NCBI GenBank assembly: GCA_964023205.1
Contig: OZ026841.1
Coordinates: 26,491,561 to 26,555,560 of the forward strand
From: Lutraria lutraria
Lineage: Eukaryota > Mollusca > Bivalvia > Venerida > Mactridae
Length of the DNA: 64,000 nucleotides
Direction: 5' to 3'
The translations under genes and the position numbers were made by a program. Under the pieces are notes generated by a model. The model saw only the letters and a list, made by a program, of their open reading frames with translations. It was not told the origin of the DNA and made no database searches. Positions 1-64,000 of this stretch are shown here, in pieces; position 1 is the first letter of the stretch, and the number at the start of each line of letters is the position of its first letter.

Positions 1-45
1 TAGAGCATGTCCAGCTGACATCTTAAATCCTTCAACACAAAAATC
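1..45 (-). CDS. P450 exon (partial), beta-2 region
   Basis: Acceptor TTTGAAG then an open phase 0 reading DFCVEGFKMSAGHAL, matching the region after the K-helix (dfelnGykIPkGw.v in the family). The exon runs off the window edge; the haem-binding loop is beyond it. Confidence 0.72.
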
Positions 46-93
46 CTTCAAAGATACAATAAAGTAATTATACATAAATTAAATACATCATGT

Positions 94-273
94 ACAGTCA
101 AACCTGTGTTAACATCCACCTCCAAAAAAAGAGAACTCTGAGAATGAAGGCCATTCTTTTAAAAACAATCAGTGATCAATAAGAGCAAAATGACCTCCAA
201 ATAAAGGCCACCTGTCAATAAAGGCCATATTTGGTCTTTTCCAAGAGTGGTCTTCATTCACAGGTTTGACTAT
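94..273. mobile_element. Small Tc1/mariner-type MITE in P450 intron
   Basis: About 180 bp bounded by TA and imperfect terminal inverted repeats: CAGTCAAACCTGTG on the left and its near complement CACAGGTTTGACT on the right. No coding capacity. It lies in the intron between the last two P450 exons seen. TIRs starting CAGT next to TA are usual for Tc1/mariner derivatives. Confidence 0.55.
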
Positions 274-568
274 ATATAAATATATTTATTATACAATAAA
301 ACAATGCACAAAATATAAATGGCCAATGTTCACAAGTTTGTCTCCATTTTATTTTTTCACCAAATGCCAATATTAAAAGATGACAATAAATTTTTCATTG
401 TAACAAAAACAAGTTTCAAATCTGTCATGTGTATTGATGTATGATAAAAGTAGCAATGTTATTATTCACACATAAACTCCAGAACACACTTTAGATAGAC
501 AGGTTTCTATTTCATTTCATCTTTATCTCTAATAGCCTTTCAGGTAAAAAAACACCATTAAATCATAC

Positions 569-679
569 CTTAGTAATAATCCTACGCCCACCAAGAAATG
601 GTGGATAAACTCTAAGAATTTCTAGGAGAACACACTCAAACAATTCATCATCTTCTAACAATGAATCCTGTAATTCTTC
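569..679 (-). CDS. P450 exon: K-helix with ExxR
   Basis: 111-bp phase 0 exon between TTTCAG and CTAAG|GTATG. It encodes EELQDSLLEDDELFECVL, then LEILRVYPPFLGGRRIITK. The ExxR pair (EILR) that braces the haem pocket is intact and the PP..GG.R context is CYP26-like. Confidence 0.88.
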
Positions 680-1134
680 CTGAAATAAATATACTAAGTA
701 CTGTATCAACTTAATAAAGTAATGACTAACTGTTGTATTTACTGAAAAACTTCAGTATCAATGTAAGGTCTTACATTAGGACGATATAACAGGTCCAAAA
801 TATTTTCAGGTATGAAATATATAACAATGAAGTTCATATAAATCAATAAAATTTATTATTGTCAATGCAATACTAGTACATATACTGGTAAGTCATCACC
901 AATAAAAGTTATGCCACACAAATTGATAGTTACCTCTATCTTATCTTTTGTAGTCAACCCTCAAGTTTCCAACAAAATCAGTGAGGAGTATGCTTGATGA
1001 TAAATCATACTACAAGTACATATTCTCACAAAATATGTTGAGAACACAAATCAAATAGTTTTTTTACCTACCTACCCTAACTTGTTTTGTTAAAGTACCC
1101 AAAACATGCCTATTTCTCATGCCTAATAATGTAC

Positions 1135-1329
1135 CTTTTCATTTGTTCCAATTTCTATCAAGAATGAAGTGAGTATGGATGACAAAGCCTTTGGAACTAA
1201 GGCAGATGTAAACAACAACAAATGATTGTTGACTAAAACTTCCTTCAAATCTGGGAGAGTTTCTACCTTCTTTGGAAAACTATGACACTTCTCATCCCTT
1301 CTCTTCTGTATTATGGTCAGCAGTTTATT
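1135..1329 (-). CDS. P450 exon: I-helix, atypical oxygen-binding motif
   Basis: 195-bp, phase 0 exon, acceptor ATTCAG, donor AAAAG|GTAC. It encodes NKLLTIIQKRRDEK, then DLKEVLVNNHLLLF and SALVPKALSSILTSFLIEIG. This is the I-helix position, but the usual [AG]Gx[DE]T[TS] proton-relay motif is absent; VPK and ALSS stand in its place. An alternative acceptor 24 nt downstream would also keep phase. Confidence 0.83.
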
Positions 1330-1793
1330 CTGAATATATGTATATTCATAATGAAAACATTTCAACAGGTACAAGCTTGTGTATCTCACAGCATGGTACT
1401 AACAATGCCTAACCAGTGAACAGTAAATTCAGTAAATATCAGTTTAAACAAGAATATTTTTTAAGATATTCTAATTATGATCAGATTGTAGAGAATAATG
1501 TGTAGCTTACACAGGGTCAAAGTCGGCCAATGTCAGCAGTATAGACAGCTACAAATTGAGTCAATTTAAACTCTAAATATTCGAAAAAAAAGTTTACTCG
1601 ACCAACAAGATTTAAAATTCTAAAAATTAAATAAAAAAAAAAAATGATAATATTTAGACATGAATCATACCTTCAAAGTATGAAAGGTTGAACAATTAGA
1701 AAAGAAAATATTTAGTGACGTATATACCCTATTTTCGTTTCATTTGCAAGAAACAGAAAACATTATTATTTTATTCTAGCTAAAAGAAGGTAC

Positions 1794-2001
1794 CTTTGCA
1801 TCCAAAGCTTTACTATAGGCGGATTCACTCATCTTGGGAATTTTTATAGCCACTGGTACTGAAATGATACCATGCCAGTGTGTGGTTGTCAGTTCTGTAA
1901 TTAGGTCCGCCTCTAACTCATCAAAGTTGAGCCCAAGAAATAAAGTCAAACAAATCTCTATGGACAGTTTCTTGAAGTATTGATATGCACACAATGGTTT
2001 T
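1794..2001 (-). CDS. P450 exon: helices E-G
   Basis: 208-bp exon between TTTTAG and GCAAAG|GTACC. It encodes YQYFKKLSIEICLTLFLGL and a downstream IPKMSESAYSKALDAK segment, matching the helix E signature and the helix F-G region of CYP26-like enzymes. Ends in phase 0. Confidence 0.85.
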
Positions 2002-3147
2002 CTAAAATAAAAATAAATGTATTTGTTCATAAGGCCTAAATTACAAATATGTTTGTTAGCCCTTAGGTCGGTAGGTAGGAAAAATATTTTATTTCTGAAT
2101 TTGACCTTCACCTAGCATGAAAATAAACTTCTGTCTAGAAGCATTCTGTATTCATTTTATGTATTCTTCTACCCTACAACCAGTGTGCTTTAATCAACCA
2201 TGAGCATCAGTTTACATGTACTCAGTGCCCTAACACACATTATTGTTTTCCTTCATTACTTCAAATACCTGGTAATACCTACTTTAAATTTTTATCGAAA
2301 GCACTGAGTACATGTATATTTTCCCAAGTATAAAAATAAAGTTCTCCCAGATTTGGCAATAAAATGTTTTAGTTGGCATGATTTTGTTGGGTTGGTCAGT
2401 AAAGGGCAAACAAACTTAATTTTAATTTAAGCCTAAACTGTTACTGAACACCAATAATGCCAACTTGAAAGCAAGAAGCTTGCAAGGAGCAAGACATAGG
2501 AACACATAATTTGATGATAGTTTCATTGCCTGCATGTAGTGTTTTTTTAGAACTGGTATGCTGTGATATGGTTCAAATGATGCACAGTTAAAAATGAGAA
2601 TATAAGCAAAAATGATTAATGAGTTTAGGGTTATAAAATGTCAAATTTAAGTTGTCAGTAAGAAATTGATTCTTGACTTGGTGATATTGCTAACTCCAGT
2701 TGTTTGATAATTTAAAAGTAGTTAATTTCCAATGGCTAAAAACTGCAACATAAATTGAAACATCTTCAGCATGCAAGCTTCTTTCTTGTTTCAGGGATGT
2801 AGTCTCAATTTCTCAATTTTTAAAATAAAATTAACATGAGGTATAAATTAATATGAAAAATGACAATATAATATTTACTCTGTAGGTGGTCATTTCAATA
2901 AGAACTTTTTCCATTTCCATGTTTTTTTCTCTGAGCGCAGAGAATAAATTGCACAGAAAATAATTTCTCATGTTATCACAGGTCAACAAAAGGACAAAAA
3001 AGGTCAAAAGACAAAAATGAACAACATAAAAAATATTTAAAATTCAGAAATTTAAGTCAGAAGAGGTAACTACTTCTACCATATTTACAACAACATGGAA
3101 GCAACATAGAATCACAGAGATTAATTTTATAACCAAAAAGTACTAAC

Positions 3148-3183
3148 CCAGAATCTATGCTTGCAACAGTTTTCTTTACTATC
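3148..3183 (-). CDS. P450 micro-exon (36 nt)
   Basis: Only 36 nt, between TTTACAG and TCTGG|GTTAGT, encoding IVKKTVASIDSG. It joins the preceding DTVER and the following KPLCAYQYFKKL without phase error, which is the main evidence that it is real. Such a short exon is easily missed by automatic prediction. Confidence 0.75.
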
Positions 3184-4091
3184 CTGTAAAAATACATAAA
3201 AACTGAAACTCAAGTACAATGTAAGAATCATCGCGAAAGTATCTTTCTTTGAAACCCCAAACATATTGAAGAATACAAGACTATTCTAATAATTAATGAT
3301 GAAAATGGTAAAAAAGAAAACTCATTCAACATTCAGTGATTTTCTCCTTCTTTGGATGAGTCCCATCAACGGACATTTCCTTATAACATTTGGGCTTCAA
3401 TTTTTTCCCAAATCTAAATGGAGAAATTCCCAATGAACATTTAAAAAGAAAAGAATTTCAAAATCGGACATAAAATGACAAAGATATGACCATTTTCTGA
3501 CAAGAAGTATAGTATACTAGTACAAAGAAACAGGAGATCTCAATTTATTTGGCATTGTCTAATGATAGAATTTCCCAATAACCTAGTAGTTGCGATGCCA
3601 AAATTCCCAATCTGACCAGACCAATTCCCAAAGAGATGAAAAAAATCACTGATATCGGAATTATGTTAAGAAACAATATAACAGATAGAAAAGATTCTGT
3701 TGAATTAAAATTTAAATCTGACCATAATAGTGGAATAGTCTGAGTATGTAACTCTTTATACAGTTATACAGACTTCACAAAAGCCAAAAAAATCTGCCAG
3801 ACATTCGGTCTGACAAGCTTGAAAAAATTCTGTCAGACAGAAAAAATAAACAAGCATAAATGCGTGAACATCAAGTAAATAAAGTTACCAGACAACCAAA
3901 ATGAGGTGATAAGATTCTTTATCGGACCAACATACAATCTATCTGACAAATCAGCTGGTCTGACGCTTTTCCCTAAGTCTGTTTATACATTACCCCTTTT
4001 CCATTTTCAAATGGCTTATACATAATGTAAACCAAAATAATGAATAGAAAACTAAAGAAATTATATTTTAATGACTGGTTTAAACTGTTAC

Positions 4092-4176
4092 CTTTCAACC
4101 GTGTCCTTGTAGCACTTGATCGAGTCAGGTGTAAACAAATGTTTCAAAGTAGATCTGAGTCCATGGGCATAATCAC
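4092..4176 (-). CDS. P450 exon: helix C region
   Basis: 85-bp exon between TTTAAG and GAAAG|GTAAC. It encodes GDYAHGLRSTLKHLFTPDSI then KCYKDTVE, which aligns with the G..H...R..l...Fsp..l..Y pattern of P450 helix C, where the Arg contacts a haem propionate. Enters with two bases and leaves with two bases, in register with its neighbours. Confidence 0.82.
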
Positions 4177-4545
4177 CTTAAACAAAATGACAGAGGCAAT
4201 TCTGACTTTTTATATCATTTTATGCGAAGAAGAAGAATTTTTGTCAAAATTGAAAAATATTTCTTTTAAATGAGTTGGTCATGTAACAACAAACCAGCAT
4301 TTTTTATAGTTTGTTCTTAACTCAAACTTATTGAACAAGGAGCCATACCAACATTTATCATAAACGAAAAATGATGTAAAAATTGTTGATGCTAAATATC
4401 AACATGATTGATCAACAATGTAAGGGTTAAGGTACTTTCAGTACTGTAAATGACTGTTAAGATTCCATAAAATGGTTTGGCAGAGGCTTGAATATCATTT
4501 AACTTCATTATGATTGTAACAAGGTTTAATCTAAGATATACATAC

Positions 4546-4623
4546 CATCTGTAAACAAAATATTACTTCCATAGATTTCTCCCATAAATTCTTTGTATCC
4601 AAGATCCAAATTATGAGTATGTT
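4546..4623 (-). CDS. P450 exon: helix B region
   Basis: 78-bp exon between TTTCAG and GATG|GTATGT. It encodes HTHNLDLGYKEFMGEIYG then SNILFTD, equivalent to the LLG.NTLL segment of CYP26. Phases match the exons on both sides. Confidence 0.8.
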
Positions 4624-5017
4624 CTGAAATTTATAAGTCATCCTTACAATGTATGCTGACAACTATGTTTATATATTATAACAACAAACATCATAATATT
4701 TCTAGTTAGGTAGGTGTTAGATGGTTATTTATATACATACATTGTAACTATTTTAAAAAAGATACAGTACACAAATGTGCATCTAGAAAGGAATAACACA
4801 AAACAAAATTAGCAATGCATGTTGTGCAAGAGCAGTATTGCATGTTTGTATCAAACAACTGACTTTAATGAAAGAGATACTTAAATGAACAACTTTAAGA
4901 GCTGAAATCAATCAAGTACTATTCTAAGTCTTATATAGATAGCACAGTATCATCTTCTGCTGTTGCAGCGCATTTTTAGCTTAAAATGAATATAAATTCT
5001 TTGTAGTATGTGTTTAC

Positions 5018-5254
5018 CAGTTAAAATTTCTTTCAACACTTTATTTGATCCAACAAAAACTGTAGGCTTGTTCAGAAATCTTGACAGGAAAATTCTGGAC
5101 TTATTTTGTTCCATATGTTTCTGTTGAAATTTAATTGGATTTTTGTAGAAGTCATATGACTTGTCCCCTAATAAGGGCAAACCAGCAGATCCTGGAACTT
5201 TAGCCATGTTCTGGCTGTTTGAGTCCACAATTATATCAGAGCATGGTAATAAAG
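5018..5254 (-). CDS. P450 exon: N-terminal hinge region
   Basis: Pyrimidine-rich acceptor ending TTTCAG before 5254 and donor CTG|GTAAAC after 5018. It encodes MAKVPGSAGLPLLGD, then YKNPIKFQQKHM and KPTVFVGSNKVLKEILTG, matching the proline hinge and helix A/beta-1 region of CYP26-like P450s. 237 bp, entering in phase 1 and leaving in phase 1. Confidence 0.85.
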
Positions 5255-5709
5255 CTGAAAGTATAAAGATGAATAAATCAACATAGTACATGTATACTAA
5301 ATGCATATAACATGCAAGTTCAAATTCTTATCATGGAGGATGTGATAGAAAATTTCATTCCCATTGAATATAATATGACTTTATAAATAATATGATAATA
5401 ATTTAAAGATACATTTATTTATTTCAAACATAGAGAAAGCATTTCAATTGTTTAATTAATTGTGTGTGAATGCAATCTCAAACAAATTGTTTGTTTACTT
5501 TAAGTTCACTCAGTAGTTAAACTTTAAATTAAGTCTTAAAATATGTGATAGTAAATTTCTATGAACATGAGTTAATGATATTTTGATCTGAATAGTTTTA
5601 GGTATTTTTTTTGTGACTCTAATTTTCATATTTTTAATTAAATTCAATGAATATGTGTATTGTGTTTTTTTATATTAAAATTATATTAAATGGATAATTT
5701 GTGTAATGA

Positions 5710-6206
5710 CAAGGACTTATATACATACATGGATTTGCAACTTCCGTATTAACAGTTTAAAGTAATCAAATCCCGCGATAATAAGACGTGAATCAACGGG
5801 ACTACATGCTATTGTTTACCAAAGTGAAAACACGAAAATATCCGTGAATGTTAATAACGCGAAAATATCCGTGGTATTCCGAATGTTTAATCTCGGACAC
5901 GAAAGGATTATAATAGATGTCCGCCATCTTGGAATTTAAAATGTTCGACTGATGCCTTTTTCAATGCTTATACTTAGACTTTGTGGATTATAAATGTATC
6001 TCAATATCTTTAAGGATTTTGTTGCATCCTTTACCAATTTCCTGTGCCCAATTGCCAGAGTTTTTTTAGCATAATAAAATTCATAAACCCTCAATTACAG
6101 CTGTCGGACATTGTCGAATATATAGCAATGCATTGTGGGATCGTCGAACGATATCATTTGAGCTATTTTTAGCAGTAGCGAATCCATGTATGTATATAAG
6201 TCCTTG
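5710..6206. mobile_element. 497-bp non-autonomous DNA transposon with 26-bp TIRs
   Basis: Both ends carry the same 26-bp inverted repeat, which starts CAAGGACTTATATACATACA and ends GGATT. The element is flanked by a perfect 7-bp direct repeat GTAATGA at 5703-5709 and 6207-6213. The interior is AT-rich with no protein reading frame that looks coding. A lone left-type terminus recurs at 7943, and an 18-bp relic with the same kind of 7-bp duplication lies at 44718-44735. The superfamily is unclear: hAT ends look similar but usually give 8-bp duplications. Confidence 0.82.
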
Positions 6207-9200
6207 GTAATGAGTGTAGGGACCAGGTGCGAATGAGGCGACACAGATCATGTGTGATTTGTGGCACTGCCGCAGCATTGTACATGTGGCACAGGTGAGC
6301 AGAAGTTTTATTTGCTGTCATCAGTGTGACTTTTTACTGTGTCCAGTGTGGAGTTATCAAAATTAAAACAAGACATATTTTTCTTCAGTTTCTTTGAACA
6401 AAATTAATGGCTTAAAGTCGTTTAACTTCACATGTAATACACATATCCTCTAAAATTTCAAATTCTTGTAAAAATATTGATGAAATATTTACATATGAAT
6501 TCATTAATTCGTGTACAATAACATCTAAAATTCTAAAAATACAGTAACATTATTATGCAGTTTATTTATCATTGTTTGACGGGTTTTCGATACCTTAAGC
6601 ATTCCAAAACGCCTTATATGCAACAAGTACAAATAAATGCGTAACCTGCTTTTATTTCTTAAAAATCAATTTATTGCTCGTAATTTCAATGCACTTACGG
6701 TCAATTTGTTCACAAAATAACGAACAACAGACCTATAAACAAACATTGTGATCAGTGACCGCCATTACGCAAAATTGACCCATTTTCGATACCTCCAAAA
6801 TTGAAGAGTATTCAAGACAGAGACGGTCCAAAAGTACCAGGTATTACGCGGAATTATGAGAAAACCTTGTTTGGTGAATGTGATCATACCCACGCTGCTT
6901 AATCCCATTATAATTAATAGTTTACAATGCGTAAGTATGTTAGACAAAATGGCGGCAACCTCTGGCTTCAAGTCTGTGTAATTTATCTTAATGTTGGTAT
7001 GATCTCCGATGCAATGATAAATTAATATCACAGACGTGTAGTACAACCTGTAGCTCACTTCATTTGATAAGTTGTAAAGTCTTGCTGTATTTACATTTTG
7101 GGATTTTTATTGAAAATGTAAGATGTAGTAATAATCAATTCTAAGAAATTTTAGCGAAAAATAAATAAGAAATGAACACTTTTCAAACACCCTGTAGTGG
7201 ACAGGAAATACGACTGTTGCATGATGGTCGTGTGATCTACATAGCAGACGAGCCAAATTCCCAGTCTAGGTCAAAATATTTTCTCAGTTTTTCTTATTTT
7301 CATTTTTAACGATATTGTTGTTAAAGTGATAAAATGGCGTAGTGAATTGAGCGGTTATTTGCTGTGTGTTTCAATTCGACTGTTAACTTACTTGATAACG
7401 ACATATTTTGAAATTATATTGTGCGGATCGTAAAATATCAAGGTCGAGCACATTGCGTAAACAAAAAGTGACGTCATTCTACTTCCTGCCAAGCGTTTAT
7501 GCACAGAAAACAGAAAGTATCGAAAACATGTACGTATCGAATACATGTCAACCGACGATAGTTATTATGCCTTATTTTTACAAATCATGACTCACGAAAT
7601 AGAAATTAAAATGAGTATGTGCACGTCCTTCGTCAGCAGCATTTAATATGCACGTCCTATCATAACCACATCTGCGTATTATAAGAAATGAGGTAATAAA
7701 TCGATTATACCTGTGTTCAGTTACATACAACCAACATTGTTTTCATACGGGCTCCTGCATTTCAGTCATTCCTAAACTCTGATGTTAAACTGTTTTTCAT
7801 TGGTATATTTTCAATGTGGATAAAGTAAAGTTATACACGTACGTTATTTTATAGTTGACCGGAACTCGAAGTGGCAAGGAGCTCGGTTTCAGAAGATCTA
7901 CAGTATCTAATTTATAAACTGATAATATATTTTTGATAAAAACAAGGACTTATATACATACATGTATATCTATGTATAGACCTGCGTATCTATATATGTT
8001 TAACTGTCAACTTGTCCTAGCTGCTAGCCGTTTTCTGAGCTATTAATTAATTAGCTCGTTTTGACCCAATCTTGATCCAGTTTCATGATCACACTTTTGA
8101 TACACAGTTCATCACACAGGATGGTAGTGTAGCCTACTGACCGCAGCTAGGTTACTATGTCAAATTTGTTGACTTTGTATTTCTTAAGGTTACTCTTGAT
8201 GTTGAAGCTACTACATGTATGGTGCTGCTCGATAGAAAATTCCAGTTATTTACAACTCGTATATTTGGTAAACGGTCTTGTCCAAAACGACTATTTACGT
8301 TTGATTTCGACAATTTAAATTCATGGCCCCTCGTTGTTTTATTGTCAGATAGTTTTAGTGTTAATGTTCACTTCCTCATATTCCTTTCACTTCAAGCAGT
8401 CGGGGGGGGGGGGGGGGGGGCGATATAGGTATAAATGAATTATATATGTGGCCTCCGCAATCACCGTAGGTGTCATTTTTAAAGTTAAAATATCAATTAA
8501 TTAAAGGGGCATGCCCAGGAACTGCTGTATCTTGGGGTTTATACACCAAAAATGCGTTTATCACTTGTAAAAACAATTATTACCCCTTTAAGTAATTAGA
8601 AAATATACTAAATAACAAGCAAATGAACAATGTTATTTTCGTAAGGCAACTGTTGAAAAAATGAATAAAACAAAGCGGCACAGCAAAACAATTTGGTTTT
8701 ATGTGTATTTATATGTAAGTACGATATTACAGGCAAACGTTTGGATATCTGTAAACCATACTGATGAATTATTCAATTCACGAATTTGTATTATAGATTA
8801 TTTAAATGTATGCATGCTTTTAAGTAATTATACATGCATATATTTAAAATGGTTACCGCCAATTTGTTTAATGTGATTATTTAATTGACCGTTGAAATAT
8901 GTGTTATGGTTATGTCAATACAATATTTTGACTTGATTTAATTGACTTGATTATCAAAAAAATATTTATAAAAAAGATAAATCTGTAATACTATGTAACT
9001 AATTGGTGTTTTATCTATAAAACGGGATCCCAGTCATTGGTGGAATTTCCGATTTATTTTTAGATACATCGTAACCGTTATTAACACGATTTGTTCAAAG
9101 TAGACGTATGAATGAAAAGGTATTTGTCTTAATTCTACACGTATTACATGTATCGATCGTCAAAATTTACTGATATAAATCTACTTTACTGAGTAAGTAT

Positions 9201-10270
9201 TTTTGACTTTATTGCTTTATTTGCTGGAGTACTCAAGTCCATTCTGTAAATGGGTGGTGATCCACTTCAGACGTTAACATAAATATAATGTTTACAAGTA
9301 CGATTGTCTGTGTATGTGACGTTCACGTTATATTTTCGTGTAATTTTTTCAACATCCCAATCGTAAATTATCATCGCTTAAGTTATACACAAATATATAT
9401 AACTATATATATAGATATGACAGATTTTGTTTCAGAAAACGACCTGCGTATACTCTTTAATTTTATAGGTATATGACGAATATATAGAACGACTTATGTA
9501 CCAAACCTCTCTATAAATAATCATTAAATTAACCTACGTAGAAACGCAGACTAATCCTTGCATCATTCAAGATACACGATCTTTTACTGCATTTTGTGCA
9601 TTTAACTCAATACGTGAACTTCCGATACAAACATTTGTCGACTTTATTTCCGGACAGACATTCCTTCTATATGTTACATAAAGATATAATTGAAACTGTC
9701 AAGATTAATATTGATAACTGTAAAATAAGGTGTTATATTGATGTAGTTTAACTAATTTTAAGAGGATGGCCCTTCAGAATTCATTTATGAATTCGGTCAA
9801 GCAGAAAGCCGAATAAGTATATAAGGCTAACGTTGATGTAATTTTACTTTACATAATTACTTGAAACTTAATTTTAAAAACTTATGAATTACAATACGGT
9901 CGATTTTTACCCTTCATAATCTCGCTGCGTGATATTAATTCAATATATTGGACCAGATAGCTTTACTTATAGTCAATAAAACTACCCGTAACAAGACATG
10001 GTGGAAATAAATACTAATTGGTAATCCACATGCATACACTACAACATGTACGTATATATGCTGATTCAGTGTAATACAATCATACAGTTAGTCATTGAAG
10101 CATATGATTTATGAGTCAGTCGTGATCTTATGTTAGGTAGAGAACAATTTCAAAATTAGCTATAATCCAACTGTGATTAGACTAGTGATGACTAGATATT
10201 TATTTTATTTGGCCTTATTTTTTTTTCATTTACATTTATGAAATCGACCAATTCACACCCGTTTAACTCA
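6207..10270. other. Long non-coding stretch, no gene recognised
   Basis: No reading frame here resembles a known family. Around 6900-7060 there is a CpG-containing patch with ATGGCGGC in good start context on the plus strand (6947) and an ATG on the minus strand near 6920; these could be first exons, but no partner exons were identified. A solitary transposon terminus (CAAGGACTTATATACATAC) lies at 7943. A 19-base G run lies at 8402-8420. Confidence 0.5.
8402..8420. repeat. Homopolymer G tract
   Basis: Nineteen consecutive G residues. It could form a quadruplex or be an assembly or length-polymorphic site. Confidence 0.95.
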
Positions 10271-10351
10271 TAAGAGTAATTTATCCTTCGGCAAAAATGT
10301 TGTGAGGAACATCCGTCCTCGTTGTGAGCACCCATATTGTTTGTCAACAAG

Positions 10352-10539
10352 GTAAGTTTTTCCAAAATTATACGAATACAGACCTTTGTGTAAAAATATC
10401 GAAATTTTTGTTTACGTTTTCGTGTCCAGGGATGACCCTTTTAACAGGTGCGTGATGTAGTATTCTATCACTGTATACTGATCTAGACGTTTGACGGAAT
10501 TTCAAGCTTAATTAACTACCCACATTCTATTTATTACAG
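10352..10539 (+). other. Candidate 5'-UTR intron of the cGAS-like gene
   Basis: A strong donor (CAACAAG|GTAAGT at 10351/10352) and an acceptor (TTTATTACAG ending at 10539) bracket 188 bp just upstream of the single coding exon starting at 10748. This would give a leader exon ending at 10351. Inferred from splice-site quality only. Confidence 0.4.
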
Positions 10540-10747
10540 GCATTGCATCCTAAAGTAATAGAACATCATGAATGAAGCGTAATGAAAAATAAGATATTGT
10601 TATCTGACATGTCTAGGAACAAGACTACACACAACTTAAGGTGTAGAGAGGTGTGTCCGAAGTGCAAACAAAGAAGGAGAACTTTTACATTAATTCAGAA
10701 AAGTAACACTGTTGTTTTGTGTAATTTCATACCCGGTAAAAATTGTC

Positions 10748-12046
10748 ATGAATTCCAATGGCTCGAATTCGTGCAAAAATAATATCCATGTCGGTTCGGA
10801 TAGCGACAGGAATACGGTACCTTCTCCTCGCCGTAAATGCAATAACGACATAGAAATGCATTTAATGAGTCTCGTTGAACGCATAAGCATTGCACCACAA
10901 ACATTCGAAAACATCAGTATCGTTGTCAACCTTATGATTCGATTCCTCGTTGATAAACTATACGATCGGAAGCCGTCTATGAAAGTGAGCGAAATTATAC
11001 CAACAGGGAGTTTTTATGATGGAACAAAAATCATAGCACCGGATGAGTTTGATTTTCTTGTTGTCATCGATCTTGGTACAACAGTTGAAGTATCTTCAGT
11101 TAAAAGTACTGGTTTTGCACATATTGAAGCCAAATCGGAATCTGTTACAACGATTAAATTAACCGAAAGCACCACCGGATTTCGTCGCATGTTTCGAGAC
11201 GAATTCCATATCATTGTCGATATGTTTAAAGAGGAGATATTTCATGCACAAACTGGATTTCTTACGCTGAAAGGATATAGTGTACCTATTAATGGACCTC
11301 AATGTAACATTCATGCGCTTTGGTATAGTCATACGAGCCATATAACAACAGAAATCTTCATCGATGTCACTCCTACTATAAAATGTTATAATGTAAAAGA
11401 TGTCATTTACCCAGACAATAAGCTGAATGGATACATTCACAAAACGATTCTTGAAAGCAATCACGTGTTTCTAATTCCAAGGCCACTGCATGTTTGTGAC
11501 AGATGTTTCAAGCTGGTGTTTGACGAAGCTGAAAAGACACTATGCTCACAGTTACACGTAAATCATCGTAAATGTTTGATGCTTTTAAAATATTTTTCTA
11601 CTCTCATCCAGAGACGCGATTTTCGGTTTAAAACAATCTTCAATTCATTTGCCATGAAAATGGCAATATTTCAGCATTCTCTCTACTGTAAAGATACCAC
11701 ATTTATCAGTGGTTGTTTACAGGAAACAATTTGCTTCCTTATTAATAATCTGAGTCGTGATACTCCATTCCTGCCAAGTGTGTTTACGCCTCTTCGTAAT
11801 ATCTGGAAATCTACAGCCGAGGATTATGTAAATGAAATAATAACGGATCGGAACGTAGCTATTGATATCTTGAAAACAATTCTAGATATTTTAAAATATG
11901 GTTGTGGCAGCTTTGAACATTTCATCGACGATATAGAAGCTGCATGTAGACATGTTCGTTCTTTGGACAGAATGCGAACCCATATTACAACGGCAAATGC
12001 CACTGTTGATGAAAAAACAAACATCTCGGGTAATAACCATTCGTAA
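10748..12046 (+). CDS. cGAS-like / Mab-21 family nucleotidyltransferase
   Basis: 432 residues in one exon. The N-terminal 40 residues look disordered. The nucleotidyltransferase core shows the activation-loop G[GS] signature as IIPTGSFYDGTKI (G87, S88), followed by PDEFDFLVVIDL, with E100 and D102 as the first two metal ligands, and a beta-strand IFIDVTPTIKC carrying the third, D206. A helical Mab-21 C-terminal half follows (CDRCFKLVFDEAEK, LLKYFSTLIQRRDF). In cGAS and animal cGAS-like receptors this site makes cyclic or linear nucleotide second messengers upon sensing nucleic acid; many Mab-21 paralogues have lost the acidic triad, but this one keeps it. The cGAS zinc ribbon is not evident, so the ligand cannot be predicted. 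ATG at 10748 chosen as first methionine in frame. Confidence 0.86.
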   Translation: MNSNGSNSCKNNIHVGSDSDRNTVPSPRRKCNNDIEMHLMSLVERISIAPQTFENISIVVNLMIRFLVDKLYDRKPSMKVSEIIPTGSFYDGTKIIAPDEFDFLVVIDLGTTVEVSSVKSTGFAHIEAKSESVTTIKLTESTTGFRRMFRDEFHIIVDMFKEEIFHAQTGFLTLKGYSVPINGPQCNIHALWYSHTSHITTEIFIDVTPTIKCYNVKDVIYPDNKLNGYIHKTILESNHVFLIPRPLHVCDRCFKLVFDEAEKTLCSQLHVNHRKCLMLLKYFSTLIQRRDFRFKTIFNSFAMKMAIFQHSLYCKDTTFISGCLQETICFLINNLSRDTPFLPSVFTPLRNIWKSTAEDYVNEIITDRNVAIDILKTILDILKYGCGSFEHFIDDIEAACRHVRSLDRMRTHITTANATVDEKTNISGNNHS

Positions 12047-12190
12047 ACATACTGTATTTTCATTTATTTTCGTTGGGCTCAATTTACGTGGTTTTTACTA
12101 AAATGGCTATTTCGTGGGGATATCAAGTCGTGGATTTTGATTTTTGAAAAAATACCTTATCTAATATCTATGCATTTAATTTAAAGTTGT

Positions 12191-12236
12191 GGGGATTTGA
12201 TTTCGTGGATGAGCCGACCCACGAAATTAAATCCCC
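12191..12236. repeat. Long hairpin, 18-bp arms
   Basis: Arms 12191-12208 and 12219-12236 pair almost perfectly (GGGGATTTGATTTCGTGG against its complement) around a 10-base loop. The surrounding 12080-12260 repeats fragments of the same words (CGTGGGGAT, TTCGTGG). This is the look of a dispersed foldback repeat in the 3' flank of the cGAS-like gene. Confidence 0.6.
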
Positions 12237-12540
12237 AACGAAAATTAATGATTCCACAGTATTTAATAGGTGGTTATTTTTCACTGGGGTTTAACATTAC
12301 ACCAAAAGTCAAAGTCATTTAGCGACTTTTTAAATATAGTAAAATACTGGGTAAAACTATTTCAGACAGATGATAATACATATAATAAAATAACATTATG
12401 TTGGCATTAGATATGGAATTATATCCTCGAAAACAAAACTGGTGTTTATTATTGAAAGATTTGCTATGCTGTTTTATTATGGATTTTATTATGTTTCAGA
12501 TACCCAATGCACGTTGTAAAAGTTTTATGATTCAATAATT

Positions 12541-13090
12541 TTTGACGGAATTATGGCCCTTTGTTTATTTTGTGCATATGTAATATATATTTTGTATACA
12601 GAAATACTCTTGTTTGCAACTACTTCTATATTTCTCAAGGGATTTTTACCAAACTTTTATAGAACTATCGTCACCAATTTCCCCAGCACATATTGTGTGG
12701 GTTTTGTGATTCGATCATTTTTGGAAGATTTATGGCCCTTACATTATTTTGTGTCCTAAATTTCTTCTATGATACTCCTCCTACATCTCTCCAAAGAATT
12801 TGATGAAACTTTCACAGACTCATTGTCTTCCGGGGCAAAAAACCAGGCACATATATTCCAGGTTTTGTGATTGGATTGTTATGGGCAGATTTATTGCCCT
12901 TTGTTAATTTTGTGCATATGTAATAGAGGAATACTCTTCTGTGCACAACTTCTCCTAAATTTCTCAAGGGATTTTTACCAAACTTGGACAGAATTATTGT
13001 CACCAAGTTCCCCAGCACATATTGTCAGGGTTTTGTGATTCGATCATTTTTAGTTGATTTATGGCCCTTTGTTTGTCTGTACCAAACTTT
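12541..13090. repeat. Tandem repeat, unit about 162-177 bp, just over three copies
   Basis: The phrase TTTATGGCCCTTTGTT (with variants) recurs near 12548, 12729, 12891 and 13060. Each is followed by TTTTGTGCATATGTAATA and later TCTCAAGGGATTTTTACCAA and CCCCAGCACATATTGT. Units are diverged from one another. No coding potential. Confidence 0.75.
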
Positions 13091-16056
13091 AACATTGCCT
13101 GTTAATTAAATCAAAAGGCAATCGCCTACAATAGTCAAACTTCATATCTTGGTTCATCATGACAATCTCTACAGGACCTGTGCATTTTCAAGTTAAAGGG
13201 CACCTTGTGTTTTTGAAACACATCTTGTTTCTATGTATACATGTATACTGTACTTGTCAACATGTCAGTTACATTGTATTATACATACATGTGTGACTGC
13301 ATGGGTCTATGACCTTCCGGTTTTGTTACAGAATAGAACTGTAACTATATATTTGCGTATCCAAGTATAGAGCTTACAGAAGAGTAAAATAATTGACATA
13401 CAATTTTTTCGGACTTAATTCATTTTTTTACAATTGAACAACAAATAATTTAAAGTCCTATAAGCTTATAAATGTATTGGTTCAATAGTTTCTGTTTGTT
13501 CTATAACAGAGGAAAATGGTGTCATTTCCTCCCGTGCATACTTTATAACAAGAAAAAAATGTTTCCGAAACAACTATCGTATTTTTTTCAATAGCATTGA
13601 AATAAATACTATTTATAGAACAGGTGTGTTTTCCCGCAGTCATGCTATGCACACGTAGTAAAGTGACGTCATGCGCTCTTCATATTTCAAGTTTACAAAA
13701 GCAAAAATCACAGTGAAATGAGGGTTTTCAGACGAAAAAGGACTTGTTTCGTCGGTAATAATTATTTTGCAAAAGTATAATTTTACAGCATGTAAAAAGG
13801 ATAATAATTATATTAATATAATTTTGTTGTATGTATTGAAAAAGGATAGTGTCAATATTTATAAATGTTACCATAGTAACATATTGAGATTAATTCTTTT
13901 AGAGTTCTCTCCCAATACGCATTTTAGCCTCTCAAGTTTTCGTAAATGCAATTATGATTAGAGAAAATTATACGCAGTTTACAAAGTATTCTTTGATCTG
14001 ATTTAATGTATGTATTATTGGAATGTTTTATAATTCCAATTCATTTACCATGGAAACTATATAAAGGGGCAGTCTTTATGTCGAATTGTCCAGGCCAGAT
14101 AATATTAAACGGATGAGATCTTTATACGACTGTTTTCGTTTTGATAGTTGATAAAAGTGATGGAGCTATGCAGGGGTACATTAAGCAAGTCATATTGCGC
14201 GTAATTCAGTCATTCTTGTAATAAGTATGTCATTTTTCTGCTGTATGGATTTTGACAAACTCGTTCGTATATCTTCGATATGAAAAAGAAACAGCCCACT
14301 GATATATAACCACTGACGTCCACGTGTCCATAGCAACCATTGAATAAACAAATCTCATCACTTTAGTTAACATACACTATCATACGCATTTCATGAAAAG
14401 AACATTGAAGCTATATTAAAAGAAATTTGGATTTTTTTTCAACATTTGATAAAGAAATGTTTCGTTGCTATGACAACAATACTAATGTCATAACAATTTG
14501 AAACACATTTATGATGACGAAACATCTGTGTTATGTTGTCAAACTATCTAAGAATTCTGATACAGGGCCAGTTTTTGTCCTTAGTGAATCTATCCCTTTA
14601 AAGCCCCATTAGCATTTTGGATGTTAAAATTAAAGTAGGTCTTACTTTACTGAGAAAGATATCTTTTCAGTGAAATTGACTTTTACTTGCAATAAAAACA
14701 GTCCGAAATTTTCTTTTTTAATCACATAAGTGCATATAGAAATATAGCACAGTATTTTTTTCAATGATATTGCGAAAATTAAGAAAATGCGTCTGACAAC
14801 ATTTCTAAGAGATGTGGCTAAAGATAGGCATTGTGTAATTATGTTTTAGAGCAAATAAAATATATCTCTTATATTTTACTATCATTACATCTACGATTCT
14901 GTATTGCTAAATCTAAAAAGCTAATGGGGTTTTAATTATAAATCATACGTGACATATTGTAACAAGAGTTTATCTTCATATGACACAAGCATGACTGTAA
15001 TGTAAATTATACCTCAAATTGTATCTTAAAACTTTCAATTTACCGCTTAGACAAATGAAATAGGGTATCAAGTTGCACTCAAAGGCTGCAATATATGAAA
15101 CTAATGGTGTTACTACCTTTATTTATTTGATTTTAACCCTGATTTTAAATATCCAAATACTGTTTGAGGTACGAAGACGGCGTTATGTAAGGTTTCACTT
15201 TACTTAATTTGGATGAATTTTAGTTGCCACGGAAGTCATGAGAAAAACGCGGGGTTTGTGTGGTTGCTTTAAACGTGGAAGTTTTAAACGTGGAATTTCA
15301 TTTTGTGTTTTATAGTTTGTATTTAGTTTAGTTAGTAACAGACGAAATGAAATTAAAATCAAGTCAATTTTATAATCATGTACATATTAAGTGGTGAGTA
15401 TTCGATGTGAATAAAAGTAAATAACGATATAGCAGAATACGAATACAAATGTATCATCATAAAAACGTGGTTCACGTGGTCTTGTGTTGTTATACATACT
15501 ATGTCAATATCTGTATTAAATACAAGAGCGAACTATTTTATCTTAAAATCAGCGGGTAGCATTATCACTAGACTAATCTATGAGGCATAAGGGCAATCCG
15601 TTCATGATACAATGTATTTATACTTTATGTATTCATGATATTGCCCATTACGTCTCATTGCGGAAGGGCTAAAACTGTGTCGGATTACAGAGTATTAAAA
15701 ATATGTATTTTCTGCTATTCAGAGTAGAAGTTGCCGTTTATAAGCAACACAACATATTTCGTTGGGGCTTACATAGTTAAACAGTAAAAACACTATTTTG
15801 ATCCTTGTGCAGTTGTACTTGGAGGATACCTATCACCAAGCCTACTGTCTCGGATATTCATCTATAGAGTACAATTATTTAGACTATTCGGTCCCAACCA
15901 GCAAAATGTGAATCGTCTTTTCAATAATACCTCCAATTGATATCTTCCGACGAATTTTCAGCATAATTATGATGTTTCTATTTATAATTGAACAATTAAT
16001 TATAGTTGATGTTTGGGTTGGTGAGAACCAAATCTGCCAAAATGCAGTTTGCGGTA
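13091..16056. other. Non-coding stretch, nothing recognised
   Basis: AT-rich sequence with scattered stop codons in all frames and no family resemblance. Isolated TGACGTCA-type sites (for example near 13661) are noted but have no gene beside them. Confidence 0.5.
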
Positions 16057-16503
16057 TTTACTCAATCCACGACACTAACCTATTATTCTATTTATCCAGT
16101 AACTGAATTTGCTTAAATAAGGGAAACATACTCGGGACTATTGAGTTATTTTCTCATTAATCTGCGCGTAACGTCACGTTCGTTCAATGACGTCACGATA
16201 AACAACTACGTCGGACATCTTGATAACGTTATGTACACGGAGGTAAGTCGTAGAACATTTATCGATCAACCTCAATTCATTTCGGCTAGGAAAACCGCAC
16301 CCCCGGGCACTGCATTTTAACTGGCGACTCATTATAAGAAATAGTCCGTCAGATCACGTGGTCAGGTGACGGTTTATCACAAGTCACGTGGTCAGGTGAC
16401 CTAATAAAGCAAAGTTTATCCGGCACCCTGTTATCTGGTCGAATTTGCATGAAGTGACTGGATAAATAGAGAATAATAGGTTAGTGTCGTGGATGAGTAA
16501 GTT
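16057..16503. mobile_element. MITE with about 44-bp TIRs, complete copy
   Basis: The left end reads TACTCAATCCACGACACTAA and continues to TTTATCCAGT; the right end is its inverted complement with minor indels (ACTGGATAAATAGAGAATAA up to GATGAGTAA). About 447 bp. The interior has TGACGTCA and two copies of a TCACGTGGTCAGGTGAC word. A second copy starts 530 bp downstream. Confidence 0.7.
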
Positions 16504-16578
16504 TATCTGGCAAGGCGGAGGAATTTATCGGGTTAGCCGAAGGCGAATCCGATAATTTCCGCAGCCGAGCCGGATAAA
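16504..16578. repeat. Foldback hairpin between two MITE copies
   Basis: GTTTATCTGGCAAGGCGGAG near 16501 pairs imperfectly with its inverted copy ending at GCCGGATAAAC near 16577, around a GC-rich middle (GTTAGCCGAAGGCGAAT). It separates the two MITE copies. Confidence 0.55.
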
Positions 16579-16584
16579 CTTTTA

Positions 16585-16990
16585 CTCAATCCACGACACT
16601 AACCTATTATTCTATTTATCCAGTAACTGAATTTGCTTAAATAAGGGAAACATACTCGGGACTATTTAGTTATTTTCTCATTAATCTGCGCGTAACGTCA
16701 CGTTCGTTCAATGACGTCACGATAAACAACTACGTCGGACATCTTGATAACGTTATATAGACGCAGGTAAGTCGTAGAACATTTATTGATCAACCTCAAT
16801 TCATTTCGGCTAGGAAAACCGCACCCCCGGGCACTGAATTTCAACCGGCGACTCTGTTATAAGAAATAGTCCGTCAGATCACGTGGTCAGGTGACGGTTT
16901 ATCACAAGTCACGTGGTCAGGTGACATAATAAAGCAAAGTTTATCCGGCACCCTGTTATCTGGTCGAATTTGCATGAAGTGACTGGATAA
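16585..16990. mobile_element. Second, 3'-truncated copy of the same MITE
   Basis: Repeats the first copy nearly base for base from TACTCAATCCACGACACTAA through GAAGTGACTGGATAAA, then diverges without the right terminal repeat. Differences from copy one are few (for example ATATAGACGCAGG for ATGTACACGGAGG), so the duplication is fairly recent. Confidence 0.7.
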
Positions 16991-17803
16991 AATATAATAC
17001 ATGACAATGGAAAATCATCGGTATTAAACATGTATTTTATATGTCATGTACAAACAATAATAAACGATACAACAGTATTTTCATGTGTAAGTTTGCAACT
17101 CATACAATATCTTTTAGCCCCTGTGAAACTGCAGTCGTTACGTTACACGCGTAAGTTAGATGACACTGTTTCAAGTTTCAAAAGATGGCATTGTTCATCA
17201 GCAGAGAGAAATAATCACTTTTTGTACAGTATTTCTACTCGCTGTTGTGAGGTGTAGACATATATTGCCTAGTGAATAAGTTGATATTTTTAATGTGTGG
17301 TTCGTGTAGTCGTTAAACAAAGCACACAGACATGTACATGTAGTAATCATAAGTACATGACTTTGTGCATGTAGTTATATCTTATATCAAACATGACATG
17401 AAGGATAATTATAATCTCTTAAATGACTGTAAGACATTGTATATATAATCTACTTTAATGAATAGTCTCCGTCCAGGACGCGGGTCACCTTCATTAGAAG
17501 CTCCAGAGGCGGATCCAGGATTTTAGCTGAGAGGAGCGTAATACTAGTATTAAGGAAAGAAGATAGAGGAGTGCGGGTAACCTTCCCCGCGTGAAGAAGT
17601 GAACTGTGCATTCTGATTAGTTTAGTGTTCGCTTTCTACCTCATTTGATTGGTTGCGGTTTTGCTAGAAAACTCGACAAAAAAGAGAAAGATCACAGCGC
17701 TTCAGAATAGAATAACTGAAATTCATGCATTTTCATTGAATGATATTTCATTTCTAACTATGGTAGGAGACTTCTGGGAAAGGACGACGGGTGCACCCCA
17801 TGG
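16991..17803. other. Non-coding stretch left of the Polinton
   Basis: No recognisable gene. The open frame near 17030-17257 has no family resemblance or supporting splice or promoter context. Confidence 0.45.
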
Positions 17804-17866
17804 TTGGTACCGGAGATAGAGAAGGTTTATCCGAATCGGATAAACCTTCTCCATCTCCTGCACCAA
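17804..17866. repeat. Near-perfect foldback next to the Polinton insertion
   Basis: Arms 17812-17833 and 17837-17858 (GGAGATAGAGAAGGTTTATC onward) pair with one mismatch around a three-base AAT loop, extending into TTGGT and ACCAA. Similar GGATAAACCTTC/GGTTTATCC words occur in the MITE region at 16.4-16.6 kb. It lies 66 bp left of the Polinton end. Confidence 0.65.
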
Positions 17867-17931
17867 ACATGTATTCTCTATTCATCCGCATCACGCTCAT
17901 TTGGTGCAAGAGAAAGCACTAGTCGTCCGGT

Positions 17932-18222
17932 AGTAGTGTAAGGCGGTACCCTGGTACCAATGCCTTCTGGTACCAATGCCTTCTGGTACCCATACCTCCT
18001 GGTACCATATAGAATATAGAGTAAATAGATTAAGGTCGGTACCAGAAGTTTTACAAAATGGGGACAAATTGTGACAAATGAGGACAAATTGTGACAAATG
18101 AGGACAAATTGTGACAAATTGGAAATCAAAAAATAATTTTAGGAATGTTCTGTGTGTGTATAGACTTAGACAATGAGAGAATTTTCTTTCGAAAAGACAT
18201 GGTGGCCCTGAAAAGGGCCGTT
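17932..18222 (+). repeat. Polinton left terminal inverted repeat
   Basis: About 291 bp matching the right end inverted. The outer part is three to four 16-bp units TGGTACCAATGCCTTC with GGTACC at each joint. The middle has GAGGACAAATTGTGACAAAT units, three here against one at the right end. The inner end holds a histone-type stem-loop on the minus strand. The outer 130 bp look identical between ends. Confidence 0.95.
18204..18219 (-). terminator. Histone-type 3' stem-loop A (in left TIR)
   Basis: Minus strand GGCCCTTTTCAGGGCC: six-base stem, four-base TTTC loop, preceded by CAAC and followed by ACCA. Thirteen nt after the ACCA-side stem comes CGAAAGAAAAT (18191-18181), resembling the U7-binding histone downstream element. 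It is the second of two stem-loops behind the gene that stops at 18282. Confidence 0.8.
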
Positions 18223-18232
18223 GGTGGTTGGT

Positions 18233-18248
18233 GGCCCTGAAAAGGGCC
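18233..18248 (-). terminator. Histone-type 3' stem-loop B
   Basis: Same GGCCCTTTTCAGGGCC hairpin with CAAC before and ACCA after, 33 nt beyond the stop of the minus-strand gene ending at 18282, within the spacing usual for replication-dependent histone mRNAs. Stem-loop A follows 13 nt further on, so this looks like a local duplication. Confidence 0.8.
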
Positions 18249-18281
18249 GTTGGTCATGGTTGGTAGCTGTTAGTCGGATCT

Positions 18282-19013
18282 TCATTTCTTTATTTCTTTA
18301 CCATACTTGCCCCGAGGTTGTTTCTCAAGATCATGTTTTCGTTTCTTCGTTTCTGTCATCTCCGGTTTCTTTTTGTCATGCTCCGGTTTCTTTTTCTCAT
18401 GCTCATGCTTTCGTTTCTTTGAATCATACATAAACTGTACAGGTACAATCATTTCTTGTGGCTTAAACCGTACTTCTTGATTTTTCATGAGTCTGACCAT
18501 CTCTTGCATGACTTGATTCATCTGTACCATTTCTTCCTTGATACCTTGTAGAACAGACAATCCCGTTGTAGGCTTTGTAATTGTATTAGACTGTGTTTTC
18601 GCCATAGGGGGCTGTGTATTCGTCATAGTGGGTTGTACATCTACCATAGGCTGTGTATTCGTCATAGTGGGTTGTATAGGCTGTGTATTCGTCATAGTGG
18701 GTTGTACATCTACCATAGGCTGTGTATTCGTCATAGTGGGTTGTACATCTACCATGGGTTGTATCGGCTGTACATCTACCATGGGGGGTTGTACATCTAC
18801 CATGGACTGTTGACTGTATTGGCTGTACAGTGGTTGACTGTATTGGCTGTACTGTGGCTGCCTATACTGTAGTTGACCGTACTTTGGCTGGTTGTACTTC
18901 GGCTGGTTGTAATGCATACCCGCATTCGGGTCTATTAACTCAGATGATTCTAGTGCTTCTCTCAATATATCGTATGGCATGTTGAAGGAATCCATGCTAG
19001 ATAATGAAAACAT
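18282..19013 (-). CDS. Polinton accessory protein with MVDVQP/TMTNTQP repeats and basic tail
   Basis: 243 residues from the ATG at 19013; a second ATG at 18995 is equally plausible, because a TATAAATA at 19032-19039 lies so close that transcription may begin near 19010. After a short N-terminus come Q/Y-rich repeats (YNQPKYGQLQYRQPQYSQ), then tandem PMVDVQP and TMTNTQP units, a helical stretch (LQGIKEEMVQMNQVMQEMVR), and a charged tail with KKRKHEHEKKKPEHDKKKPE that could act as nuclear localisation or nucleic-acid binding. Function not recognised; low complexity suggests a disordered scaffold. The gene faces outward and ends in two histone-type stem-loops. A TCAAGGTCA site lies 59 bp upstream. 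Confidence 0.78.
   Translation of the reverse strand: MFSLSSMDSFNMPYDILREALESSELIDPNAGMHYNQPKYNQPKYGQLQYRQPQYSQYSQPLYSQYSQQSMVDVQPPMVDVQPIQPMVDVQPTMTNTQPMVDVQPTMTNTQPIQPTMTNTQPMVDVQPTMTNTQPPMAKTQSNTITKPTTGLSVLQGIKEEMVQMNQVMQEMVRLMKNQEVRFKPQEMIVPVQFMYDSKKRKHEHEKKKPEHDKKKPEMTETKKRKHDLEKQPRGKYGKEIKK
18600..18810. repeat. In-gene tandem repeats
   Basis: Units such as GGTTGTACATCTACCATAGG and CTGTGTATTCGTCATAGTGG alternate five to six times inside the minus-strand gene, encoding its MVDVQP and TMTNTQP repeats. Copy number is likely variable. Confidence 0.85.
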
Positions 19014-19031
19014 AGTGTCTGCGCCGGGGGT

Positions 19032-19039
19032 ATTTATAC
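19032..19039 (-). promoter_or_regulatory. TATA box for the leftmost Polinton gene
   Basis: Minus strand TATAAATA, 19 nt before the ATG at 19013 and 37 nt before the one at 18995. The closeness favours a very short leader or use of the second ATG. Confidence 0.6.
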
Positions 19040-19071
19040 TTTTTGCCTGCACGCGCCAGTGTTCTATTAGG

Positions 19072-19184
19072 TCAAGGTCAATTGTGAGAAGTTTTTTTGA
19101 ATACGTGTGACACTTCAAGTTTTTTAAAAATAAGTGTGACACTTCAAGTTTTTTTTTGAACAAGTGTTTGACACGTCAAGGTCA
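19072..19184 (+). promoter_or_regulatory. Two TCAAGGTCA nuclear-receptor half-sites
   Basis: Exact TCAAGGTCA at 19072-19080 and 19176-19184, upstream of the minus-strand gene starting at 19013. This 9-mer is the extended half-site bound by monomeric receptors such as FTZ-F1/NR5A and ERR. Five more exact copies occur elsewhere in the element. Confidence 0.5.
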
Positions 19185-19199
19185 AGGTTATATTGTAGA

Positions 19200-19545
19200 T
19201 ATGCTTTGTACACATTATACTATCACAGCAATTTGAACACTGTACACTTAATACTATCACAGCAATTTGAATACTGTACACATTATACTATCACAGCACT
19301 TTGCAGACTGTACACTTAATACTATCACAGCAATTTGCAGACTGTACACTTAATACTATCACAGCAATTTGAATACTGTACACTTAATACTATCACAGCA
19401 ATTTGAATACTGTACACATTATACTATCACAGCACTTTGCAGACTGTACACTTAATACTATCACAGCAATTTGAATACTGTACACTTCATACTATCACAG
19501 CACTTTGCAGACTGTACATCATACTATCACAGCAATTTGAACACT
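19200..19545. repeat. 34-bp tandem repeat, about ten units
   Basis: Units of the form TGTACACTTAATACTATCAC followed by AGCAATTTGAATAC repeat with a regular 34-bp period, with two sub-variants (TTAATAC or ATTATAC; AATTTGAA or CTTTGCAG). Sequence 19546-19690 carries a further diverged duplication (CATTTGTTGAAAATGATTGT twice). No gene in this interval. Confidence 0.85.
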
Positions 19546-19809
19546 GTATACATTTGTTGAAAATGATTGTACATCACATACTAACACTTATATTTGTGGG
19601 GGAAATACTTTGTTCTTCATACAATCACAGCACTTTGTATACATTTGTTGAAAATGATTGTACACATCATACTATCACTTATATTTGTAGGAAATGTTTA
19701 TAGAAAACTTACCTCACACCGTATATTTGTATTTGGTGTTATCAGATAGGACTGTAAATATACTAGTAATATTGACAATATGAGAATGATTCTTTCTGAA
19801 TTGTATGGG

Positions 19810-19825
19810 GGCCCTGAAAAGGGCC
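19810..19825 (-). terminator. Histone-type 3' stem-loop C
   Basis: Minus strand GGCCCTTTTCAGGGCC, preceded by CAAC and followed by CCCAT. CAGAAAGAATC follows about 13 nt later (around 19798-19789), again like a histone downstream element. Second of a pair behind the gene stopping at 19867. Confidence 0.78.
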
Positions 19826-19831
19826 GTTGGT

Positions 19832-19847
19832 GGTCCTGAAAAGGACC
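19832..19847 (-). terminator. Histone-type 3' stem-loop D
   Basis: Minus strand GGTCCTTTTCAGGACC with CAAC before and ACCA after, 19 nt past the stop codon of the gene ending at 19867. Compared with stem-loop C one base pair is exchanged on both strands of the stem (C-G to T-A), a compensatory change that supports selection on structure. Confidence 0.82.
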
Positions 19848-19866
19848 GTTGGTGCTTGTATGGGGA

Positions 19867-20190
19867 TTAATGGCGTTGACCGCATCTCCCCATACAAGCG
19901 GGACACCACTTGTCCCATTTCTGGACATCCTTGGGGTCCGGTGTGGGTTGGTAGAGGTTCGACGGAACCTCTATTAACTCATCTTCCCAGTTCTCTGGGG
20001 TTGATTCTTGAGGGGTATCCCCCCAGTCCTCTTCCCCAGAGCTGACCACGACCTCCTCTACAAACTGCTTTCCCTCTCTCAGGGTCTTGACCTCTAGCCT
20101 CAGCTCTTCTAGCTGCATTTCCAGCTGCTCTATATACCGCCCTAAGGCAGCATATTTTCTTTTGATAATATTGACTGTTCTCTGTGACAT
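19867..20190 (-). CDS. Small Polinton coiled-coil protein with CxxC tail
   Basis: 107 residues. Residues about 8-42 form a heptad-type coiled coil (YAALGRYIEQLEMQLEELRL), followed by an acidic linker (SSGEEDWGDTPQESTPENWE) and a C-terminal WCPACMGRCGQRH with closely spaced cysteines that might bind metal. No family recognised. It shares a 200-bp divergent promoter region with the plus-strand gene at 20393; that region carries four CCAAT boxes reading toward this gene. Its 3' end has two histone-type stem-loops instead of AATAAA. Confidence 0.72.
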   Translation of the reverse strand: MSQRTVNIIKRKYAALGRYIEQLEMQLEELRLEVKTLREGKQFVEEVVVSSGEEDWGDTPQESTPENWEDELIEVPSNLYQPTPDPKDVQKWDKWCPACMGRCGQRH

Positions 20191-20254
20191 CTTGATACAG
20201 AATGAAATTAGATCAAGGCAAGGTCACTGACTCTCATATGATACAAGGACTCTG

Positions 20255-20331
20255 ATTGGTCCATTTTAACGGTATTTCATTGGTCCATTTTAACGGTATT
20301 TCATTGGTCTATTTTACTGGCATTTCATTGG
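20255..20331 (-). promoter_or_regulatory. Four CCAAT boxes at exact 24-bp spacing
   Basis: ATTGG at 20255, 20279, 20303 and 20327, in units like GGTCCATTTTAACGGTATTT. On the minus strand the proximal one reads GGACCAATCAGAG, 65 bp before the ATG at 20190. It lies between two divergent genes that both end in histone-type stem-loops. Confidence 0.65.
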
Positions 20332-20392
20332 TCTGTTCTAGGTCAGTGTTTTTTTTCGTGTTCCATAGCTCATTTATGTTTCATGATTCAAC

Positions 20393-20620
20393 ATGGGCAA
20401 CTGCTTGAAAAGTTCTTCTGATGAACCTGATGAGTTACAAGAAGATGTTTGGGTGGTCAAGATGGGTAATTTGTACCCAGACTTGTCTGAATTCCAAGAT
20501 GTTAGTATTGTCAAGATGGATGTCAAGATGGGTAATTTATACCCTGACCTTTCCGTCTTTTATGATGAGGATTTGAGAGCCAACTATTGGCGATACCTAT
20601 TTCTTGCAGAAATGCAATGA
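20393..20620 (+). CDS. Small protein with predicted N-myristoylation/palmitoylation signal
   Basis: 75 residues starting MGNCLKSSS. Gly2 with Ser/Lys at positions 6-7 fits the N-myristoyltransferase consensus, and Cys4 would be a natural palmitoylation site, as in Src-family kinases and many viral membrane-targeted proteins. The rest is acidic with a duplicated VKMGNLYPDLS segment (residues about 22-34 and 45-57) and no TM segment. Inferred to be anchored on the inner face of membranes; role unknown. The stop is followed 10 nt later by a histone-type stem-loop. Confidence 0.7.
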   Translation: MGNCLKSSSDEPDELQEDVWVVKMGNLYPDLSEFQDVSIVKMDVKMGNLYPDLSVFYDEDLRANYWRYLFLAEMQ

Positions 20621-20630
20621 ATTACCCAAC

Positions 20631-20646
20631 GGCCCTTATTAGGGCC
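20631..20646 (+). terminator. Histone-type 3' stem-loop E
   Basis: GGCCCTTATTAGGGCC with CAAC before and ACCA after, 10 nt after the stop at 20620. The loop is TATT rather than TTTC. A purine-rich CAAGCAAAGACAAAAG lies 29 nt downstream, a weaker and more distant downstream-element candidate than in the other copies. Confidence 0.72.
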
Positions 20647-20711
20647 ACCATATGTGTTAGATTCGATTTATATCTCAAGCAAAGACAAAAGCATATTACA
20701 TTGTCTATCAT

Positions 20712-20717
20712 TTTATT
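20712..20717 (-). terminator. AATAAA signal of the zinc-knuckle gene
   Basis: Minus strand AATAAA about 120 nt beyond the stop at 20838. ACAAAGTACAAC-type short repeats lie between (20738-20770). This gene uses a conventional poly(A) signal, unlike its neighbours. Confidence 0.6.
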
Positions 20718-20837
20718 TTTGAAAACATTTATAAAGTACAACAAAGTACAACAAAGTACAACACAATACAACTCACTTAGTCTCCAATTTAAGTCTATAC
20801 ACAATTGTCCAACACATTGTCCAACACATTGTCTGGA

Positions 20838-21188
20838 TTACACAAAGTCACTCACAGTTTTTGTTGGATTCTTTTTGTATTTACGTTTTTTCTTACTCTG
20901 TTCTGCGTCCTGTAGATCGACCTGTTCACCTTGTTTCTTAGGACAGTCTGCGATGAAATGTCCTTGTTCATGACAATAAAAACATTCATTGTTGAAGGGT
21001 TCCGTACAGCTGGTAGAATAATGTCCTTTCTTTCCACAACGATAACACTTGATATGATCCCATGTTACATTTTTCTGTCCACAGAGCTGATCCGCTAAGT
21101 TGTTAAGCTCTTTAATTTTCTTCTTTAATGAATACATCAAAGTTTGATCTCGGTTCTCTTCAACTTGGTTCATTTTAGGATCGCTCAT
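20838..21188 (-). CDS. Polinton protein with two CCHC zinc knuckles
   Basis: 116 residues. Two retroviral-type knuckles CX2CX4HX4C: C48/C51/H56/C61 (CYRCGKKGHYSTSC) and C69/C72/H77/C82 (CFYCHEQGHFIADC). Before them is a short coiled coil (YSLKKKIKELNNLADQL), after them a basic tail KKKRKYKKN. Such knuckles bind single-stranded nucleic acid, as in Gag nucleocapsid and CNBP; a role as ssDNA-binding protein for protein-primed replication is possible but inferred. A TATAAAAG on the minus strand at 21222-21229 gives it a clear promoter, back to back with the polymerase. Confidence 0.85.
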   Translation of the reverse strand: MSDPKMNQVEENRDQTLMYSLKKKIKELNNLADQLCGQKNVTWDHIKCYRCGKKGHYSTSCTEPFNNECFYCHEQGHFIADCPKKQGEQVDLQDAEQSKKKRKYKKNPTKTVSDFV

Positions 21189-21221
21189 GTTGAAATGATA
21201 AAAAACGGACGGAGCGTACGT

Positions 21222-21229
21222 CTTTTATA
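21222..21229 (-). promoter_or_regulatory. TATA box of the zinc-knuckle gene
   Basis: Minus strand CTATAAAAG, 34 nt before the ATG at 21188, a standard distance. A TGACCTTGA (reverse of TCAAGGTCA) lies at 21245-21253 in the same divergent promoter region. Confidence 0.65.
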
Positions 21230-21349
21230 GAGTGTCACGCGTTGTGACCTTGAACCCGAACTATAAACAGTACTAGTGGTGAGGATGAACCTCCAACTAA
21301 ACGAAGTAAGGTTGAGCCTGTGCGCGACTATTATGACATACAGTCACGC

Positions 21350-24300
21350 ATGGAAAGAAAGTCAAGGAAATTTAAGACTCAATCCAAAGTATATGATGTG
21401 ACATTTCAATCGTATAATCAATCGTTTGAATTTACAAACAGGTTGTTTAATGATATGATGGATCAGCTCTACAAGAGATGTGAAGTGAGATCAAATGATC
21501 GAGTTCGAGTATCTATTCTACATCCTGATTTGGACTTTGGAATACATGTTCCGTTTAATAGGGCATCTCTTATTAGTGGAGATACATTGTTGGATGAAAT
21601 TGAACGTGTGGCACAAAGTAACCGTCAATTTAAAATTCATGATGGGGCGACACAGATGGAAATTACGCATATTGCTATGCCACAGGGATCCGGAAAGAAA
21701 ACGTTTAAAGCACCAAACTTATTCAGTATGCGAAAGTCAAAGACAAGTGTTGTGTGTATTGACAATAGTAAGGACTCTATGTGTTTAGCTAGATCGATTG
21801 TAGTGGGACAGTGTAAAGTGGATGAAAATCAAACCCCGCAATGGAAAAAACGATGGAATTATATACGCCAGTCTAAGAAAAAACTTCAAAAATACGAAGC
21901 TGAAGCATTATTAAAGCAAGTGGGTATTTCATCGGATCAGTCGTGTGGTATAGAAGAATACCAAAAACTACAGGACTATATCTATCCCAGCTATGTGATT
22001 AAAATCCATCCACAACATTATGGAAGTGAATTGTTATTCAAACCACCTGCTCTGACTGAAAAAAGTCGTGTGATTCATATCTTTCACCATGATAATCATT
22101 ATGACTGTATCGTATCCATTACCGGATTTCTCGGAAGGAGTTATTATTGTGAATGGTGTGATGTCGGTTATGATCACCGTGAAGGACACCAGTGTAGACA
22201 TATTTGTCAGTGTTATGCTCACACCCTGTGCCCAGCAGGACAATCTATAAGATGTCCGGATTGTCGTCGCCTATTCCAGAGTCAGGCATGTTTTGACAAT
22301 CATAAAACAAAAACGGGAAAACAACGTAAAACCATTTGTGAATCCGTATGGAATTGTAAGAAATGTGGACAAAAGGTGATTGAAACGAAACGGAATCACG
22401 TTTGCCCAGGGACAAAGAAATGTAGGTGTTGTAAAGCCATAGTAGGACCAGATCATGACTGTTACATTCCAACGTATGAACCACCCAATAGAAAACAACC
22501 AGAAGTACCATTCATCTTTTTTGATTTTGAATGTCGTTTTGATTCTGGAGAACATATCCCTAATTTTTGTGTGGCTCAACGTGCTTGTGGTGACTGTATG
22601 TGTAAGTCAGTGAAAGCTCCATGTGAGTATTGTGAAGAGGTGAATGAAGCCAGACAAATGACATTCCGTGGTGAAAATACGTTACAACAATTCTGTACTT
22701 GGCTATTCCTCCCTACCCATCGAGGATCGACAGTGATAGCCCACAATGCTCAAGGCTATGACGCTCAGTTTATTCTTAGATATGTGGTCACTCAGGGGAC
22801 GGCGAAACCCCAGTTGATTATGAATGGTAGTAAAATCATTCAATTGAGAGTGCATGGAATACGCATGATTGACTCCCTCAGTTTCCTGAGTATGCCTCTC
22901 TCCTATTTTCCCAATACATTTGGACTGACCGAGTTAGCCAAAGGATGGTTTCCATTCTATGCAAACACCTTGGCGTATCAAGATTATGTGGGACCTTATT
23001 TGCCGCTACACTTTTACAAACCGGATAGTATGAAACCAGAGCGACGTGAAGAGTTTTTAACCTGGTACAATGAAAGAAAAGGTGACGTATTTGATTTTCA
23101 AAAGGAAATGGAGAAATACTGTCAATCGGATGTGGACATTTTAAGACGCGGCTGTGGAGAATTTCGTCAACAATTATTGGACAGTGATCAAATAGATCCA
23201 TTTACTGAAGCTACAACGTTAGCTCAAGTGTGTAACAAAGCCTGGCGCAAAAATTCCATGCCACCTCATAGTTTAGCCGTGATTTCGGATGCCGGGTATC
23301 CCAATAAAACCCGGTATTCCATGAAAGGCATACGTTGGCTACAAATGATGGCTGTCACCGAAGAGATACATATTCGGCATGCCTTGAATAACAAAGGCGA
23401 AGTCAAAATTGGACCTTATTACGTGGATGGCTATTGTCAAGAGACCAACACCGTGTATGAATTCATGGGATGTTGGTACCATGGATGCCCCACCTGTTTT
23501 CCTAACCGAAGTACCATCAATCCATATACTTTGAGAACCATGCAACAGGCCTATCACGATACGTATAAACGACTGGAGTCTTTGAAAGAACAGGGGTATC
23601 CTGTTGTGGTCATGTGGGAATGTGAATTTGATCAGCGTTGTCAAAAGGATCCTGCCTATAAGACAAGAGTGGAACGATTCTATCATGGTCAAGGCCCGAT
23701 TCAACCCAGGGAAGCTTTGTTCGGAGGTCGTACGAATGCCGTCCGACTGTATCATGAAGTAGACAACGACCAAGAAATCAAATATGTGGATATTTGTTCT
23801 CTCTATCCGTATGTGAACAAGTACAGGGCTTATCCGATAGGTCATCCAGTGATCATGAGTCAAGAACAAATTGATCAACAGCATATTGAGAAATACAAAG
23901 GACTGATTAAATGTCGTGTTCTACCCCCGCAAGATTTATGGATGCCTGTCTTACCCATACACTGTAATAGTAAAATGGTGTTTACGCTATGCCGTACCTG
24001 TGCTGAGAAGGAGATGGATTATTGTACACATTCCCCGTATGAACGATTCTTGTATGGCACATGGACTCATGTTGAATTGGCTAAAGCTATTGCTTTAGGC
24101 TATCAAGTATCAAAAGTGTATCATGTATGGCACTGGGATGAATGGAGTACGGACGTCTATCGGCAATACATTGACAAATACTTGAAAATGAAACAAGAGG
24201 CTAGTGGATATCCTCCAGGGGTGGATACGGAAGAGGCTCAAGATAAATTTAAACAAGATTATTTTGAAGCAGAAGGAATTCGTTTGCAACAGGTGGAGAA

Positions 24301-25045
24301 AAATCCAGGAAAACGAGCTTTTGCCAAAACCATGCTGAATTGTCTCTGGGGCAAAAATGCTCAAACCAACCTCTTGCCTAAAACAGAGTATGTTCATCGA
24401 TTGGACCAGTTCTACGGAATACTGAACGATCCTAAAAAGTCTGTGAAATATGTAGAGTGTTTTGATCATGATGAATTCATGTTAATGAATTATACTGATG
24501 AATCGGACAAAGCAGACCCTCATTCATCAGCCAATCCTGTGGTGGCTTCATTTGTGACGGCTTATGCTCGATTAGAACTGTACAAAGTGCTTGAACCTCT
24601 AGGAAAGAGAGTACTGTATTTTGACACAGACAGTTGTATGTACATTCACGACCCTGATGGCTATAATGTTCCTATTATCTCCAGTCGATTGGGAAAATGG
24701 ACAGATGAGGTACCAAAGGGTCGTATTGTGAGATATGTCGCTTTAGGTCCAAAGAACTATGGCTATGAATACATTGAAAACGGTGAACTCCATCAAAAAT
24801 GCAAAGTGAAAGGCATTACGTTAGACTACAATGCCACTCAACAAGTGAATTTCAATACGATGGTGGATTGTGTGAAAGACAGACATAATTATTCGACCGT
24901 AGTTGAATATGCTTCTCGGATTAAACGTCATAAGGACAGAACCGTGACCAGTGAGAAACAAGTCAAAACATTTCGTTCGGTATATACCAAACGTATTGTG
25001 GTCGAGAATCATATGACTGTGCCTTATGGTTATCTACATGACTGA
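21350..25045 (+). CDS. Protein-primed family B DNA polymerase (Polinton PolB)
   Basis: Replicates the element from its termini in the nucleus. About 1231 residues from the ATG at 21350. The N-terminal 260 residues may hold the terminal-protein part. A cysteine/histidine-rich zone follows (CEWCDVGYDHREGHQC to CRCCKAIVGPDHDC). Exonuclease motifs: FFDFECRF near residue 392, HNAQGYDAQFIL near 468, YCQSDVDIL near 590. Polymerase motifs: DICSLYPYVN near 813, KTMLNCLWGKN near 993, YFDTDSCMY near 1091, and KVKG downstream. All catalytic acids are present, so the enzyme looks intact. The frame stays open about 75 nt upstream of this ATG with a basic PPTKRSKVEP stretch but no ATG, so the true start may be non-AUG or lost. 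Confidence 0.96.
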   Translation: MERKSRKFKTQSKVYDVTFQSYNQSFEFTNRLFNDMMDQLYKRCEVRSNDRVRVSILHPDLDFGIHVPFNRASLISGDTLLDEIERVAQSNRQFKIHDGATQMEITHIAMPQGSGKKTFKAPNLFSMRKSKTSVVCIDNSKDSMCLARSIVVGQCKVDENQTPQWKKRWNYIRQSKKKLQKYEAEALLKQVGISSDQSCGIEEYQKLQDYIYPSYVIKIHPQHYGSELLFKPPALTEKSRVIHIFHHDNHYDCIVSITGFLGRSYYCEWCDVGYDHREGHQCRHICQCYAHTLCPAGQSIRCPDCRRLFQSQACFDNHKTKTGKQRKTICESVWNCKKCGQKVIETKRNHVCPGTKKCRCCKAIVGPDHDCYIPTYEPPNRKQPEVPFIFFDFECRFDSGEHIPNFCVAQRACGDCMCKSVKAPCEYCEEVNEARQMTFRGENTLQQFCTWLFLPTHRGSTVIAHNAQGYDAQFILRYVVTQGTAKPQLIMNGSKIIQLRVHGIRMIDSLSFLSMPLSYFPNTFGLTELAKGWFPFYANTLAYQDYVGPYLPLHFYKPDSMKPERREEFLTWYNERKGDVFDFQKEMEKYCQSDVDILRRGCGEFRQQLLDSDQIDPFTEATTLAQVCNKAWRKNSMPPHSLAVISDAGYPNKTRYSMKGIRWLQMMAVTEEIHIRHALNNKGEVKIGPYYVDGYCQETNTVYEFMGCWYHGCPTCFPNRSTINPYTLRTMQQAYHDTYKRLESLKEQGYPVVVMWECEFDQRCQKDPAYKTRVERFYHGQGPIQPREALFGGRTNAVRLYHEVDNDQEIKYVDICSLYPYVNKYRAYPIGHPVIMSQEQIDQQHIEKYKGLIKCRVLPPQDLWMPVLPIHCNSKMVFTLCRTCAEKEMDYCTHSPYERFLYGTWTHVELAKAIALGYQVSKVYHVWHWDEWSTDVYRQYIDKYLKMKQEASGYPPGVDTEEAQDKFKQDYFEAEGIRLQQVEKNPGKRAFAKTMLNCLWGKNAQTNLLPKTEYVHRLDQFYGILNDPKKSVKYVECFDHDEFMLMNYTDESDKADPHSSANPVVASFVTAYARLELYKVLEPLGKRVLYFDTDSCMYIHDPDGYNVPIISSRLGKWTDEVPKGRIVRYVALGPKNYGYEYIENGELHQKCKVKGITLDYNATQQVNFNTMVDCVKDRHNYSTVVEYASRIKRHKDRTVTSEKQVKTFRSVYTKRIVVENHMTVPYGYLHD

Positions 25046-25051
25046 CCTTGA
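25043..25051 (-). promoter_or_regulatory. TCAAGGTCA site between polymerase and next gene
   Basis: TGACCTTGA overlapping the polymerase stop codon, 12 bp before the ATG at 25063. Reverse complement of the nuclear-receptor half-site found repeatedly in this element. Confidence 0.35.
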
Positions 25052-25062
25052 CCTTTTAGGTA

Positions 25063-25731
25063 ATGACTAGAACAAGTCATCTAAAATTCATTATTCATAA
25101 AGACATGGATTGGATACCCTTACTACCGATAGAGCTGAGACTTAAAATTTATCGTTATGTCATATGGGCTAACGCTAAAACATGGAAGATGGAGTTAGTG
25201 CACACATGGGCTACTCATAATGCTATACATAGCTTACAACATACAAATCATCGACGGATAGAGAGACTGTTGAAGGATGTAGGTGATCGCCAGGACTTGT
25301 CATTCAACCAAAAATTACCGATTCTACGAAAACTGAATGTGGTACAACAAAGCTTAGATCGTATGTTATCTACGACATGGGATTTTTTAATCCACGATGC
25401 TAATTTGAGCGACGTATCTGCCTTAGCTAACAATTTTCGTTCTACCCCCAATGTGATATGGTTCAGTATGGCTGAAGAGGACAATGGGAGATCTCACCCC
25501 GGATGGCGTCCGTATTCACAGTTTAAAATACGTGGTATCATGGTATTTAAGAGACAGGTACCGTTCACTCATGTTATTCATATTCTACAGTATCGTGCCG
25601 TGTTCTATAAATTAAGGCATCGCTTAAGAGAAGTCAAAGACGAGATTGAAGCCGTTCATGCGAATCGACCTAGAATAGTGATTTGTTCAGGAAATATTCA
25701 ATTATGGTTAAACCATCTAGACGATTTATAA
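25063..25731 (+). CDS. Polinton protein with F-box-like N-terminus
   Basis: 222 residues, 17 nt after the polymerase stop. Residues about 16-42 (DWIPLLPIELRLKIYRYVIW) resemble an F-box start (LP.EL...I...V), which in cellular and poxviral proteins recruits SCF ubiquitin ligases through Skp1. The middle (FRSTPNVIWFSMAEEDNGRS) and the helical C-terminal part (YKLRHRLREVKDEIEAVHAN) match nothing I recognise. The F-box reading is a suggestion from one short motif. Overlaps the next gene by 28 nt. Confidence 0.75.
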   Translation: MTRTSHLKFIIHKDMDWIPLLPIELRLKIYRYVIWANAKTWKMELVHTWATHNAIHSLQHTNHRRIERLLKDVGDRQDLSFNQKLPILRKLNVVQQSLDRMLSTTWDFLIHDANLSDVSALANNFRSTPNVIWFSMAEEDNGRSHPGWRPYSQFKIRGIMVFKRQVPFTHVIHILQYRAVFYKLRHRLREVKDEIEAVHANRPRIVICSGNIQLWLNHLDDL

Positions 25732-25991
25732 GTTTATATTACATTTTGGACTTTGAGCTGTATACGGATACGTTATACAGTATTGTACAAGATGACCTTG
25801 TCAAGGTCAAGGACATTCGCGCGTGGATTCTGAACCCTCACACGTTTGAACTATTTAGACAGATGATTCGTGATGCTATGATCAGTGCACACTTAGACTT
25901 GAAAGCTATCCATCGAGACGATTGGAATACTTATGTATGTAACGATAGAGTGATTCACACGATTCAAGAATGGAACAGTTTGATATTATGA
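25704..25991 (+). CDS. Small Polinton protein, unrecognised
   Basis: 95 residues from the ATG at 25704, inside the end of the preceding gene. Begins MVKPSRRFISLYYILDFELY, then mostly helical acidic-polar sequence (FELFRQMIRDAMISAHLDLK). No family recognised. The stop codon overlaps the next ATG as ATGA (25988-25991), the arrangement used for coupled termination-reinitiation in compact viral genomes. An exact TCAAGGTCA sits within it (25801). Confidence 0.6.
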   Translation: MVKPSRRFISLYYILDFELYTDTLYSIVQDDLVKVKDIRAWILNPHTFELFRQMIRDAMISAHLDLKAIHRDDWNTYVCNDRVIHTIQEWNSLIL

Positions 25992-26332
25992 ACCATACCC
26001 TGTTGAGAAAAGCATTGGTATTTGCTTATCGTATGAAGATACCTGAAGGTCATCATTCTCTGGAATGGATTCGACAACAGTTGAGTACACCAGACATGTT
26101 TGAAGAAATGAAACATGGACTTCATGTGATGAATTCATTTTATAAACAATCAGTACCCATGGACTTGAGTGAAACGGATTGGTTCAAACAGGTGGTGAAC
26201 AATGACTCTGTGTTAACATTTCTGAGTCAATTTGGACATTCAGAATGTGTGTTTGAATTTTCTGACAAACTGTTGTTACCATTGCATGACATGTGTTGTT
26301 CTTGTTGTGATTATTCTTGTACTCATACATAA
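25988..26332 (+). CDS. Small Polinton protein, cysteine-rich C-terminus
   Basis: 114 residues from the ATG in the ATGA overlap; an in-frame ATG at 25970 would add six residues. Helical body (LLRKALVFAYRMKIPEGHHS, MFEEMKHGLHVMNSFYKQ) and a C-terminal DMCCSCCDYSCTHT with five cysteines, possibly metal-binding or membrane-proximal. Family not recognised. Followed by AATAAATAAA at 26345, so this ends the early-type transcription block that starts with the polymerase. Confidence 0.62.
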   Translation: MNHTLLRKALVFAYRMKIPEGHHSLEWIRQQLSTPDMFEEMKHGLHVMNSFYKQSVPMDLSETDWFKQVVNNDSVLTFLSQFGHSECVFEFSDKLLLPLHDMCCSCCDYSCTHT

Positions 26333-26344
26333 ACTTGTTACACA

Positions 26345-26354
26345 AATAAATAAA
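26345..26354 (+). terminator. Poly(A) signal after the polymerase block
   Basis: Overlapping AATAAATAAA, 13 nt past the stop at 26332 and 40 nt before the ATPase ATG, suggesting a separate transcript for the upstream block. Confidence 0.6.
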
Positions 26355-26394
26355 ATGTTTTTCTTCCAATAGTGTTAGTTGTGATTTTCACGTC

Positions 26395-27041
26395 ATGGAG
26401 TCCAGTTTACTTTTTAAGCATCCTTGCAATATGTTTATCTCAGGCCCTAGTGGCTCTGGTAAAACACAATTTGTAAAAAAGGTGTTGGAATACAAATCAG
26501 ATTTGTTTCAAGTAGTACCAGAGCGTATTGTATGGTGTTACAAAGAATGGCAAGTAGCCTATGCACAATTACAAGAACAAGAACCTAGTATTCGGTTCAT
26601 ACAGGGGATACCTGACGAGGATGAAGAGATAGTAGAGGATACATCCATTCCTCATTTAATTATATTTGATGACATGCTTGGTGATAAAGATGAAGAGAAA
26701 ATCAAATTATGCTTTACACGAAAAGGTCACCATCGTAATGCTAGTGTGATCTACATTACACAAAACATGTTTCAACAATCGAAAGCCAGTCGTACCCTGA
26801 GTTTAAATGCACATTACATGATCTTATTTCAAAACACAAGAGATAAAGGACAAATCAAGTGTTGGCGAATCAAATTCAATTGCCACACTTGTTACCCGCT
26901 TATCAAGATGCTATCTCTACACCTCATGGGTATTTAGTGATTGACTTTCACCCTCAAACACCAGACAGTTATCGGTTAAGAACAGATATTTTTCATCACT
27001 GGATCACTGGAGAAAAACGTGGGCCAGTTGTGTATATATAA
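26395..27041 (+). pseudogene. FtsK/HerA-type packaging ATPase, frameshifted
   Basis: The family drives DNA into the capsid. First frame runs 26395-26937. Walker A is GPSGSGKT at residues 17-24, Walker B LIIFDD at about 88-93, and a sensor-like ITQN at 121-124. Near nucleotide 26857 homology leaves this frame and continues in another, up to 27041 (ending DIFHHWITGEKRGPVVYI), while the original frame ends after about 28 unrelated residues. One base lost, or two gained, in the run around 26850-26860 would explain it. It is either an inactivating mutation or an assembly error. The catalytic part is intact; the lost part is the C-terminal quarter. An internal TATA box for the next gene overlaps its end. 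Confidence 0.85.
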
Positions 27042-27042
27042 A
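27033..27042 (+). promoter_or_regulatory. TATA box before the late gene block
   Basis: TATATATAAA, 34 nt upstream of the ATG at 27076, overlapping the last codons of the ATPase. It would start transcription near 27063 and serve the core/capsid genes that follow. Confidence 0.55.
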
Positions 27043-27075
27043 CATCGTTTACTCATATAAGATCATTCAGTCATC

Positions 27076-27309
27076 ATGTCAGCCACAGCCATAGCTCAAT
27101 CGTTAGAACATTTGGGTCAGGAACGAGACCCTACTGTACGGGAGCAAATGCTACGGTCTGGATTAAAAGAAATGCTCAAGTGGTTCACCTTAGCAGCAAA
27201 GGTGATTTTAAAAAAGAAAATTGTGCTACCTAAACAAACACAAAACTTTATGCAAAAACATCAGCATGAATTAGAGCAGCTGGGAGATGAAAGTGGACAT
27301 GGATACTAA
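27076..27309 (+). CDS. Small Polinton helical protein, unrecognised
   Basis: 77 residues, mostly helical and amphipathic (LEHLGQERDPTVREQMLRSG, MLKWFTLAAKVILKKKIVL), with a His/Glu-rich C-terminus. No family recognised. It has a good TATA box at normal distance and is first in the block of structural genes. Ends 23 nt inside the next gene. Confidence 0.65.
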   Translation: MSATAIAQSLEHLGQERDPTVREQMLRSGLKEMLKWFTLAAKVILKKKIVLPKQTQNFMQKHQHELEQLGDESGHGY

Positions 27310-28348
27310 ACGTCAACTCATATTGAAACCAGGAGGAGGTGGATTTCTTGGTGGAGTCATGATACGAAGTTTACTCCGATGGAATGGTCAAAAGACGATT
27401 CGTAAATTTGTAAAATCTCCAGCTAAAAGAAAAGCGCCTGCTAGAAAACCTAGAAAATCGCCTGCTAGAAAACCTAGAAAAGCTCCAGCTAAAAAAGCTA
27501 GAAAATCGCCTGCCAAGATCAATGAACGTTTTATTACTCTCCGTCGTCGAAAGCAAACCACTTCAACACCCTCTATGGCTGTAACTCCAATCAGTAAGTT
27601 ACAATGGTCTCCTATCAGTCCTGTGAGTAGTTTGAGCTTTAGCTCATCTAGAAATTCATCTAAAAGCTTAAGAAATTCTTCTAGAAGTGGATCAAACAGT
27701 TTTAGCACACCTAGAAGTTCAAGAAGTTCATCTAGAAGTTTATCAAGAAGTGGATCAAACAGTTCATCAAGAAGTTCAAGAAGTTTATCAAGAAGTGGAT
27801 CAAACAGTTCATCTAGAAGTTCAAGAAGTTTATCAAGAAGTGGATCAAACAGTTCATCAAGAAGTTCAAGAAGTTTATCAAGAAGTGGATCAAACAGTTC
27901 ATCTAGAAGTTCAAGAAGTTTATCAAGAAGTGAACCAAGCAGTTATTCAAGAAATTTATCTAGCAGTTATTCAAGCAGTGGGCCAAGCAGTTTGAGTTCT
28001 TCAAGAAGTTATTCAAGCAGTGGGCCAAGCAGTTCATCTAGAAGTGGACCAAGCAGCTATTCAAGCAGTTTATCTAGAAGTTCGCCAAGTAGTTATTCAA
28101 CCAGTGGGCCAAGTAGTTTGAGTTCTTCAAGAAATTCATCTAGGAGTTCATCCAGTAGATCATCTAGTAGATCATCTCCCAGTTCAAGAAGTTCACCAGA
28201 CACTCCATTGTGCCGTTTTTCGCCCCTATCCTTATCTACCTTATCAAGACAGGCTGTCTTGAAACCCCTTTTGAGACATCGTATTCACCTGATGAGACAG
28301 GGCCCTATGAATCCAGCTTCAAGACAAGCCTTTGATGCTTTAGTATAA
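27287..28348 (+). CDS. SR-rich, histone H1/protamine-like core protein
   Basis: 353 residues (an ATG 12 nt further in is also possible). Residues 10-30 have GGGGFLGGVMIRSLLRW, reminiscent of the glycine-rich starts of adenovirus and adintovirus core or minor capsid proteins. Residues 40-80 repeat KSPAKRKAPARKPRKSPARK, S/TPxK-type motifs that bind the DNA minor groove in H1 and protamines. Residues 110-310 are a long Ser/Arg domain built from SRSGSNSSSRSS units. The likely role is packing element DNA in the virion, or chromatin binding, with SR phosphorylation controlling charge; inferred from composition. Sequence 27730-27940 is a near-exact 60-bp tandem repeat. Confidence 0.8.
   Translation: MKVDMDTKRQLILKPGGGGFLGGVMIRSLLRWNGQKTIRKFVKSPAKRKAPARKPRKSPARKPRKAPAKKARKSPAKINERFITLRRRKQTTSTPSMAVTPISKLQWSPISPVSSLSFSSSRNSSKSLRNSSRSGSNSFSTPRSSRSSSRSLSRSGSNSSSRSSRSLSRSGSNSSSRSSRSLSRSGSNSSSRSSRSLSRSGSNSSSRSSRSLSRSEPSSYSRNLSSSYSSSGPSSLSSSRSYSSSGPSSSSRSGPSSYSSSLSRSSPSSYSTSGPSSLSSSRNSSRSSSSRSSSRSSPSSRSSPDTPLCRFSPLSLSTLSRQAVLKPLLRHRIHLMRQGPMNPASRQAFDALV
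27715..28130. repeat. Ser/Arg-coding tandem repeats
   Basis: 60-bp units containing AGAAGTTTATCAAGAAGTGG and ATCAAACAGTTCATCAAG are repeated about three and a half times, then give way to AGCAGTGGGCCAAGCAGT-type units. They encode the SR domain of the core protein. Copy number is likely unstable. Confidence 0.85.
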
Positions 28349-28386
28349 AAGCTGTGAAGAAGTAAAAACAGGTATTATTTGACATA

Positions 28387-28758
28387 ATGGCACCAAAGCG
28401 ACCACTCCTGCATAAATACGGACATCTGGTTTTGGGTTTAACTCAAGCCCCAGATGGGTTAAGAAGAAAGATGATACATGGAGCATCTAAAGAAATGATT
28501 CAATGTGTGTCAGAATGCTGTCAGAATGTTTTAAAAGGCAATGTTGCCTTATCCCCCTCTCAAAAGCAAAGGTTGAAGTCCAAGCGTCAACATCTCCGCA
28601 CTTTAGCAGATAAAAGAGTATCCATTCAAAAAAAGAAACGTGTGTTGAATCAAAAAGGAGGATTATTTCCATTACTGGCTCTTGCTCCAATCATTGCTAA
28701 AGCTGTTGCTGCAGGAGCACTCAGTGGAGGTGTTGCCACACTGGTGAAAAAGCTATGA
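28387..28758 (+). CDS. Conserved Polinton small basic protein with hydrophobic tail
   Basis: 123 residues. A conserved helical part (GASKEMIQCVSECCQNVLKG, then LSPSQKQRLKSKRQHLR) is followed by a basic stretch, a KGG turn at about 90, and a hydrophobic Ala/Gly-rich tail (LALAPIIAKAVAAGALSGG). The same architecture occurs in a family of short proteins found alongside Polintons in many invertebrate genomes, and resembles membrane-active or core proteins of adenovirus-like elements; function unproven. The stop overlaps the next start as ATGA at 28755-28758. Confidence 0.75.
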   Translation: MAPKRPLLHKYGHLVLGLTQAPDGLRRKMIHGASKEMIQCVSECCQNVLKGNVALSPSQKQRLKSKRQHLRTLADKRVSIQKKKRVLNQKGGLFPLLALAPIIAKAVAAGALSGGVATLVKKL

Positions 28759-29585
28759 AGAAAATGGCTATCGTCCCGTTCAAAATGCTAGAAGAGATGA
28801 ATCGATGGAAAACAGAACAACGACCACGTTTACCTCCTCCCCCGCAAGTCAGTCAAACATCCGATTTACAGAAACAAATGGGAGACGTATTACAAAATGA
28901 ATCGTTGTCTGAATCAGAAAAAGCACAACACTATGGGCAAGTCTTGCAAAAGTTTCAACTGTCTCATCAAAAAGCACGTGAACCGGCTACTCTGGCTGCA
29001 CCAGTTACACCGGGTGCACCGGTTGTTCCAGCTGCTCAAGGTGCACAAGGGGCACAAGCGGCTCCTGCTACATTGACGGATCGGATTCTTGAAAGTGTTC
29101 CTACTACTATGCGTCGAAAAACTCAGCTTTTATTACACTTTCTACAAAATCATCCCCACATGTCATGGAATGATCAAGGGATGTTGGAATACCATGGAAA
29201 ACCAATACAAGGATCCAACATTATTGATTTGGTCAATGATGTCATACGTCATAGAAAAGGGTCGGAGCCTAGAGGATGGGAACAGTTTTCTAGTGGACTA
29301 AGAGATGTCAATGTACCACAAGAAGTGATAGGAAATAAACGGAGATGGTCATGGATGCAAAAAGCAGACGATTCGGAGGAAGATGATGAATTCTTTGATA
29401 GTTTTGTTGAGCCTCGTTCACCTATAAGTAAACCTTCCAAACGGATGAAAGCAGAACCTATAAGTAAACCTGCCAAACGGATGAAAGCAGAACCTATAAG
29501 TAAACCTGCCAAACGGATGAAAGCAGAACCTATAAGTAAACCTGTCAAACAGATGAAAGCAGAACCTAAGTGGGAAGCCTACTAG
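28755..29585 (+). CDS. Polinton structural/accessory protein with KRMKAEP repeats
   Basis: 276 residues. A coiled-coil-like start (QKQMGDVLQNESLSESEKAQ), an Ala/Pro linker (APVTPGAPVVPAAQGAQGAQ), then a folded-looking domain at about 105-195 (RKTQLLLHFLQNHPHMSWND, YHGKPIQGSNIIDLVNDVIR, VNVPQEVIGNKRRW). This domain is a recurrent companion of Polintons, function unknown. The acidic patch SEEDDEFFDS precedes four copies of ISKPAKRMKAEP, each with an NLS-like KRMK. Position between core proteins and integrase suggests a virion or nuclear-delivery role. Confidence 0.75.
   Translation: MKKMAIVPFKMLEEMNRWKTEQRPRLPPPPQVSQTSDLQKQMGDVLQNESLSESEKAQHYGQVLQKFQLSHQKAREPATLAAPVTPGAPVVPAAQGAQGAQAAPATLTDRILESVPTTMRRKTQLLLHFLQNHPHMSWNDQGMLEYHGKPIQGSNIIDLVNDVIRHRKGSEPRGWEQFSSGLRDVNVPQEVIGNKRRWSWMQKADDSEEDDEFFDSFVEPRSPISKPSKRMKAEPISKPAKRMKAEPISKPAKRMKAEPISKPVKQMKAEPKWEAY
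29420..29568. repeat. 36-bp in-gene repeat, four copies
   Basis: AACCTATAAGTAAACCTGCC with AAACGGATGAAAGCAG repeats at a 36-bp period at the end of the gene, encoding ISKPAKRMKAEP. The last copy is diverged (VKQMKAEP). Confidence 0.85.
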
Positions 29586-29590
29586 ACAAC

Positions 29591-30664
29591 ATGAACAAAA
29601 AGGTAGACAGTCTGTTACATCAGATTTATTATGATCCCCACCATCCGGCTGGTTTTGGTGGGGTAGAACGTCTTACTACAGCAGCTCGAACTCAACTGAA
29701 ATCCATTACGCCAAGTCAAGTGCGATCCTGGTTGAAGGGGCAAAAGACCTATACCCTGCACAAACCTATCCGTAGGGTATTCTCGAGACGGAAAACGATT
29801 GTGGGTGGTATTGATCATCAATGGCAAGCTGATTTGGCAGACATGCAATCCCTGGCTCAGTACAACACCCCTTATCGATATTTGTTGTGTGTTATTGACG
29901 TGTTTTCAAAATATGCTTGGGTCGTTCCCCTCAAGGATAAAACGGGGCTCACATTGGTGGAAGCGTTTCGCTCTATTCTTAAAACGAGACAACCTAAAGC
30001 GTTGCAAACCGATAAAGGAACAGAATTCAAGAATCAAAGGTTTCAACAGTTTTTAGACAAAGTAGGGATTCATTATTTTACGACTGAAAACCCAGAAACG
30101 AAGGCTAGTATAGTGGAACGTTTTCAACGGACCTTAAAATCACGCATGTGGAAATACTTTACGCATCATAAAACACGAAGGTATATTCAGGTATTGTCTG
30201 ATCTCGTGCATGCCTATAATCATCGTGTTCATCGTAGTATACAAATGGCACCCGTATCCGTAAATGAGAATAACGAATCTCAAGTGGCCTTGACCTTGTA
30301 TGGAAAATCAAGAAAAAAAGCGTCGACGACCCTTCATGTGGGAGATATTGTTCGTATCAATAAAACAAAACGTACATTTGATAAAGGTTATCTACCCAAC
30401 TGGACCACTGAACTGTTTAAAGTGATCCAAGTCAAAAAGACCCCTCCTGCTACTGTGAAATTGACTGATTTAGACGGAGAACCCATTTTGGGTTCGTTTT
30501 ATTTCTCTGAAGTACAGGTTATAAAAGATGATGCTATCTATGAAATTGAATCAGTGCTCGCACATCGCCAGAGTAAGGTAGACGGAAGACGAGAAATTAA
30601 AGTACATTGGAAAGGTTATCCTTCGAAATTTGACAGTTGGATTCCCGAATCCCATCTCGTTTGA
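29591..30664 (+). CDS. Polinton DDE integrase with C-terminal chromodomain
   Basis: 357 residues from the ATG at 29591, 5 nt after the previous stop. Retroviral-type rve core: D81 in WQADLADM, D141 in TDKGTEF and E177 in IVERFQR, giving the D,D-35-E spacing of active integrases. An N-terminal helical zinc-less domain precedes the core. Residues about 315-357 (IYEIESVL, REIKVHWKGYPSKFDSWIPE) form a chromodomain with the aromatic cage positions Y/W/W, expected to bind methylated histone tails and steer insertion. Enzyme intact. It makes the 6-bp duplication seen at the element's borders. Confidence 0.95.
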   Translation: MNKKVDSLLHQIYYDPHHPAGFGGVERLTTAARTQLKSITPSQVRSWLKGQKTYTLHKPIRRVFSRRKTIVGGIDHQWQADLADMQSLAQYNTPYRYLLCVIDVFSKYAWVVPLKDKTGLTLVEAFRSILKTRQPKALQTDKGTEFKNQRFQQFLDKVGIHYFTTENPETKASIVERFQRTLKSRMWKYFTHHKTRRYIQVLSDLVHAYNHRVHRSIQMAPVSVNENNESQVALTLYGKSRKKASTTLHVGDIVRINKTKRTFDKGYLPNWTTELFKVIQVKKTPPATVKLTDLDGEPILGSFYFSEVQVIKDDAIYEIESVLAHRQSKVDGRREIKVHWKGYPSKFDSWIPESHLV

Positions 30665-30684
30665 AGTTTGTTAATAAATACATC

Positions 30685-30930
30685 ATGTCTCAAACCGATA
30701 CGGCCAGTGTGGTAGTGACTGCCTCAGAGCAAACCAAATTGTGTGAACCCAAAAATAAGGTCACTTTTTTGTCACAAATTGTAGTGGTATTTATCATTAT
30801 TACCGTATCGCTATTTAATTTGTGTTTTCAACGACCCGATCGAGAATTGTGGCTTCTGCTTTTAAGTAGTTCTCTAGGTTATATTCTACCGAATCCCTCC
30901 TTGAAATTCAATAAACCTAAATCAACATGA
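30685..30930 (+). CDS. Small Polinton membrane protein
   Basis: 81 residues from the ATG at 30685. Two hydrophobic segments: FLSQIVVVFIIITVSLFNLC and LWLLLLSSSLGYILP, separated by a short polar loop (FQRPDRE), followed by a basic tail (KFNKPKST). The sequence around ELWLLLLSSSLGYILPNP is typical of a small protein seen next to penton in other Polintons; its function is unknown. Stop overlaps the penton start as ATGA (30927-30930). Confidence 0.72.
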   Translation: MSQTDTASVVVTASEQTKLCEPKNKVTFLSQIVVVFIIITVSLFNLCFQRPDRELWLLLLSSSLGYILPNPSLKFNKPKST

Positions 30931-31769
30931 GTTCGTTTTACATAACACTCATGAGTGATAGCTCTATGGATTTATTCCAAGACAATACGCAATGTTGTTT
31001 TCGGACCAAACTGGCAAAACCCATCCATCTCAATAAACAAGACTGGGAAATTGCCTTAGTGGAAATGATTGTTCCTAGTCAGGTCATTAATGTCACTGAA
31101 GAAGAGCGACATTTCTACATTGTCACACATGATCCTGTCCTGGGTAAGGCCTTAGAAAACTTTGAGACCTATTGTACTCTCCCCAATAAAGAAGAAAAAG
31201 GTGTACGACTTTGTATTCCTATAGGAACTTATGTCACACCCCAACATTTGATCGAGACGATTGACTTTACCGTGAAAGATCAATTAGGTAAAATATTTAG
31301 ACAGAAAGGCCTTCGATTTACCATGGGTTTTTCAGGACAAAGTAAACGCGCAAAACTGGACAGTTCGGATCAACTAGGCATTCAGTTTCATCCTCACATG
31401 TTTATTAAACTGGGTGGAGCCCCTGATAGTTCTTCGACCATCTTTTTTAAAGACACTCCGGAACCGTTTCCTCATGGCGTAGATATTAACATGGGTCATA
31501 ATCATTTGTTTGTTTATTCCGACCTTGCGTCTTATACCTATTTGGGAAACATAGAAGCCCCCATCTTACGTGTAGCTCCATTTGATCCGAGAACGAAAGC
31601 AGGAACTAACCCTCATATTCATTTCGAGTTCTTGAATTTACACTATGTACCACTGGCTAAAGCCGACTTTGACACCATCACTATCCATATAAGGGGTGAC
31701 ACTGGCCAGTCTATTCAGTTTATTCATGGGAAGTCTATGGTGAAACTACACCTACGTCAAAGACAATGA
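30927..31769 (+). CDS. Polinton penton (minor capsid, single jelly-roll)
   Basis: 280 residues. The start SFYITLMSDSSMDLFQDNT and KPIHLNKQDWEIALVEM is the hallmark of Polinton/adintovirus penton proteins, which fill the five-fold vertices of the icosahedral capsid. The rest is beta-rich, with no TM segment. Length fits the family. Placed directly before a basic minor protein and the major capsid protein, with ATGA overlaps at both ends, so the capsid genes are probably expressed as one unit. Confidence 0.88.
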   Translation: MSSFYITLMSDSSMDLFQDNTQCCFRTKLAKPIHLNKQDWEIALVEMIVPSQVINVTEEERHFYIVTHDPVLGKALENFETYCTLPNKEEKGVRLCIPIGTYVTPQHLIETIDFTVKDQLGKIFRQKGLRFTMGFSGQSKRAKLDSSDQLGIQFHPHMFIKLGGAPDSSSTIFFKDTPEPFPHGVDINMGHNHLFVYSDLASYTYLGNIEAPILRVAPFDPRTKAGTNPHIHFEFLNLHYVPLAKADFDTITIHIRGDTGQSIQFIHGKSMVKLHLRQRQ

Positions 31770-32131
31770 TACCTACTTACCAAGGTCAACCTCGACAATA
31801 TGGACACGGACTTGGATCCATGTTTAAGAAAGCCATGAAAAGAATTATGCCTTTACTGAATCCATTTGTGAAATCTGGAGTTCGCACCTTGAAAAAAGAA
31901 GGACTCCAGCAAGGAAAAGCCGCTATGAAAGATATCTTGACAGGATCAAACGTTAAACAAGTAATACGAAAACGTGGAGCCTCTGTGTTAAAAGATGTGG
32001 GTGAATCCTTGCTACATGCCGTGGCCAGCCCTAAAAGACGTATAAAGAGCAAACCAGTCAAGAAAAGACCTCATTCGAAACTTCATCATCGCCGAGTTAA
32101 GCAGGCCAGACCTCTTGATATTTTCGATTAA
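31766..32131 (+). CDS. Basic Polinton minor virion protein
   Basis: 121 residues. Glycine-rich start (QYGHGLGSMFKKAMKRIMPL), an amphipathic helix pair (SGVRTLKKEGLQQGKAAMKD), and a strongly basic C-terminal half (SPKRRIKSKPVKKRPHSKLH). It resembles in layout the membrane-lytic/core proteins of adenoviruses (pVI/pX type) and their adintovirus counterparts; that match is by composition and position rather than clear sequence identity. Starts in the penton stop codon (ATGA) and ends 2 nt before the major capsid ATG. Confidence 0.75.
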   Translation: MIPTYQGQPRQYGHGLGSMFKKAMKRIMPLLNPFVKSGVRTLKKEGLQQGKAAMKDILTGSNVKQVIRKRGASVLKDVGESLLHAVASPKRRIKSKPVKKRPHSKLHHRRVKQARPLDIFD

Positions 32132-32133
32132 TC

Positions 32134-33432
32134 ATGATGCAACACGGTTCCTGTGAATGTAGTAAGACAGAGTTGGATGTGTCTGTTGTGCCACCTACCA
32201 TGACAGCCATGCAAGAAGGTCAATGGACTGAGCATTATCCCATTTCTGCCCTGGACAATAATGCTCCGATTGAATTTGTGATTCCTGCACAGACAGAAAA
32301 ATGGACAGATCTGAATCAATCTTACCTGTACCTAAAACTCAAAATTATACAGTCAGATGGTACAGACCTAGCGGCCGACAGTGAAATTGCTACCGTCAAC
32401 AATTTCTTTCACAGCATGTTCTCAAGCATTGATGTGTATCTGAATAATAAACTGATCACCAGCAATGCGGACACGTATGGCTATCGGGCATACATAGAAA
32501 ATTTACTCTCCTTCACCTCAAGCTGTAAAGACACTCAGCTTCAGGCGCTAGAGTTATGGGCTGAAGACACCGCTGGTCATATGCTCGAAAAAGTACATGA
32601 CGGGAATAACAAGGGCTATGGTAAGAGACGTGCTCGTGTCCATCAAAGTTGTGTGGTGGAACTATGTGGACGGCTTCATTTGGATCTGATGATGCAAGAT
32701 AAATATTTACCCAATGGTATGGAAATACGCTTAAGACTAAACAAAGCGTCACCTCAATTCTGTCTCATGAGTACTTCACCGGCTAAAATCAAGTTTCTAG
32801 AAGCAGGATTTAATGTAAGAACAGTAGATTTACTGCCAGTGGTAGCCAATCAACTCAATCAACAGATTGCTCAACATAACATGAAAATCCCCATCCGACG
32901 AACTGAAGTAAAAACATTTACGATTCCTAACGGTCAACGATCCAAGATTGAAGATCATTTATTTCAAGGTCAATTGCCAAAACGTCTTATCATCGGTATG
33001 GTAAGAAATGGAGACATGAATGGAGACATGGCTACCAACCCCTTTGAGTTCCGTCATTTTACACTGAATCATCTAGAAGTCAGCATTGACGGAAAAAGTA
33101 TTCATAACAAAGCGTTTCAACCCAATTTTGAAACGGGAGAAGTTCTAAGATCCTACATGTCACTCTATCAAGCGACAGGAGCTCTTGGTCTCAATCGTTC
33201 ATTTGGATTGAGCATGAATGATTATCGGAACGGATACACACTCTGGGGGTTGGACTTGACAGCAGATCAAGGTTGCGAGGAAGGTCAACTCCATCCTATA
33301 AAAACGGGCAATCTGAGATTGGAATTTCACTTTGGAACAGCACTTGCACAAGCCATCAACGTGATTGTATTTGCGGAATACGACAATCAAATTGAAATCA
33401 ATCAATTCAGAGAAGTGCTTCTAGATTATTAG
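32134..33432 (+). CDS. Polinton major capsid protein (double jelly-roll)
   Basis: 432 residues, the usual size for the hexon-like major capsid protein of Polintons. Recognisable features: NNAPIEFVIPAQTEKWTDLN and SYLYLKLKI in the first beta-sandwich, NNFFHSMFSSIDVYLNNKLI, then EIRLRLNKASPQFCLM, and near the C-terminus FEFRHFTLNHLEVSIDGKSI and GNLRLEFHFG. Trimers would give pseudo-hexameric capsomers. The frame is intact. An adjacent penton, ATPase and protease support virion formation in this lineage. Confidence 0.92.
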   Translation: MMQHGSCECSKTELDVSVVPPTMTAMQEGQWTEHYPISALDNNAPIEFVIPAQTEKWTDLNQSYLYLKLKIIQSDGTDLAADSEIATVNNFFHSMFSSIDVYLNNKLITSNADTYGYRAYIENLLSFTSSCKDTQLQALELWAEDTAGHMLEKVHDGNNKGYGKRRARVHQSCVVELCGRLHLDLMMQDKYLPNGMEIRLRLNKASPQFCLMSTSPAKIKFLEAGFNVRTVDLLPVVANQLNQQIAQHNMKIPIRRTEVKTFTIPNGQRSKIEDHLFQGQLPKRLIIGMVRNGDMNGDMATNPFEFRHFTLNHLEVSIDGKSIHNKAFQPNFETGEVLRSYMSLYQATGALGLNRSFGLSMNDYRNGYTLWGLDLTADQGCEEGQLHPIKTGNLRLEFHFGTALAQAINVIVFAEYDNQIEINQFREVLLDY

Positions 33433-33441
33433 ATTATTAAG

Positions 33442-33906
33442 ATGGAAGACATGGATATTGAACACCTGGAAAAAGGACAAGATTACGAAATGAAGTTATT
33501 GGCGTATCCGTGTTGTACAAGTTCAAAGACGGACTTTTTACAAGAGTGCTTGAATCATCACGTCACAGAAGCACTCCAATCTTTAATTTATAATCAAGTG
33601 CATAAAGACTGTTATGGTTGTCGAGTGAATCATCCTAGTCAAGTACAACATGTACTCTGCTTATACACGAATACGGAAGAGTGGACAGAACTTTACATTC
33701 AAAAAGCGATTCAACGTTTGGACGTGTTCAAGGTCATGGAAAAGTGGTATCCTGAATTAGTGACCTTGACCGATAGTGAAAAAGGAGACGCGTGTCGATT
33801 ATGGATTCAGTTTAAAGAAGAACTCACTCAGAATCAGTTCATTGATCAGTGGATCAGTGTTTGGGCTGAACGTGTCAACAGAAATTGGCATTATGGAGAC
33901 GAATGA
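33442..33906 (+). CDS. Polinton protein with possible zinc-binding Cys/His cluster
   Basis: 154 residues, 9 nt after the capsid stop. Contains YPCCTSS near residue 22 and a CYGCRVNHPSQVQHVLCLY cluster around 57-75 (C, C, H, H, C) that could bind zinc. The remainder is helical (WTELYIQKAIQRLDVFKVME). A recurrent neighbour of the protease in Polintons but of unknown function; no confident family. Overlaps the protease start by 14 nt. Two exact TCAAGGTCA-type sites lie in it (33728, 33761). Confidence 0.7.
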   Translation: MEDMDIEHLEKGQDYEMKLLAYPCCTSSKTDFLQECLNHHVTEALQSLIYNQVHKDCYGCRVNHPSQVQHVLCLYTNTEEWTELYIQKAIQRLDVFKVMEKWYPELVTLTDSEKGDACRLWIQFKEELTQNQFIDQWISVWAERVNRNWHYGDE

Positions 33907-34483
33907 ACTACAATACCTATTAGATCATTCACCGTTATTAAAACCACTACGTGCACGTGTTTGTGCTAAAGATCAATTACCTTCAGAGAAACCGCATGAC
34001 GTGAAAGCCTATATTGTGAATACCCATAACGGGAATCAACCTGGAGAACACTGGGTGGCTCTTTATTTAAAAGACAATAAAGCAGTGTATTTTGATTCCT
34101 ACGGATTACCTCCTTTCGAAGAGATTCTATCCTTTGTGAAAAAACATGCCAACAAAACTTATCTGTGGAATGCCATGAGAATACAAGGCGATATGTTACC
34201 GGTGTGTGGTGTGTATTGTCTATTCGCTTTGGATTTTATCTCACGTGAATGTGACTTGAACCAGATACTGTTAACCCGATTCAAACCGGACATGTATGGA
34301 AAAAATGACACTTATGTGACGCATTGGTTTCAACAATATTATGGTACTTATTACATGCATGCTCAATATGTGAATAAATGTGGACAAAAGTGTTGTGCTC
34401 AACGTAACTCTAGACCAGAAGGTCACAGACGTTTGTATCATAGTATCATACATAGAAATACAACTCTTTATGGTGATCATTAA
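33893..34483 (+). CDS. Adenovirus-type cysteine protease (C5/Ulp1 fold)
   Basis: 196 residues from the ATG at 33893. Catalytic set visible: H53 in GEHWVALYL, D68 in YFDSYGLPP, Q98 in MRIQGD and C105 in PVCGVYCLF. In adenoviruses this enzyme matures capsid and core precursors; Polintons keep it beside the capsid genes. Length fits the family. Intact. Followed by AATAAA at 34551, which closes the structural gene block. Confidence 0.92.
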   Translation: METNELQYLLDHSPLLKPLRARVCAKDQLPSEKPHDVKAYIVNTHNGNQPGEHWVALYLKDNKAVYFDSYGLPPFEEILSFVKKHANKTYLWNAMRIQGDMLPVCGVYCLFALDFISRECDLNQILLTRFKPDMYGKNDTYVTHWFQQYYGTYYMHAQYVNKCGQKCCAQRNSRPEGHRRLYHSIIHRNTTLYGDH

Positions 34484-34550
34484 ATGTAAACAATGTTACT
34501 GTTTCATAAAATGTTTCATGTAGTTTCTTGTTACTGTTTCTTGTTACAAA

Positions 34551-34556
34551 AATAAA
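34551..34556 (+). terminator. Poly(A) signal after the protease
   Basis: AATAAA 67 nt past the stop at 34483, in an AT-rich stretch. It marks the end of the late-type block and contrasts with the next gene, which ends in a histone-type stem-loop. Confidence 0.6.
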
Positions 34557-34637
34557 AGTTTAGAAAAACTGAAACTAGGTGTCTGTTGTCTTTTTTCTAA
34601 GTTCATAAAAATCAAGCTCCGCACATGCATCGGCGCG

Positions 34638-34690
34638 TGACGCCATCCAACCCTAGGGTGACGTCATCCAAGCAATATGACGTCATCCAA
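34638..34690 (+). promoter_or_regulatory. Three CRE-like repeats upstream of the last Polinton gene
   Basis: TGACGCCATCCAA at 34638, TGACGTCATCCAA at 34659 and again at 34678, spaced 21 and 19 bp, ending 29 bp before the ATG at 34720. TGACGTCA is the palindromic site of CREB/ATF factors; about two-turn spacing fits cooperative binding. Confidence 0.65.
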
Positions 34691-34719
34691 CCACGAGAGT
34701 GGGCCATACAATACTTACA

Positions 34720-35196
34720 ATGCCTCATTTCATTCTGAGAACTCAAACACTCAAGATGGAGGCTTTATTCAATGAACTCAAAACAGCAAAACAACTGACT
34801 GAAAAACAGAGCAGGGTATGGCGTTCAATCAGTCGCTTAGCGGCTAGCATTGTTAGAAAAAGGGAACGTGATCTTCAATTCATTGGTGAGACTTTGAATA
34901 CCATTGAAACCAATCGATTTCATCATAGAGAAGAATTATCTCAAATGCGAGAGCAATTTCGAGATCAAGTCAGAGAAAGGCAGCGAGATGCTCGGGAACG
35001 AACGGCGAATAGACAACGGGAACAACAACAAGAAGAAGAGCATTGGCGTATCATCACTACCGCTCAAGTTGAGTACACGGAACAACCACCAGTACCAGAA
35101 CAGGAATGGTCCTGTGGGGATCCAACATGCAGGCTCTGCTATCCCCCACCAGACTGCCAATGCGAACTATGTACCCAACCAGATCAGTCAGCATAG
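34720..35196 (+). CDS. Rightmost Polinton accessory protein: coiled coil plus cysteine cluster
   Basis: 158 residues from the ATG at 34720 (an ATG at 34756 is also possible). Residues about 20-60 are helical (SRVWRSISRLAASIVRKRER). Residues 65-108 form a highly charged coiled coil (REELSQMREQFRDQVRERQR). The C-terminus has six cysteines (C132, C137, C140, C146, C148, C151) in SCGDPTCRLCYPPPDCQCEL, likely a small zinc module. Not recognised. It faces outward and its stop lies 12 nt from a histone-type stem-loop in the right terminal repeat. Layout (coiled coil then Cys tail) echoes the minus-strand gene at 19867-20190. Confidence 0.75.
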   Translation: MPHFILRTQTLKMEALFNELKTAKQLTEKQSRVWRSISRLAASIVRKRERDLQFIGETLNTIETNRFHHREELSQMREQFRDQVRERQRDARERTANRQREQQQEEEHWRIITTAQVEYTEQPPVPEQEWSCGDPTCRLCYPPPDCQCELCTQPDQSA

Positions 35197-35204
35197 ACAA
35201 CTAT

Positions 35205-35489
35205 CAACGGTCCTTTTCAGGGCCACCATGTCTTTTCGAAAGAAAATTCTCTCATTGTCTAAGTCTATACAGTACAAATAACAAAACACACACACACACA
35301 GAACATTCCTAAAATTATTTTTTGATTTCCAATTTGTCCTCATTTGTCACAATTTGTCCCCATTTTGTAAAACTTCTGGTACCGACCTTAATCTATTTAC
35401 TCTATATTCTATATGGTACCAGGAGGTATGGGTACCAGAAGGCATTGGTACCAGAAGGCATTGGTACCAGGGTACCGCCTTACACTACT
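35205..35489 (-). repeat. Polinton right terminal inverted repeat
   Basis: About 285 bp, inverted copy of the left end. It differs by fewer GACAAATTGT units, a longer GT run near 35290-35300 with a short extra stretch, and a G-to-A change in the stem-loop (GGTCCT for GGCCCT). The gene ending at 35196 runs straight into it. Confidence 0.95.
35209..35224 (+). terminator. Histone-type 3' stem-loop F (in right TIR)
   Basis: GGTCCTTTTCAGGGCC (one G-T pair) with CAAC before and ACCA after, 12 nt after the stop at 35196. CGAAAGAAAATTC follows at 35237-35249, 12-13 nt beyond the stem, matching the position and make-up of a histone downstream element. It is the inverted counterpart of stem-loop A. 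Confidence 0.83.
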
Positions 35490-36186
35490 TCCGGTGCACC
35501 AGTTCTCTCTCCCCCGGCCCCGAAGTCCCCGACCATAGATAGAATCATAGATTGAACGAATTAATTGCCTACTAATATAACACAGTCTGAGAAATTGTCT
35601 GGTTTTAAAACAAAAGTAAAAAATACATTTTTTAGACAATGAATATGAATTTTTAATGAATTGAAATAAATATTTATCTATTTAATATTGAAGTACATTT
35701 TGTAATGTATTACTTACCACTATTTGTTATTTAAGTAATTTATTTAGTTGATATCTGAGTAATCTGTTATTTTTATTTATTTATTTAGTCATTAACTTAT
35801 TCATGATAGTGTATTTCAGTATTGGTACTTCTTTAACTTAAACATGCCTTTAAATAGAATATGATTGTTGATACCAATTTATCGGTGATATGGAAAATTA
35901 TATAATGCTCAATTTTTAATGTAAAAGTAACAGTGATCAAATGTATTTGTGTTTAATATAATTGTGCAATTTTCAATAATTCTTTAATCATGTATAATGC
36001 CTCTCTATGTCATGCCACCAACACTAAAGGACCACAATGGAAATAAGAGACATCTCTTTTTTGTGTAATCCTTAGAGTTGGTGTGCCTGTCATGGGTTTT
36101 ATAAATTCATATATGTATAACTTGTTTTATTACACATGTTGTTTTATACATCCATGTATGTACATTCAATACTGAATAAATATATC

Positions 36187-36350
36187 TGCCTGTCTGTCTG
36201 TCTGTCTATCTATCTAAATGTCTGATATTCACCATACATATACATAATTATCAGATAAATGCTGATTATTGTAAATTGTTCTTGGAACTATGTCTGTACG
36301 TCTGTCCGTCCGTCCGTCTGTATGTCTGTCTGTCTGTCTGTCTGTCTTTT
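36187..36350. repeat. (TCTG)n microsatellite tracts
   Basis: Two tracts of CTGT/CCGT tetranucleotides near 36187-36220 and 36295-36348, separated by AT-rich sequence. Confidence 0.85.
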
Positions 36351-38620
36351 TAGAATTAATCATGTGTAAATGAGGTGGACGCTGATTACGATTGCTATCT
36401 CCATTATAACAATATCCATTATTAAGTATGTTACATTCTATGTTGTTTTGATGTCCTATTCGAAACTTTGTACATATGTTTCACATTGCCTTTATTCCAT
36501 ATGTTATGTTGATGTACACATGTTTTGCTCTCCAACAATGGAGGAATAAAATAGTCTATGCACGTTCACGGTATGACGTCACTTATGAGAATGTTGTTTT
36601 TCAAACTGGCGGCGTCTAAGAAGAAAGGTGCATAAATTATTAAGTTATATTTAGGAGCCATTCTCCAGTAGCTGTAACATGCAGAAACGATATCCTGAAG
36701 ATAGTAGACTTACCAAGCGTCAAGTGCTTAGGCTAGTTAGAAGATTTAAAAACCTGTAATTTTATCCATATAACAACAATAGGTCTAAAAAACGTAATCC
36801 GAGCCTCGTTCATAGACCGCTGTATATGTACATAATATATATATCACAAGGAGCGAACCTTCACCCTACCCAGTTCTTTATATCGCTTACTGCTGAATCA
36901 AGCAGTCATCTCATTCTTCATTGACAATTCAATTCAATCTAATATAGTTAAAATATGAATAAACAAGACACGTAATGAATATACCATTCATTTTCATTAT
37001 TGATAATTTGGACTCCTATCCAACCAAATCAGCTTAACTGAATGAGCACAAATTTGTCGCGGAATGTTTTTAGCTTTACGATGCCAAATTGTTGTTCGGG
37101 ACATTGAAATAATATCAACACCACGAAAAAACTTAATTGTTTATGTATAAAGAAGCATAAAAATAGCTATTTTCATTTTTCCTCTCATAAAGAAACTATC
37201 GTCTTATGCGAGTCCACCATAACGGTTGTCATCTGTACACCTTTAAAGGGCGAAGATCCAATCACGTACTTTTTACATATTATTCTATTTACTTCCCTTC
37301 ATTTGGACATCGTTTTATATGGTTAATGTCTACAGATTTGGTATGTGTGGATAATTTGATAAGGTTTATTCAAGGTATTAAAAACATAACAAAAGAAAGA
37401 ATGTGCGATACTTTGAGTGATAGATGCTATAATGAATACAAAGCGATTCGTGAAGCACGTTTTAATCCGGAGTTCACGAAATGTGTTAGTAGAAAATGGT
37501 TCGTATTCATACAAAGTCTTCTTCGTAACAGCTAGTTATTGGTGTGTTATGTTCAAATAGATTTCTATGACGTTAAACTTACCATGTCTTCATAAATCAT
37601 AGTATTTTGTGTAACTAAAAAGCGACAAATTGAACACGCTGGGTATGTGTGATATTTTATCAATGCACATAATTGAGATAAAGAATCGTATTACACTGAA
37701 AATTATATTTTGGGCAATTGCCCGGACCCGCATTTATGAAGCATCTTAATTATTTTCTCAAACTAGGTCTACCATAGATTAGTTAGGAAAACATCTTATC
37801 AGGAGATACTTAAATGCTCTTAAGACATTTTTTACAAAGAAAATTCTTTATAAAAATGTTTCTAGACTTTCCTTTGGTCGAACAGGTCAAGTCATGTCGT
37901 GGCTACGATATACACATAATTATGTCTTCACTAGTTTGCTGAGTAACGATGTTGCTAATAATGACAGCGTTATATAATATCCCCAATGAGTCCTACACAC
38001 ATGTACAGTTTATACAGTGTTATATTCATTGAAAACACCCTTACACATCCTTGTCTTAGCTCTGTCACACTACAATCTACATGTATATACAAATATATAG
38101 GGATCCCTTTGAATATAGCTCCTCGGGGTAGCTCTATTTTGGTGAATGGCACTCTTTCCACTGGGGAGCTGTACATGGAAATAAGATATGAACCAAGTCG
38201 AATCAAGCTCGCATACACATTGATCAAAATGATGATAAAAAGGATGTCAACGAAAACCAGTTACTTGACTGAGAGTATTTTGACCAAAATGGTACAACAG
38301 GAGTGATTCTAAATGTTTGATTTAACACTTATCGCAATTGTCTTAAGATAAAGTCAGGACGGACAACAGACAGATAAATAAACAGAAAGAACGACAGCAT
38401 TTTCACATATTTTTTATCTTTTTAGACCCATACCGGTACTTACACTAGAGGGGACTATAGGTTTGCCGTTCGTTTTACCGTACAAACAAATTGGGTTTGG
38501 GTGACTTAGGACTCTTTGTTCAACCGGAGTCACTTAAAAAAATGTCCATAAGTGGATTTATGTGGCTAAAAGTTAAACAAATATTAACATGGGAAAGCCA
38601 CTTAAGTATCCTATCGTTAG

Positions 38621-38665
38621 TACGTCCGTCCGTCCGTCCATCCGTCCGTCTGTCTGTCCGACTCA
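38621..38665. repeat. (GTCC)n microsatellite
   Basis: Runs of GTCCGTCCGTCC, then TCTGTCTGTCCG. Confidence 0.85.
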
Positions 38666-39460
38666 ATCTGGATTTTAAATTTGAACACTATTCAAACTAG
38701 GTTGGTGGAACTTGGTAATAATATTTTTGCTATACGTCCGTCCCTCTGGAGGATTCACAATCTCATAATGCATGGGTATTGCATCGTAAATGCATATTTT
38801 GTCGTCGTTTTTTTTTTGTGTGTGTATACAGTGAATTTATCATCTTTAACTTTTTATCTTGCATCGGTTAATTAGGGATCTTTTTTATGAAAAGCAACAA
38901 CTACCCCGAATACAGTCATGTAGCTTCTTAAATATGTTGACGTGTGTATATTTAATGAGGTCCTCATTATGTATAAGGGAATTAAGTTCATAATCGCGAT
39001 TTTTACAAACAACTGGACTAATATCTGCGAACGTCATAACGTCTTGTACGTTCTGCTGCATGTTTCTTGGACGCCGTGTACAACCGTCGTGAGAAACGCG
39101 ACCGTAGTCATTTATTTTGTTCAATTTTAGTAGGATATAGGACATCTACTATGAATATTTCGACCTAATGTATATTTCTATCACATATTGTTAGTGTTTC
39201 CAAATAATAAGATCTTCTCTGACAAATAAAGAATACAATTATTTATACAAAGTATATTTTTTTCAGAGCTCACATATTAAGCTTATTGGTGAATAAATTG
39301 CTCTTTCTGACATATTATAAATCATTTTTGTCTTAGACTTCGAGCAGTTTTGAAATCTAATTTGTACATTGAAAATGTGGAGGGACATGAATCGCTCGTT
39401 TTCAAACTTAGGCCTAACACATTTGTGTATGGTTTTATGCTTATTAAAAATAGGGTAGGT

Positions 39461-40347
39461 ACTGTCCAGTTAGGATAATTGTATAGTGACGCAGTGGTCG
39501 AGTCCATTCTTACGGTGTAAAACCGTTGTCAAATTATCATTGGACATATAGGCTGACTACATAATTAACAAATTTCAATAAATACATCAACTGTCGGCGT
39601 AACGCAGTTGGTAACGATGGTGTCTGACGATAATCTATTGATGTGAAAAGAAGTGTGTGAGACCACGACATGGTTTTTTTTCGCAAATTATTTTCTATTG
39701 CTATATATCTTTTTTAAAAATCGTCAATTTTTTCGTCGTTTTTTTTTTGGTAAGGAATACACTAGATCTAGTGTTTATATTATTATCATCATTTTTATCA
39801 TTTGGCATATCTTTTTTGAATATATTTTACATGTAATAAACATGATGAAGAATAGTCTTAGATATTTCGTTGTAATTCTGGTAATTACGATTGGTTCGCC
39901 ATTAAAAGTCCACCTATTTTCAGTCATATTCAGCTAGTTGGCATTCAGATAAGTTTGCACGAAATACCTGTGCGCGGTACTAATACTTCATGTACTTTTG
40001 CACTCGGCACACTTTGCGTTACACAGGACAATTATATATTATGCATTCTTTTTCTTTACAATTTACTACTAAATATTATAACGAAACTACAATTCATTTG
40101 CAAAAAGTTGAAAAAGAAACGAAAAAAGAGACAACCGGTGAGGTTCGAACTCGCGATAAAATTTTAGCCCCTGATCAATTCTAAAGGCTTTACCAACTGC
40201 GCCAACCAGACATCTACAATATCATTGCTAAACTATAATACTATATTTGTTTCTCATAAACCCATTTTACCTGTTCAGACAATGGATTTAAACTTTTGTG
40301 TACACACAAAATGAAACGTCACTATCACATTATCCTAACTGGACAGT
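39461..40347. mobile_element. Possible 887-bp inverted-repeat element
   Basis: Left end ACTGTCCAGTTAGGATAAT is repeated inverted at 40347, and the similarity continues imperfectly to ATAGTGACG. AGGT flanks both sides (39457-39460 and 40348-40351). The interior has no transposase and includes a tRNA-like segment. The 4-bp duplication could be chance. Confidence 0.5.
40137..40211 (-). repeat. tRNA-like / SINE head fragment
   Basis: Minus strand has an A-box-like TGGCGCAGTTGGT and a B-box GAGTTCGAACCTC at about tRNA spacing. The cloverleaf is poor, so it is a pseudo-tRNA or SINE remnant rather than a functional tRNA. Confidence 0.5.
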
Positions 40348-40837
40348 AGGTTGGAGCTATGTTGACAATAATAAACAATCTTGGATCGAGGGAAAAATCA
40401 GGATACGTCGGGTAACCATAAACAAACACTTTGATCTGCCTTACAGCATTTTGAAGAGGTCTGGTATTCAACGCGTTCAATACAGCATTTTATGTGTTGT
40501 GGGGATTTTGCACGGGTTTCTCATGGAGTTTAAACTGAATTCGTAAACGAAGTTTTGTGTATTGGCCATTCTTTCGGTCGATGTTGAGCAGATAAAAGCT
40601 TAACATCAAATAAAAATATGATTTCATTTTTACAAGAGCAAAATAAAAAAAAACACGACATACATGTAATACATTTGACGCCTTGTTGAGCGTTTGAATT
40701 ACTTCATTTCCTTAATTTGTTTGTCCTGGTGTCAGCCAGCGCTCAGCATAACTAGGGCTGTAACAGAGGTGACTAATACCCTCCCCGCCGTTTTGACACT
40801 AAGAATACAACGGAATTACATGTATACGGCTAAGTTT

Positions 40838-41030
40838 AAGGGGGCATAACTCTGCAATGGGTGAATCGCTGGGCAAGAAAATTATGTCTTGCAAATCTTC
40901 ACTTCAAGGTGATAATATATTTCAAGTTTCATTGCAATCGCATAAAGAATCTGGAAGTAGTTCGCTCCACAATCTTTATGCGGACGGACGGACCGACGGA
41001 CGTACGAACCGACCGACAGAGTGTATCCGA
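40838..41030 (+). repeat. Dispersed repeat ending in GACGGACG tract
   Basis: GGGGGCATAACTCTGCAATG through GGAAGTAGTTCGCTCCAC, ending in GCGGACGGACGGACCGACGG. This pattern (GGGCATAACTCTGC start, GGACGG microsatellite end) is typical of abundant bivalve interspersed repeats. Non-coding. Confidence 0.55.
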
Positions 41031-41271
41031 TATATACTTATAAAAAAAAGTTAAGCAAGTTTGGAAATAACTGTTTTGTAACATAGGTATTCATTCATTT
41101 ATAATATATTCATGATACAGTTACCTGTGTTTTGTAATCGAAGAAAAGTTGACCAAATCCTAAATAAACCTTTTCTACCGATGCAATAAGACTATCTCTG
41201 CAGAATTATGTCAAATGTTTCTCACAATGATGCTGCGTTAGGAAAAAATGGAACGTTGAAAAGGGTAAGGG

Positions 41272-42319
41272 TCAGACACAAAATTCACAGCACATGTCAG
41301 TATCGTGTATGGCCACCATTAACAACCAAATTGTCAAACAACGTCTTCTCATGCTACAAATAAGCTTCCTTATGATATATAGAGGGAGTCTGGCCCATTC
41401 CTCTTGCAAAGCACGCTCAAGGTCACGAATGTTATTGACGTTTTCACGTTCTCTAACCTTACGTCCCAGATGATCCCATAAGTGCTCAATAGGCGAGAGA
41501 TCCGGCAATTTTACGGGCCACTGAAGCTCATTAACATTATTTTGGCGTAATACATCCAGTGTATGCCTAGCAGAGTGTGGACGGGCGTTATCCTGTTGGA
41601 AAGTAGTGACGTTATGTTGTAGCAGAAACCGCACAGCTACTGGTATGATAATCTCGTTACAATATCGCTGTGCTGTCAGATTTCCCGAAAACCGTCACAA
41701 GCTCTGTCTTACCATCATGGTAAATTCCCGCCCATACCATTACGCTACCACCACCTTAACGATCATGATTTATGACGTTTTTCGGATCAAACCTCTCAGC
41801 CCTTCTCCTCCAAACATGAATCCTACCATCAGCAAATGACAGGTTAAATCGTCATTCATCACTAAATAGAACTTCATTCCATTGTCTGCGTAACCACCTG
41901 CGATGAATCTGAGCCCACTGAACACGCACCTGACGATGTCTAAGTATCAGAGGGATACCGACGTAAGGGCGACGTCCTCTTAATCCAGCTGCTCGCAGCC
42001 TGTTTCTGACAGTCATATCAGAAATCCTAGTCCCGGTAGTGTTTCTTAACCGGATAACTAACCGCCGGCTCGACATGAAGCGGTTACGTCATGATGACGT
42101 CACTAGGTAACGGTTCTCCCGTGGTGTTGATTTTCGGGACCGTCCAGTACGGGGTCGATCAGTCACCTTGCCTGTTTGCTGTATTTTGGTCTTTAGGCGA
42201 CTGATGGTCGACTCATGAACATCGAAATGCCGAGCGACGTCTCTAGCAGACATGCCAGCCATTAGCATTCCAATAGCTCTTTCACGTTGATCCAACGTCA
42301 TTCCAGGACGACGTCCCAT
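41272..42319 (-). pseudogene. Tc1/mariner-family transposase, decayed
   Basis: Three fragments in order on the minus strand. 42089-42319 has the paired-type helix-turn-helix (MTLDQRERAIGMLMAGMSAR, FDVHESTISRLKTK). 41852-42076 has RRLVIRLRNTTGTRIS, up to NEVLFSDE with the first catalytic D. 41272-41634 has FQQDNARPHSA with the second D and SPIEHLWDHLGR with the E. The family's DD34E triad is thus visible, but the frame is broken at about 42080 and between 41640 and 41850. Terminal repeats were not located. A dead copy. Confidence 0.85.
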
Positions 42320-43599
42320 CGTTATTTTCGGATTTATTTTGGGGTTTATTTTTTTCAGCTTACGCTTAGAAAGAAAATGTGTAATGTGACATTGGATAGA
42401 CTACCAATTTATCTCTGCATGGATTTTCGATGAAATCGCACGGAAAATGGAAATAATTTTGTTCTATAGGGCCAGACAAACCTTTTTTCTACACAAACAT
42501 GTTTACATTATTTATCTGCACAGAAAATCTGGTGTGACGAAAACATTGCTAAACTTTTTTTATCAGTATATCCCCTCTCAAACTCCGTTTGCGGGGGGTA
42601 CAAAAATATGACAGAAAGTTGGTCCCTGTGTGTCCGTTGACGTCGCCATTTCTGTCAAACTAGAAAGAATGTTTCCGTTAAGAACGTGATTTAATTTGAT
42701 CAAATGACTTCATTTTCCCAAACTAACGTTAAGCTAGAATGCGCCAGTTATTGTTCTTGACGTCGGTATCGAATAAATCAACAATTAATTGTGAACAACT
42801 GTATCGGAACAACGTTCGAATTTGACGTTGGTCGCGTGGCAACATTTGGATTTTTAAATCTATACCGTAGCGTCTACGCATACAAAAATCGACCAAATCA
42901 TGTTTAAAATGATACTGAATCTACATTCCAAATGAGAACATTATGACACAGCACAGGATACTGATCTTAACGAAGTTTACGCTACTTTGTGACAACCCTA
43001 CAAGTCATACTATAATAAATCTTAACTGTCAATATAGTGAGGAGTTCAAGTGTTACAGACTACTTATATACTGTTTAGCCTGAAACCCTTACCTCCATAT
43101 TTCGCTCATGAGGTTTTTTTTGGTTAGGTAGCCATTGATATTTGCAGTTGAGGACTCAATAGTCTGATAGTTGATGCTAGAACCAAATTATCATCTATTT
43201 TTGCGATATTGCGCCTTGAGTGATAAATCAGGCATATTAAAGGAACATTATTCGGTGTTATCTATGTATAGTCAATGTTTATGTATAATATGTGAACATA
43301 TAAAATGATATCTGTCAAACGTCTGCATTAATGTATTTCCCTACTGGTCATTTAATAAGGTGATGTTGTAAAACTATGTTATAATGTAGGTAACACTAAT
43401 CGATTTTATAGCATATAGATTGCTTTACGGCCCATTCGACAGCTATGGTTATTTCAGAGCAGCTCCAGAGAGAGAGGAGAGTTAAAAAATACAGGAGAAC
43501 CAGGCATTTATATCCTTGCTCTTTTTCGAATAGTTTTCCTGATTCTTCATCGTGCACGTTGTAAACCGATACACGTCTCACCCGTTTTCTGCGATTTTC
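42320..43599. other. Non-coding stretch
   Basis: No gene recognised. Its left part may be the 5' flank of the dead Tc1 copy, but no matching inverted terminus was found. Confidence 0.4.
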
Positions 43600-43785
43600 A
43601 TAAACCAGTACTTGGCTTAGACTATGAGATGGGGACCCTGAAAATAAACCAGTACTTGGCTTAGACTATGAGATTGGGACCCTGAAAAACGTCCCTGAAC
43701 TGTTGAAAGACGGTGCCGAGATTCGAACCCCTGACATTTCGTTTAGTATTCCATCACATTACTACTAGACCACCGATCACCCTGA
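43600..43785 (-). repeat. tRNA-derived SINE-like repeat with 45-bp duplication
   Basis: Minus strand: A-box-like TGGTCTAGTAG and B-box GGGTTCGAATCTC at tRNA spacing near 43779-43715. Its tail runs into two tandem copies of ATAAACCAGTACTTGGCTTA followed by GACTATGAGAT (43602-43690). Confidence 0.55.
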
Positions 43786-44137
43786 TTTCATAGCATGTGT
43801 GACTCAAACCTCGATATAGTTGGCAATAGAGCATATTTAGACTAGTAGAAGATTTAGTCGTTTTACGCATTCGTGAACTATTTTCTTTTTTTATTTTCAA
43901 TTTCTATTTTGGAAATATAATACGGACTCAGATGTGTACTTGCGTATGACAAACTTCATGACGTTGTCGAAGGGCAACGGTACAATCACTAAGTATTACA
44001 TTTATTTTAGTAAGTTGGGCCACTTCCTTTTATCGAAGTACGGATCAGCTATTCCATCTTCGCCGATTCATATTGTTTTGTACATGACTGAATTGGTTGT
44101 TTGGCATTAGCCCCACACAATGATTAGATACTGTATA

Positions 44138-44307
44138 TACAGTGCAACTTCTCTAGAGCGGCCCTCCCTTGAGCAACAACATTCCACCAACAACATTTTT
44201 TTCCTAGTGCAAGTTTCAGCTATCAATTTAACCTGTCTATAGCAGCAACCTCTCAACAACATCATAATTTTGTTACTCACAAAGGGTGTTGTAGAGGTGA
44301 CGCTGTA
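44138..44307. mobile_element. Possible Tc1/mariner-type MITE
   Basis: About 170 bp with imperfect TIRs: TACAGTGCAACTTCTCTAG on the left and GAGGTGACGCTGTA on the right. No coding capacity. Confidence 0.42.
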
Positions 44308-44717
44308 GTATCAAATTGACTCATTCACTGAAGAAATTTCCAGGTCTTTTTAAGCACGGACTAAAAAGCAACAGAAACTACAGAAAATTTATTATCTCTG
44401 TATGAAAAATACAAACTCTTAACAGATATTTAGTTATTAGACATTTAGCATGGATATCACTTACTTATTCGTTTGTTTACGTTTGGTGTATTTAACAAAT
44501 TACAATGAAATGATTTCACTTTTATGACAAATATATTTCTGCATACATTAAAAAAAACAAAGCTGGCCCCAGTTTCACGAACAAAATTGATTAGAAACTC
44601 AAAAATGGACTAAATAAAGTGATTTCTCTGTCTAATAGTCTCGTGTCTTTGACTAGAAAAGCTAGGTACTAGAACCGTATGTTTCCTTATTTACTATGAA
44701 CATGTTAATGGTAGCAT

Positions 44718-44735
44718 CAAGGATATAAGTCCTTG
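44718..44735. mobile_element. 18-bp relic of the 5710-6206 transposon family
   Basis: CAAGGATATAAGTCCTTG consists of little more than the two element tips (CAAGGA and TAAGTCCTTG) and is flanked by a perfect 7-bp duplication GTAGCAT (44711-44717 and 44736-44742), like the 7-bp duplication of the larger element. Confidence 0.65.
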
Positions 44736-45067
44736 GTAGCATAAAATATTTTGGTTCCGGCGGACAAATTAAATCTCAAAATTCTATTTTCATTTGAGTA
44801 AAAAAAATAATTTTCCAATAACAGACTCAAATTAATTTTATTGAATTATACCATATGAAGAGATCATAGCCAGGTTGAAATCGTTGGAAACTTTTATTAG
44901 ACCATCTTTGTGCCTTCTTTTAATACCACATTAAACTTGAAACAAAACTTTAAGTTATGTAATTATTATTATAATCTACCCAACATTAGTCACAATAATA
45001 ATAATTACATAACTTAAACAGGAGGAATGTAACAGTATAGTACATTGTATTTGTTTTTATAATTTGT

Positions 45068-45270
45068 TGCTCGATTAGCTCAGTGGCTACAACAATTGAC
45101 TTGCAAGCAGGAGGTTGAGGGTTCGGGTCCCGCTTCGGGTACATTATTTTCCTCCTCCTATTTCATCTGGTGTCGTGAGTGTGCGACTAGCCTTGGGTGA
45201 AGCAAAGGCTGTGTTAGTCTAAAGAGCCTGTGGTTGTCGCAGTTAATTACTTTGAATAAAGGGAAGGAGG
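45068..45270 (+). repeat. tRNA-derived SINE
   Basis: A box TAGCTCAGTGG at 45076-45086 and B box GGTTCGGGTCC at 45120-45130 form a tRNA-like head. A conserved-looking body follows (GGTGTCGTGAGTGTGCGACT, AAGAGCCTGTGGTTGTCGCA), ending in TTTGAATAAAGGG. Similar GGAGGAATGTA[AG]CAGTAT sequence flanks both sides (45021 and 45268). A fragment of the head's 3' part recurs at 45298-45325. Confidence 0.7.
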
Positions 45271-45429
45271 AATGTAGCAGTATGGTATACAGTATACCCG
45301 CATCGGGTACATTATTTTCCTTCTCTTAGGTTTACATTCTTTGAAAGCTTGGATGCCACGCCGGCAGCAATTACAAGTGTAGGTGCTGGAAGAGGCATGT
45401 GTGACTCATTGGAAAGGATACTAGAAGTT

Positions 45430-47340
45430 TCAAAATCAATAGCTCTGTAATCAGATGTTTCCGCATTTTAAAGTTCGCTCATTCCGTATTTTCTAAACCG
45501 CATGTCGCACGTTTTTCTCGCACATGAAAAAAATCTATGTAAGCAGTATGCATAAAGTCGACTAGACGCTTTCGAACAGGTAACCTTTTTCTCACAATGT
45601 AACTCATTTGAAATGACATACGTGTAAAATATATATGCATGTAAGTTTTTTAACATTGACAGGCTGAACATCATGAATTAAACTCGCATTTTGATATGTG
45701 TTGTTATATGCTAGTGTAGAGGCACCTGCGGACGTCCTTGTCGATTAATTTGTTAAACCCACAAGGAATCGTTTATCCCGGACACCGGTGAAATGGATAA
45801 CATCCGTTACGCTTAGAGACAAAGACAGTCTCACGTTGAAAATCTGGAATTAAGTTACGTGTGATATATTTTATAATTTACAATGATTTGTTGGATAAAC
45901 TGTCGTGTTTTGTTTCGACACTGTAATCGTTTTGGGATGATACTTGAAGTTAAAATTTGAGCGTTTATTCCGAGCTCCTGTGTGCTGATTAAGATTTGTT
46001 ATAGAAGTGGACTCGTGGTGCAATTTGTGCCAACCTCATGAATAATAAAGGTATATGTGTTTCATATCGGTATTATTAGCTCAAGTATGGTATTTTTTAT
46101 CCAATATGCATAGAAGATTAATTTTCTGTAATTGGCCTATAATTATGTATGTATGGTAATTACAAATAATTACAAAGGTATAGTACATGTTTTTGGTTTT
46201 AATTTCTAATTTATATATGAGTTATCATTCTGTTATCTTTGTCTCTGGTAAATTTTAACTACTGTGTTTAATTTCAGATTTGGTTAAAAATTAACAGAAA
46301 TTTAACCAGAGGCAAGATGGTTGCCCTTGTTGTATCAAATGCTAGATGACCTCAACAATTAAGACATTGTCAAGTAAACAGACAAACTGAAGATATGAAT
46401 AGTTTCCTAACCAATATGATATCTGACACCTAGATTAAATATTACTGGAAATAATATCTTACCAAATTTAACCAAAGTTTTATACAATCATTTTACAAAA
46501 CTTTAACTAAGAATTAACCGATATTTATACAATTGGGTGCTGGTGTTTCTCTGTGCCAGAGAAAGCATTGATATTTAACAACACAGTCTGTATCTTGGAA
46601 ACACTTTATAGCCAACCATCTTGCTCCAAGGGTGAAGTGTATATATTACTGAATATTTTTCTTTGGAATATAAACTCTACACATCTTATCTTAATTCTAT
46701 CATAGCTGGCACACTTTGTGTAGAAATTAAACAAAAATGCTGTGTCTTATGTTTTGAGTATTGTTAATAAACATAAAAAATAGCAAAACAATTAAGTACT
46801 TTTTTTTCGTCTTTTACATTTCAGGAAGTTCTGTGAGCCTAGTTGTCTACAGTATTGTTTACGGATAATGATAAGCTCTGTGAAGGTATTTGTTTAATTT
46901 AAGGGATGAAATATATAAATTATCAATACAACTACAACACTACAATGTATGTATTTATATAAATATATGTATGTAATATACATGATCATACTGGTAGAAG
47001 CAATTATTTGATTACTTGGTAAATTGGTTAGATTATAAAGTAAATAGTGAATGTTATATGAAACGTTGTTTTAGATTGGTTGAGCTTCAAATATTGTAAT
47101 GTATTTCAACATGTTAATATCTGTGTTTAACATTTTGTTTGAAGTGTCTTACAGTTTGGATATAAGCACATTCAATGGAAATAGAACATGAGATTCCTAT
47201 TGTGATCAACATTTGTTCACCTTGATGTTAGTCAGGTAATCTCTTTTTCAACTATAAATGCAGTAGAAAAAATACATTTGGTCTTGTATTAGTTGGGCCT
47301 ATTGATGATCTCATAATTATTTGCATATTTGAAATGGAAC
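45430..47340. other. Non-coding stretch
   Basis: AT-rich, no coding frame with family resemblance and no repeat structure noticed apart from short AT runs. Confidence 0.45.
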
Positions 47341-47354
47341 TTGGTTTGATGTTA

Positions 47355-48590
47355 TGACAGTCGACTATTGCTGGACTGTTGATAAGAGTACTGGACTAAC
47401 AGTACATTTCTGGATTATTGATAAGAGGACTGGACTAATTATAAAGATCTACTTTTGATAGAGCACTGGACTATTGTTACGTACTGCACAAAAATGTTCT
47501 GGACATTGATTTGGTACTAGAATATTGATAGAGTTGTACTATTGATAGAGCGCGGCTATTGATAGAGTAGTGGTCTATTGGTTGATAGCTAAACTATTGA
47601 TTGAGTACTGGACTATTGACAGAGAAGTGGACTATTGGCAGATAGTTGGACTATAGATAGAATAGTGGACTATTGATATTGAGCTGGACTATTGACAGAA
47701 CTGGAATATTGATAGAGTAGTGGACTGTTAATAAATAGCTGAACTATTGACAGAGCTGGACTATTGATAGAGTAGATCATTATTGATAGAGTAATGGACT
47801 ATTGAGTGTGTCTATTGATAGAGTAGTGGATTATTGATGGAGTAGTGGACTATTGATAGAGTAGTGGATTATTGATGGAGTAGTGGACTATTGATAGAGT
47901 AGTGGATTATTGATGGAGTAGTGGACTATTGATAGAATAATGGAATATTGATAGAGTACTGGACTATTCGTAGAGTAGTGGACTATTGATAAAGTAGTGG
48001 ACTATTCATAGAGTAGTGGACTATTGATAAAGTAGTGGACTATTAATTGAGTAGTGGACTATTGATAAAGTGGTGGACTATTAATTGAGTTGTGGACTAT
48101 TGATAAAGAGTGTGTCTATTGATAGAGTGCTGGACCACTGATAGAGTAGTGGACTATTGATAGAGTAGTGGACTATTGATAGAGTAGTGGATTATTGATA
48201 GAGTAGTGGATCACTGATAGAGTAGTGGACTATTGGTAGAGTAGTGGACCACTGATAGAGTAGTGGACTACTGATAAATATATTGTCTATTGATAGAGTG
48301 CTTGACCACTGATAGAGTAGTGGACTATTGATAAAGTAGTGGACTATTAATTGAGTTGTGGACTAATGATAAAGAGTGTGTCTATTGATAGAGTGCTGGA
48401 CCACTGATAGAGTAGTGGACTATTGATAGAGTAGTGGACTGTTGATAAAGAAGTGGACTACTGATAAAGATATTGTCTATTGATAGAGTGCTTGACCACT
48501 GCTAGAGTAGTGGACTACTGTTAGAGAGTTGCAATCTAGTTAGAGAGCTAGATTATTGAGATAGACTGCTTGACTTTTGACAGAGTACTT
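47355..48590. repeat. Minisatellite, 19-20-bp unit
   Basis: About 60 diverged copies of TAGTGGACTATTGATAGAG and variants (TGATAAAG, TTAATTGAG, GACCACTGATAGAG). Ordering of variants shows larger repeated blocks, for example GATAAAGAGTGTGTCTATTG twice. Non-coding. Confidence 0.92.
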
Positions 48591-49099
48591 GGTGTATTCT
48601 TAGATTGTTCTAAAGGCTATTGATCCATAGGTTGCAAGATAAATGCATCACTGACTGCTATTGATTGAATGCTTGTATCAATATAACCTATGTAATGAAC
48701 ACTTGATATTATAATTTTGATTGGTACGATTCATTGCAAAGCACCCGCGCAAGAAAATTTTCTCTCAAACTGCCATTTCTTTTATTGCTTTTATTATTAA
48801 ATCAGTAATTAAAATGATATTGCTGTACAATAAACACATGGTTCCAATAAATTATTTGTATGATATAATTTTGGGGGATTTTGCTTACCACTGTATTTCA
48901 GGGCACATCTATGGATGGTGTTAAGGTTGATGGCCTTGAAGTTTTGAAATGCACATAAAATGGCTAATCCACGCATAGCTACATACTTATATAATGTACA
49001 CTTGCACATATTTCCATACGGAATAAACCTATAGAAATATCTACAGAAAGGAGCAACCACATATTGCAGGACATAGCTGTCGCTTGTGCAGGTATGAAC

Positions 49100-49222
49100 G
49101 TATAGAGTGTTCAGTGTGTTGTGTTAGTGTTCAGTGTGTAGTGTTTAGTGTTTAGTGCTTGTGTTCAATGTGTTGTGTTTAGTGCTTGTGTTTAGTGTTT
49201 GTGTTAAGTGTTGGAAAAGTGT
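49100..49222. repeat. GTGTTTAGT-type minisatellite
   Basis: Short degenerate repeats of GTGTTTAGTGCTTGTGTT and GTGTTCAGTGTG, about ten units. Confidence 0.8.
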
Positions 49223-49349
49223 TTTAGTATTTAAATAAATGGAATATAGGATTATATATATAGGATTATATTTCAGAAGTAAGTGGAGTTTCTCGTTCAC
49301 TGCACTAACTGTCACTATAGTAGGGTCCCCTCACATAATTTAACTTCAC

Positions 49350-52300
49350 ATTTTTTCAATGTTTAGGAAGAAAATATTTTTGTTTTTTAAATTTTTGAGA
49401 CGTATTTCACGATTCTTAAGTAAAATAGTTTGTAAGTACAGGGGGAATTAGGTTTTCATCTATTTCCAAACATTTTGAAAAACAATTATAATACTTAAAA
49501 CAATAGCTAAGGATGAAGATGAAAGAATCATTAAACAACCTTAACTAATACGTTAAGAAAATACTTTATAAACATAATATAACAAAAGCGTTAACTTTAA
49601 ATATCAGTAACATAATTTAAACAAAATTTCAGATATTTGAAAGGCTACTAAGCTTGTAATATCCATAATTCAAATTAATGAGAACATGAATATAAATATG
49701 GTATAATATACATCTAAATTCAATGCAATATATGTATACAACAATGCACCATGCATGAAATCATTAATTAGGTCATTTAGTCAAATTTGCTTTATGTAAA
49801 ATGTCAAGAAACAAGGAAATTAGAGTAATTAATCAATTCCTGAATGTGTAGTAATCAAATTCAACAGAACAATATGCTATTCAATTAAATGACTGTGAAA
49901 TGTATTGCAGAAACAATTCGTTTAAAGTTTGTTTACAATTGATGCACATTGCATGGAATCATTAATTAGGGCATCTAATCATTATTCCTCAATAATGTGT
50001 TTTTTAAACAAAACTATATGCTGTAAACCATGTAAACAAACATCCAATGAATAATTCAATGCAACGTATGTATGCACATTGCATGAAAACATTAATCAGG
50101 CATTTAATCAAGATTCCTCAATGAAAAATGCAAAGAAACACTGCAAAACTAAATTCAACATACTTTGACCTAAATAATTAGGGTAATTAATCAAATACTG
50201 TATCTGTAGTAATCAAATGGGATTTGCATAATGTATATTAGTCGTTGCATTCTGATATATTGATAATAATGTGTGTTTTCCAACAAAACAATATGCTGTA
50301 AATTTTGAAAACAAATATACCGGAAATAATTCAATACAATGTATATATACAATTGATGCACATTGAATAAACTCATTAATTAGGTCATGTCATAATTATT
50401 TGAAATTAAAAGAAAATGCACATCATATAAGGTCAATAATTAGGATATTTAATCAAAATATGACTGTGGAACATGTAAATGAATATTGCAGAAACAATTG
50501 TATTTAAAGAACTTTTACAATTCATGTACATTGCATGAAATCATTAATTAAGTCATCTAATCAAGATTCCTCAATGATGGAGTTTTTTAAACAAAAGTAT
50601 ATGCTGTAAACCTTGTAAACAATCAAAATATGACTGTGGAACATGTAAATGAATATTGCAGAAACAATTCCATTTAAATATTTTTTACAATTCATGTACA
50701 TTGCATGAAATCATTAATTAGGTCATCTAACCAAGATTCCTCAATAATGTGTTTTTTAAACAAAAGTATATGCTGTAAACCTTCTAAACAAACATCCCAT
50801 GAATAATTCAATGCAAAGTATATATGCACATTGCATGAAATCATTAATTATGTCATTTAATCAAGATTCTTCAATGAAAAATGATTATAAATACCACAAG
50901 ACTAAATTCAGCATATTTTGACATAAACAATTAGGGTAATTAATCAAATACTGTATCTGTAGTAATCAAATGGGATTTGCATTATGTATATTAATCATTG
51001 CATTCTGATATATTGATAATAATGTGTGTTTTCCAACAAAACAATATGCTGTAAATTTTGAAAACAAATATACCGGAAATAATTCAATACAATGTATATA
51101 TACAATTGATGCACACTGAATAAACTCATTAATTAGGTCATGTCATAATTATTTGAAATTTAAAGTTAATGCACATCATATAAGGTCAACAATTAGGGTA
51201 TTTAATCAAAATATGACTGTGGAACATGTAAATGAATATTGCAGAAACAATTCCATTTAAAGAATTTTTAGAATTAATGTACATTGCATGAAATCATTAA
51301 TTAGGTCATCTAATCAAGATTCCTCAATAATGTGTTTTTTAAACAAAAGTATATGCTGTAAACCTTCTAAACAAACATCTAATGAATAATTCAATGCAAA
51401 GTATATATGCACATTGCATGAAATCATTAATTAGGTCATCTAATCAAGATTCTTCAATGAAAAATGCAAAGAAACACTGCAAAACTAAATTCAACATACT
51501 TTGACCTAAATAATTAGGGTAATTAATCAAATACTGTATCTGTAGTAATCAAATGGGATTTGCATAATGTATATTAGTCGTTGCATTCTGATATATTGAT
51601 AATAATGTGTGTTTTCCAACAAAACAATATGCTGTAAATTTTGAAAACAAATATACCGGAAATAATTCAATACAATGTATATATACAATTGATGCACATT
51701 GAATAAACTCATTAATTAGGTCATGTCATAATTATTTGAAATTAAAAGAAAATGCACATCATATAAGGTCAATAATTAGGATATTTAATCAAAATATGAC
51801 TGTGGAACATGTAAATGAATATTGCAGAAACAATTGTATTTAAAGAACTTTTACAATTCATGTACATTGCATGAAATCATTAATTAAGTCATCTAATCAA
51901 GATTCCTCAATGATGGAGTTTTTTAAACAAAAGTATATGCTGTAAATCTTGTAAACAATCAAAATATGACTGTGGAACATGTAAATGAATATTGCAGAAA
52001 CAATTCCATTTAAAGATTTTTTACAATTCATGTACATTGCATGAAATCATTAATTAGGTCATCTAACCAAGATTCCTCAATAATGTGTTTTTTAAACAAA
52101 AGTATATGCTGTAAACCTTCTAAACAAACATCCCATGAATAATTCAATGCAAAGTATATATGCACATTGCATGAAATCATTAATTAGGTCATTTAATCAA
52201 GATTCTTCAATGAAAAATGTTTATAAATACCACAAGACTAAATTCAGCATATTTTGACATAAACAATTAGGGTAATTAATCAAATACTGTATCTGTAGTA

Positions 52301-52423
52301 ATCAAATGGGATTTGCATCATGTATATTAATCATTGCATTCTGATATATTGATAATAATGTGTGTTTTCCAACAAAACAATATGCTGTAAATTTTGAAAA
52401 CAAATATACCGGAAATAATTCAA
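49350..52423. repeat. Satellite block left of LINE (1,336-bp super-repeat)
   Basis: AT-rich satellite built from modules with the core GCATGAAATCATTAATTAGG and TCATCTAATCAAGATTCCTC. The earliest part (49350-49900) is diverged. Segment 50191-50376 recurs at 51527-51712 without change in its translation, a 1,336-bp period. No genes; short open frames are repeat by-products. Confidence 0.92.
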
Positions 52424-52631
52424 TACAACTACAACTACAAATATTTTATTGCATCAAAACAAATACATGTTTTACAGCAAATACATAAATATAAGATGAC
52501 AAAAACACAGATAAACACTGTTTGCTCGAAGAGCACAATCATGACATTTGGAATTAGGTAAACTATATGTGATCTTAAAAAAGGTATGTGTATATGTATA
52601 CAGTACTTAAACATTGAAAAGCAATACATAA

Positions 52632-55600
52632 CTAGTTGTTACTTATTCGTGCAAGATTAGCATAGTATATATATTTAGATAAATTTATTAGAGTATGTTT
52701 TGCGGTTGTATTCATTAGGTTATAAAATTTCTGTATTGTCGGCCAAGTGTAATAGTATTTTTTGATATATTTTTTTCTGAGCAGGGAGTATTTTGGGCAA
52801 ATTAATAAAAAGTGGTATTCATTTTCTATAAGTCTAGAGTTGCAATAATTACAAGTTCTTTCATTTCTTGATATATTTAAATAACGACCTCGTTCAATAG
52901 CTAAATCGTGCGACGATACGCGCAGTCGTGTAAGAGCTATTCTATATTTCGGTTCTGTGATTAAATCAAGATAGTATTCTAATTGGAATGAATGTTTATA
53001 TAGGGAGTAGTATTGAAGGCGTGTTGAGTTATTAATCGCAGAATACCAGTTTTGCTGGTAAATATCTAATAATCGATTTTCGATTGTTTTATAATTAATG
53101 AGCATATTGAATTGGTTGATCCAAAGTGCTGATAATCCTATTTGTTCTAATATTGTCTTAATGTTGTACGCCCAATTATTTCTATTATAACTTTGATTAT
53201 TTACAGCGTCATTATATAACATTTTATAAGTTTTAAATAATAAGCTTTGATCATTAAGTGTTAAGATTTTTACCCAGTATTTTATTGCTATAATTTGTCG
53301 ATGTATTTTCATTGGGATACGTCCGAGTTCCCCATACAATGTTTCTAAGTTAGTAGAGGGTTTTACGCATAATATTCTTCGGCAGAATTTAGAGAAGATA
53401 ATTTCTATATTTGGACAGGCGTGGAATCCCCAGACTTCTGCTGAGTAATTAAGAACGGGTAAAACAATTGAATCAAAAAGAGATAATTGTTTGGATATAG
53501 GTAGCTCCAGTTGATTTAAGACTATAAATAAATTATGCATTGACGACGAAGCATGTTGGGCTATTAGTTTCTGAGTACGATTCCATTGTCCGTTTTTAAA
53601 AAAATGCGTGCCTAAATATTTAAAGCTTTCGACAATTTCTAAACGCGTATTATATAAAAAGAAGTCATACGTTGTGTGTCTTCCTTTTTCGAAGATCATT
53701 ACTTTAGTCTTATTCACGTTTAGTTTAAGTTTCCATGTATTACAATATTGGTGTATATCATTCAAAATAGATTGAAGAGAAATTGGATCATGTGCAAATA
53801 CAGCAGCATCATCAGCAAATAAAAGTAGAAGGATTTGTAAATCGTCAATCGTGACGATGCCGTTTATGTTATTGTTTATACTGTCTAAGATATCATTTAA
53901 ATAGAATAAGCATAGTATACTACTAACAGGATCTCCCTGCTTTACTCCTATGTTTGAATTTATAATTTCTGATTTCATTGAATTGTATTTTATGTAAGAC
54001 CTTACGTGTGAATACATAGATTTAATGGCATTTGTGAACTTTTCGCTAACATTTTCGTTTAGTAGTTTTTTCCATAAAAGTATTCGATTTATTCTATCAA
54101 ACATTTTTTCCCAATCCAAGAATGCAACATATAACTTTTTGTTTAAAGATAAAGTTTTTGCAATTATGGCATGTAGAATAAATATACAGTCTGTTGTTGA
54201 TTTGTTTCGTTGAAATCCGTATTGGTTGTCAATTATCTTATGGTGCTTATCGGCCCATTTGATCAATCGGTTAGCAATTAGCTTAGAATATATTTTTGAA
54301 AGTATATTATTAAGAGTAATTCCACGGAAGTTTTTCGCTTCGTGTGTGCCGCCTTTAAATATTGGGATGATAATACCTTCTTCCCATTCTGTCGGGAACG
54401 TGCCATCATTAAATAGTTTATTGTAAAATTTATTTAAAAATGGTGAAATTATATCAAAAGGATGTTTAAATACTTCCGCTATTAACTGATCGTTGCCGGG
54501 GCTTTTTGAGTTATTTTGCGAGAATACCGCGTCTTTAATTTCTTCGTTTGTAAATTTTATGTCTAAATCATAATCGAAGACATTGTTTTCGTGCGGACCA
54601 TCATTATTAAAGTCCGGGGTATATGTAGGTACATTAACATATAAATCATTAAAGTGTGAATGTATATCGTCAATCGTTATATTATATGGATTATTTTGTT
54701 TGTTTTTATATTGTGATTTAATGTTTTTCCAGAACGATTTAGGGTTCGATTTTGCTAATTTTGTTATACGCAAGCCTTCAGATTTTATGTGTATTCTTTT
54801 TTGCTTTCTCTTAATACGCGTGTATGATCGCTTTTTATCTAAATAGTTTATTCTATTTTCATTAGTTTTATGTCTAAGGAATCTGTTTCTAGCTTGATTA
54901 AACAGCTTACGCGCATTATAACAATCAGCGTTGAACCATGGTTTCTTTATTTTGTTTTTATACGGCGAGTTTAATTTTCTACGTTTGCCAAATACTTTAA
55001 AGGCATTATCATGCATAAACCGTGTGAAGTCATTAATGGTGTTGTCTATTGTATTGTTATGTAAATCGTTGGTCAGCTGATTTAGATATGTTATTTCATT
55101 GGTTAAATTTTCACGAAAGATTGGAACGAGTGTATCGTCCCAGTTTAAAAATAAGTCGGGTGTGATGAGTTGATTTTCATCATGGGTATGTCTATCGGAG
55201 TGCATTGTTTCAATACAAAAATGTATAGCGTTATGGTCCGAAAGATCTGTTGGTAACATAATTTCAAATGCAGAAATAAACTTAAAATCCTCAAAATTCA
55301 GTAAGAGATAATCTACAGCGCTCATGCCGTTTTTATTATAGAATGTAAATTCCCCTATCGATTTGTCAAGATGGAGCCTTCCATTAACTATTAATAAATT
55401 TGTGGTTTTACATAAATCAATCAAGCGCATACCATGTGCGTTTAACACGTTGTCTTTGTTTACTCTTGATGGAATGTCAACATTGGATTGTAAGTTCATT
55501 ACATTGTCTAAAAATTTATCAAAACTAATAAAATCGGATTCATGCGCTGTTCGACTGTTTAAATCGCCAGTAATCATGATTTTACCTATAGTTTTATATT

Positions 55601-56045
55601 TCTCAATGCCTAATTCTAGTTGATCAAACATATTAACATCAAAGCTTTTTAGTAATTTAGAATCGGATGGAGGAATGTATGTGCAACATAAATATACATC
55701 TTCGTTAAAATGAAAAAGAGTTTTACAAAGCTTTAACCAAATTATTCCATACTGGTGTTTGTCAACAATAGTAAGTTTATTCTTAAGATTAGATTTGTAA
55801 TAAATAGAAATTCCACCTGAATATCGTCCTTTGCGAGTGTTCGTTGTTTTATTTCCATATAAATGTTCCACACAATATCCATCGATGTTTAAGTTATAAT
55901 GAGTTTTTGGTGATAACCACGTTTCAGTTAGGATTATTATGTCATGATTATTGATAATTGTACAAAAGTCAGGGTCTGTTATTTTTCGAACTAAACTGTT
56001 TATGTTCCATGAGATGATACTTAAGCTTTGCTCTTCCTGACGTCT
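52632..56045 (-). CDS. LINE ORF2: AP-endonuclease and reverse transcriptase
   Basis: About 1137 residues, open from the codon after ORF1's TAG. Endonuclease motifs: SIISWNINSLV near residue 8, ILTETWLSP, GDLNSRTAHESDF and LSDHNAIHF. Reverse transcriptase: FRGITLNNILSKIYSKLIAN, GFQRNKSTTDCIFIL, AFLDWEKMFDRINR, GVKQGDPVSSILCLFYLND, the catalytic LLFADDAAVFAH, and KTKVMIFEKG. C-terminal zinc-like CNYCNSRLIENEYHFLLIC. The whole frame lacks stops, so the protein may be functional. There is no ATG before residue 120 or so in the conserved region; the endonuclease start must be reached by read-through, reinitiation or non-AUG start. An RT/EN of this type does target-primed reverse transcription. Confidence 0.9.
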   Translation of the reverse strand, partial: RRQEEQSLSIISWNINSLVRKITDPDFCTIINNHDIIILTETWLSPKTHYNLNIDGYCVEHLYGNKTTNTRKGRYSGGISIYYKSNLKNKLTIVDKHQYGIIWLKLCKTLFHFNEDVYLCCTYIPPSDSKLLKSFDVNMFDQLELGIEKYKTIGKIMITGDLNSRTAHESDFISFDKFLDNVMNLQSNVDIPSRVNKDNVLNAHGMRLIDLCKTTNLLIVNGRLHLDKSIGEFTFYNKNGMSAVDYLLLNFEDFKFISAFEIMLPTDLSDHNAIHFCIETMHSDRHTHDENQLITPDLFLNWDDTLVPIFRENLTNEITYLNQLTNDLHNNTIDNTINDFTRFMHDNAFKVFGKRRKLNSPYKNKIKKPWFNADCYNARKLFNQARNRFLRHKTNENRINYLDKKRSYTRIKRKQKRIHIKSEGLRITKLAKSNPKSFWKNIKSQYKNKQNNPYNITIDDIHSHFNDLYVNVPTYTPDFNNDGPHENNVFDYDLDIKFTNEEIKDAVFSQNNSKSPGNDQLIAEVFKHPFDIISPFLNKFYNKLFNDGTFPTEWEEGIIIPIFKGGTHEAKNFRGITLNNILSKIYSKLIANRLIKWADKHHKIIDNQYGFQRNKSTTDCIFILHAIIAKTLSLNKKLYVAFLDWEKMFDRINRILLWKKLLNENVSEKFTNAIKSMYSHVRSYIKYNSMKSEIINSNIGVKQGDPVSSILCLFYLNDILDSINNNINGIVTIDDLQILLLLFADDAAVFAHDPISLQSILNDIHQYCNTWKLKLNVNKTKVMIFEKGRHTTYDFFLYNTRLEIVESFKYLGTHFFKNGQWNRTQKLIAQHASSSMHNLFIVLNQLELPISKQLSLFDSIVLPVLNYSAEVWGFHACPNIEIIFSKFCRRILCVKPSTNLETLYGELGRIPMKIHRQIIAIKYWVKILTLNDQSLLFKTYKMLYNDAVNNQSYNRNNWAYNIKTILEQIGLSALWINQFNMLINYKTIENRLLDIYQQNWYSAINNSTRLQYYSLYKHSFQLEYYLDLITEPKYRIALTRLRVSSHDLAIERGRYLNISRNERTCNYCNSRLIENEYHFLLICPKYSLLRKKYIKKYYYTWPTIQKFYNLMNTTAKHTLINLSKYIYYANLARISNN

Positions 56046-56723
56046 CTATTGGTTGGATGCTGATGTTGCTGCATTGTATTCTCTTCCGTTGATAAACAGT
56101 TTATTACCAATGAATTTCACATTGTTGCCTTTGTCCTTTTCTCTCCTGAATACATCTTTCAGATTCTTCCTGGTGTCGCGCCATTCTTTAGGGAGCTGTA
56201 CTCCAACGCCGAGATTTTTCTTCTTAAGGTCATCTTTCAAAGTGAATGATGCTTGTCTGATCTGTTCTCTCTGGTTAAAGTAATGGAATTTGACAATGAT
56301 TGGTCGTGGAGTCCTTGATCTATTTTCGCTGCCGAGTCGGTGAGATCGATCGAATATAATATCGCTGGAATCTATTTTCAGTGTGTCGTTTATGATTTCT
56401 TTGACGAGATGTTCACATGATTTTGTATTGTTTTCTGTTGTTTCTGGTATTCCGTAGAAAATTAAATTTTCACGCATACTTCTAAACTCCTGATCTAATA
56501 ATTTGTCTTTCATTGTTGTTTGTTTTTCATTTAGGTGTTGTATAGTAGAGTCGAGTTGTGTGCATGTTTCTTGGAGTTTCTGGATCTTATCTGCAGAAGT
56601 TTTCAAATCATGTGACTGTTGATCATATTGCCCGCTGACAAATGCGCTGGTGGCTTCAACTTCTTTTACTCGAGAATCTATCTCGCTCACTTTAGTTTCC
56701 AGGTCACAAAGTTTTAGATGCAT
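56046..56723 (-). CDS. LINE ORF1 (5'-truncated): coiled coil plus RRM-like RNA-binding protein
   Basis: 225 residues from the first ATG inside the element, though the true N-terminus is lost. Residues 1-80 form a coiled coil (LETKVSEIDSRVKEVEATSA, IQKLQETCTQLDSTIQHLNE). Then comes an L1-type RRM region (RENLIFYGIPETTEN, FDRSHRLGSENRSRTPRPII, VKFHYFNQREQIRQ) and a C-terminal domain ending FINGREYNAATSASNQ. In L1 elements such proteins trimerise and coat the RNA. The stop is a single TAG in the same frame as ORF2. Confidence 0.82.
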   Translation of the reverse strand: MHLKLCDLETKVSEIDSRVKEVEATSAFVSGQYDQQSHDLKTSADKIQKLQETCTQLDSTIQHLNEKQTTMKDKLLDQEFRSMRENLIFYGIPETTENNTKSCEHLVKEIINDTLKIDSSDIIFDRSHRLGSENRSRTPRPIIVKFHYFNQREQIRQASFTLKDDLKKKNLGVGVQLPKEWRDTRKNLKDVFRREKDKGNNVKFIGNKLFINGREYNAATSASNQ

Positions 56724-56741
56724 GGAGTTGACAATGTACAA

Positions 56742-59700
56742 TGTATATATACAATTGATGCACACTGAATAAACTCATTAATTAGGTCATGTCATAATTA
56801 TTTGAAATTTAAAGTTAATGCACATCATATAAGGTCAACAATTAGGGTATTTAATCAAAATATGACTGTGGAACATGTAAATGAATATTGCAGAAACAAT
56901 TGTATTTAAAGATTTTTTACAATTAATGTACATTGCATGAAAGCATCAATTAGGTCATTTAATCAAGATTCTTCAATGAAAAATGATTATAAATACCACA
57001 AGACTAAATTCAGCATATTTTGACATAAACAATTAGGGTAATTAATCAAATACTGTATCTGTAGTAATCAAATGGGATTTGCATCATGTATATTAGTCAT
57101 TGCATTCTGATATATTGATAATAATGTGTATTTTCCAACAAAACAATATGCTGTAAATTTTGAAAACAAATATACCGGAAATAATTCAATACAATGTATA
57201 TATACAATTGATGCACATTGAATAAACTCATTAATTAGGTCATGTCATAATTATTTGAAATTTAAAGTTAATGCACATCATATAAGGTCAACAATTAGGG
57301 TATTTAATCAAAATATGACTGTGGAACATGTAAATGAATATTGCAGAAACAATTGTATTTAAAGATTTTTTACAATTAATGTACATTGCATGAAAGCATC
57401 AATTAGGTCATTTAATCAAGATTCTTCAATGAAAAATGATTATAAATACCACAAGACTAAATTCAGCATATTTTGACATAAACAATTAGGGTAATTAATC
57501 AAATACTGTATCTGTAGTAATCAAATGGGATTTGCATCATGTATATTAGTCATTGCATTCTGATATATTGATAATAATGTGTATTTTCCAACAAAACAAT
57601 ATGCTGTAAATTTTGAAAACAAATATACCGGAAATAATTCAATACAATGTATATATACAATTGATGCACATTGAATAAACTCATTAATTAGGTCATGTCA
57701 TAATTATTTGAAATTTAAAGTTAATGCACATCATATAAGGTCAACAATTAGGGTATTTAATCAAAACATGACTGTGGAACATGTAAATGAATATTGCAGA
57801 AACAATTGTATTTAAAGAATTTTTACAATTCATGTACATTGCATGAAATCATTAATTAAGTCATCGAATCAAGATTCCTCAATAATGTGTCTTTTAAACA
57901 AAGGTATATGCTGTAAACCTTGTAAACAAACATCTAATGAATAATTCAATGCAAAGTATATATGCACATTGCATGAAAGCATTAATTAGGTCATTTAATC
58001 AAGATTCTTCAATGAAAAAAGATTATAAATAGCACAAGACTAAATTCAGCATATTTTGACATAAACATTAGGGTAATTAATCAAATACTGTATCTGTAGT
58101 AATCAAATGGGATTTGCATCATGTATATTAGTCATTTCATTCTGATATATTGATAATAATGTGTGTTTTCCAACAAAACAATATGCTGTAAATTTTGAAC
58201 ACAAATATACCGGAAATAATTCTATACAATGTATATATACCATTGATGCACATTGAATAAACTCATTAATTAGGTCATGTCATAATTATTTAAAATTTAA
58301 AGTTAATGCACATCATATAAGGTCAACAATTAGGGTATTTAATCAAAATATGACTGTGGAACATGTAAATGAATATTGCAGAAACAATTGTATTTAAAGA
58401 ATTTTTACAATTAATGTACATTGCATGAAATCATTAATTAAGTCATCGAATCAAGATTCCTCAATAATGTGTCTTTTAAACAAAGGTATATGCTGTAAAC
58501 CTTCTAAACAAACATCTAATGAATAATTCAATGCAAAGTATATATGCACATTGCATGAAAGCATTAATTAGGTCATTTAATCAAGATTCTTCAATGAAAA
58601 ATGATTATAAATACCACAAGACTAAATTCAGCATATTTTGACATAAACAATTAGGGTAATTAATCAAATACTGTATCTGTAGTAATCAAATGGGATTTGC
58701 ATCATGTATATTAGTCATTGCATTCTGATATATTGATAATAATGTGTATTTTCCAACAAAACAATATGCTGTAAATTTTGAAAACAAATATACCGGAAAT
58801 AATTCAATACAATGTATATATACAATTGATGCACATTGAATAAACTCATTAATTAGGTCATGTCATAATTATTTGAAATTTAAAGTTAATGCACATCATA
58901 TAAGGTCAACAATTAGGGTATTTAATCAAAATATGACTGTGGAACATGTAAATGAATATTGCAGAAACAATTGTATTTAAAGATTTTTTACAATTAATGT
59001 ACATTGCATGAAAGCATCAATTAGGTCATTTAATCAAGATTCTTCAATGAAAAATGATTATAAATACCACAAGACTAAATTCAGCATATTTTGACATAAA
59101 CAATTAGGGTAATTAATCAAATACTGTATCTGTAGTAATCAAATGGGATTTGCATCATGTATATTAGTCATTGCATTCTGATATATTGATAATAATGTGT
59201 ATTTTCCAACAAAACAATATGCTGTAAATTTTGAAAACAAATATACCGGAAATAATTCAATACAATGTATATATACAATTGATGCACATTGAATAAACTC
59301 ATTAATTAGGTCATGTCATAATTATTTGAAATTTAAAGTTAATGCACATCATATAAGGTCAACAATTAGGGTATTTAATCAAAATATGACTGTGGAACAT
59401 GTAAATGAATATTGCAGAAACAATTGTATTTAAAGAATTTTTACAATTCATGTACATTGCATGAAATCATTAATTAAGTCATCGAATCAAGATTCCTCAA
59501 TAATGTGTCTTTTAAACAAAGGTATATGCTGTAAACCTTCTAAACAAACATCTAATGAATAATTCAATGCAAAGTATATATGCACATTGCATGAAAGCAT
59601 TAATTAGGTCATTTAATCAAGATTCTTCAATGAAAAAAGATTATAAATAGCACAAGACTAAATTCAGCATATTTTGACATAAACATTAGGGTAATTAATC

Positions 59701-62700
59701 AAATACTGTATCTGTAGTAATCAAATGGGATTTGCATCATGTATATTAGTCATTTCATTCTGATATATTGATAATAATGTGTGTTTTCCAACAAAACAAT
59801 ATGCTGTAAATTTTGAACACAAATATACCGGAAATAATTCTATACAATGTATATATACCATTGATGCACATTGAATAAACTCATTAATTAGGTCATGTCA
59901 TAATTATTTAAAATTTAAAGTTAATGCACATCATATAAGGTCAACAATTAGGGTATTTAATCAAAATATGACTGTGGAACATGTAAATGAATATTGCAGA
60001 AACAATTGTATTTAAAGAATTTTTACAATTAATGTACATTGCATGAAATCATTAATTAAGTCATCGAATCAAGATTCCTCAATAATGTGTCTTTTAAACA
60101 AAGGTATATGCTGTAAACCTTCTAAACAAACATCTAATGAATAATTCAATGCAAAGTATATATGCACATTGCATGAAAGCATTAATTAGGTCATTTAATC
60201 AAGATTCTTCAATGAAAAATGATTATAAATACCACAAGACTAAATTCAGCATATTTTGACATAAACAATTAGGGTAATTAATCAAATACTGTATCTGTAG
60301 TAATCAAATGGGATTTGCATCATGTATATTAGTCATTGCATTCTGATATATTGATAATAATGTGTATTTTCCAACAAAACAATATGCTGTAAATTTTGAA
60401 AACAAATATACCGGAAATAATTCAATACAATGTATATATACAATTGATGCACATTGAATAAACTCATTAATTAGGTCATGTCATAATTATTTGAAATTTA
60501 AAGTTAATGCACATCATATAAGGTCAACAATTAGGGTATTTAATCAAAATATGACTGTGGAACATGTAAATGAATATTGCAGAAACAATTGTATTTAAAG
60601 ATTTTTTACAATTAATGTACATTGCATGAAAGCATCAATTAGGTCATTTAATCAAGATTCTTCAATGAAAAATGATTATAAATACCACAAGACTAAATTC
60701 AGCATATTTTGACATAAACAATTAGGGTAATTAATCAAATACTGTATCTGTAGTAATCAAATGGGATTTGCATCATGTATATTAGTCATTGCATTCTGAT
60801 ATATTGATAATAATGTGTATTTTCCAACAAAACAATATGCTGTAAATTTTGAAAACAAATATACCGGAAATAATTCAATACAATGTATATATACAATTGA
60901 TGCACATTGAATAAACTCATTAATTAGGTCATGTCATAATTATTTGAAATTTAAAGTTAATGCACATCATATAAGGTCAACAATTAGGGTATTTAATCAA
61001 AATATGACTGTGGAACATGTAAATGAATATTGCAGAAACAATTGTATTTAAAGAATTTTTACAATTCATGTACATTGCATGAAATCATTAATTAAGTCAT
61101 CGAATCAAGATTCCTCAATAATGTGTCTTTTAAACAAAGGTATATGCTGTAAACCTTCTAAACAAACATCTAATGAATAATTCAATGCAAAGTATATATG
61201 CACATTGCATGAAAGCATTAATTAGGTCATTTAATCAAGATTCTTCAATGAAAAATGATTATAAAGAGCACAAGACTAAATTCAGCATATTTTGACATAA
61301 ACAATTAGGGTAATTAATCAAATACTGTATCTGTAGTAATCAAATGGGATTTGCATCATGTATATTAGTCATTGCATTCTGATATATTGATAATAATGTG
61401 TGTTTTCCAACAAAACAATATGCTGTAAATTTTGAAAACAAATATACCGGAAATAATTCAATACAATGTATATAAACAATTGATGCACATTGAATAAACT
61501 CATTAATAAGGTCATGTCATAATTATTTGAAATTAAAAGAAAATGCACATCATATAAAGTCATTAATTAGGATATTTAATCAAAATATGACTGTGGAACA
61601 TGCAAATGAATATTGCAGAAACAATTCCATTTAAAGATTTTTTACAATTAATGTACATTGCATGAAATCATTAATTAAGTCATCTAATCATGATTCCTCA
61701 ATAATGTGTTTTTTAAACAAAAGTATATGCTGTAAACCTTGTAAACAATCAAAATTTGACTGTGGAACTTGTAAATGAATATTGCAGAAACAATTCTATT
61801 TAAAGAATTTTTACAATTCATGTACATTGCATGAAATCATTAATTAGGTCATCTAATCAAGATTCCTCAATAATGTGTTTTTTAAACAAAAGTATATGCT
61901 GTAAACCTTCTAAAAAACATCTAATGAATAATTCAATGCAAAGTATATATTCACATTGCATGAAATCATTAATTAGGTCATTTAATCAAGATTCTTCAAT
62001 GAAAAATGATTATAAATACCACAAGACTAAATTCAGCATATTTTGACATAAACAATTAGGGTAATTAATCAAATACTGTATCTGTAGTAATGATAAATCA
62101 AATGGGATTTGCATCATGTATATTAGTCATTGCATTCTGATATATTGATAATAATGTGTGTTTTCCAACAAAACAATATGCTGTAAATTTTGAAAACAAA
62201 TATACCGGAAATAATTCAATACAATGTATATATACAATTGATGCACATTGAATAAACTCATTAATTAGGTCATGTCATAATTATTTGAAATGAAAAGAAA
62301 ATGCACATCATATAAAGTCATTAATTAGGATATTTAATCAAAATATGACTGTGGAACATGTAAATGAATATTGCAGAAACAATTGTATTTAAAGAATTTT
62401 TACAATTCATGTACATTGCATGAAATCATTAATTAAGTCATCTAATCATGATTCCTCAATAATGTGTCTTTTAAAGAAAAGTATATGCTGTAAACCTTGT
62501 AAACAATTAAAATATGACTGTGGAACATGTAAATGAATATTGCAGAAACAATTCTATTTAAAGAATTTTTACAATTAATGTACATTGCATGAAATCATTA
62601 ATTAGGTCATCTAATCAAGATTCCTCAATAATGGAGTTTTTTAAACAAAAGTATATGCTGTAAACCTTCTAAACAAACATCTAATGAATAATTCAATGCA

Positions 62701-64000
62701 AAGTATATATGCACATTGCATGAAATCATTAATTAGGTCATTTAATCAAGATTCTTCAATGAAAAATGATTATAAATACCACAAGACTAAATTCAGCATA
62801 TTTTGACATAAACAATTAGGGTAAGTAATCAAATACTGTATCTGTAGTAATCAAATGGGATTTGCATCTTGTATATTAGTCATTGCATTCTGATATATTG
62901 ATAATAATGTGTGTTTTCCAACAAAACAATATGCTGTAAATTTTGAAAACAAATATACCGGAAATAATTCAATACAATGTATATATACAATTGATGCACA
63001 TTGAATAAACTCATTAATTAGGTCATGTCATAATTATTTGAAATGAAAAGAAAATGCACATCATATAAAGTCATTAATTAGGATATTTAATCAAAATATG
63101 ACTGTGGAACATGTAAATGAATATTGCAGAAAGAATTCCATTTAAAGACTTTTTAAAATTAATGTACATTGCATGAAATCATTAATTAGGTCATCTAATC
63201 AAGATTCCTCAATGATGGAGTTTTTTAAACAAAAGTATATGCTGTAAACCTTGTAAACAATAAAAATATGACTGTGGAACATGTAAATGGATATTGCAGA
63301 AACGATTCTATTTAAAGATTTTTTACAATTAATGTACATTGCATGAAATCATTAATTAGGTCATCTAATCAAGATTCCTCAATGATGGAGTTTTTTAAAC
63401 AAAAGTATATGCTGTAAACCTTGTAAACAATCAAAATATGACTGTGGAACATGTAAATGAATATTGCAGAAACAATTGTATTTAAATAATTTTTACAATT
63501 AATGTACATTGCATGAAATCATTAATTAGGTCATCTAATCAAGATTCCTCAATAATGTGTTTTTTAAACAAAGTATATGCTGTAAACCTTCTAAACAAAC
63601 ATCTAATGAATAATTCAATGCAAAGTATATATGCACATTGCATGAAATCATTAATTAGGTCATTTAATCAAGATTCTTCAATGAAAAATGATTATAAATA
63701 CCACAAGACTAAATTCAGCATATTTTGACATAAACAATTAGGGTAATTAATCAAATACTGTATCTGTAGTAATCAAATGGGATTTGCATCATGTACATTA
63801 GTCATTGCATTCTGATATATTTATAATAATGCATTTAAAGAATTTTTACAATTAATGTACATTGCATGAAATCATTAATTAGGTCATCTAATCAAGATTC
63901 CTCAATAATGTGTTTTTTAAACAAAGTATATGCTGTAAACCTTCTAAACAAACATCTAATGAATAATTCAATGCAAAGTATATATGCACATTGCATGAAA
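56742..64000. repeat. Satellite block right of LINE (1,619-bp higher-order repeat)
   Basis: Continuation of the same satellite to the window end. The landmark CTCATTAATTAGGTCATGTC recurs at about 56776, 57227, 57680, 58262, 58846, 59299, 59881, 60465, 60918, then (with one change) 61499, then 62266 and 63013. Spacings of 453, 582 and 584 bp repeat in that order, giving a 1,619-bp higher-order unit (57227-58845 and 58846-60464 nearly identical). From 61.5 kb spacing changes to about 750-767 bp. Units differ by gain or loss of about 130-bp modules. No genes. Confidence 0.95.

Follow-up and report, generated by a model that had tools for sequence, protein, structure and literature searches.

Histone-type stem-loops after four small genes of a Polinton in the genome of the bivalve Lutraria lutraria

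Results

Organization of the element

The stretch of DNA analysed here (the window) comprises 64,000 nucleotides of contig OZ026841.1 of L. lutraria. It contains an element of close to 17.6 kb in which a type-B DNA polymerase, an rve integrase, an A32-like ATPase and terminal inverted repeats (TIRs) are all present. By these features and by its size the element is a Polinton/Maverick, a group related to the adintoviruses. Its repeats and genes are arranged as follows.

17910..18230: left TIR (detected arms; outer limit not fixed), three arm pairs matching 35198-35511 at 89-96%
18282..19013, minus strand: gene A (243 aa), reading outward to the left terminus; pN/pS 0.26, 14 distinct uninterrupted copies
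19867..20190, minus strand: gene B (107 aa); pN/pS 0.12, 14 copies
20393..20620, plus strand: gene C (75 aa), divergent from gene B; pN/pS 0.31, 15 copies
20838..21188, minus strand: zinc-knuckle gene, used as control (PF00098, E=3.9e-08); AATAAA 120 nt past the stop
21350..25045, plus strand: type-B DNA polymerase (PF03175, E=1.9e-38)
26395..26937, plus strand: A32-like packaging ATPase (PF04665, E=7.3e-08)
29591..30664, plus strand: rve integrase with chromodomain (PF00665, E=3.5e-12; PF00385, E=1.4e-07)
32134..33432, plus strand: putative capsid-type gene (432 aa), so named from the initial annotation, gene order and size
33893..34483, plus strand: protease-like gene, used as control (PF00770, E=0.044, below cut-off); AATAAA 67 nt past the stop
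34720..35196, plus strand: gene D (158 aa), reading outward to the right terminus; pN/pS 0.34, 18 copies
35198..35511: right TIR (detected arms)

Genes A-D are under purifying selection, and a Pfam search assigned none of them to a histone family. Genes B and C form a divergent pair near the left end, inside the element. The capsid-type gene gave no Pfam match above cut-off, no PHROG match and no solved relative. No relatives were found in viral contigs with three protein probes and four DNA patterns; two of the three protein probes gave one pattern match each, which tblastn did not confirm.

Stem-loops in the window

The 3' end of metazoan replication-dependent histone mRNAs is defined by an SLBP stem-loop and a U7 downstream element, the former represented in Rfam by RF00032 (Histone3). 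Six stem-loops of this type were found in the window, all in sense orientation and 10-62 nt past the stop codons of genes A-D, together with candidate downstream elements.

18233..18248, minus strand: gene A stem-loop 1, 33 nt past the stop; 28.0 bits
18204..18219, minus strand: gene A stem-loop 2, inside the TIR, 62 nt past the stop; 35.8 bits
18184..18190, minus strand: GAAAGAA, candidate U7 site of gene A, 13 nt beyond the stem
19832..19847, minus strand: gene B stem-loop with T-A at pair 3, 19 nt past the stop; 16.0 bits
19810..19825, minus strand: gene B stem-loop with C-G at pair 3, 41 nt past the stop; 32.1 bits
19790..19796, minus strand: GAAAGAA, candidate U7 site of gene B, 13 nt beyond the stem
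20631..20646, plus strand: gene C stem-loop with TATT loop, 10 nt past the stop; 30.7 bits
20676..20685, plus strand: CAAGCAAAGA, possible downstream element of gene C, at the unusual distance of 29 nt beyond the stem
35209..35224, plus strand: gene D stem-loop with T.G at pair 3, inside the TIR, 12 nt past the stop; 27.4 bits
35238..35244, plus strand: GAAAGAA of gene D, TIR copy of 18184-18190

The six hairpins reported by the initial annotation were all recovered as matches to GGYCCTTTTCAGGRCC with at most two mismatches, while 100 dinucleotide shuffles gave a mean of 0.02 matches and none reached six. The flanks also agreed with the earlier description, CAAC preceding all six hairpins and ACCA following five of them. 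The distance of 10-33 nt from the stop codon, given there for all hairpins, applies to the first hairpin of each gene (33, 19, 10 and 12 nt for A, B, C and D, respectively) and not to the second copies behind genes A and B, which start at 62 and 41 nt. RF00032 matched all six hairpins at E<=10, with scores from 16.0 to 35.8 bits (listed above), and one of the six was at or above the gathering score of 34.

The compensatory base pair that had been noticed between two stem-loops is present behind gene B, where C-G in the hairpin at 19810 is replaced by T-A in that at 19832. Likewise, GAAAGAA starts 13 nt beyond the stem for three of the four genes (A, B and D), as previously described, the copies of A and D being TIR copies of each other. 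Gene C has no purine-rich element at this spacing.

The four gene ends had been counted as separate occurrences, a reading that we rejected. The hairpins at 18204 (minus strand) and 35209 (plus strand) are one sequence repeated in a TIR arm pair (18157-18230 and 35198-35271, 96% identity). Because genes A and D share these hairpins and their GAAAGAA through the TIRs, the window holds three independent kinds of 3' UTR.

Stem-loops in sister copies of the element

The stem-loop recurs after the orthologous genes in other copies of the element within this genome (sister copies). Among intact gene ends in genomic end pieces retrieved by means of the hairpin, gene A was followed by it in 18/18, gene B in 18/18, gene C in 18/18 and gene D in 20/20, and none of the other gene ends scored was (zinc-knuckle 0/17, protease 0/21, capsid-type 0/19). 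The bias that hairpin-based sampling may introduce was checked with 20 copies picked by the capsid-type gene; the hairpin was present after gene D in 18 of them, and the other two slices were also without the gene end. At least 97 copies of the capsid-type gene are present in the host genome, and all 97 scored are at least 99% identical; the sister copies are young, which limits the weight of conservation within the family.

RF00032 had 44 genomic matches, 37 of them above cut-off. In a strict scan, 118 of 125 stem-loops lay in sense after genes A-D, compared with a mean of 1.3 and a maximum of 5 in simulations; these stem-loops have AAC and mostly ACCA as flanks, and mostly TTTC as loop. Pair 3-14 was C-G in 78 cases, T-A in 41 and T.G in two, i.e. 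the changes keep the pair. The hairpins are often doubled in tandem, and are tripled in copies L100 and L104. A chance origin of the hairpins is rejected by the shuffles for the window and by the simulations for the strict scan.

Poly(A) signals

The initial annotation assigned AATAAA to the polymerase, capsid and zinc-knuckle genes. This proved correct for the zinc-knuckle gene, and not for the other two, whose stop codons are followed by no AWTAAA within 250 nt in the window. AATAAA is also found downstream of the protease and integrase genes and of some small ORFs. Within 250 nt of the gene end, AWTAAA was found in the genomic copies of the zinc-knuckle (17/17) and protease (20/21) genes, in none of those of the capsid-type gene (0/19) or of genes A, B and C (0/18 each), and in 2/20 copies of gene D. 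As the capsid-type and polymerase genes also have no near AWTAAA, its absence alone proves little.

The hairpins might be debris of captured histone genes, or chance sequences, with no role, and the transcripts might be polyadenylated further on. The two gene D copies with AWTAAA would fit this explanation, as would the polyadenylated mRNA also produced by some human histone genes (according to the part of PMC9756948 that was consulted). However, it is made highly improbable by the exclusion of chance and by the presence of the hairpin, with pair-keeping changes, in three separate types of 3' UTR.

Comparison with host histone genes

The ends of the host H3, H2B and H2A genes carry a hairpin with the stem and AAC flank of the Polinton hairpins, bearing out the likeness to the host's own histone ends that the initial annotation had proposed to examine. 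Differences concern the loop (TTTT in the host histones, mostly TTTC in the Polinton) and the 3' flank (ACAA, ACTC and ACTA in the host, mostly ACCA in the Polinton). Host H2A has GAAAG 13 nt beyond the stem, the same spacing as in the Polinton; a purine-rich element about 13 nt away was not seen for host H2B. The host genome also contains a tandem array of a non-histone gene of 109 aa with a similar hairpin; in a comparison confined to genes B and D, its protein gave no meaningful match.

Host U7 snRNA was not found: RF00066 had no match, though the control for RF00066 also matched nowhere, and a U7 pattern search gave 14 matches (reversed control, 11), with a U7-like Rfam match for none.

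Since two of the six hairpins lie in the TIRs, they could act as DNA, as a signal for TIR replication, packaging or integration that merely resembles a histone end. We regard this as very unlikely, given that hairpins also occur behind the internal genes B and C, well away from the TIRs, that the strict scan placed nearly all stem-loops in sense after genes A-D, flanked by AAC and mostly by ACCA, and that the spacing of the downstream GAAAG equals that of host H2A.

Terminal hairpins of genes are also known from mimivirus and its virophages, among them the small DNA virus Sputnik, where, as far as the consulted part of PMC6723459 goes, the hairpin marks polyadenylation by a giant virus. That the Polinton hairpins are polyadenylation signals of this kind, read by a helper virus, is hardly credible and the least probable of the explanations considered; their stem and 5' flank match those of host histone genes, and AATAAA serves other genes in the element.

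Upstream regions

The promoter side of the B/C pair has four CCAAT boxes, which form one 24-nt tandem repeat, and may resemble the host H3 promoter. There are no CCAAT boxes at genes A and D, and within 300 nt there are two at the ATPase gene and one at the protease gene. For these reasons, a histone-like promoter is not used here as firm evidence.

Discussion

The Rfam matches, the recurrence in sister copies and the stem shared with host histone genes make histone-type 3' ends of genes A-D well supported from sequence. They resemble the metazoan histone mRNA 3' end in the six-base stem (GG..CC), the four-base T-rich loop, the AAC and mostly ACCA flanks, the position soon after the stop, the GAAAG 13 nt beyond the stem (three genes) and the near-absence of AWTAAA. 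They differ from it in that genes A-D are genes of a mobile element, non-histone by Pfam, and in that the hairpins are often doubled.

The hairpins suggest that the element borrows the replication-linked machinery with which the cell processes histone messages. It is probable that host SLBP/U7 processing gives the mRNAs of genes A-D histone-type ends without poly(A); binding of SLBP and U7, absence of poly(A) and limitation to S phase are what we infer for their transcripts. The Polinton would accordingly have two kinds of transcription unit. The zinc-knuckle, protease and some other genes would rely on ordinary poly(A) signals, while genes A and D, directed outward at the termini, and the divergent genes B and C would use the host replication-dependent histone 3' end. 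Host SLBP would bind the hairpin, U7 snRNP would direct the histone cleavage complex from the purine-rich element, and the cut, a few nucleotides past the hairpin, would leave the transcripts without poly(A). From what is known of the pathway, transcripts of this kind would be produced and retained chiefly during S phase, while the host copies its DNA. The interpretation given in the initial annotation is, overall, partly supported. Points against histone-type processing are the failure to find U7, the missing purine element of gene C at the 13-nt distance, the different loop and 3' flank of the host histones, and the single window hairpin passing the Rfam cut-off.

Histone-type processing could also bring a gain other than S-phase timing: mRNA lacking poly(A) might be translated or stored in germ cells or in the early embryo, or transcription might be halted before it leaves the element at its termini. 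The outward reading of genes A and D with hairpins in the TIRs is in line with a terminator, and the tandem doubling and tripling would suit a strong one, but the hairpins of genes B and C lie inside the element, and we consider this explanation unlikely.

If processing coupled to S phase is the correct reading, Polintons would have a simple means of coupling gene expression to replication of the host DNA, and the transcripts of genes A-D would be missing from RNA libraries made by poly(A) selection.

In the literature found, histone-type gene ends are not described for Polintons, in agreement with the initial annotation. One qualification is that for a collection of the related Polinton-like viruses and virophages (PMC12220804) six Rfam matches to histone 3' UTR stem-loops, of RF00032 type, are given as a count alone; the consulted part of that paper gives neither their place, nor the gene, nor a function, and reports none in its cryptophyte elements.

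Tentatively, and with somewhat less than even confidence, the element may disguise genes A-D as histone genes at the 3' end, and genes B and C also by an H3-like CCAAT promoter, so that they would be co-transcribed and co-processed with histones only during DNA copying. Histone-type ends might then mark a wider class of non-histone genes in this animal lineage, which the element would have joined; the existence of such an expression class is suggested by the hairpin-bearing 109-aa gene array of the host.

Histone-type hairpins of the Polinton

The Polinton carries Pfam domains of a type-B polymerase, an rve integrase with chromodomain, an A32-like ATPase and a zinc-knuckle protein. The protease gene gave a Pfam match below the cut-off only, and another gene, without any match in the searches, is here termed capsid-type, a label that comes from the initial annotation, gene order and size. 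No histone was found by Pfam among four small genes, A–D: gene A had no match, and B, C and D had weak ones below the cut-off.

17910-18230 and 35198-35511, inverted-repeat arms (TIR) enclosing the element
18282-19013 (-), gene A, hairpin after stop; TTGTC at 18169-18174 (-)
19867-20190 (-), gene B, hairpin after stop; TTGTC at 19774-19779 (-)
20393-20620 (+), gene C, hairpin after stop; TTGTC at 20701-20705 (+)
34720-35196 (+), gene D, hairpin after stop; TTGTC at 35255-35259 (+)

The six hairpins that the initial annotation had placed after the stops of these genes are all present, behind A, B, C and D. The Rfam Histone3 model (RF00032), proposed there as a check, matches 6/6, one of them above its gathering score (34); 100 shuffled versions of the window never yielded six such matches. 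Together with the GAAAGAA (candidate U7 site) beyond each of them, the hairpins at 18204 and 35209 are two copies of one TIR sequence, which had been overlooked; genes A and D therefore share their end by construction, and B and C each stand as a case of their own. The TTGTC common to A–D, seen by eye in alignments, lies farther downstream, 11-15 nt past the purine element.

Sister copies in the host genome

Scoring of 75 out of 131,090 candidates in the host assembly (728.5 Mb) yielded at least 44 RF00032 matches at E<=1e-3, of which at least 37 exceed the cut-off. Five of the 44 belong to a tandem array of the host (contig C12), and 39 lie in 37 Polinton end pieces (gene A in 17, gene D in 20), which represent 26 sister elements, 11 with both ends (~17 kb apart) and 15 with one. 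A capsid-type protein search gave 474 candidates; each of the 97 scored showed 99-100% identity, and 96 had no internal stop. With at least 97 capsid-type genes this much alike, the family has undergone a very recent and large expansion.

Gene ends in the 37 end pieces and the window. Columns: gene; stem-loop (five or more of the six pairs formed, no more than 114 nt beyond the stop) in ends with C-terminus, counts for A and D being biased because the pieces were found via the hairpin; AWTAAA (poly(A)-signal pattern) within 250 nt; conservation of hairpin columns/rest of 150-nt 3' UTR; pN/pS
A; 18/18; 0/18; 0.920/0.838; 0.26
B; 18/18; 0/18; 0.974/0.814; 0.12
C; 18/18; 0/18; 0.995/0.907; 0.31
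D; 20/20 (21 matched; L047 has two hairpins and no C-terminus); 2/20; 0.903/0.829 (alignment includes the L047 row, without usable end); 0.34
Zinc-knuckle; 0/17; 17/17
Protease; 0/21; 20/21
Capsid-type; 0/19; 0/19
ORF154; 1/19; 19/19
Control genes, pN/pS; 0.21 to 0.51

The lone ORF154 stem-loop (GGCGCGTGTTTGTGCC) is taken as chance. AATAAA had been claimed for the polymerase, capsid and zinc-knuckle genes: this holds for the last, and AWTAAA is absent from the 250 nt after the polymerase and capsid-type stops. Because of the bias for A and D, 20 of the 97 capsid-chosen copies, outside the 37 pieces, were taken; a hairpin follows gene D in 18/20, and in the other two (L094, L103) the gene D C-terminal word is also absent from the 351-base slice, the end being missing or missed. 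The hairpins recur after the orthologous genes in sister copies of the same genome.

A strict scan of 183 kb (six of six pairs) found 125 stem-loops, 118 of them in sense within 110 nt past A (32), B (35), C (17) or D (34); simulations (n=20) gave a mean of 1.3 and a maximum of 5. Two of the other seven lie in L047, and five, four GGGGTGTCTTCACCCC and the ORF154 one, are taken as chance. AAC flanks 120 of the 125 on the 5' side and ACCA 97 on the 3' side; pair 3-14 is C-G in 78 (ORF154 match included), T-A in 41, T.G in 2 and G-C in 4 (chance ones). In many copies a gene is followed by two hairpins in tandem, in L100 and L104 by three. The higher conservation of hairpin columns is mild evidence, coming from gapped alignments of young copies. 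Genes A–D are under purifying selection.

The C12 array (L031-L033; G000:C12:22874000-22893999 and 22908000-22917999) consists of ~1.5-kb units with a 109-aa ORF (MPSRIQSLDK...) that had no Pfam match. It holds 20 histone-like hairpins GGCCCTTTTCAGAGCC with one mismatched pair each, 19 standing 39-40 nt past such an ORF and one at a locus edge. It is a host array of a non-histone gene whose 3' end is histone-like.

Comparison with host histone genes

PF00125 gave 47 host matches, mostly in one cluster at C6:24.99-25.10 Mb. Three genes, which we take to be H3, H2B and H2A by their C-termini, each contain AACGGCCCTTTTTAGGGCCAC in their 3' ends and score 33.8, 31.7 and 31.9 bits with RF00032, slightly below the cut-off and below the sister-copy hairpins (38.7 in many, 41.6 in one). 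The suggested comparison showed the Polinton stem and AAC flank to be identical to the host's. The loop is TTTT in the host and mostly TTTC in the Polinton; on the 3' side the host genes have ACAA (H3), ACTC (H2B) and ACTA (H2A) against mostly ACCA in the Polinton; one Polinton copy (L097) bears the host 16-mer itself. Host H2A has GAAAG 13 nt past the stem, the spacing of Polinton genes A, B and D; at that place H3 has AGAGAC, and H2B is without such an element. Within 300 nt, the host promoters contain five (H3), one (H2B) and two (H2A, counted from an ATG lying 47 nt upstream of the true start) CCAAT boxes; between genes B and C, four occur within a 24-nt tandem repeat, a likeness that is a hint only.

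Proposed 3' end processing

According to PMC9756948 and PMC5011920, the histone pathway operates in S phase and depends on two elements, a stem-loop bound by SLBP and, downstream, a site for U7 snRNP; it yields mRNA that is cut and not polyadenylated. Bivalve histone genes, too, are reported to have the palindrome, some of them with a purine-rich element at varying distance (PMC6210712). Of the sequence parts of the pathway, genes A, B and D have the stem-loop and a candidate downstream element, and gene C has the stem-loop alone. The ends of genes A–D are probably processed by a histone-type pathway; we infer that transcripts of these genes would be timed to S phase.

Other features of the window

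Three CRE-like repeats (TGACGTCA or near) lie upstream of gene D (34620-34700), and CAAGGTCA-type half sites (19020-21290 and 33500-33900) upstream of the A, B, C, zinc-knuckle, polymerase and protease genes. Residues 690-779 of the polymerase (21350-25045) weakly match an endonuclease family in PHROG. A 432-aa ORF (10748-12046) with a Mab-21 match below the cut-off (E=0.0012) may encode a cGAS-like receptor. A reverse-transcriptase ORF (RVT_1, E=6.1e-32) occupies 52632-55631. The region 41852-42319 holds a transposase-type helix-turn-helix ORF (42089-42319) and, beside it, an ORF (41852-42076) that resembles Tc1/mariner.
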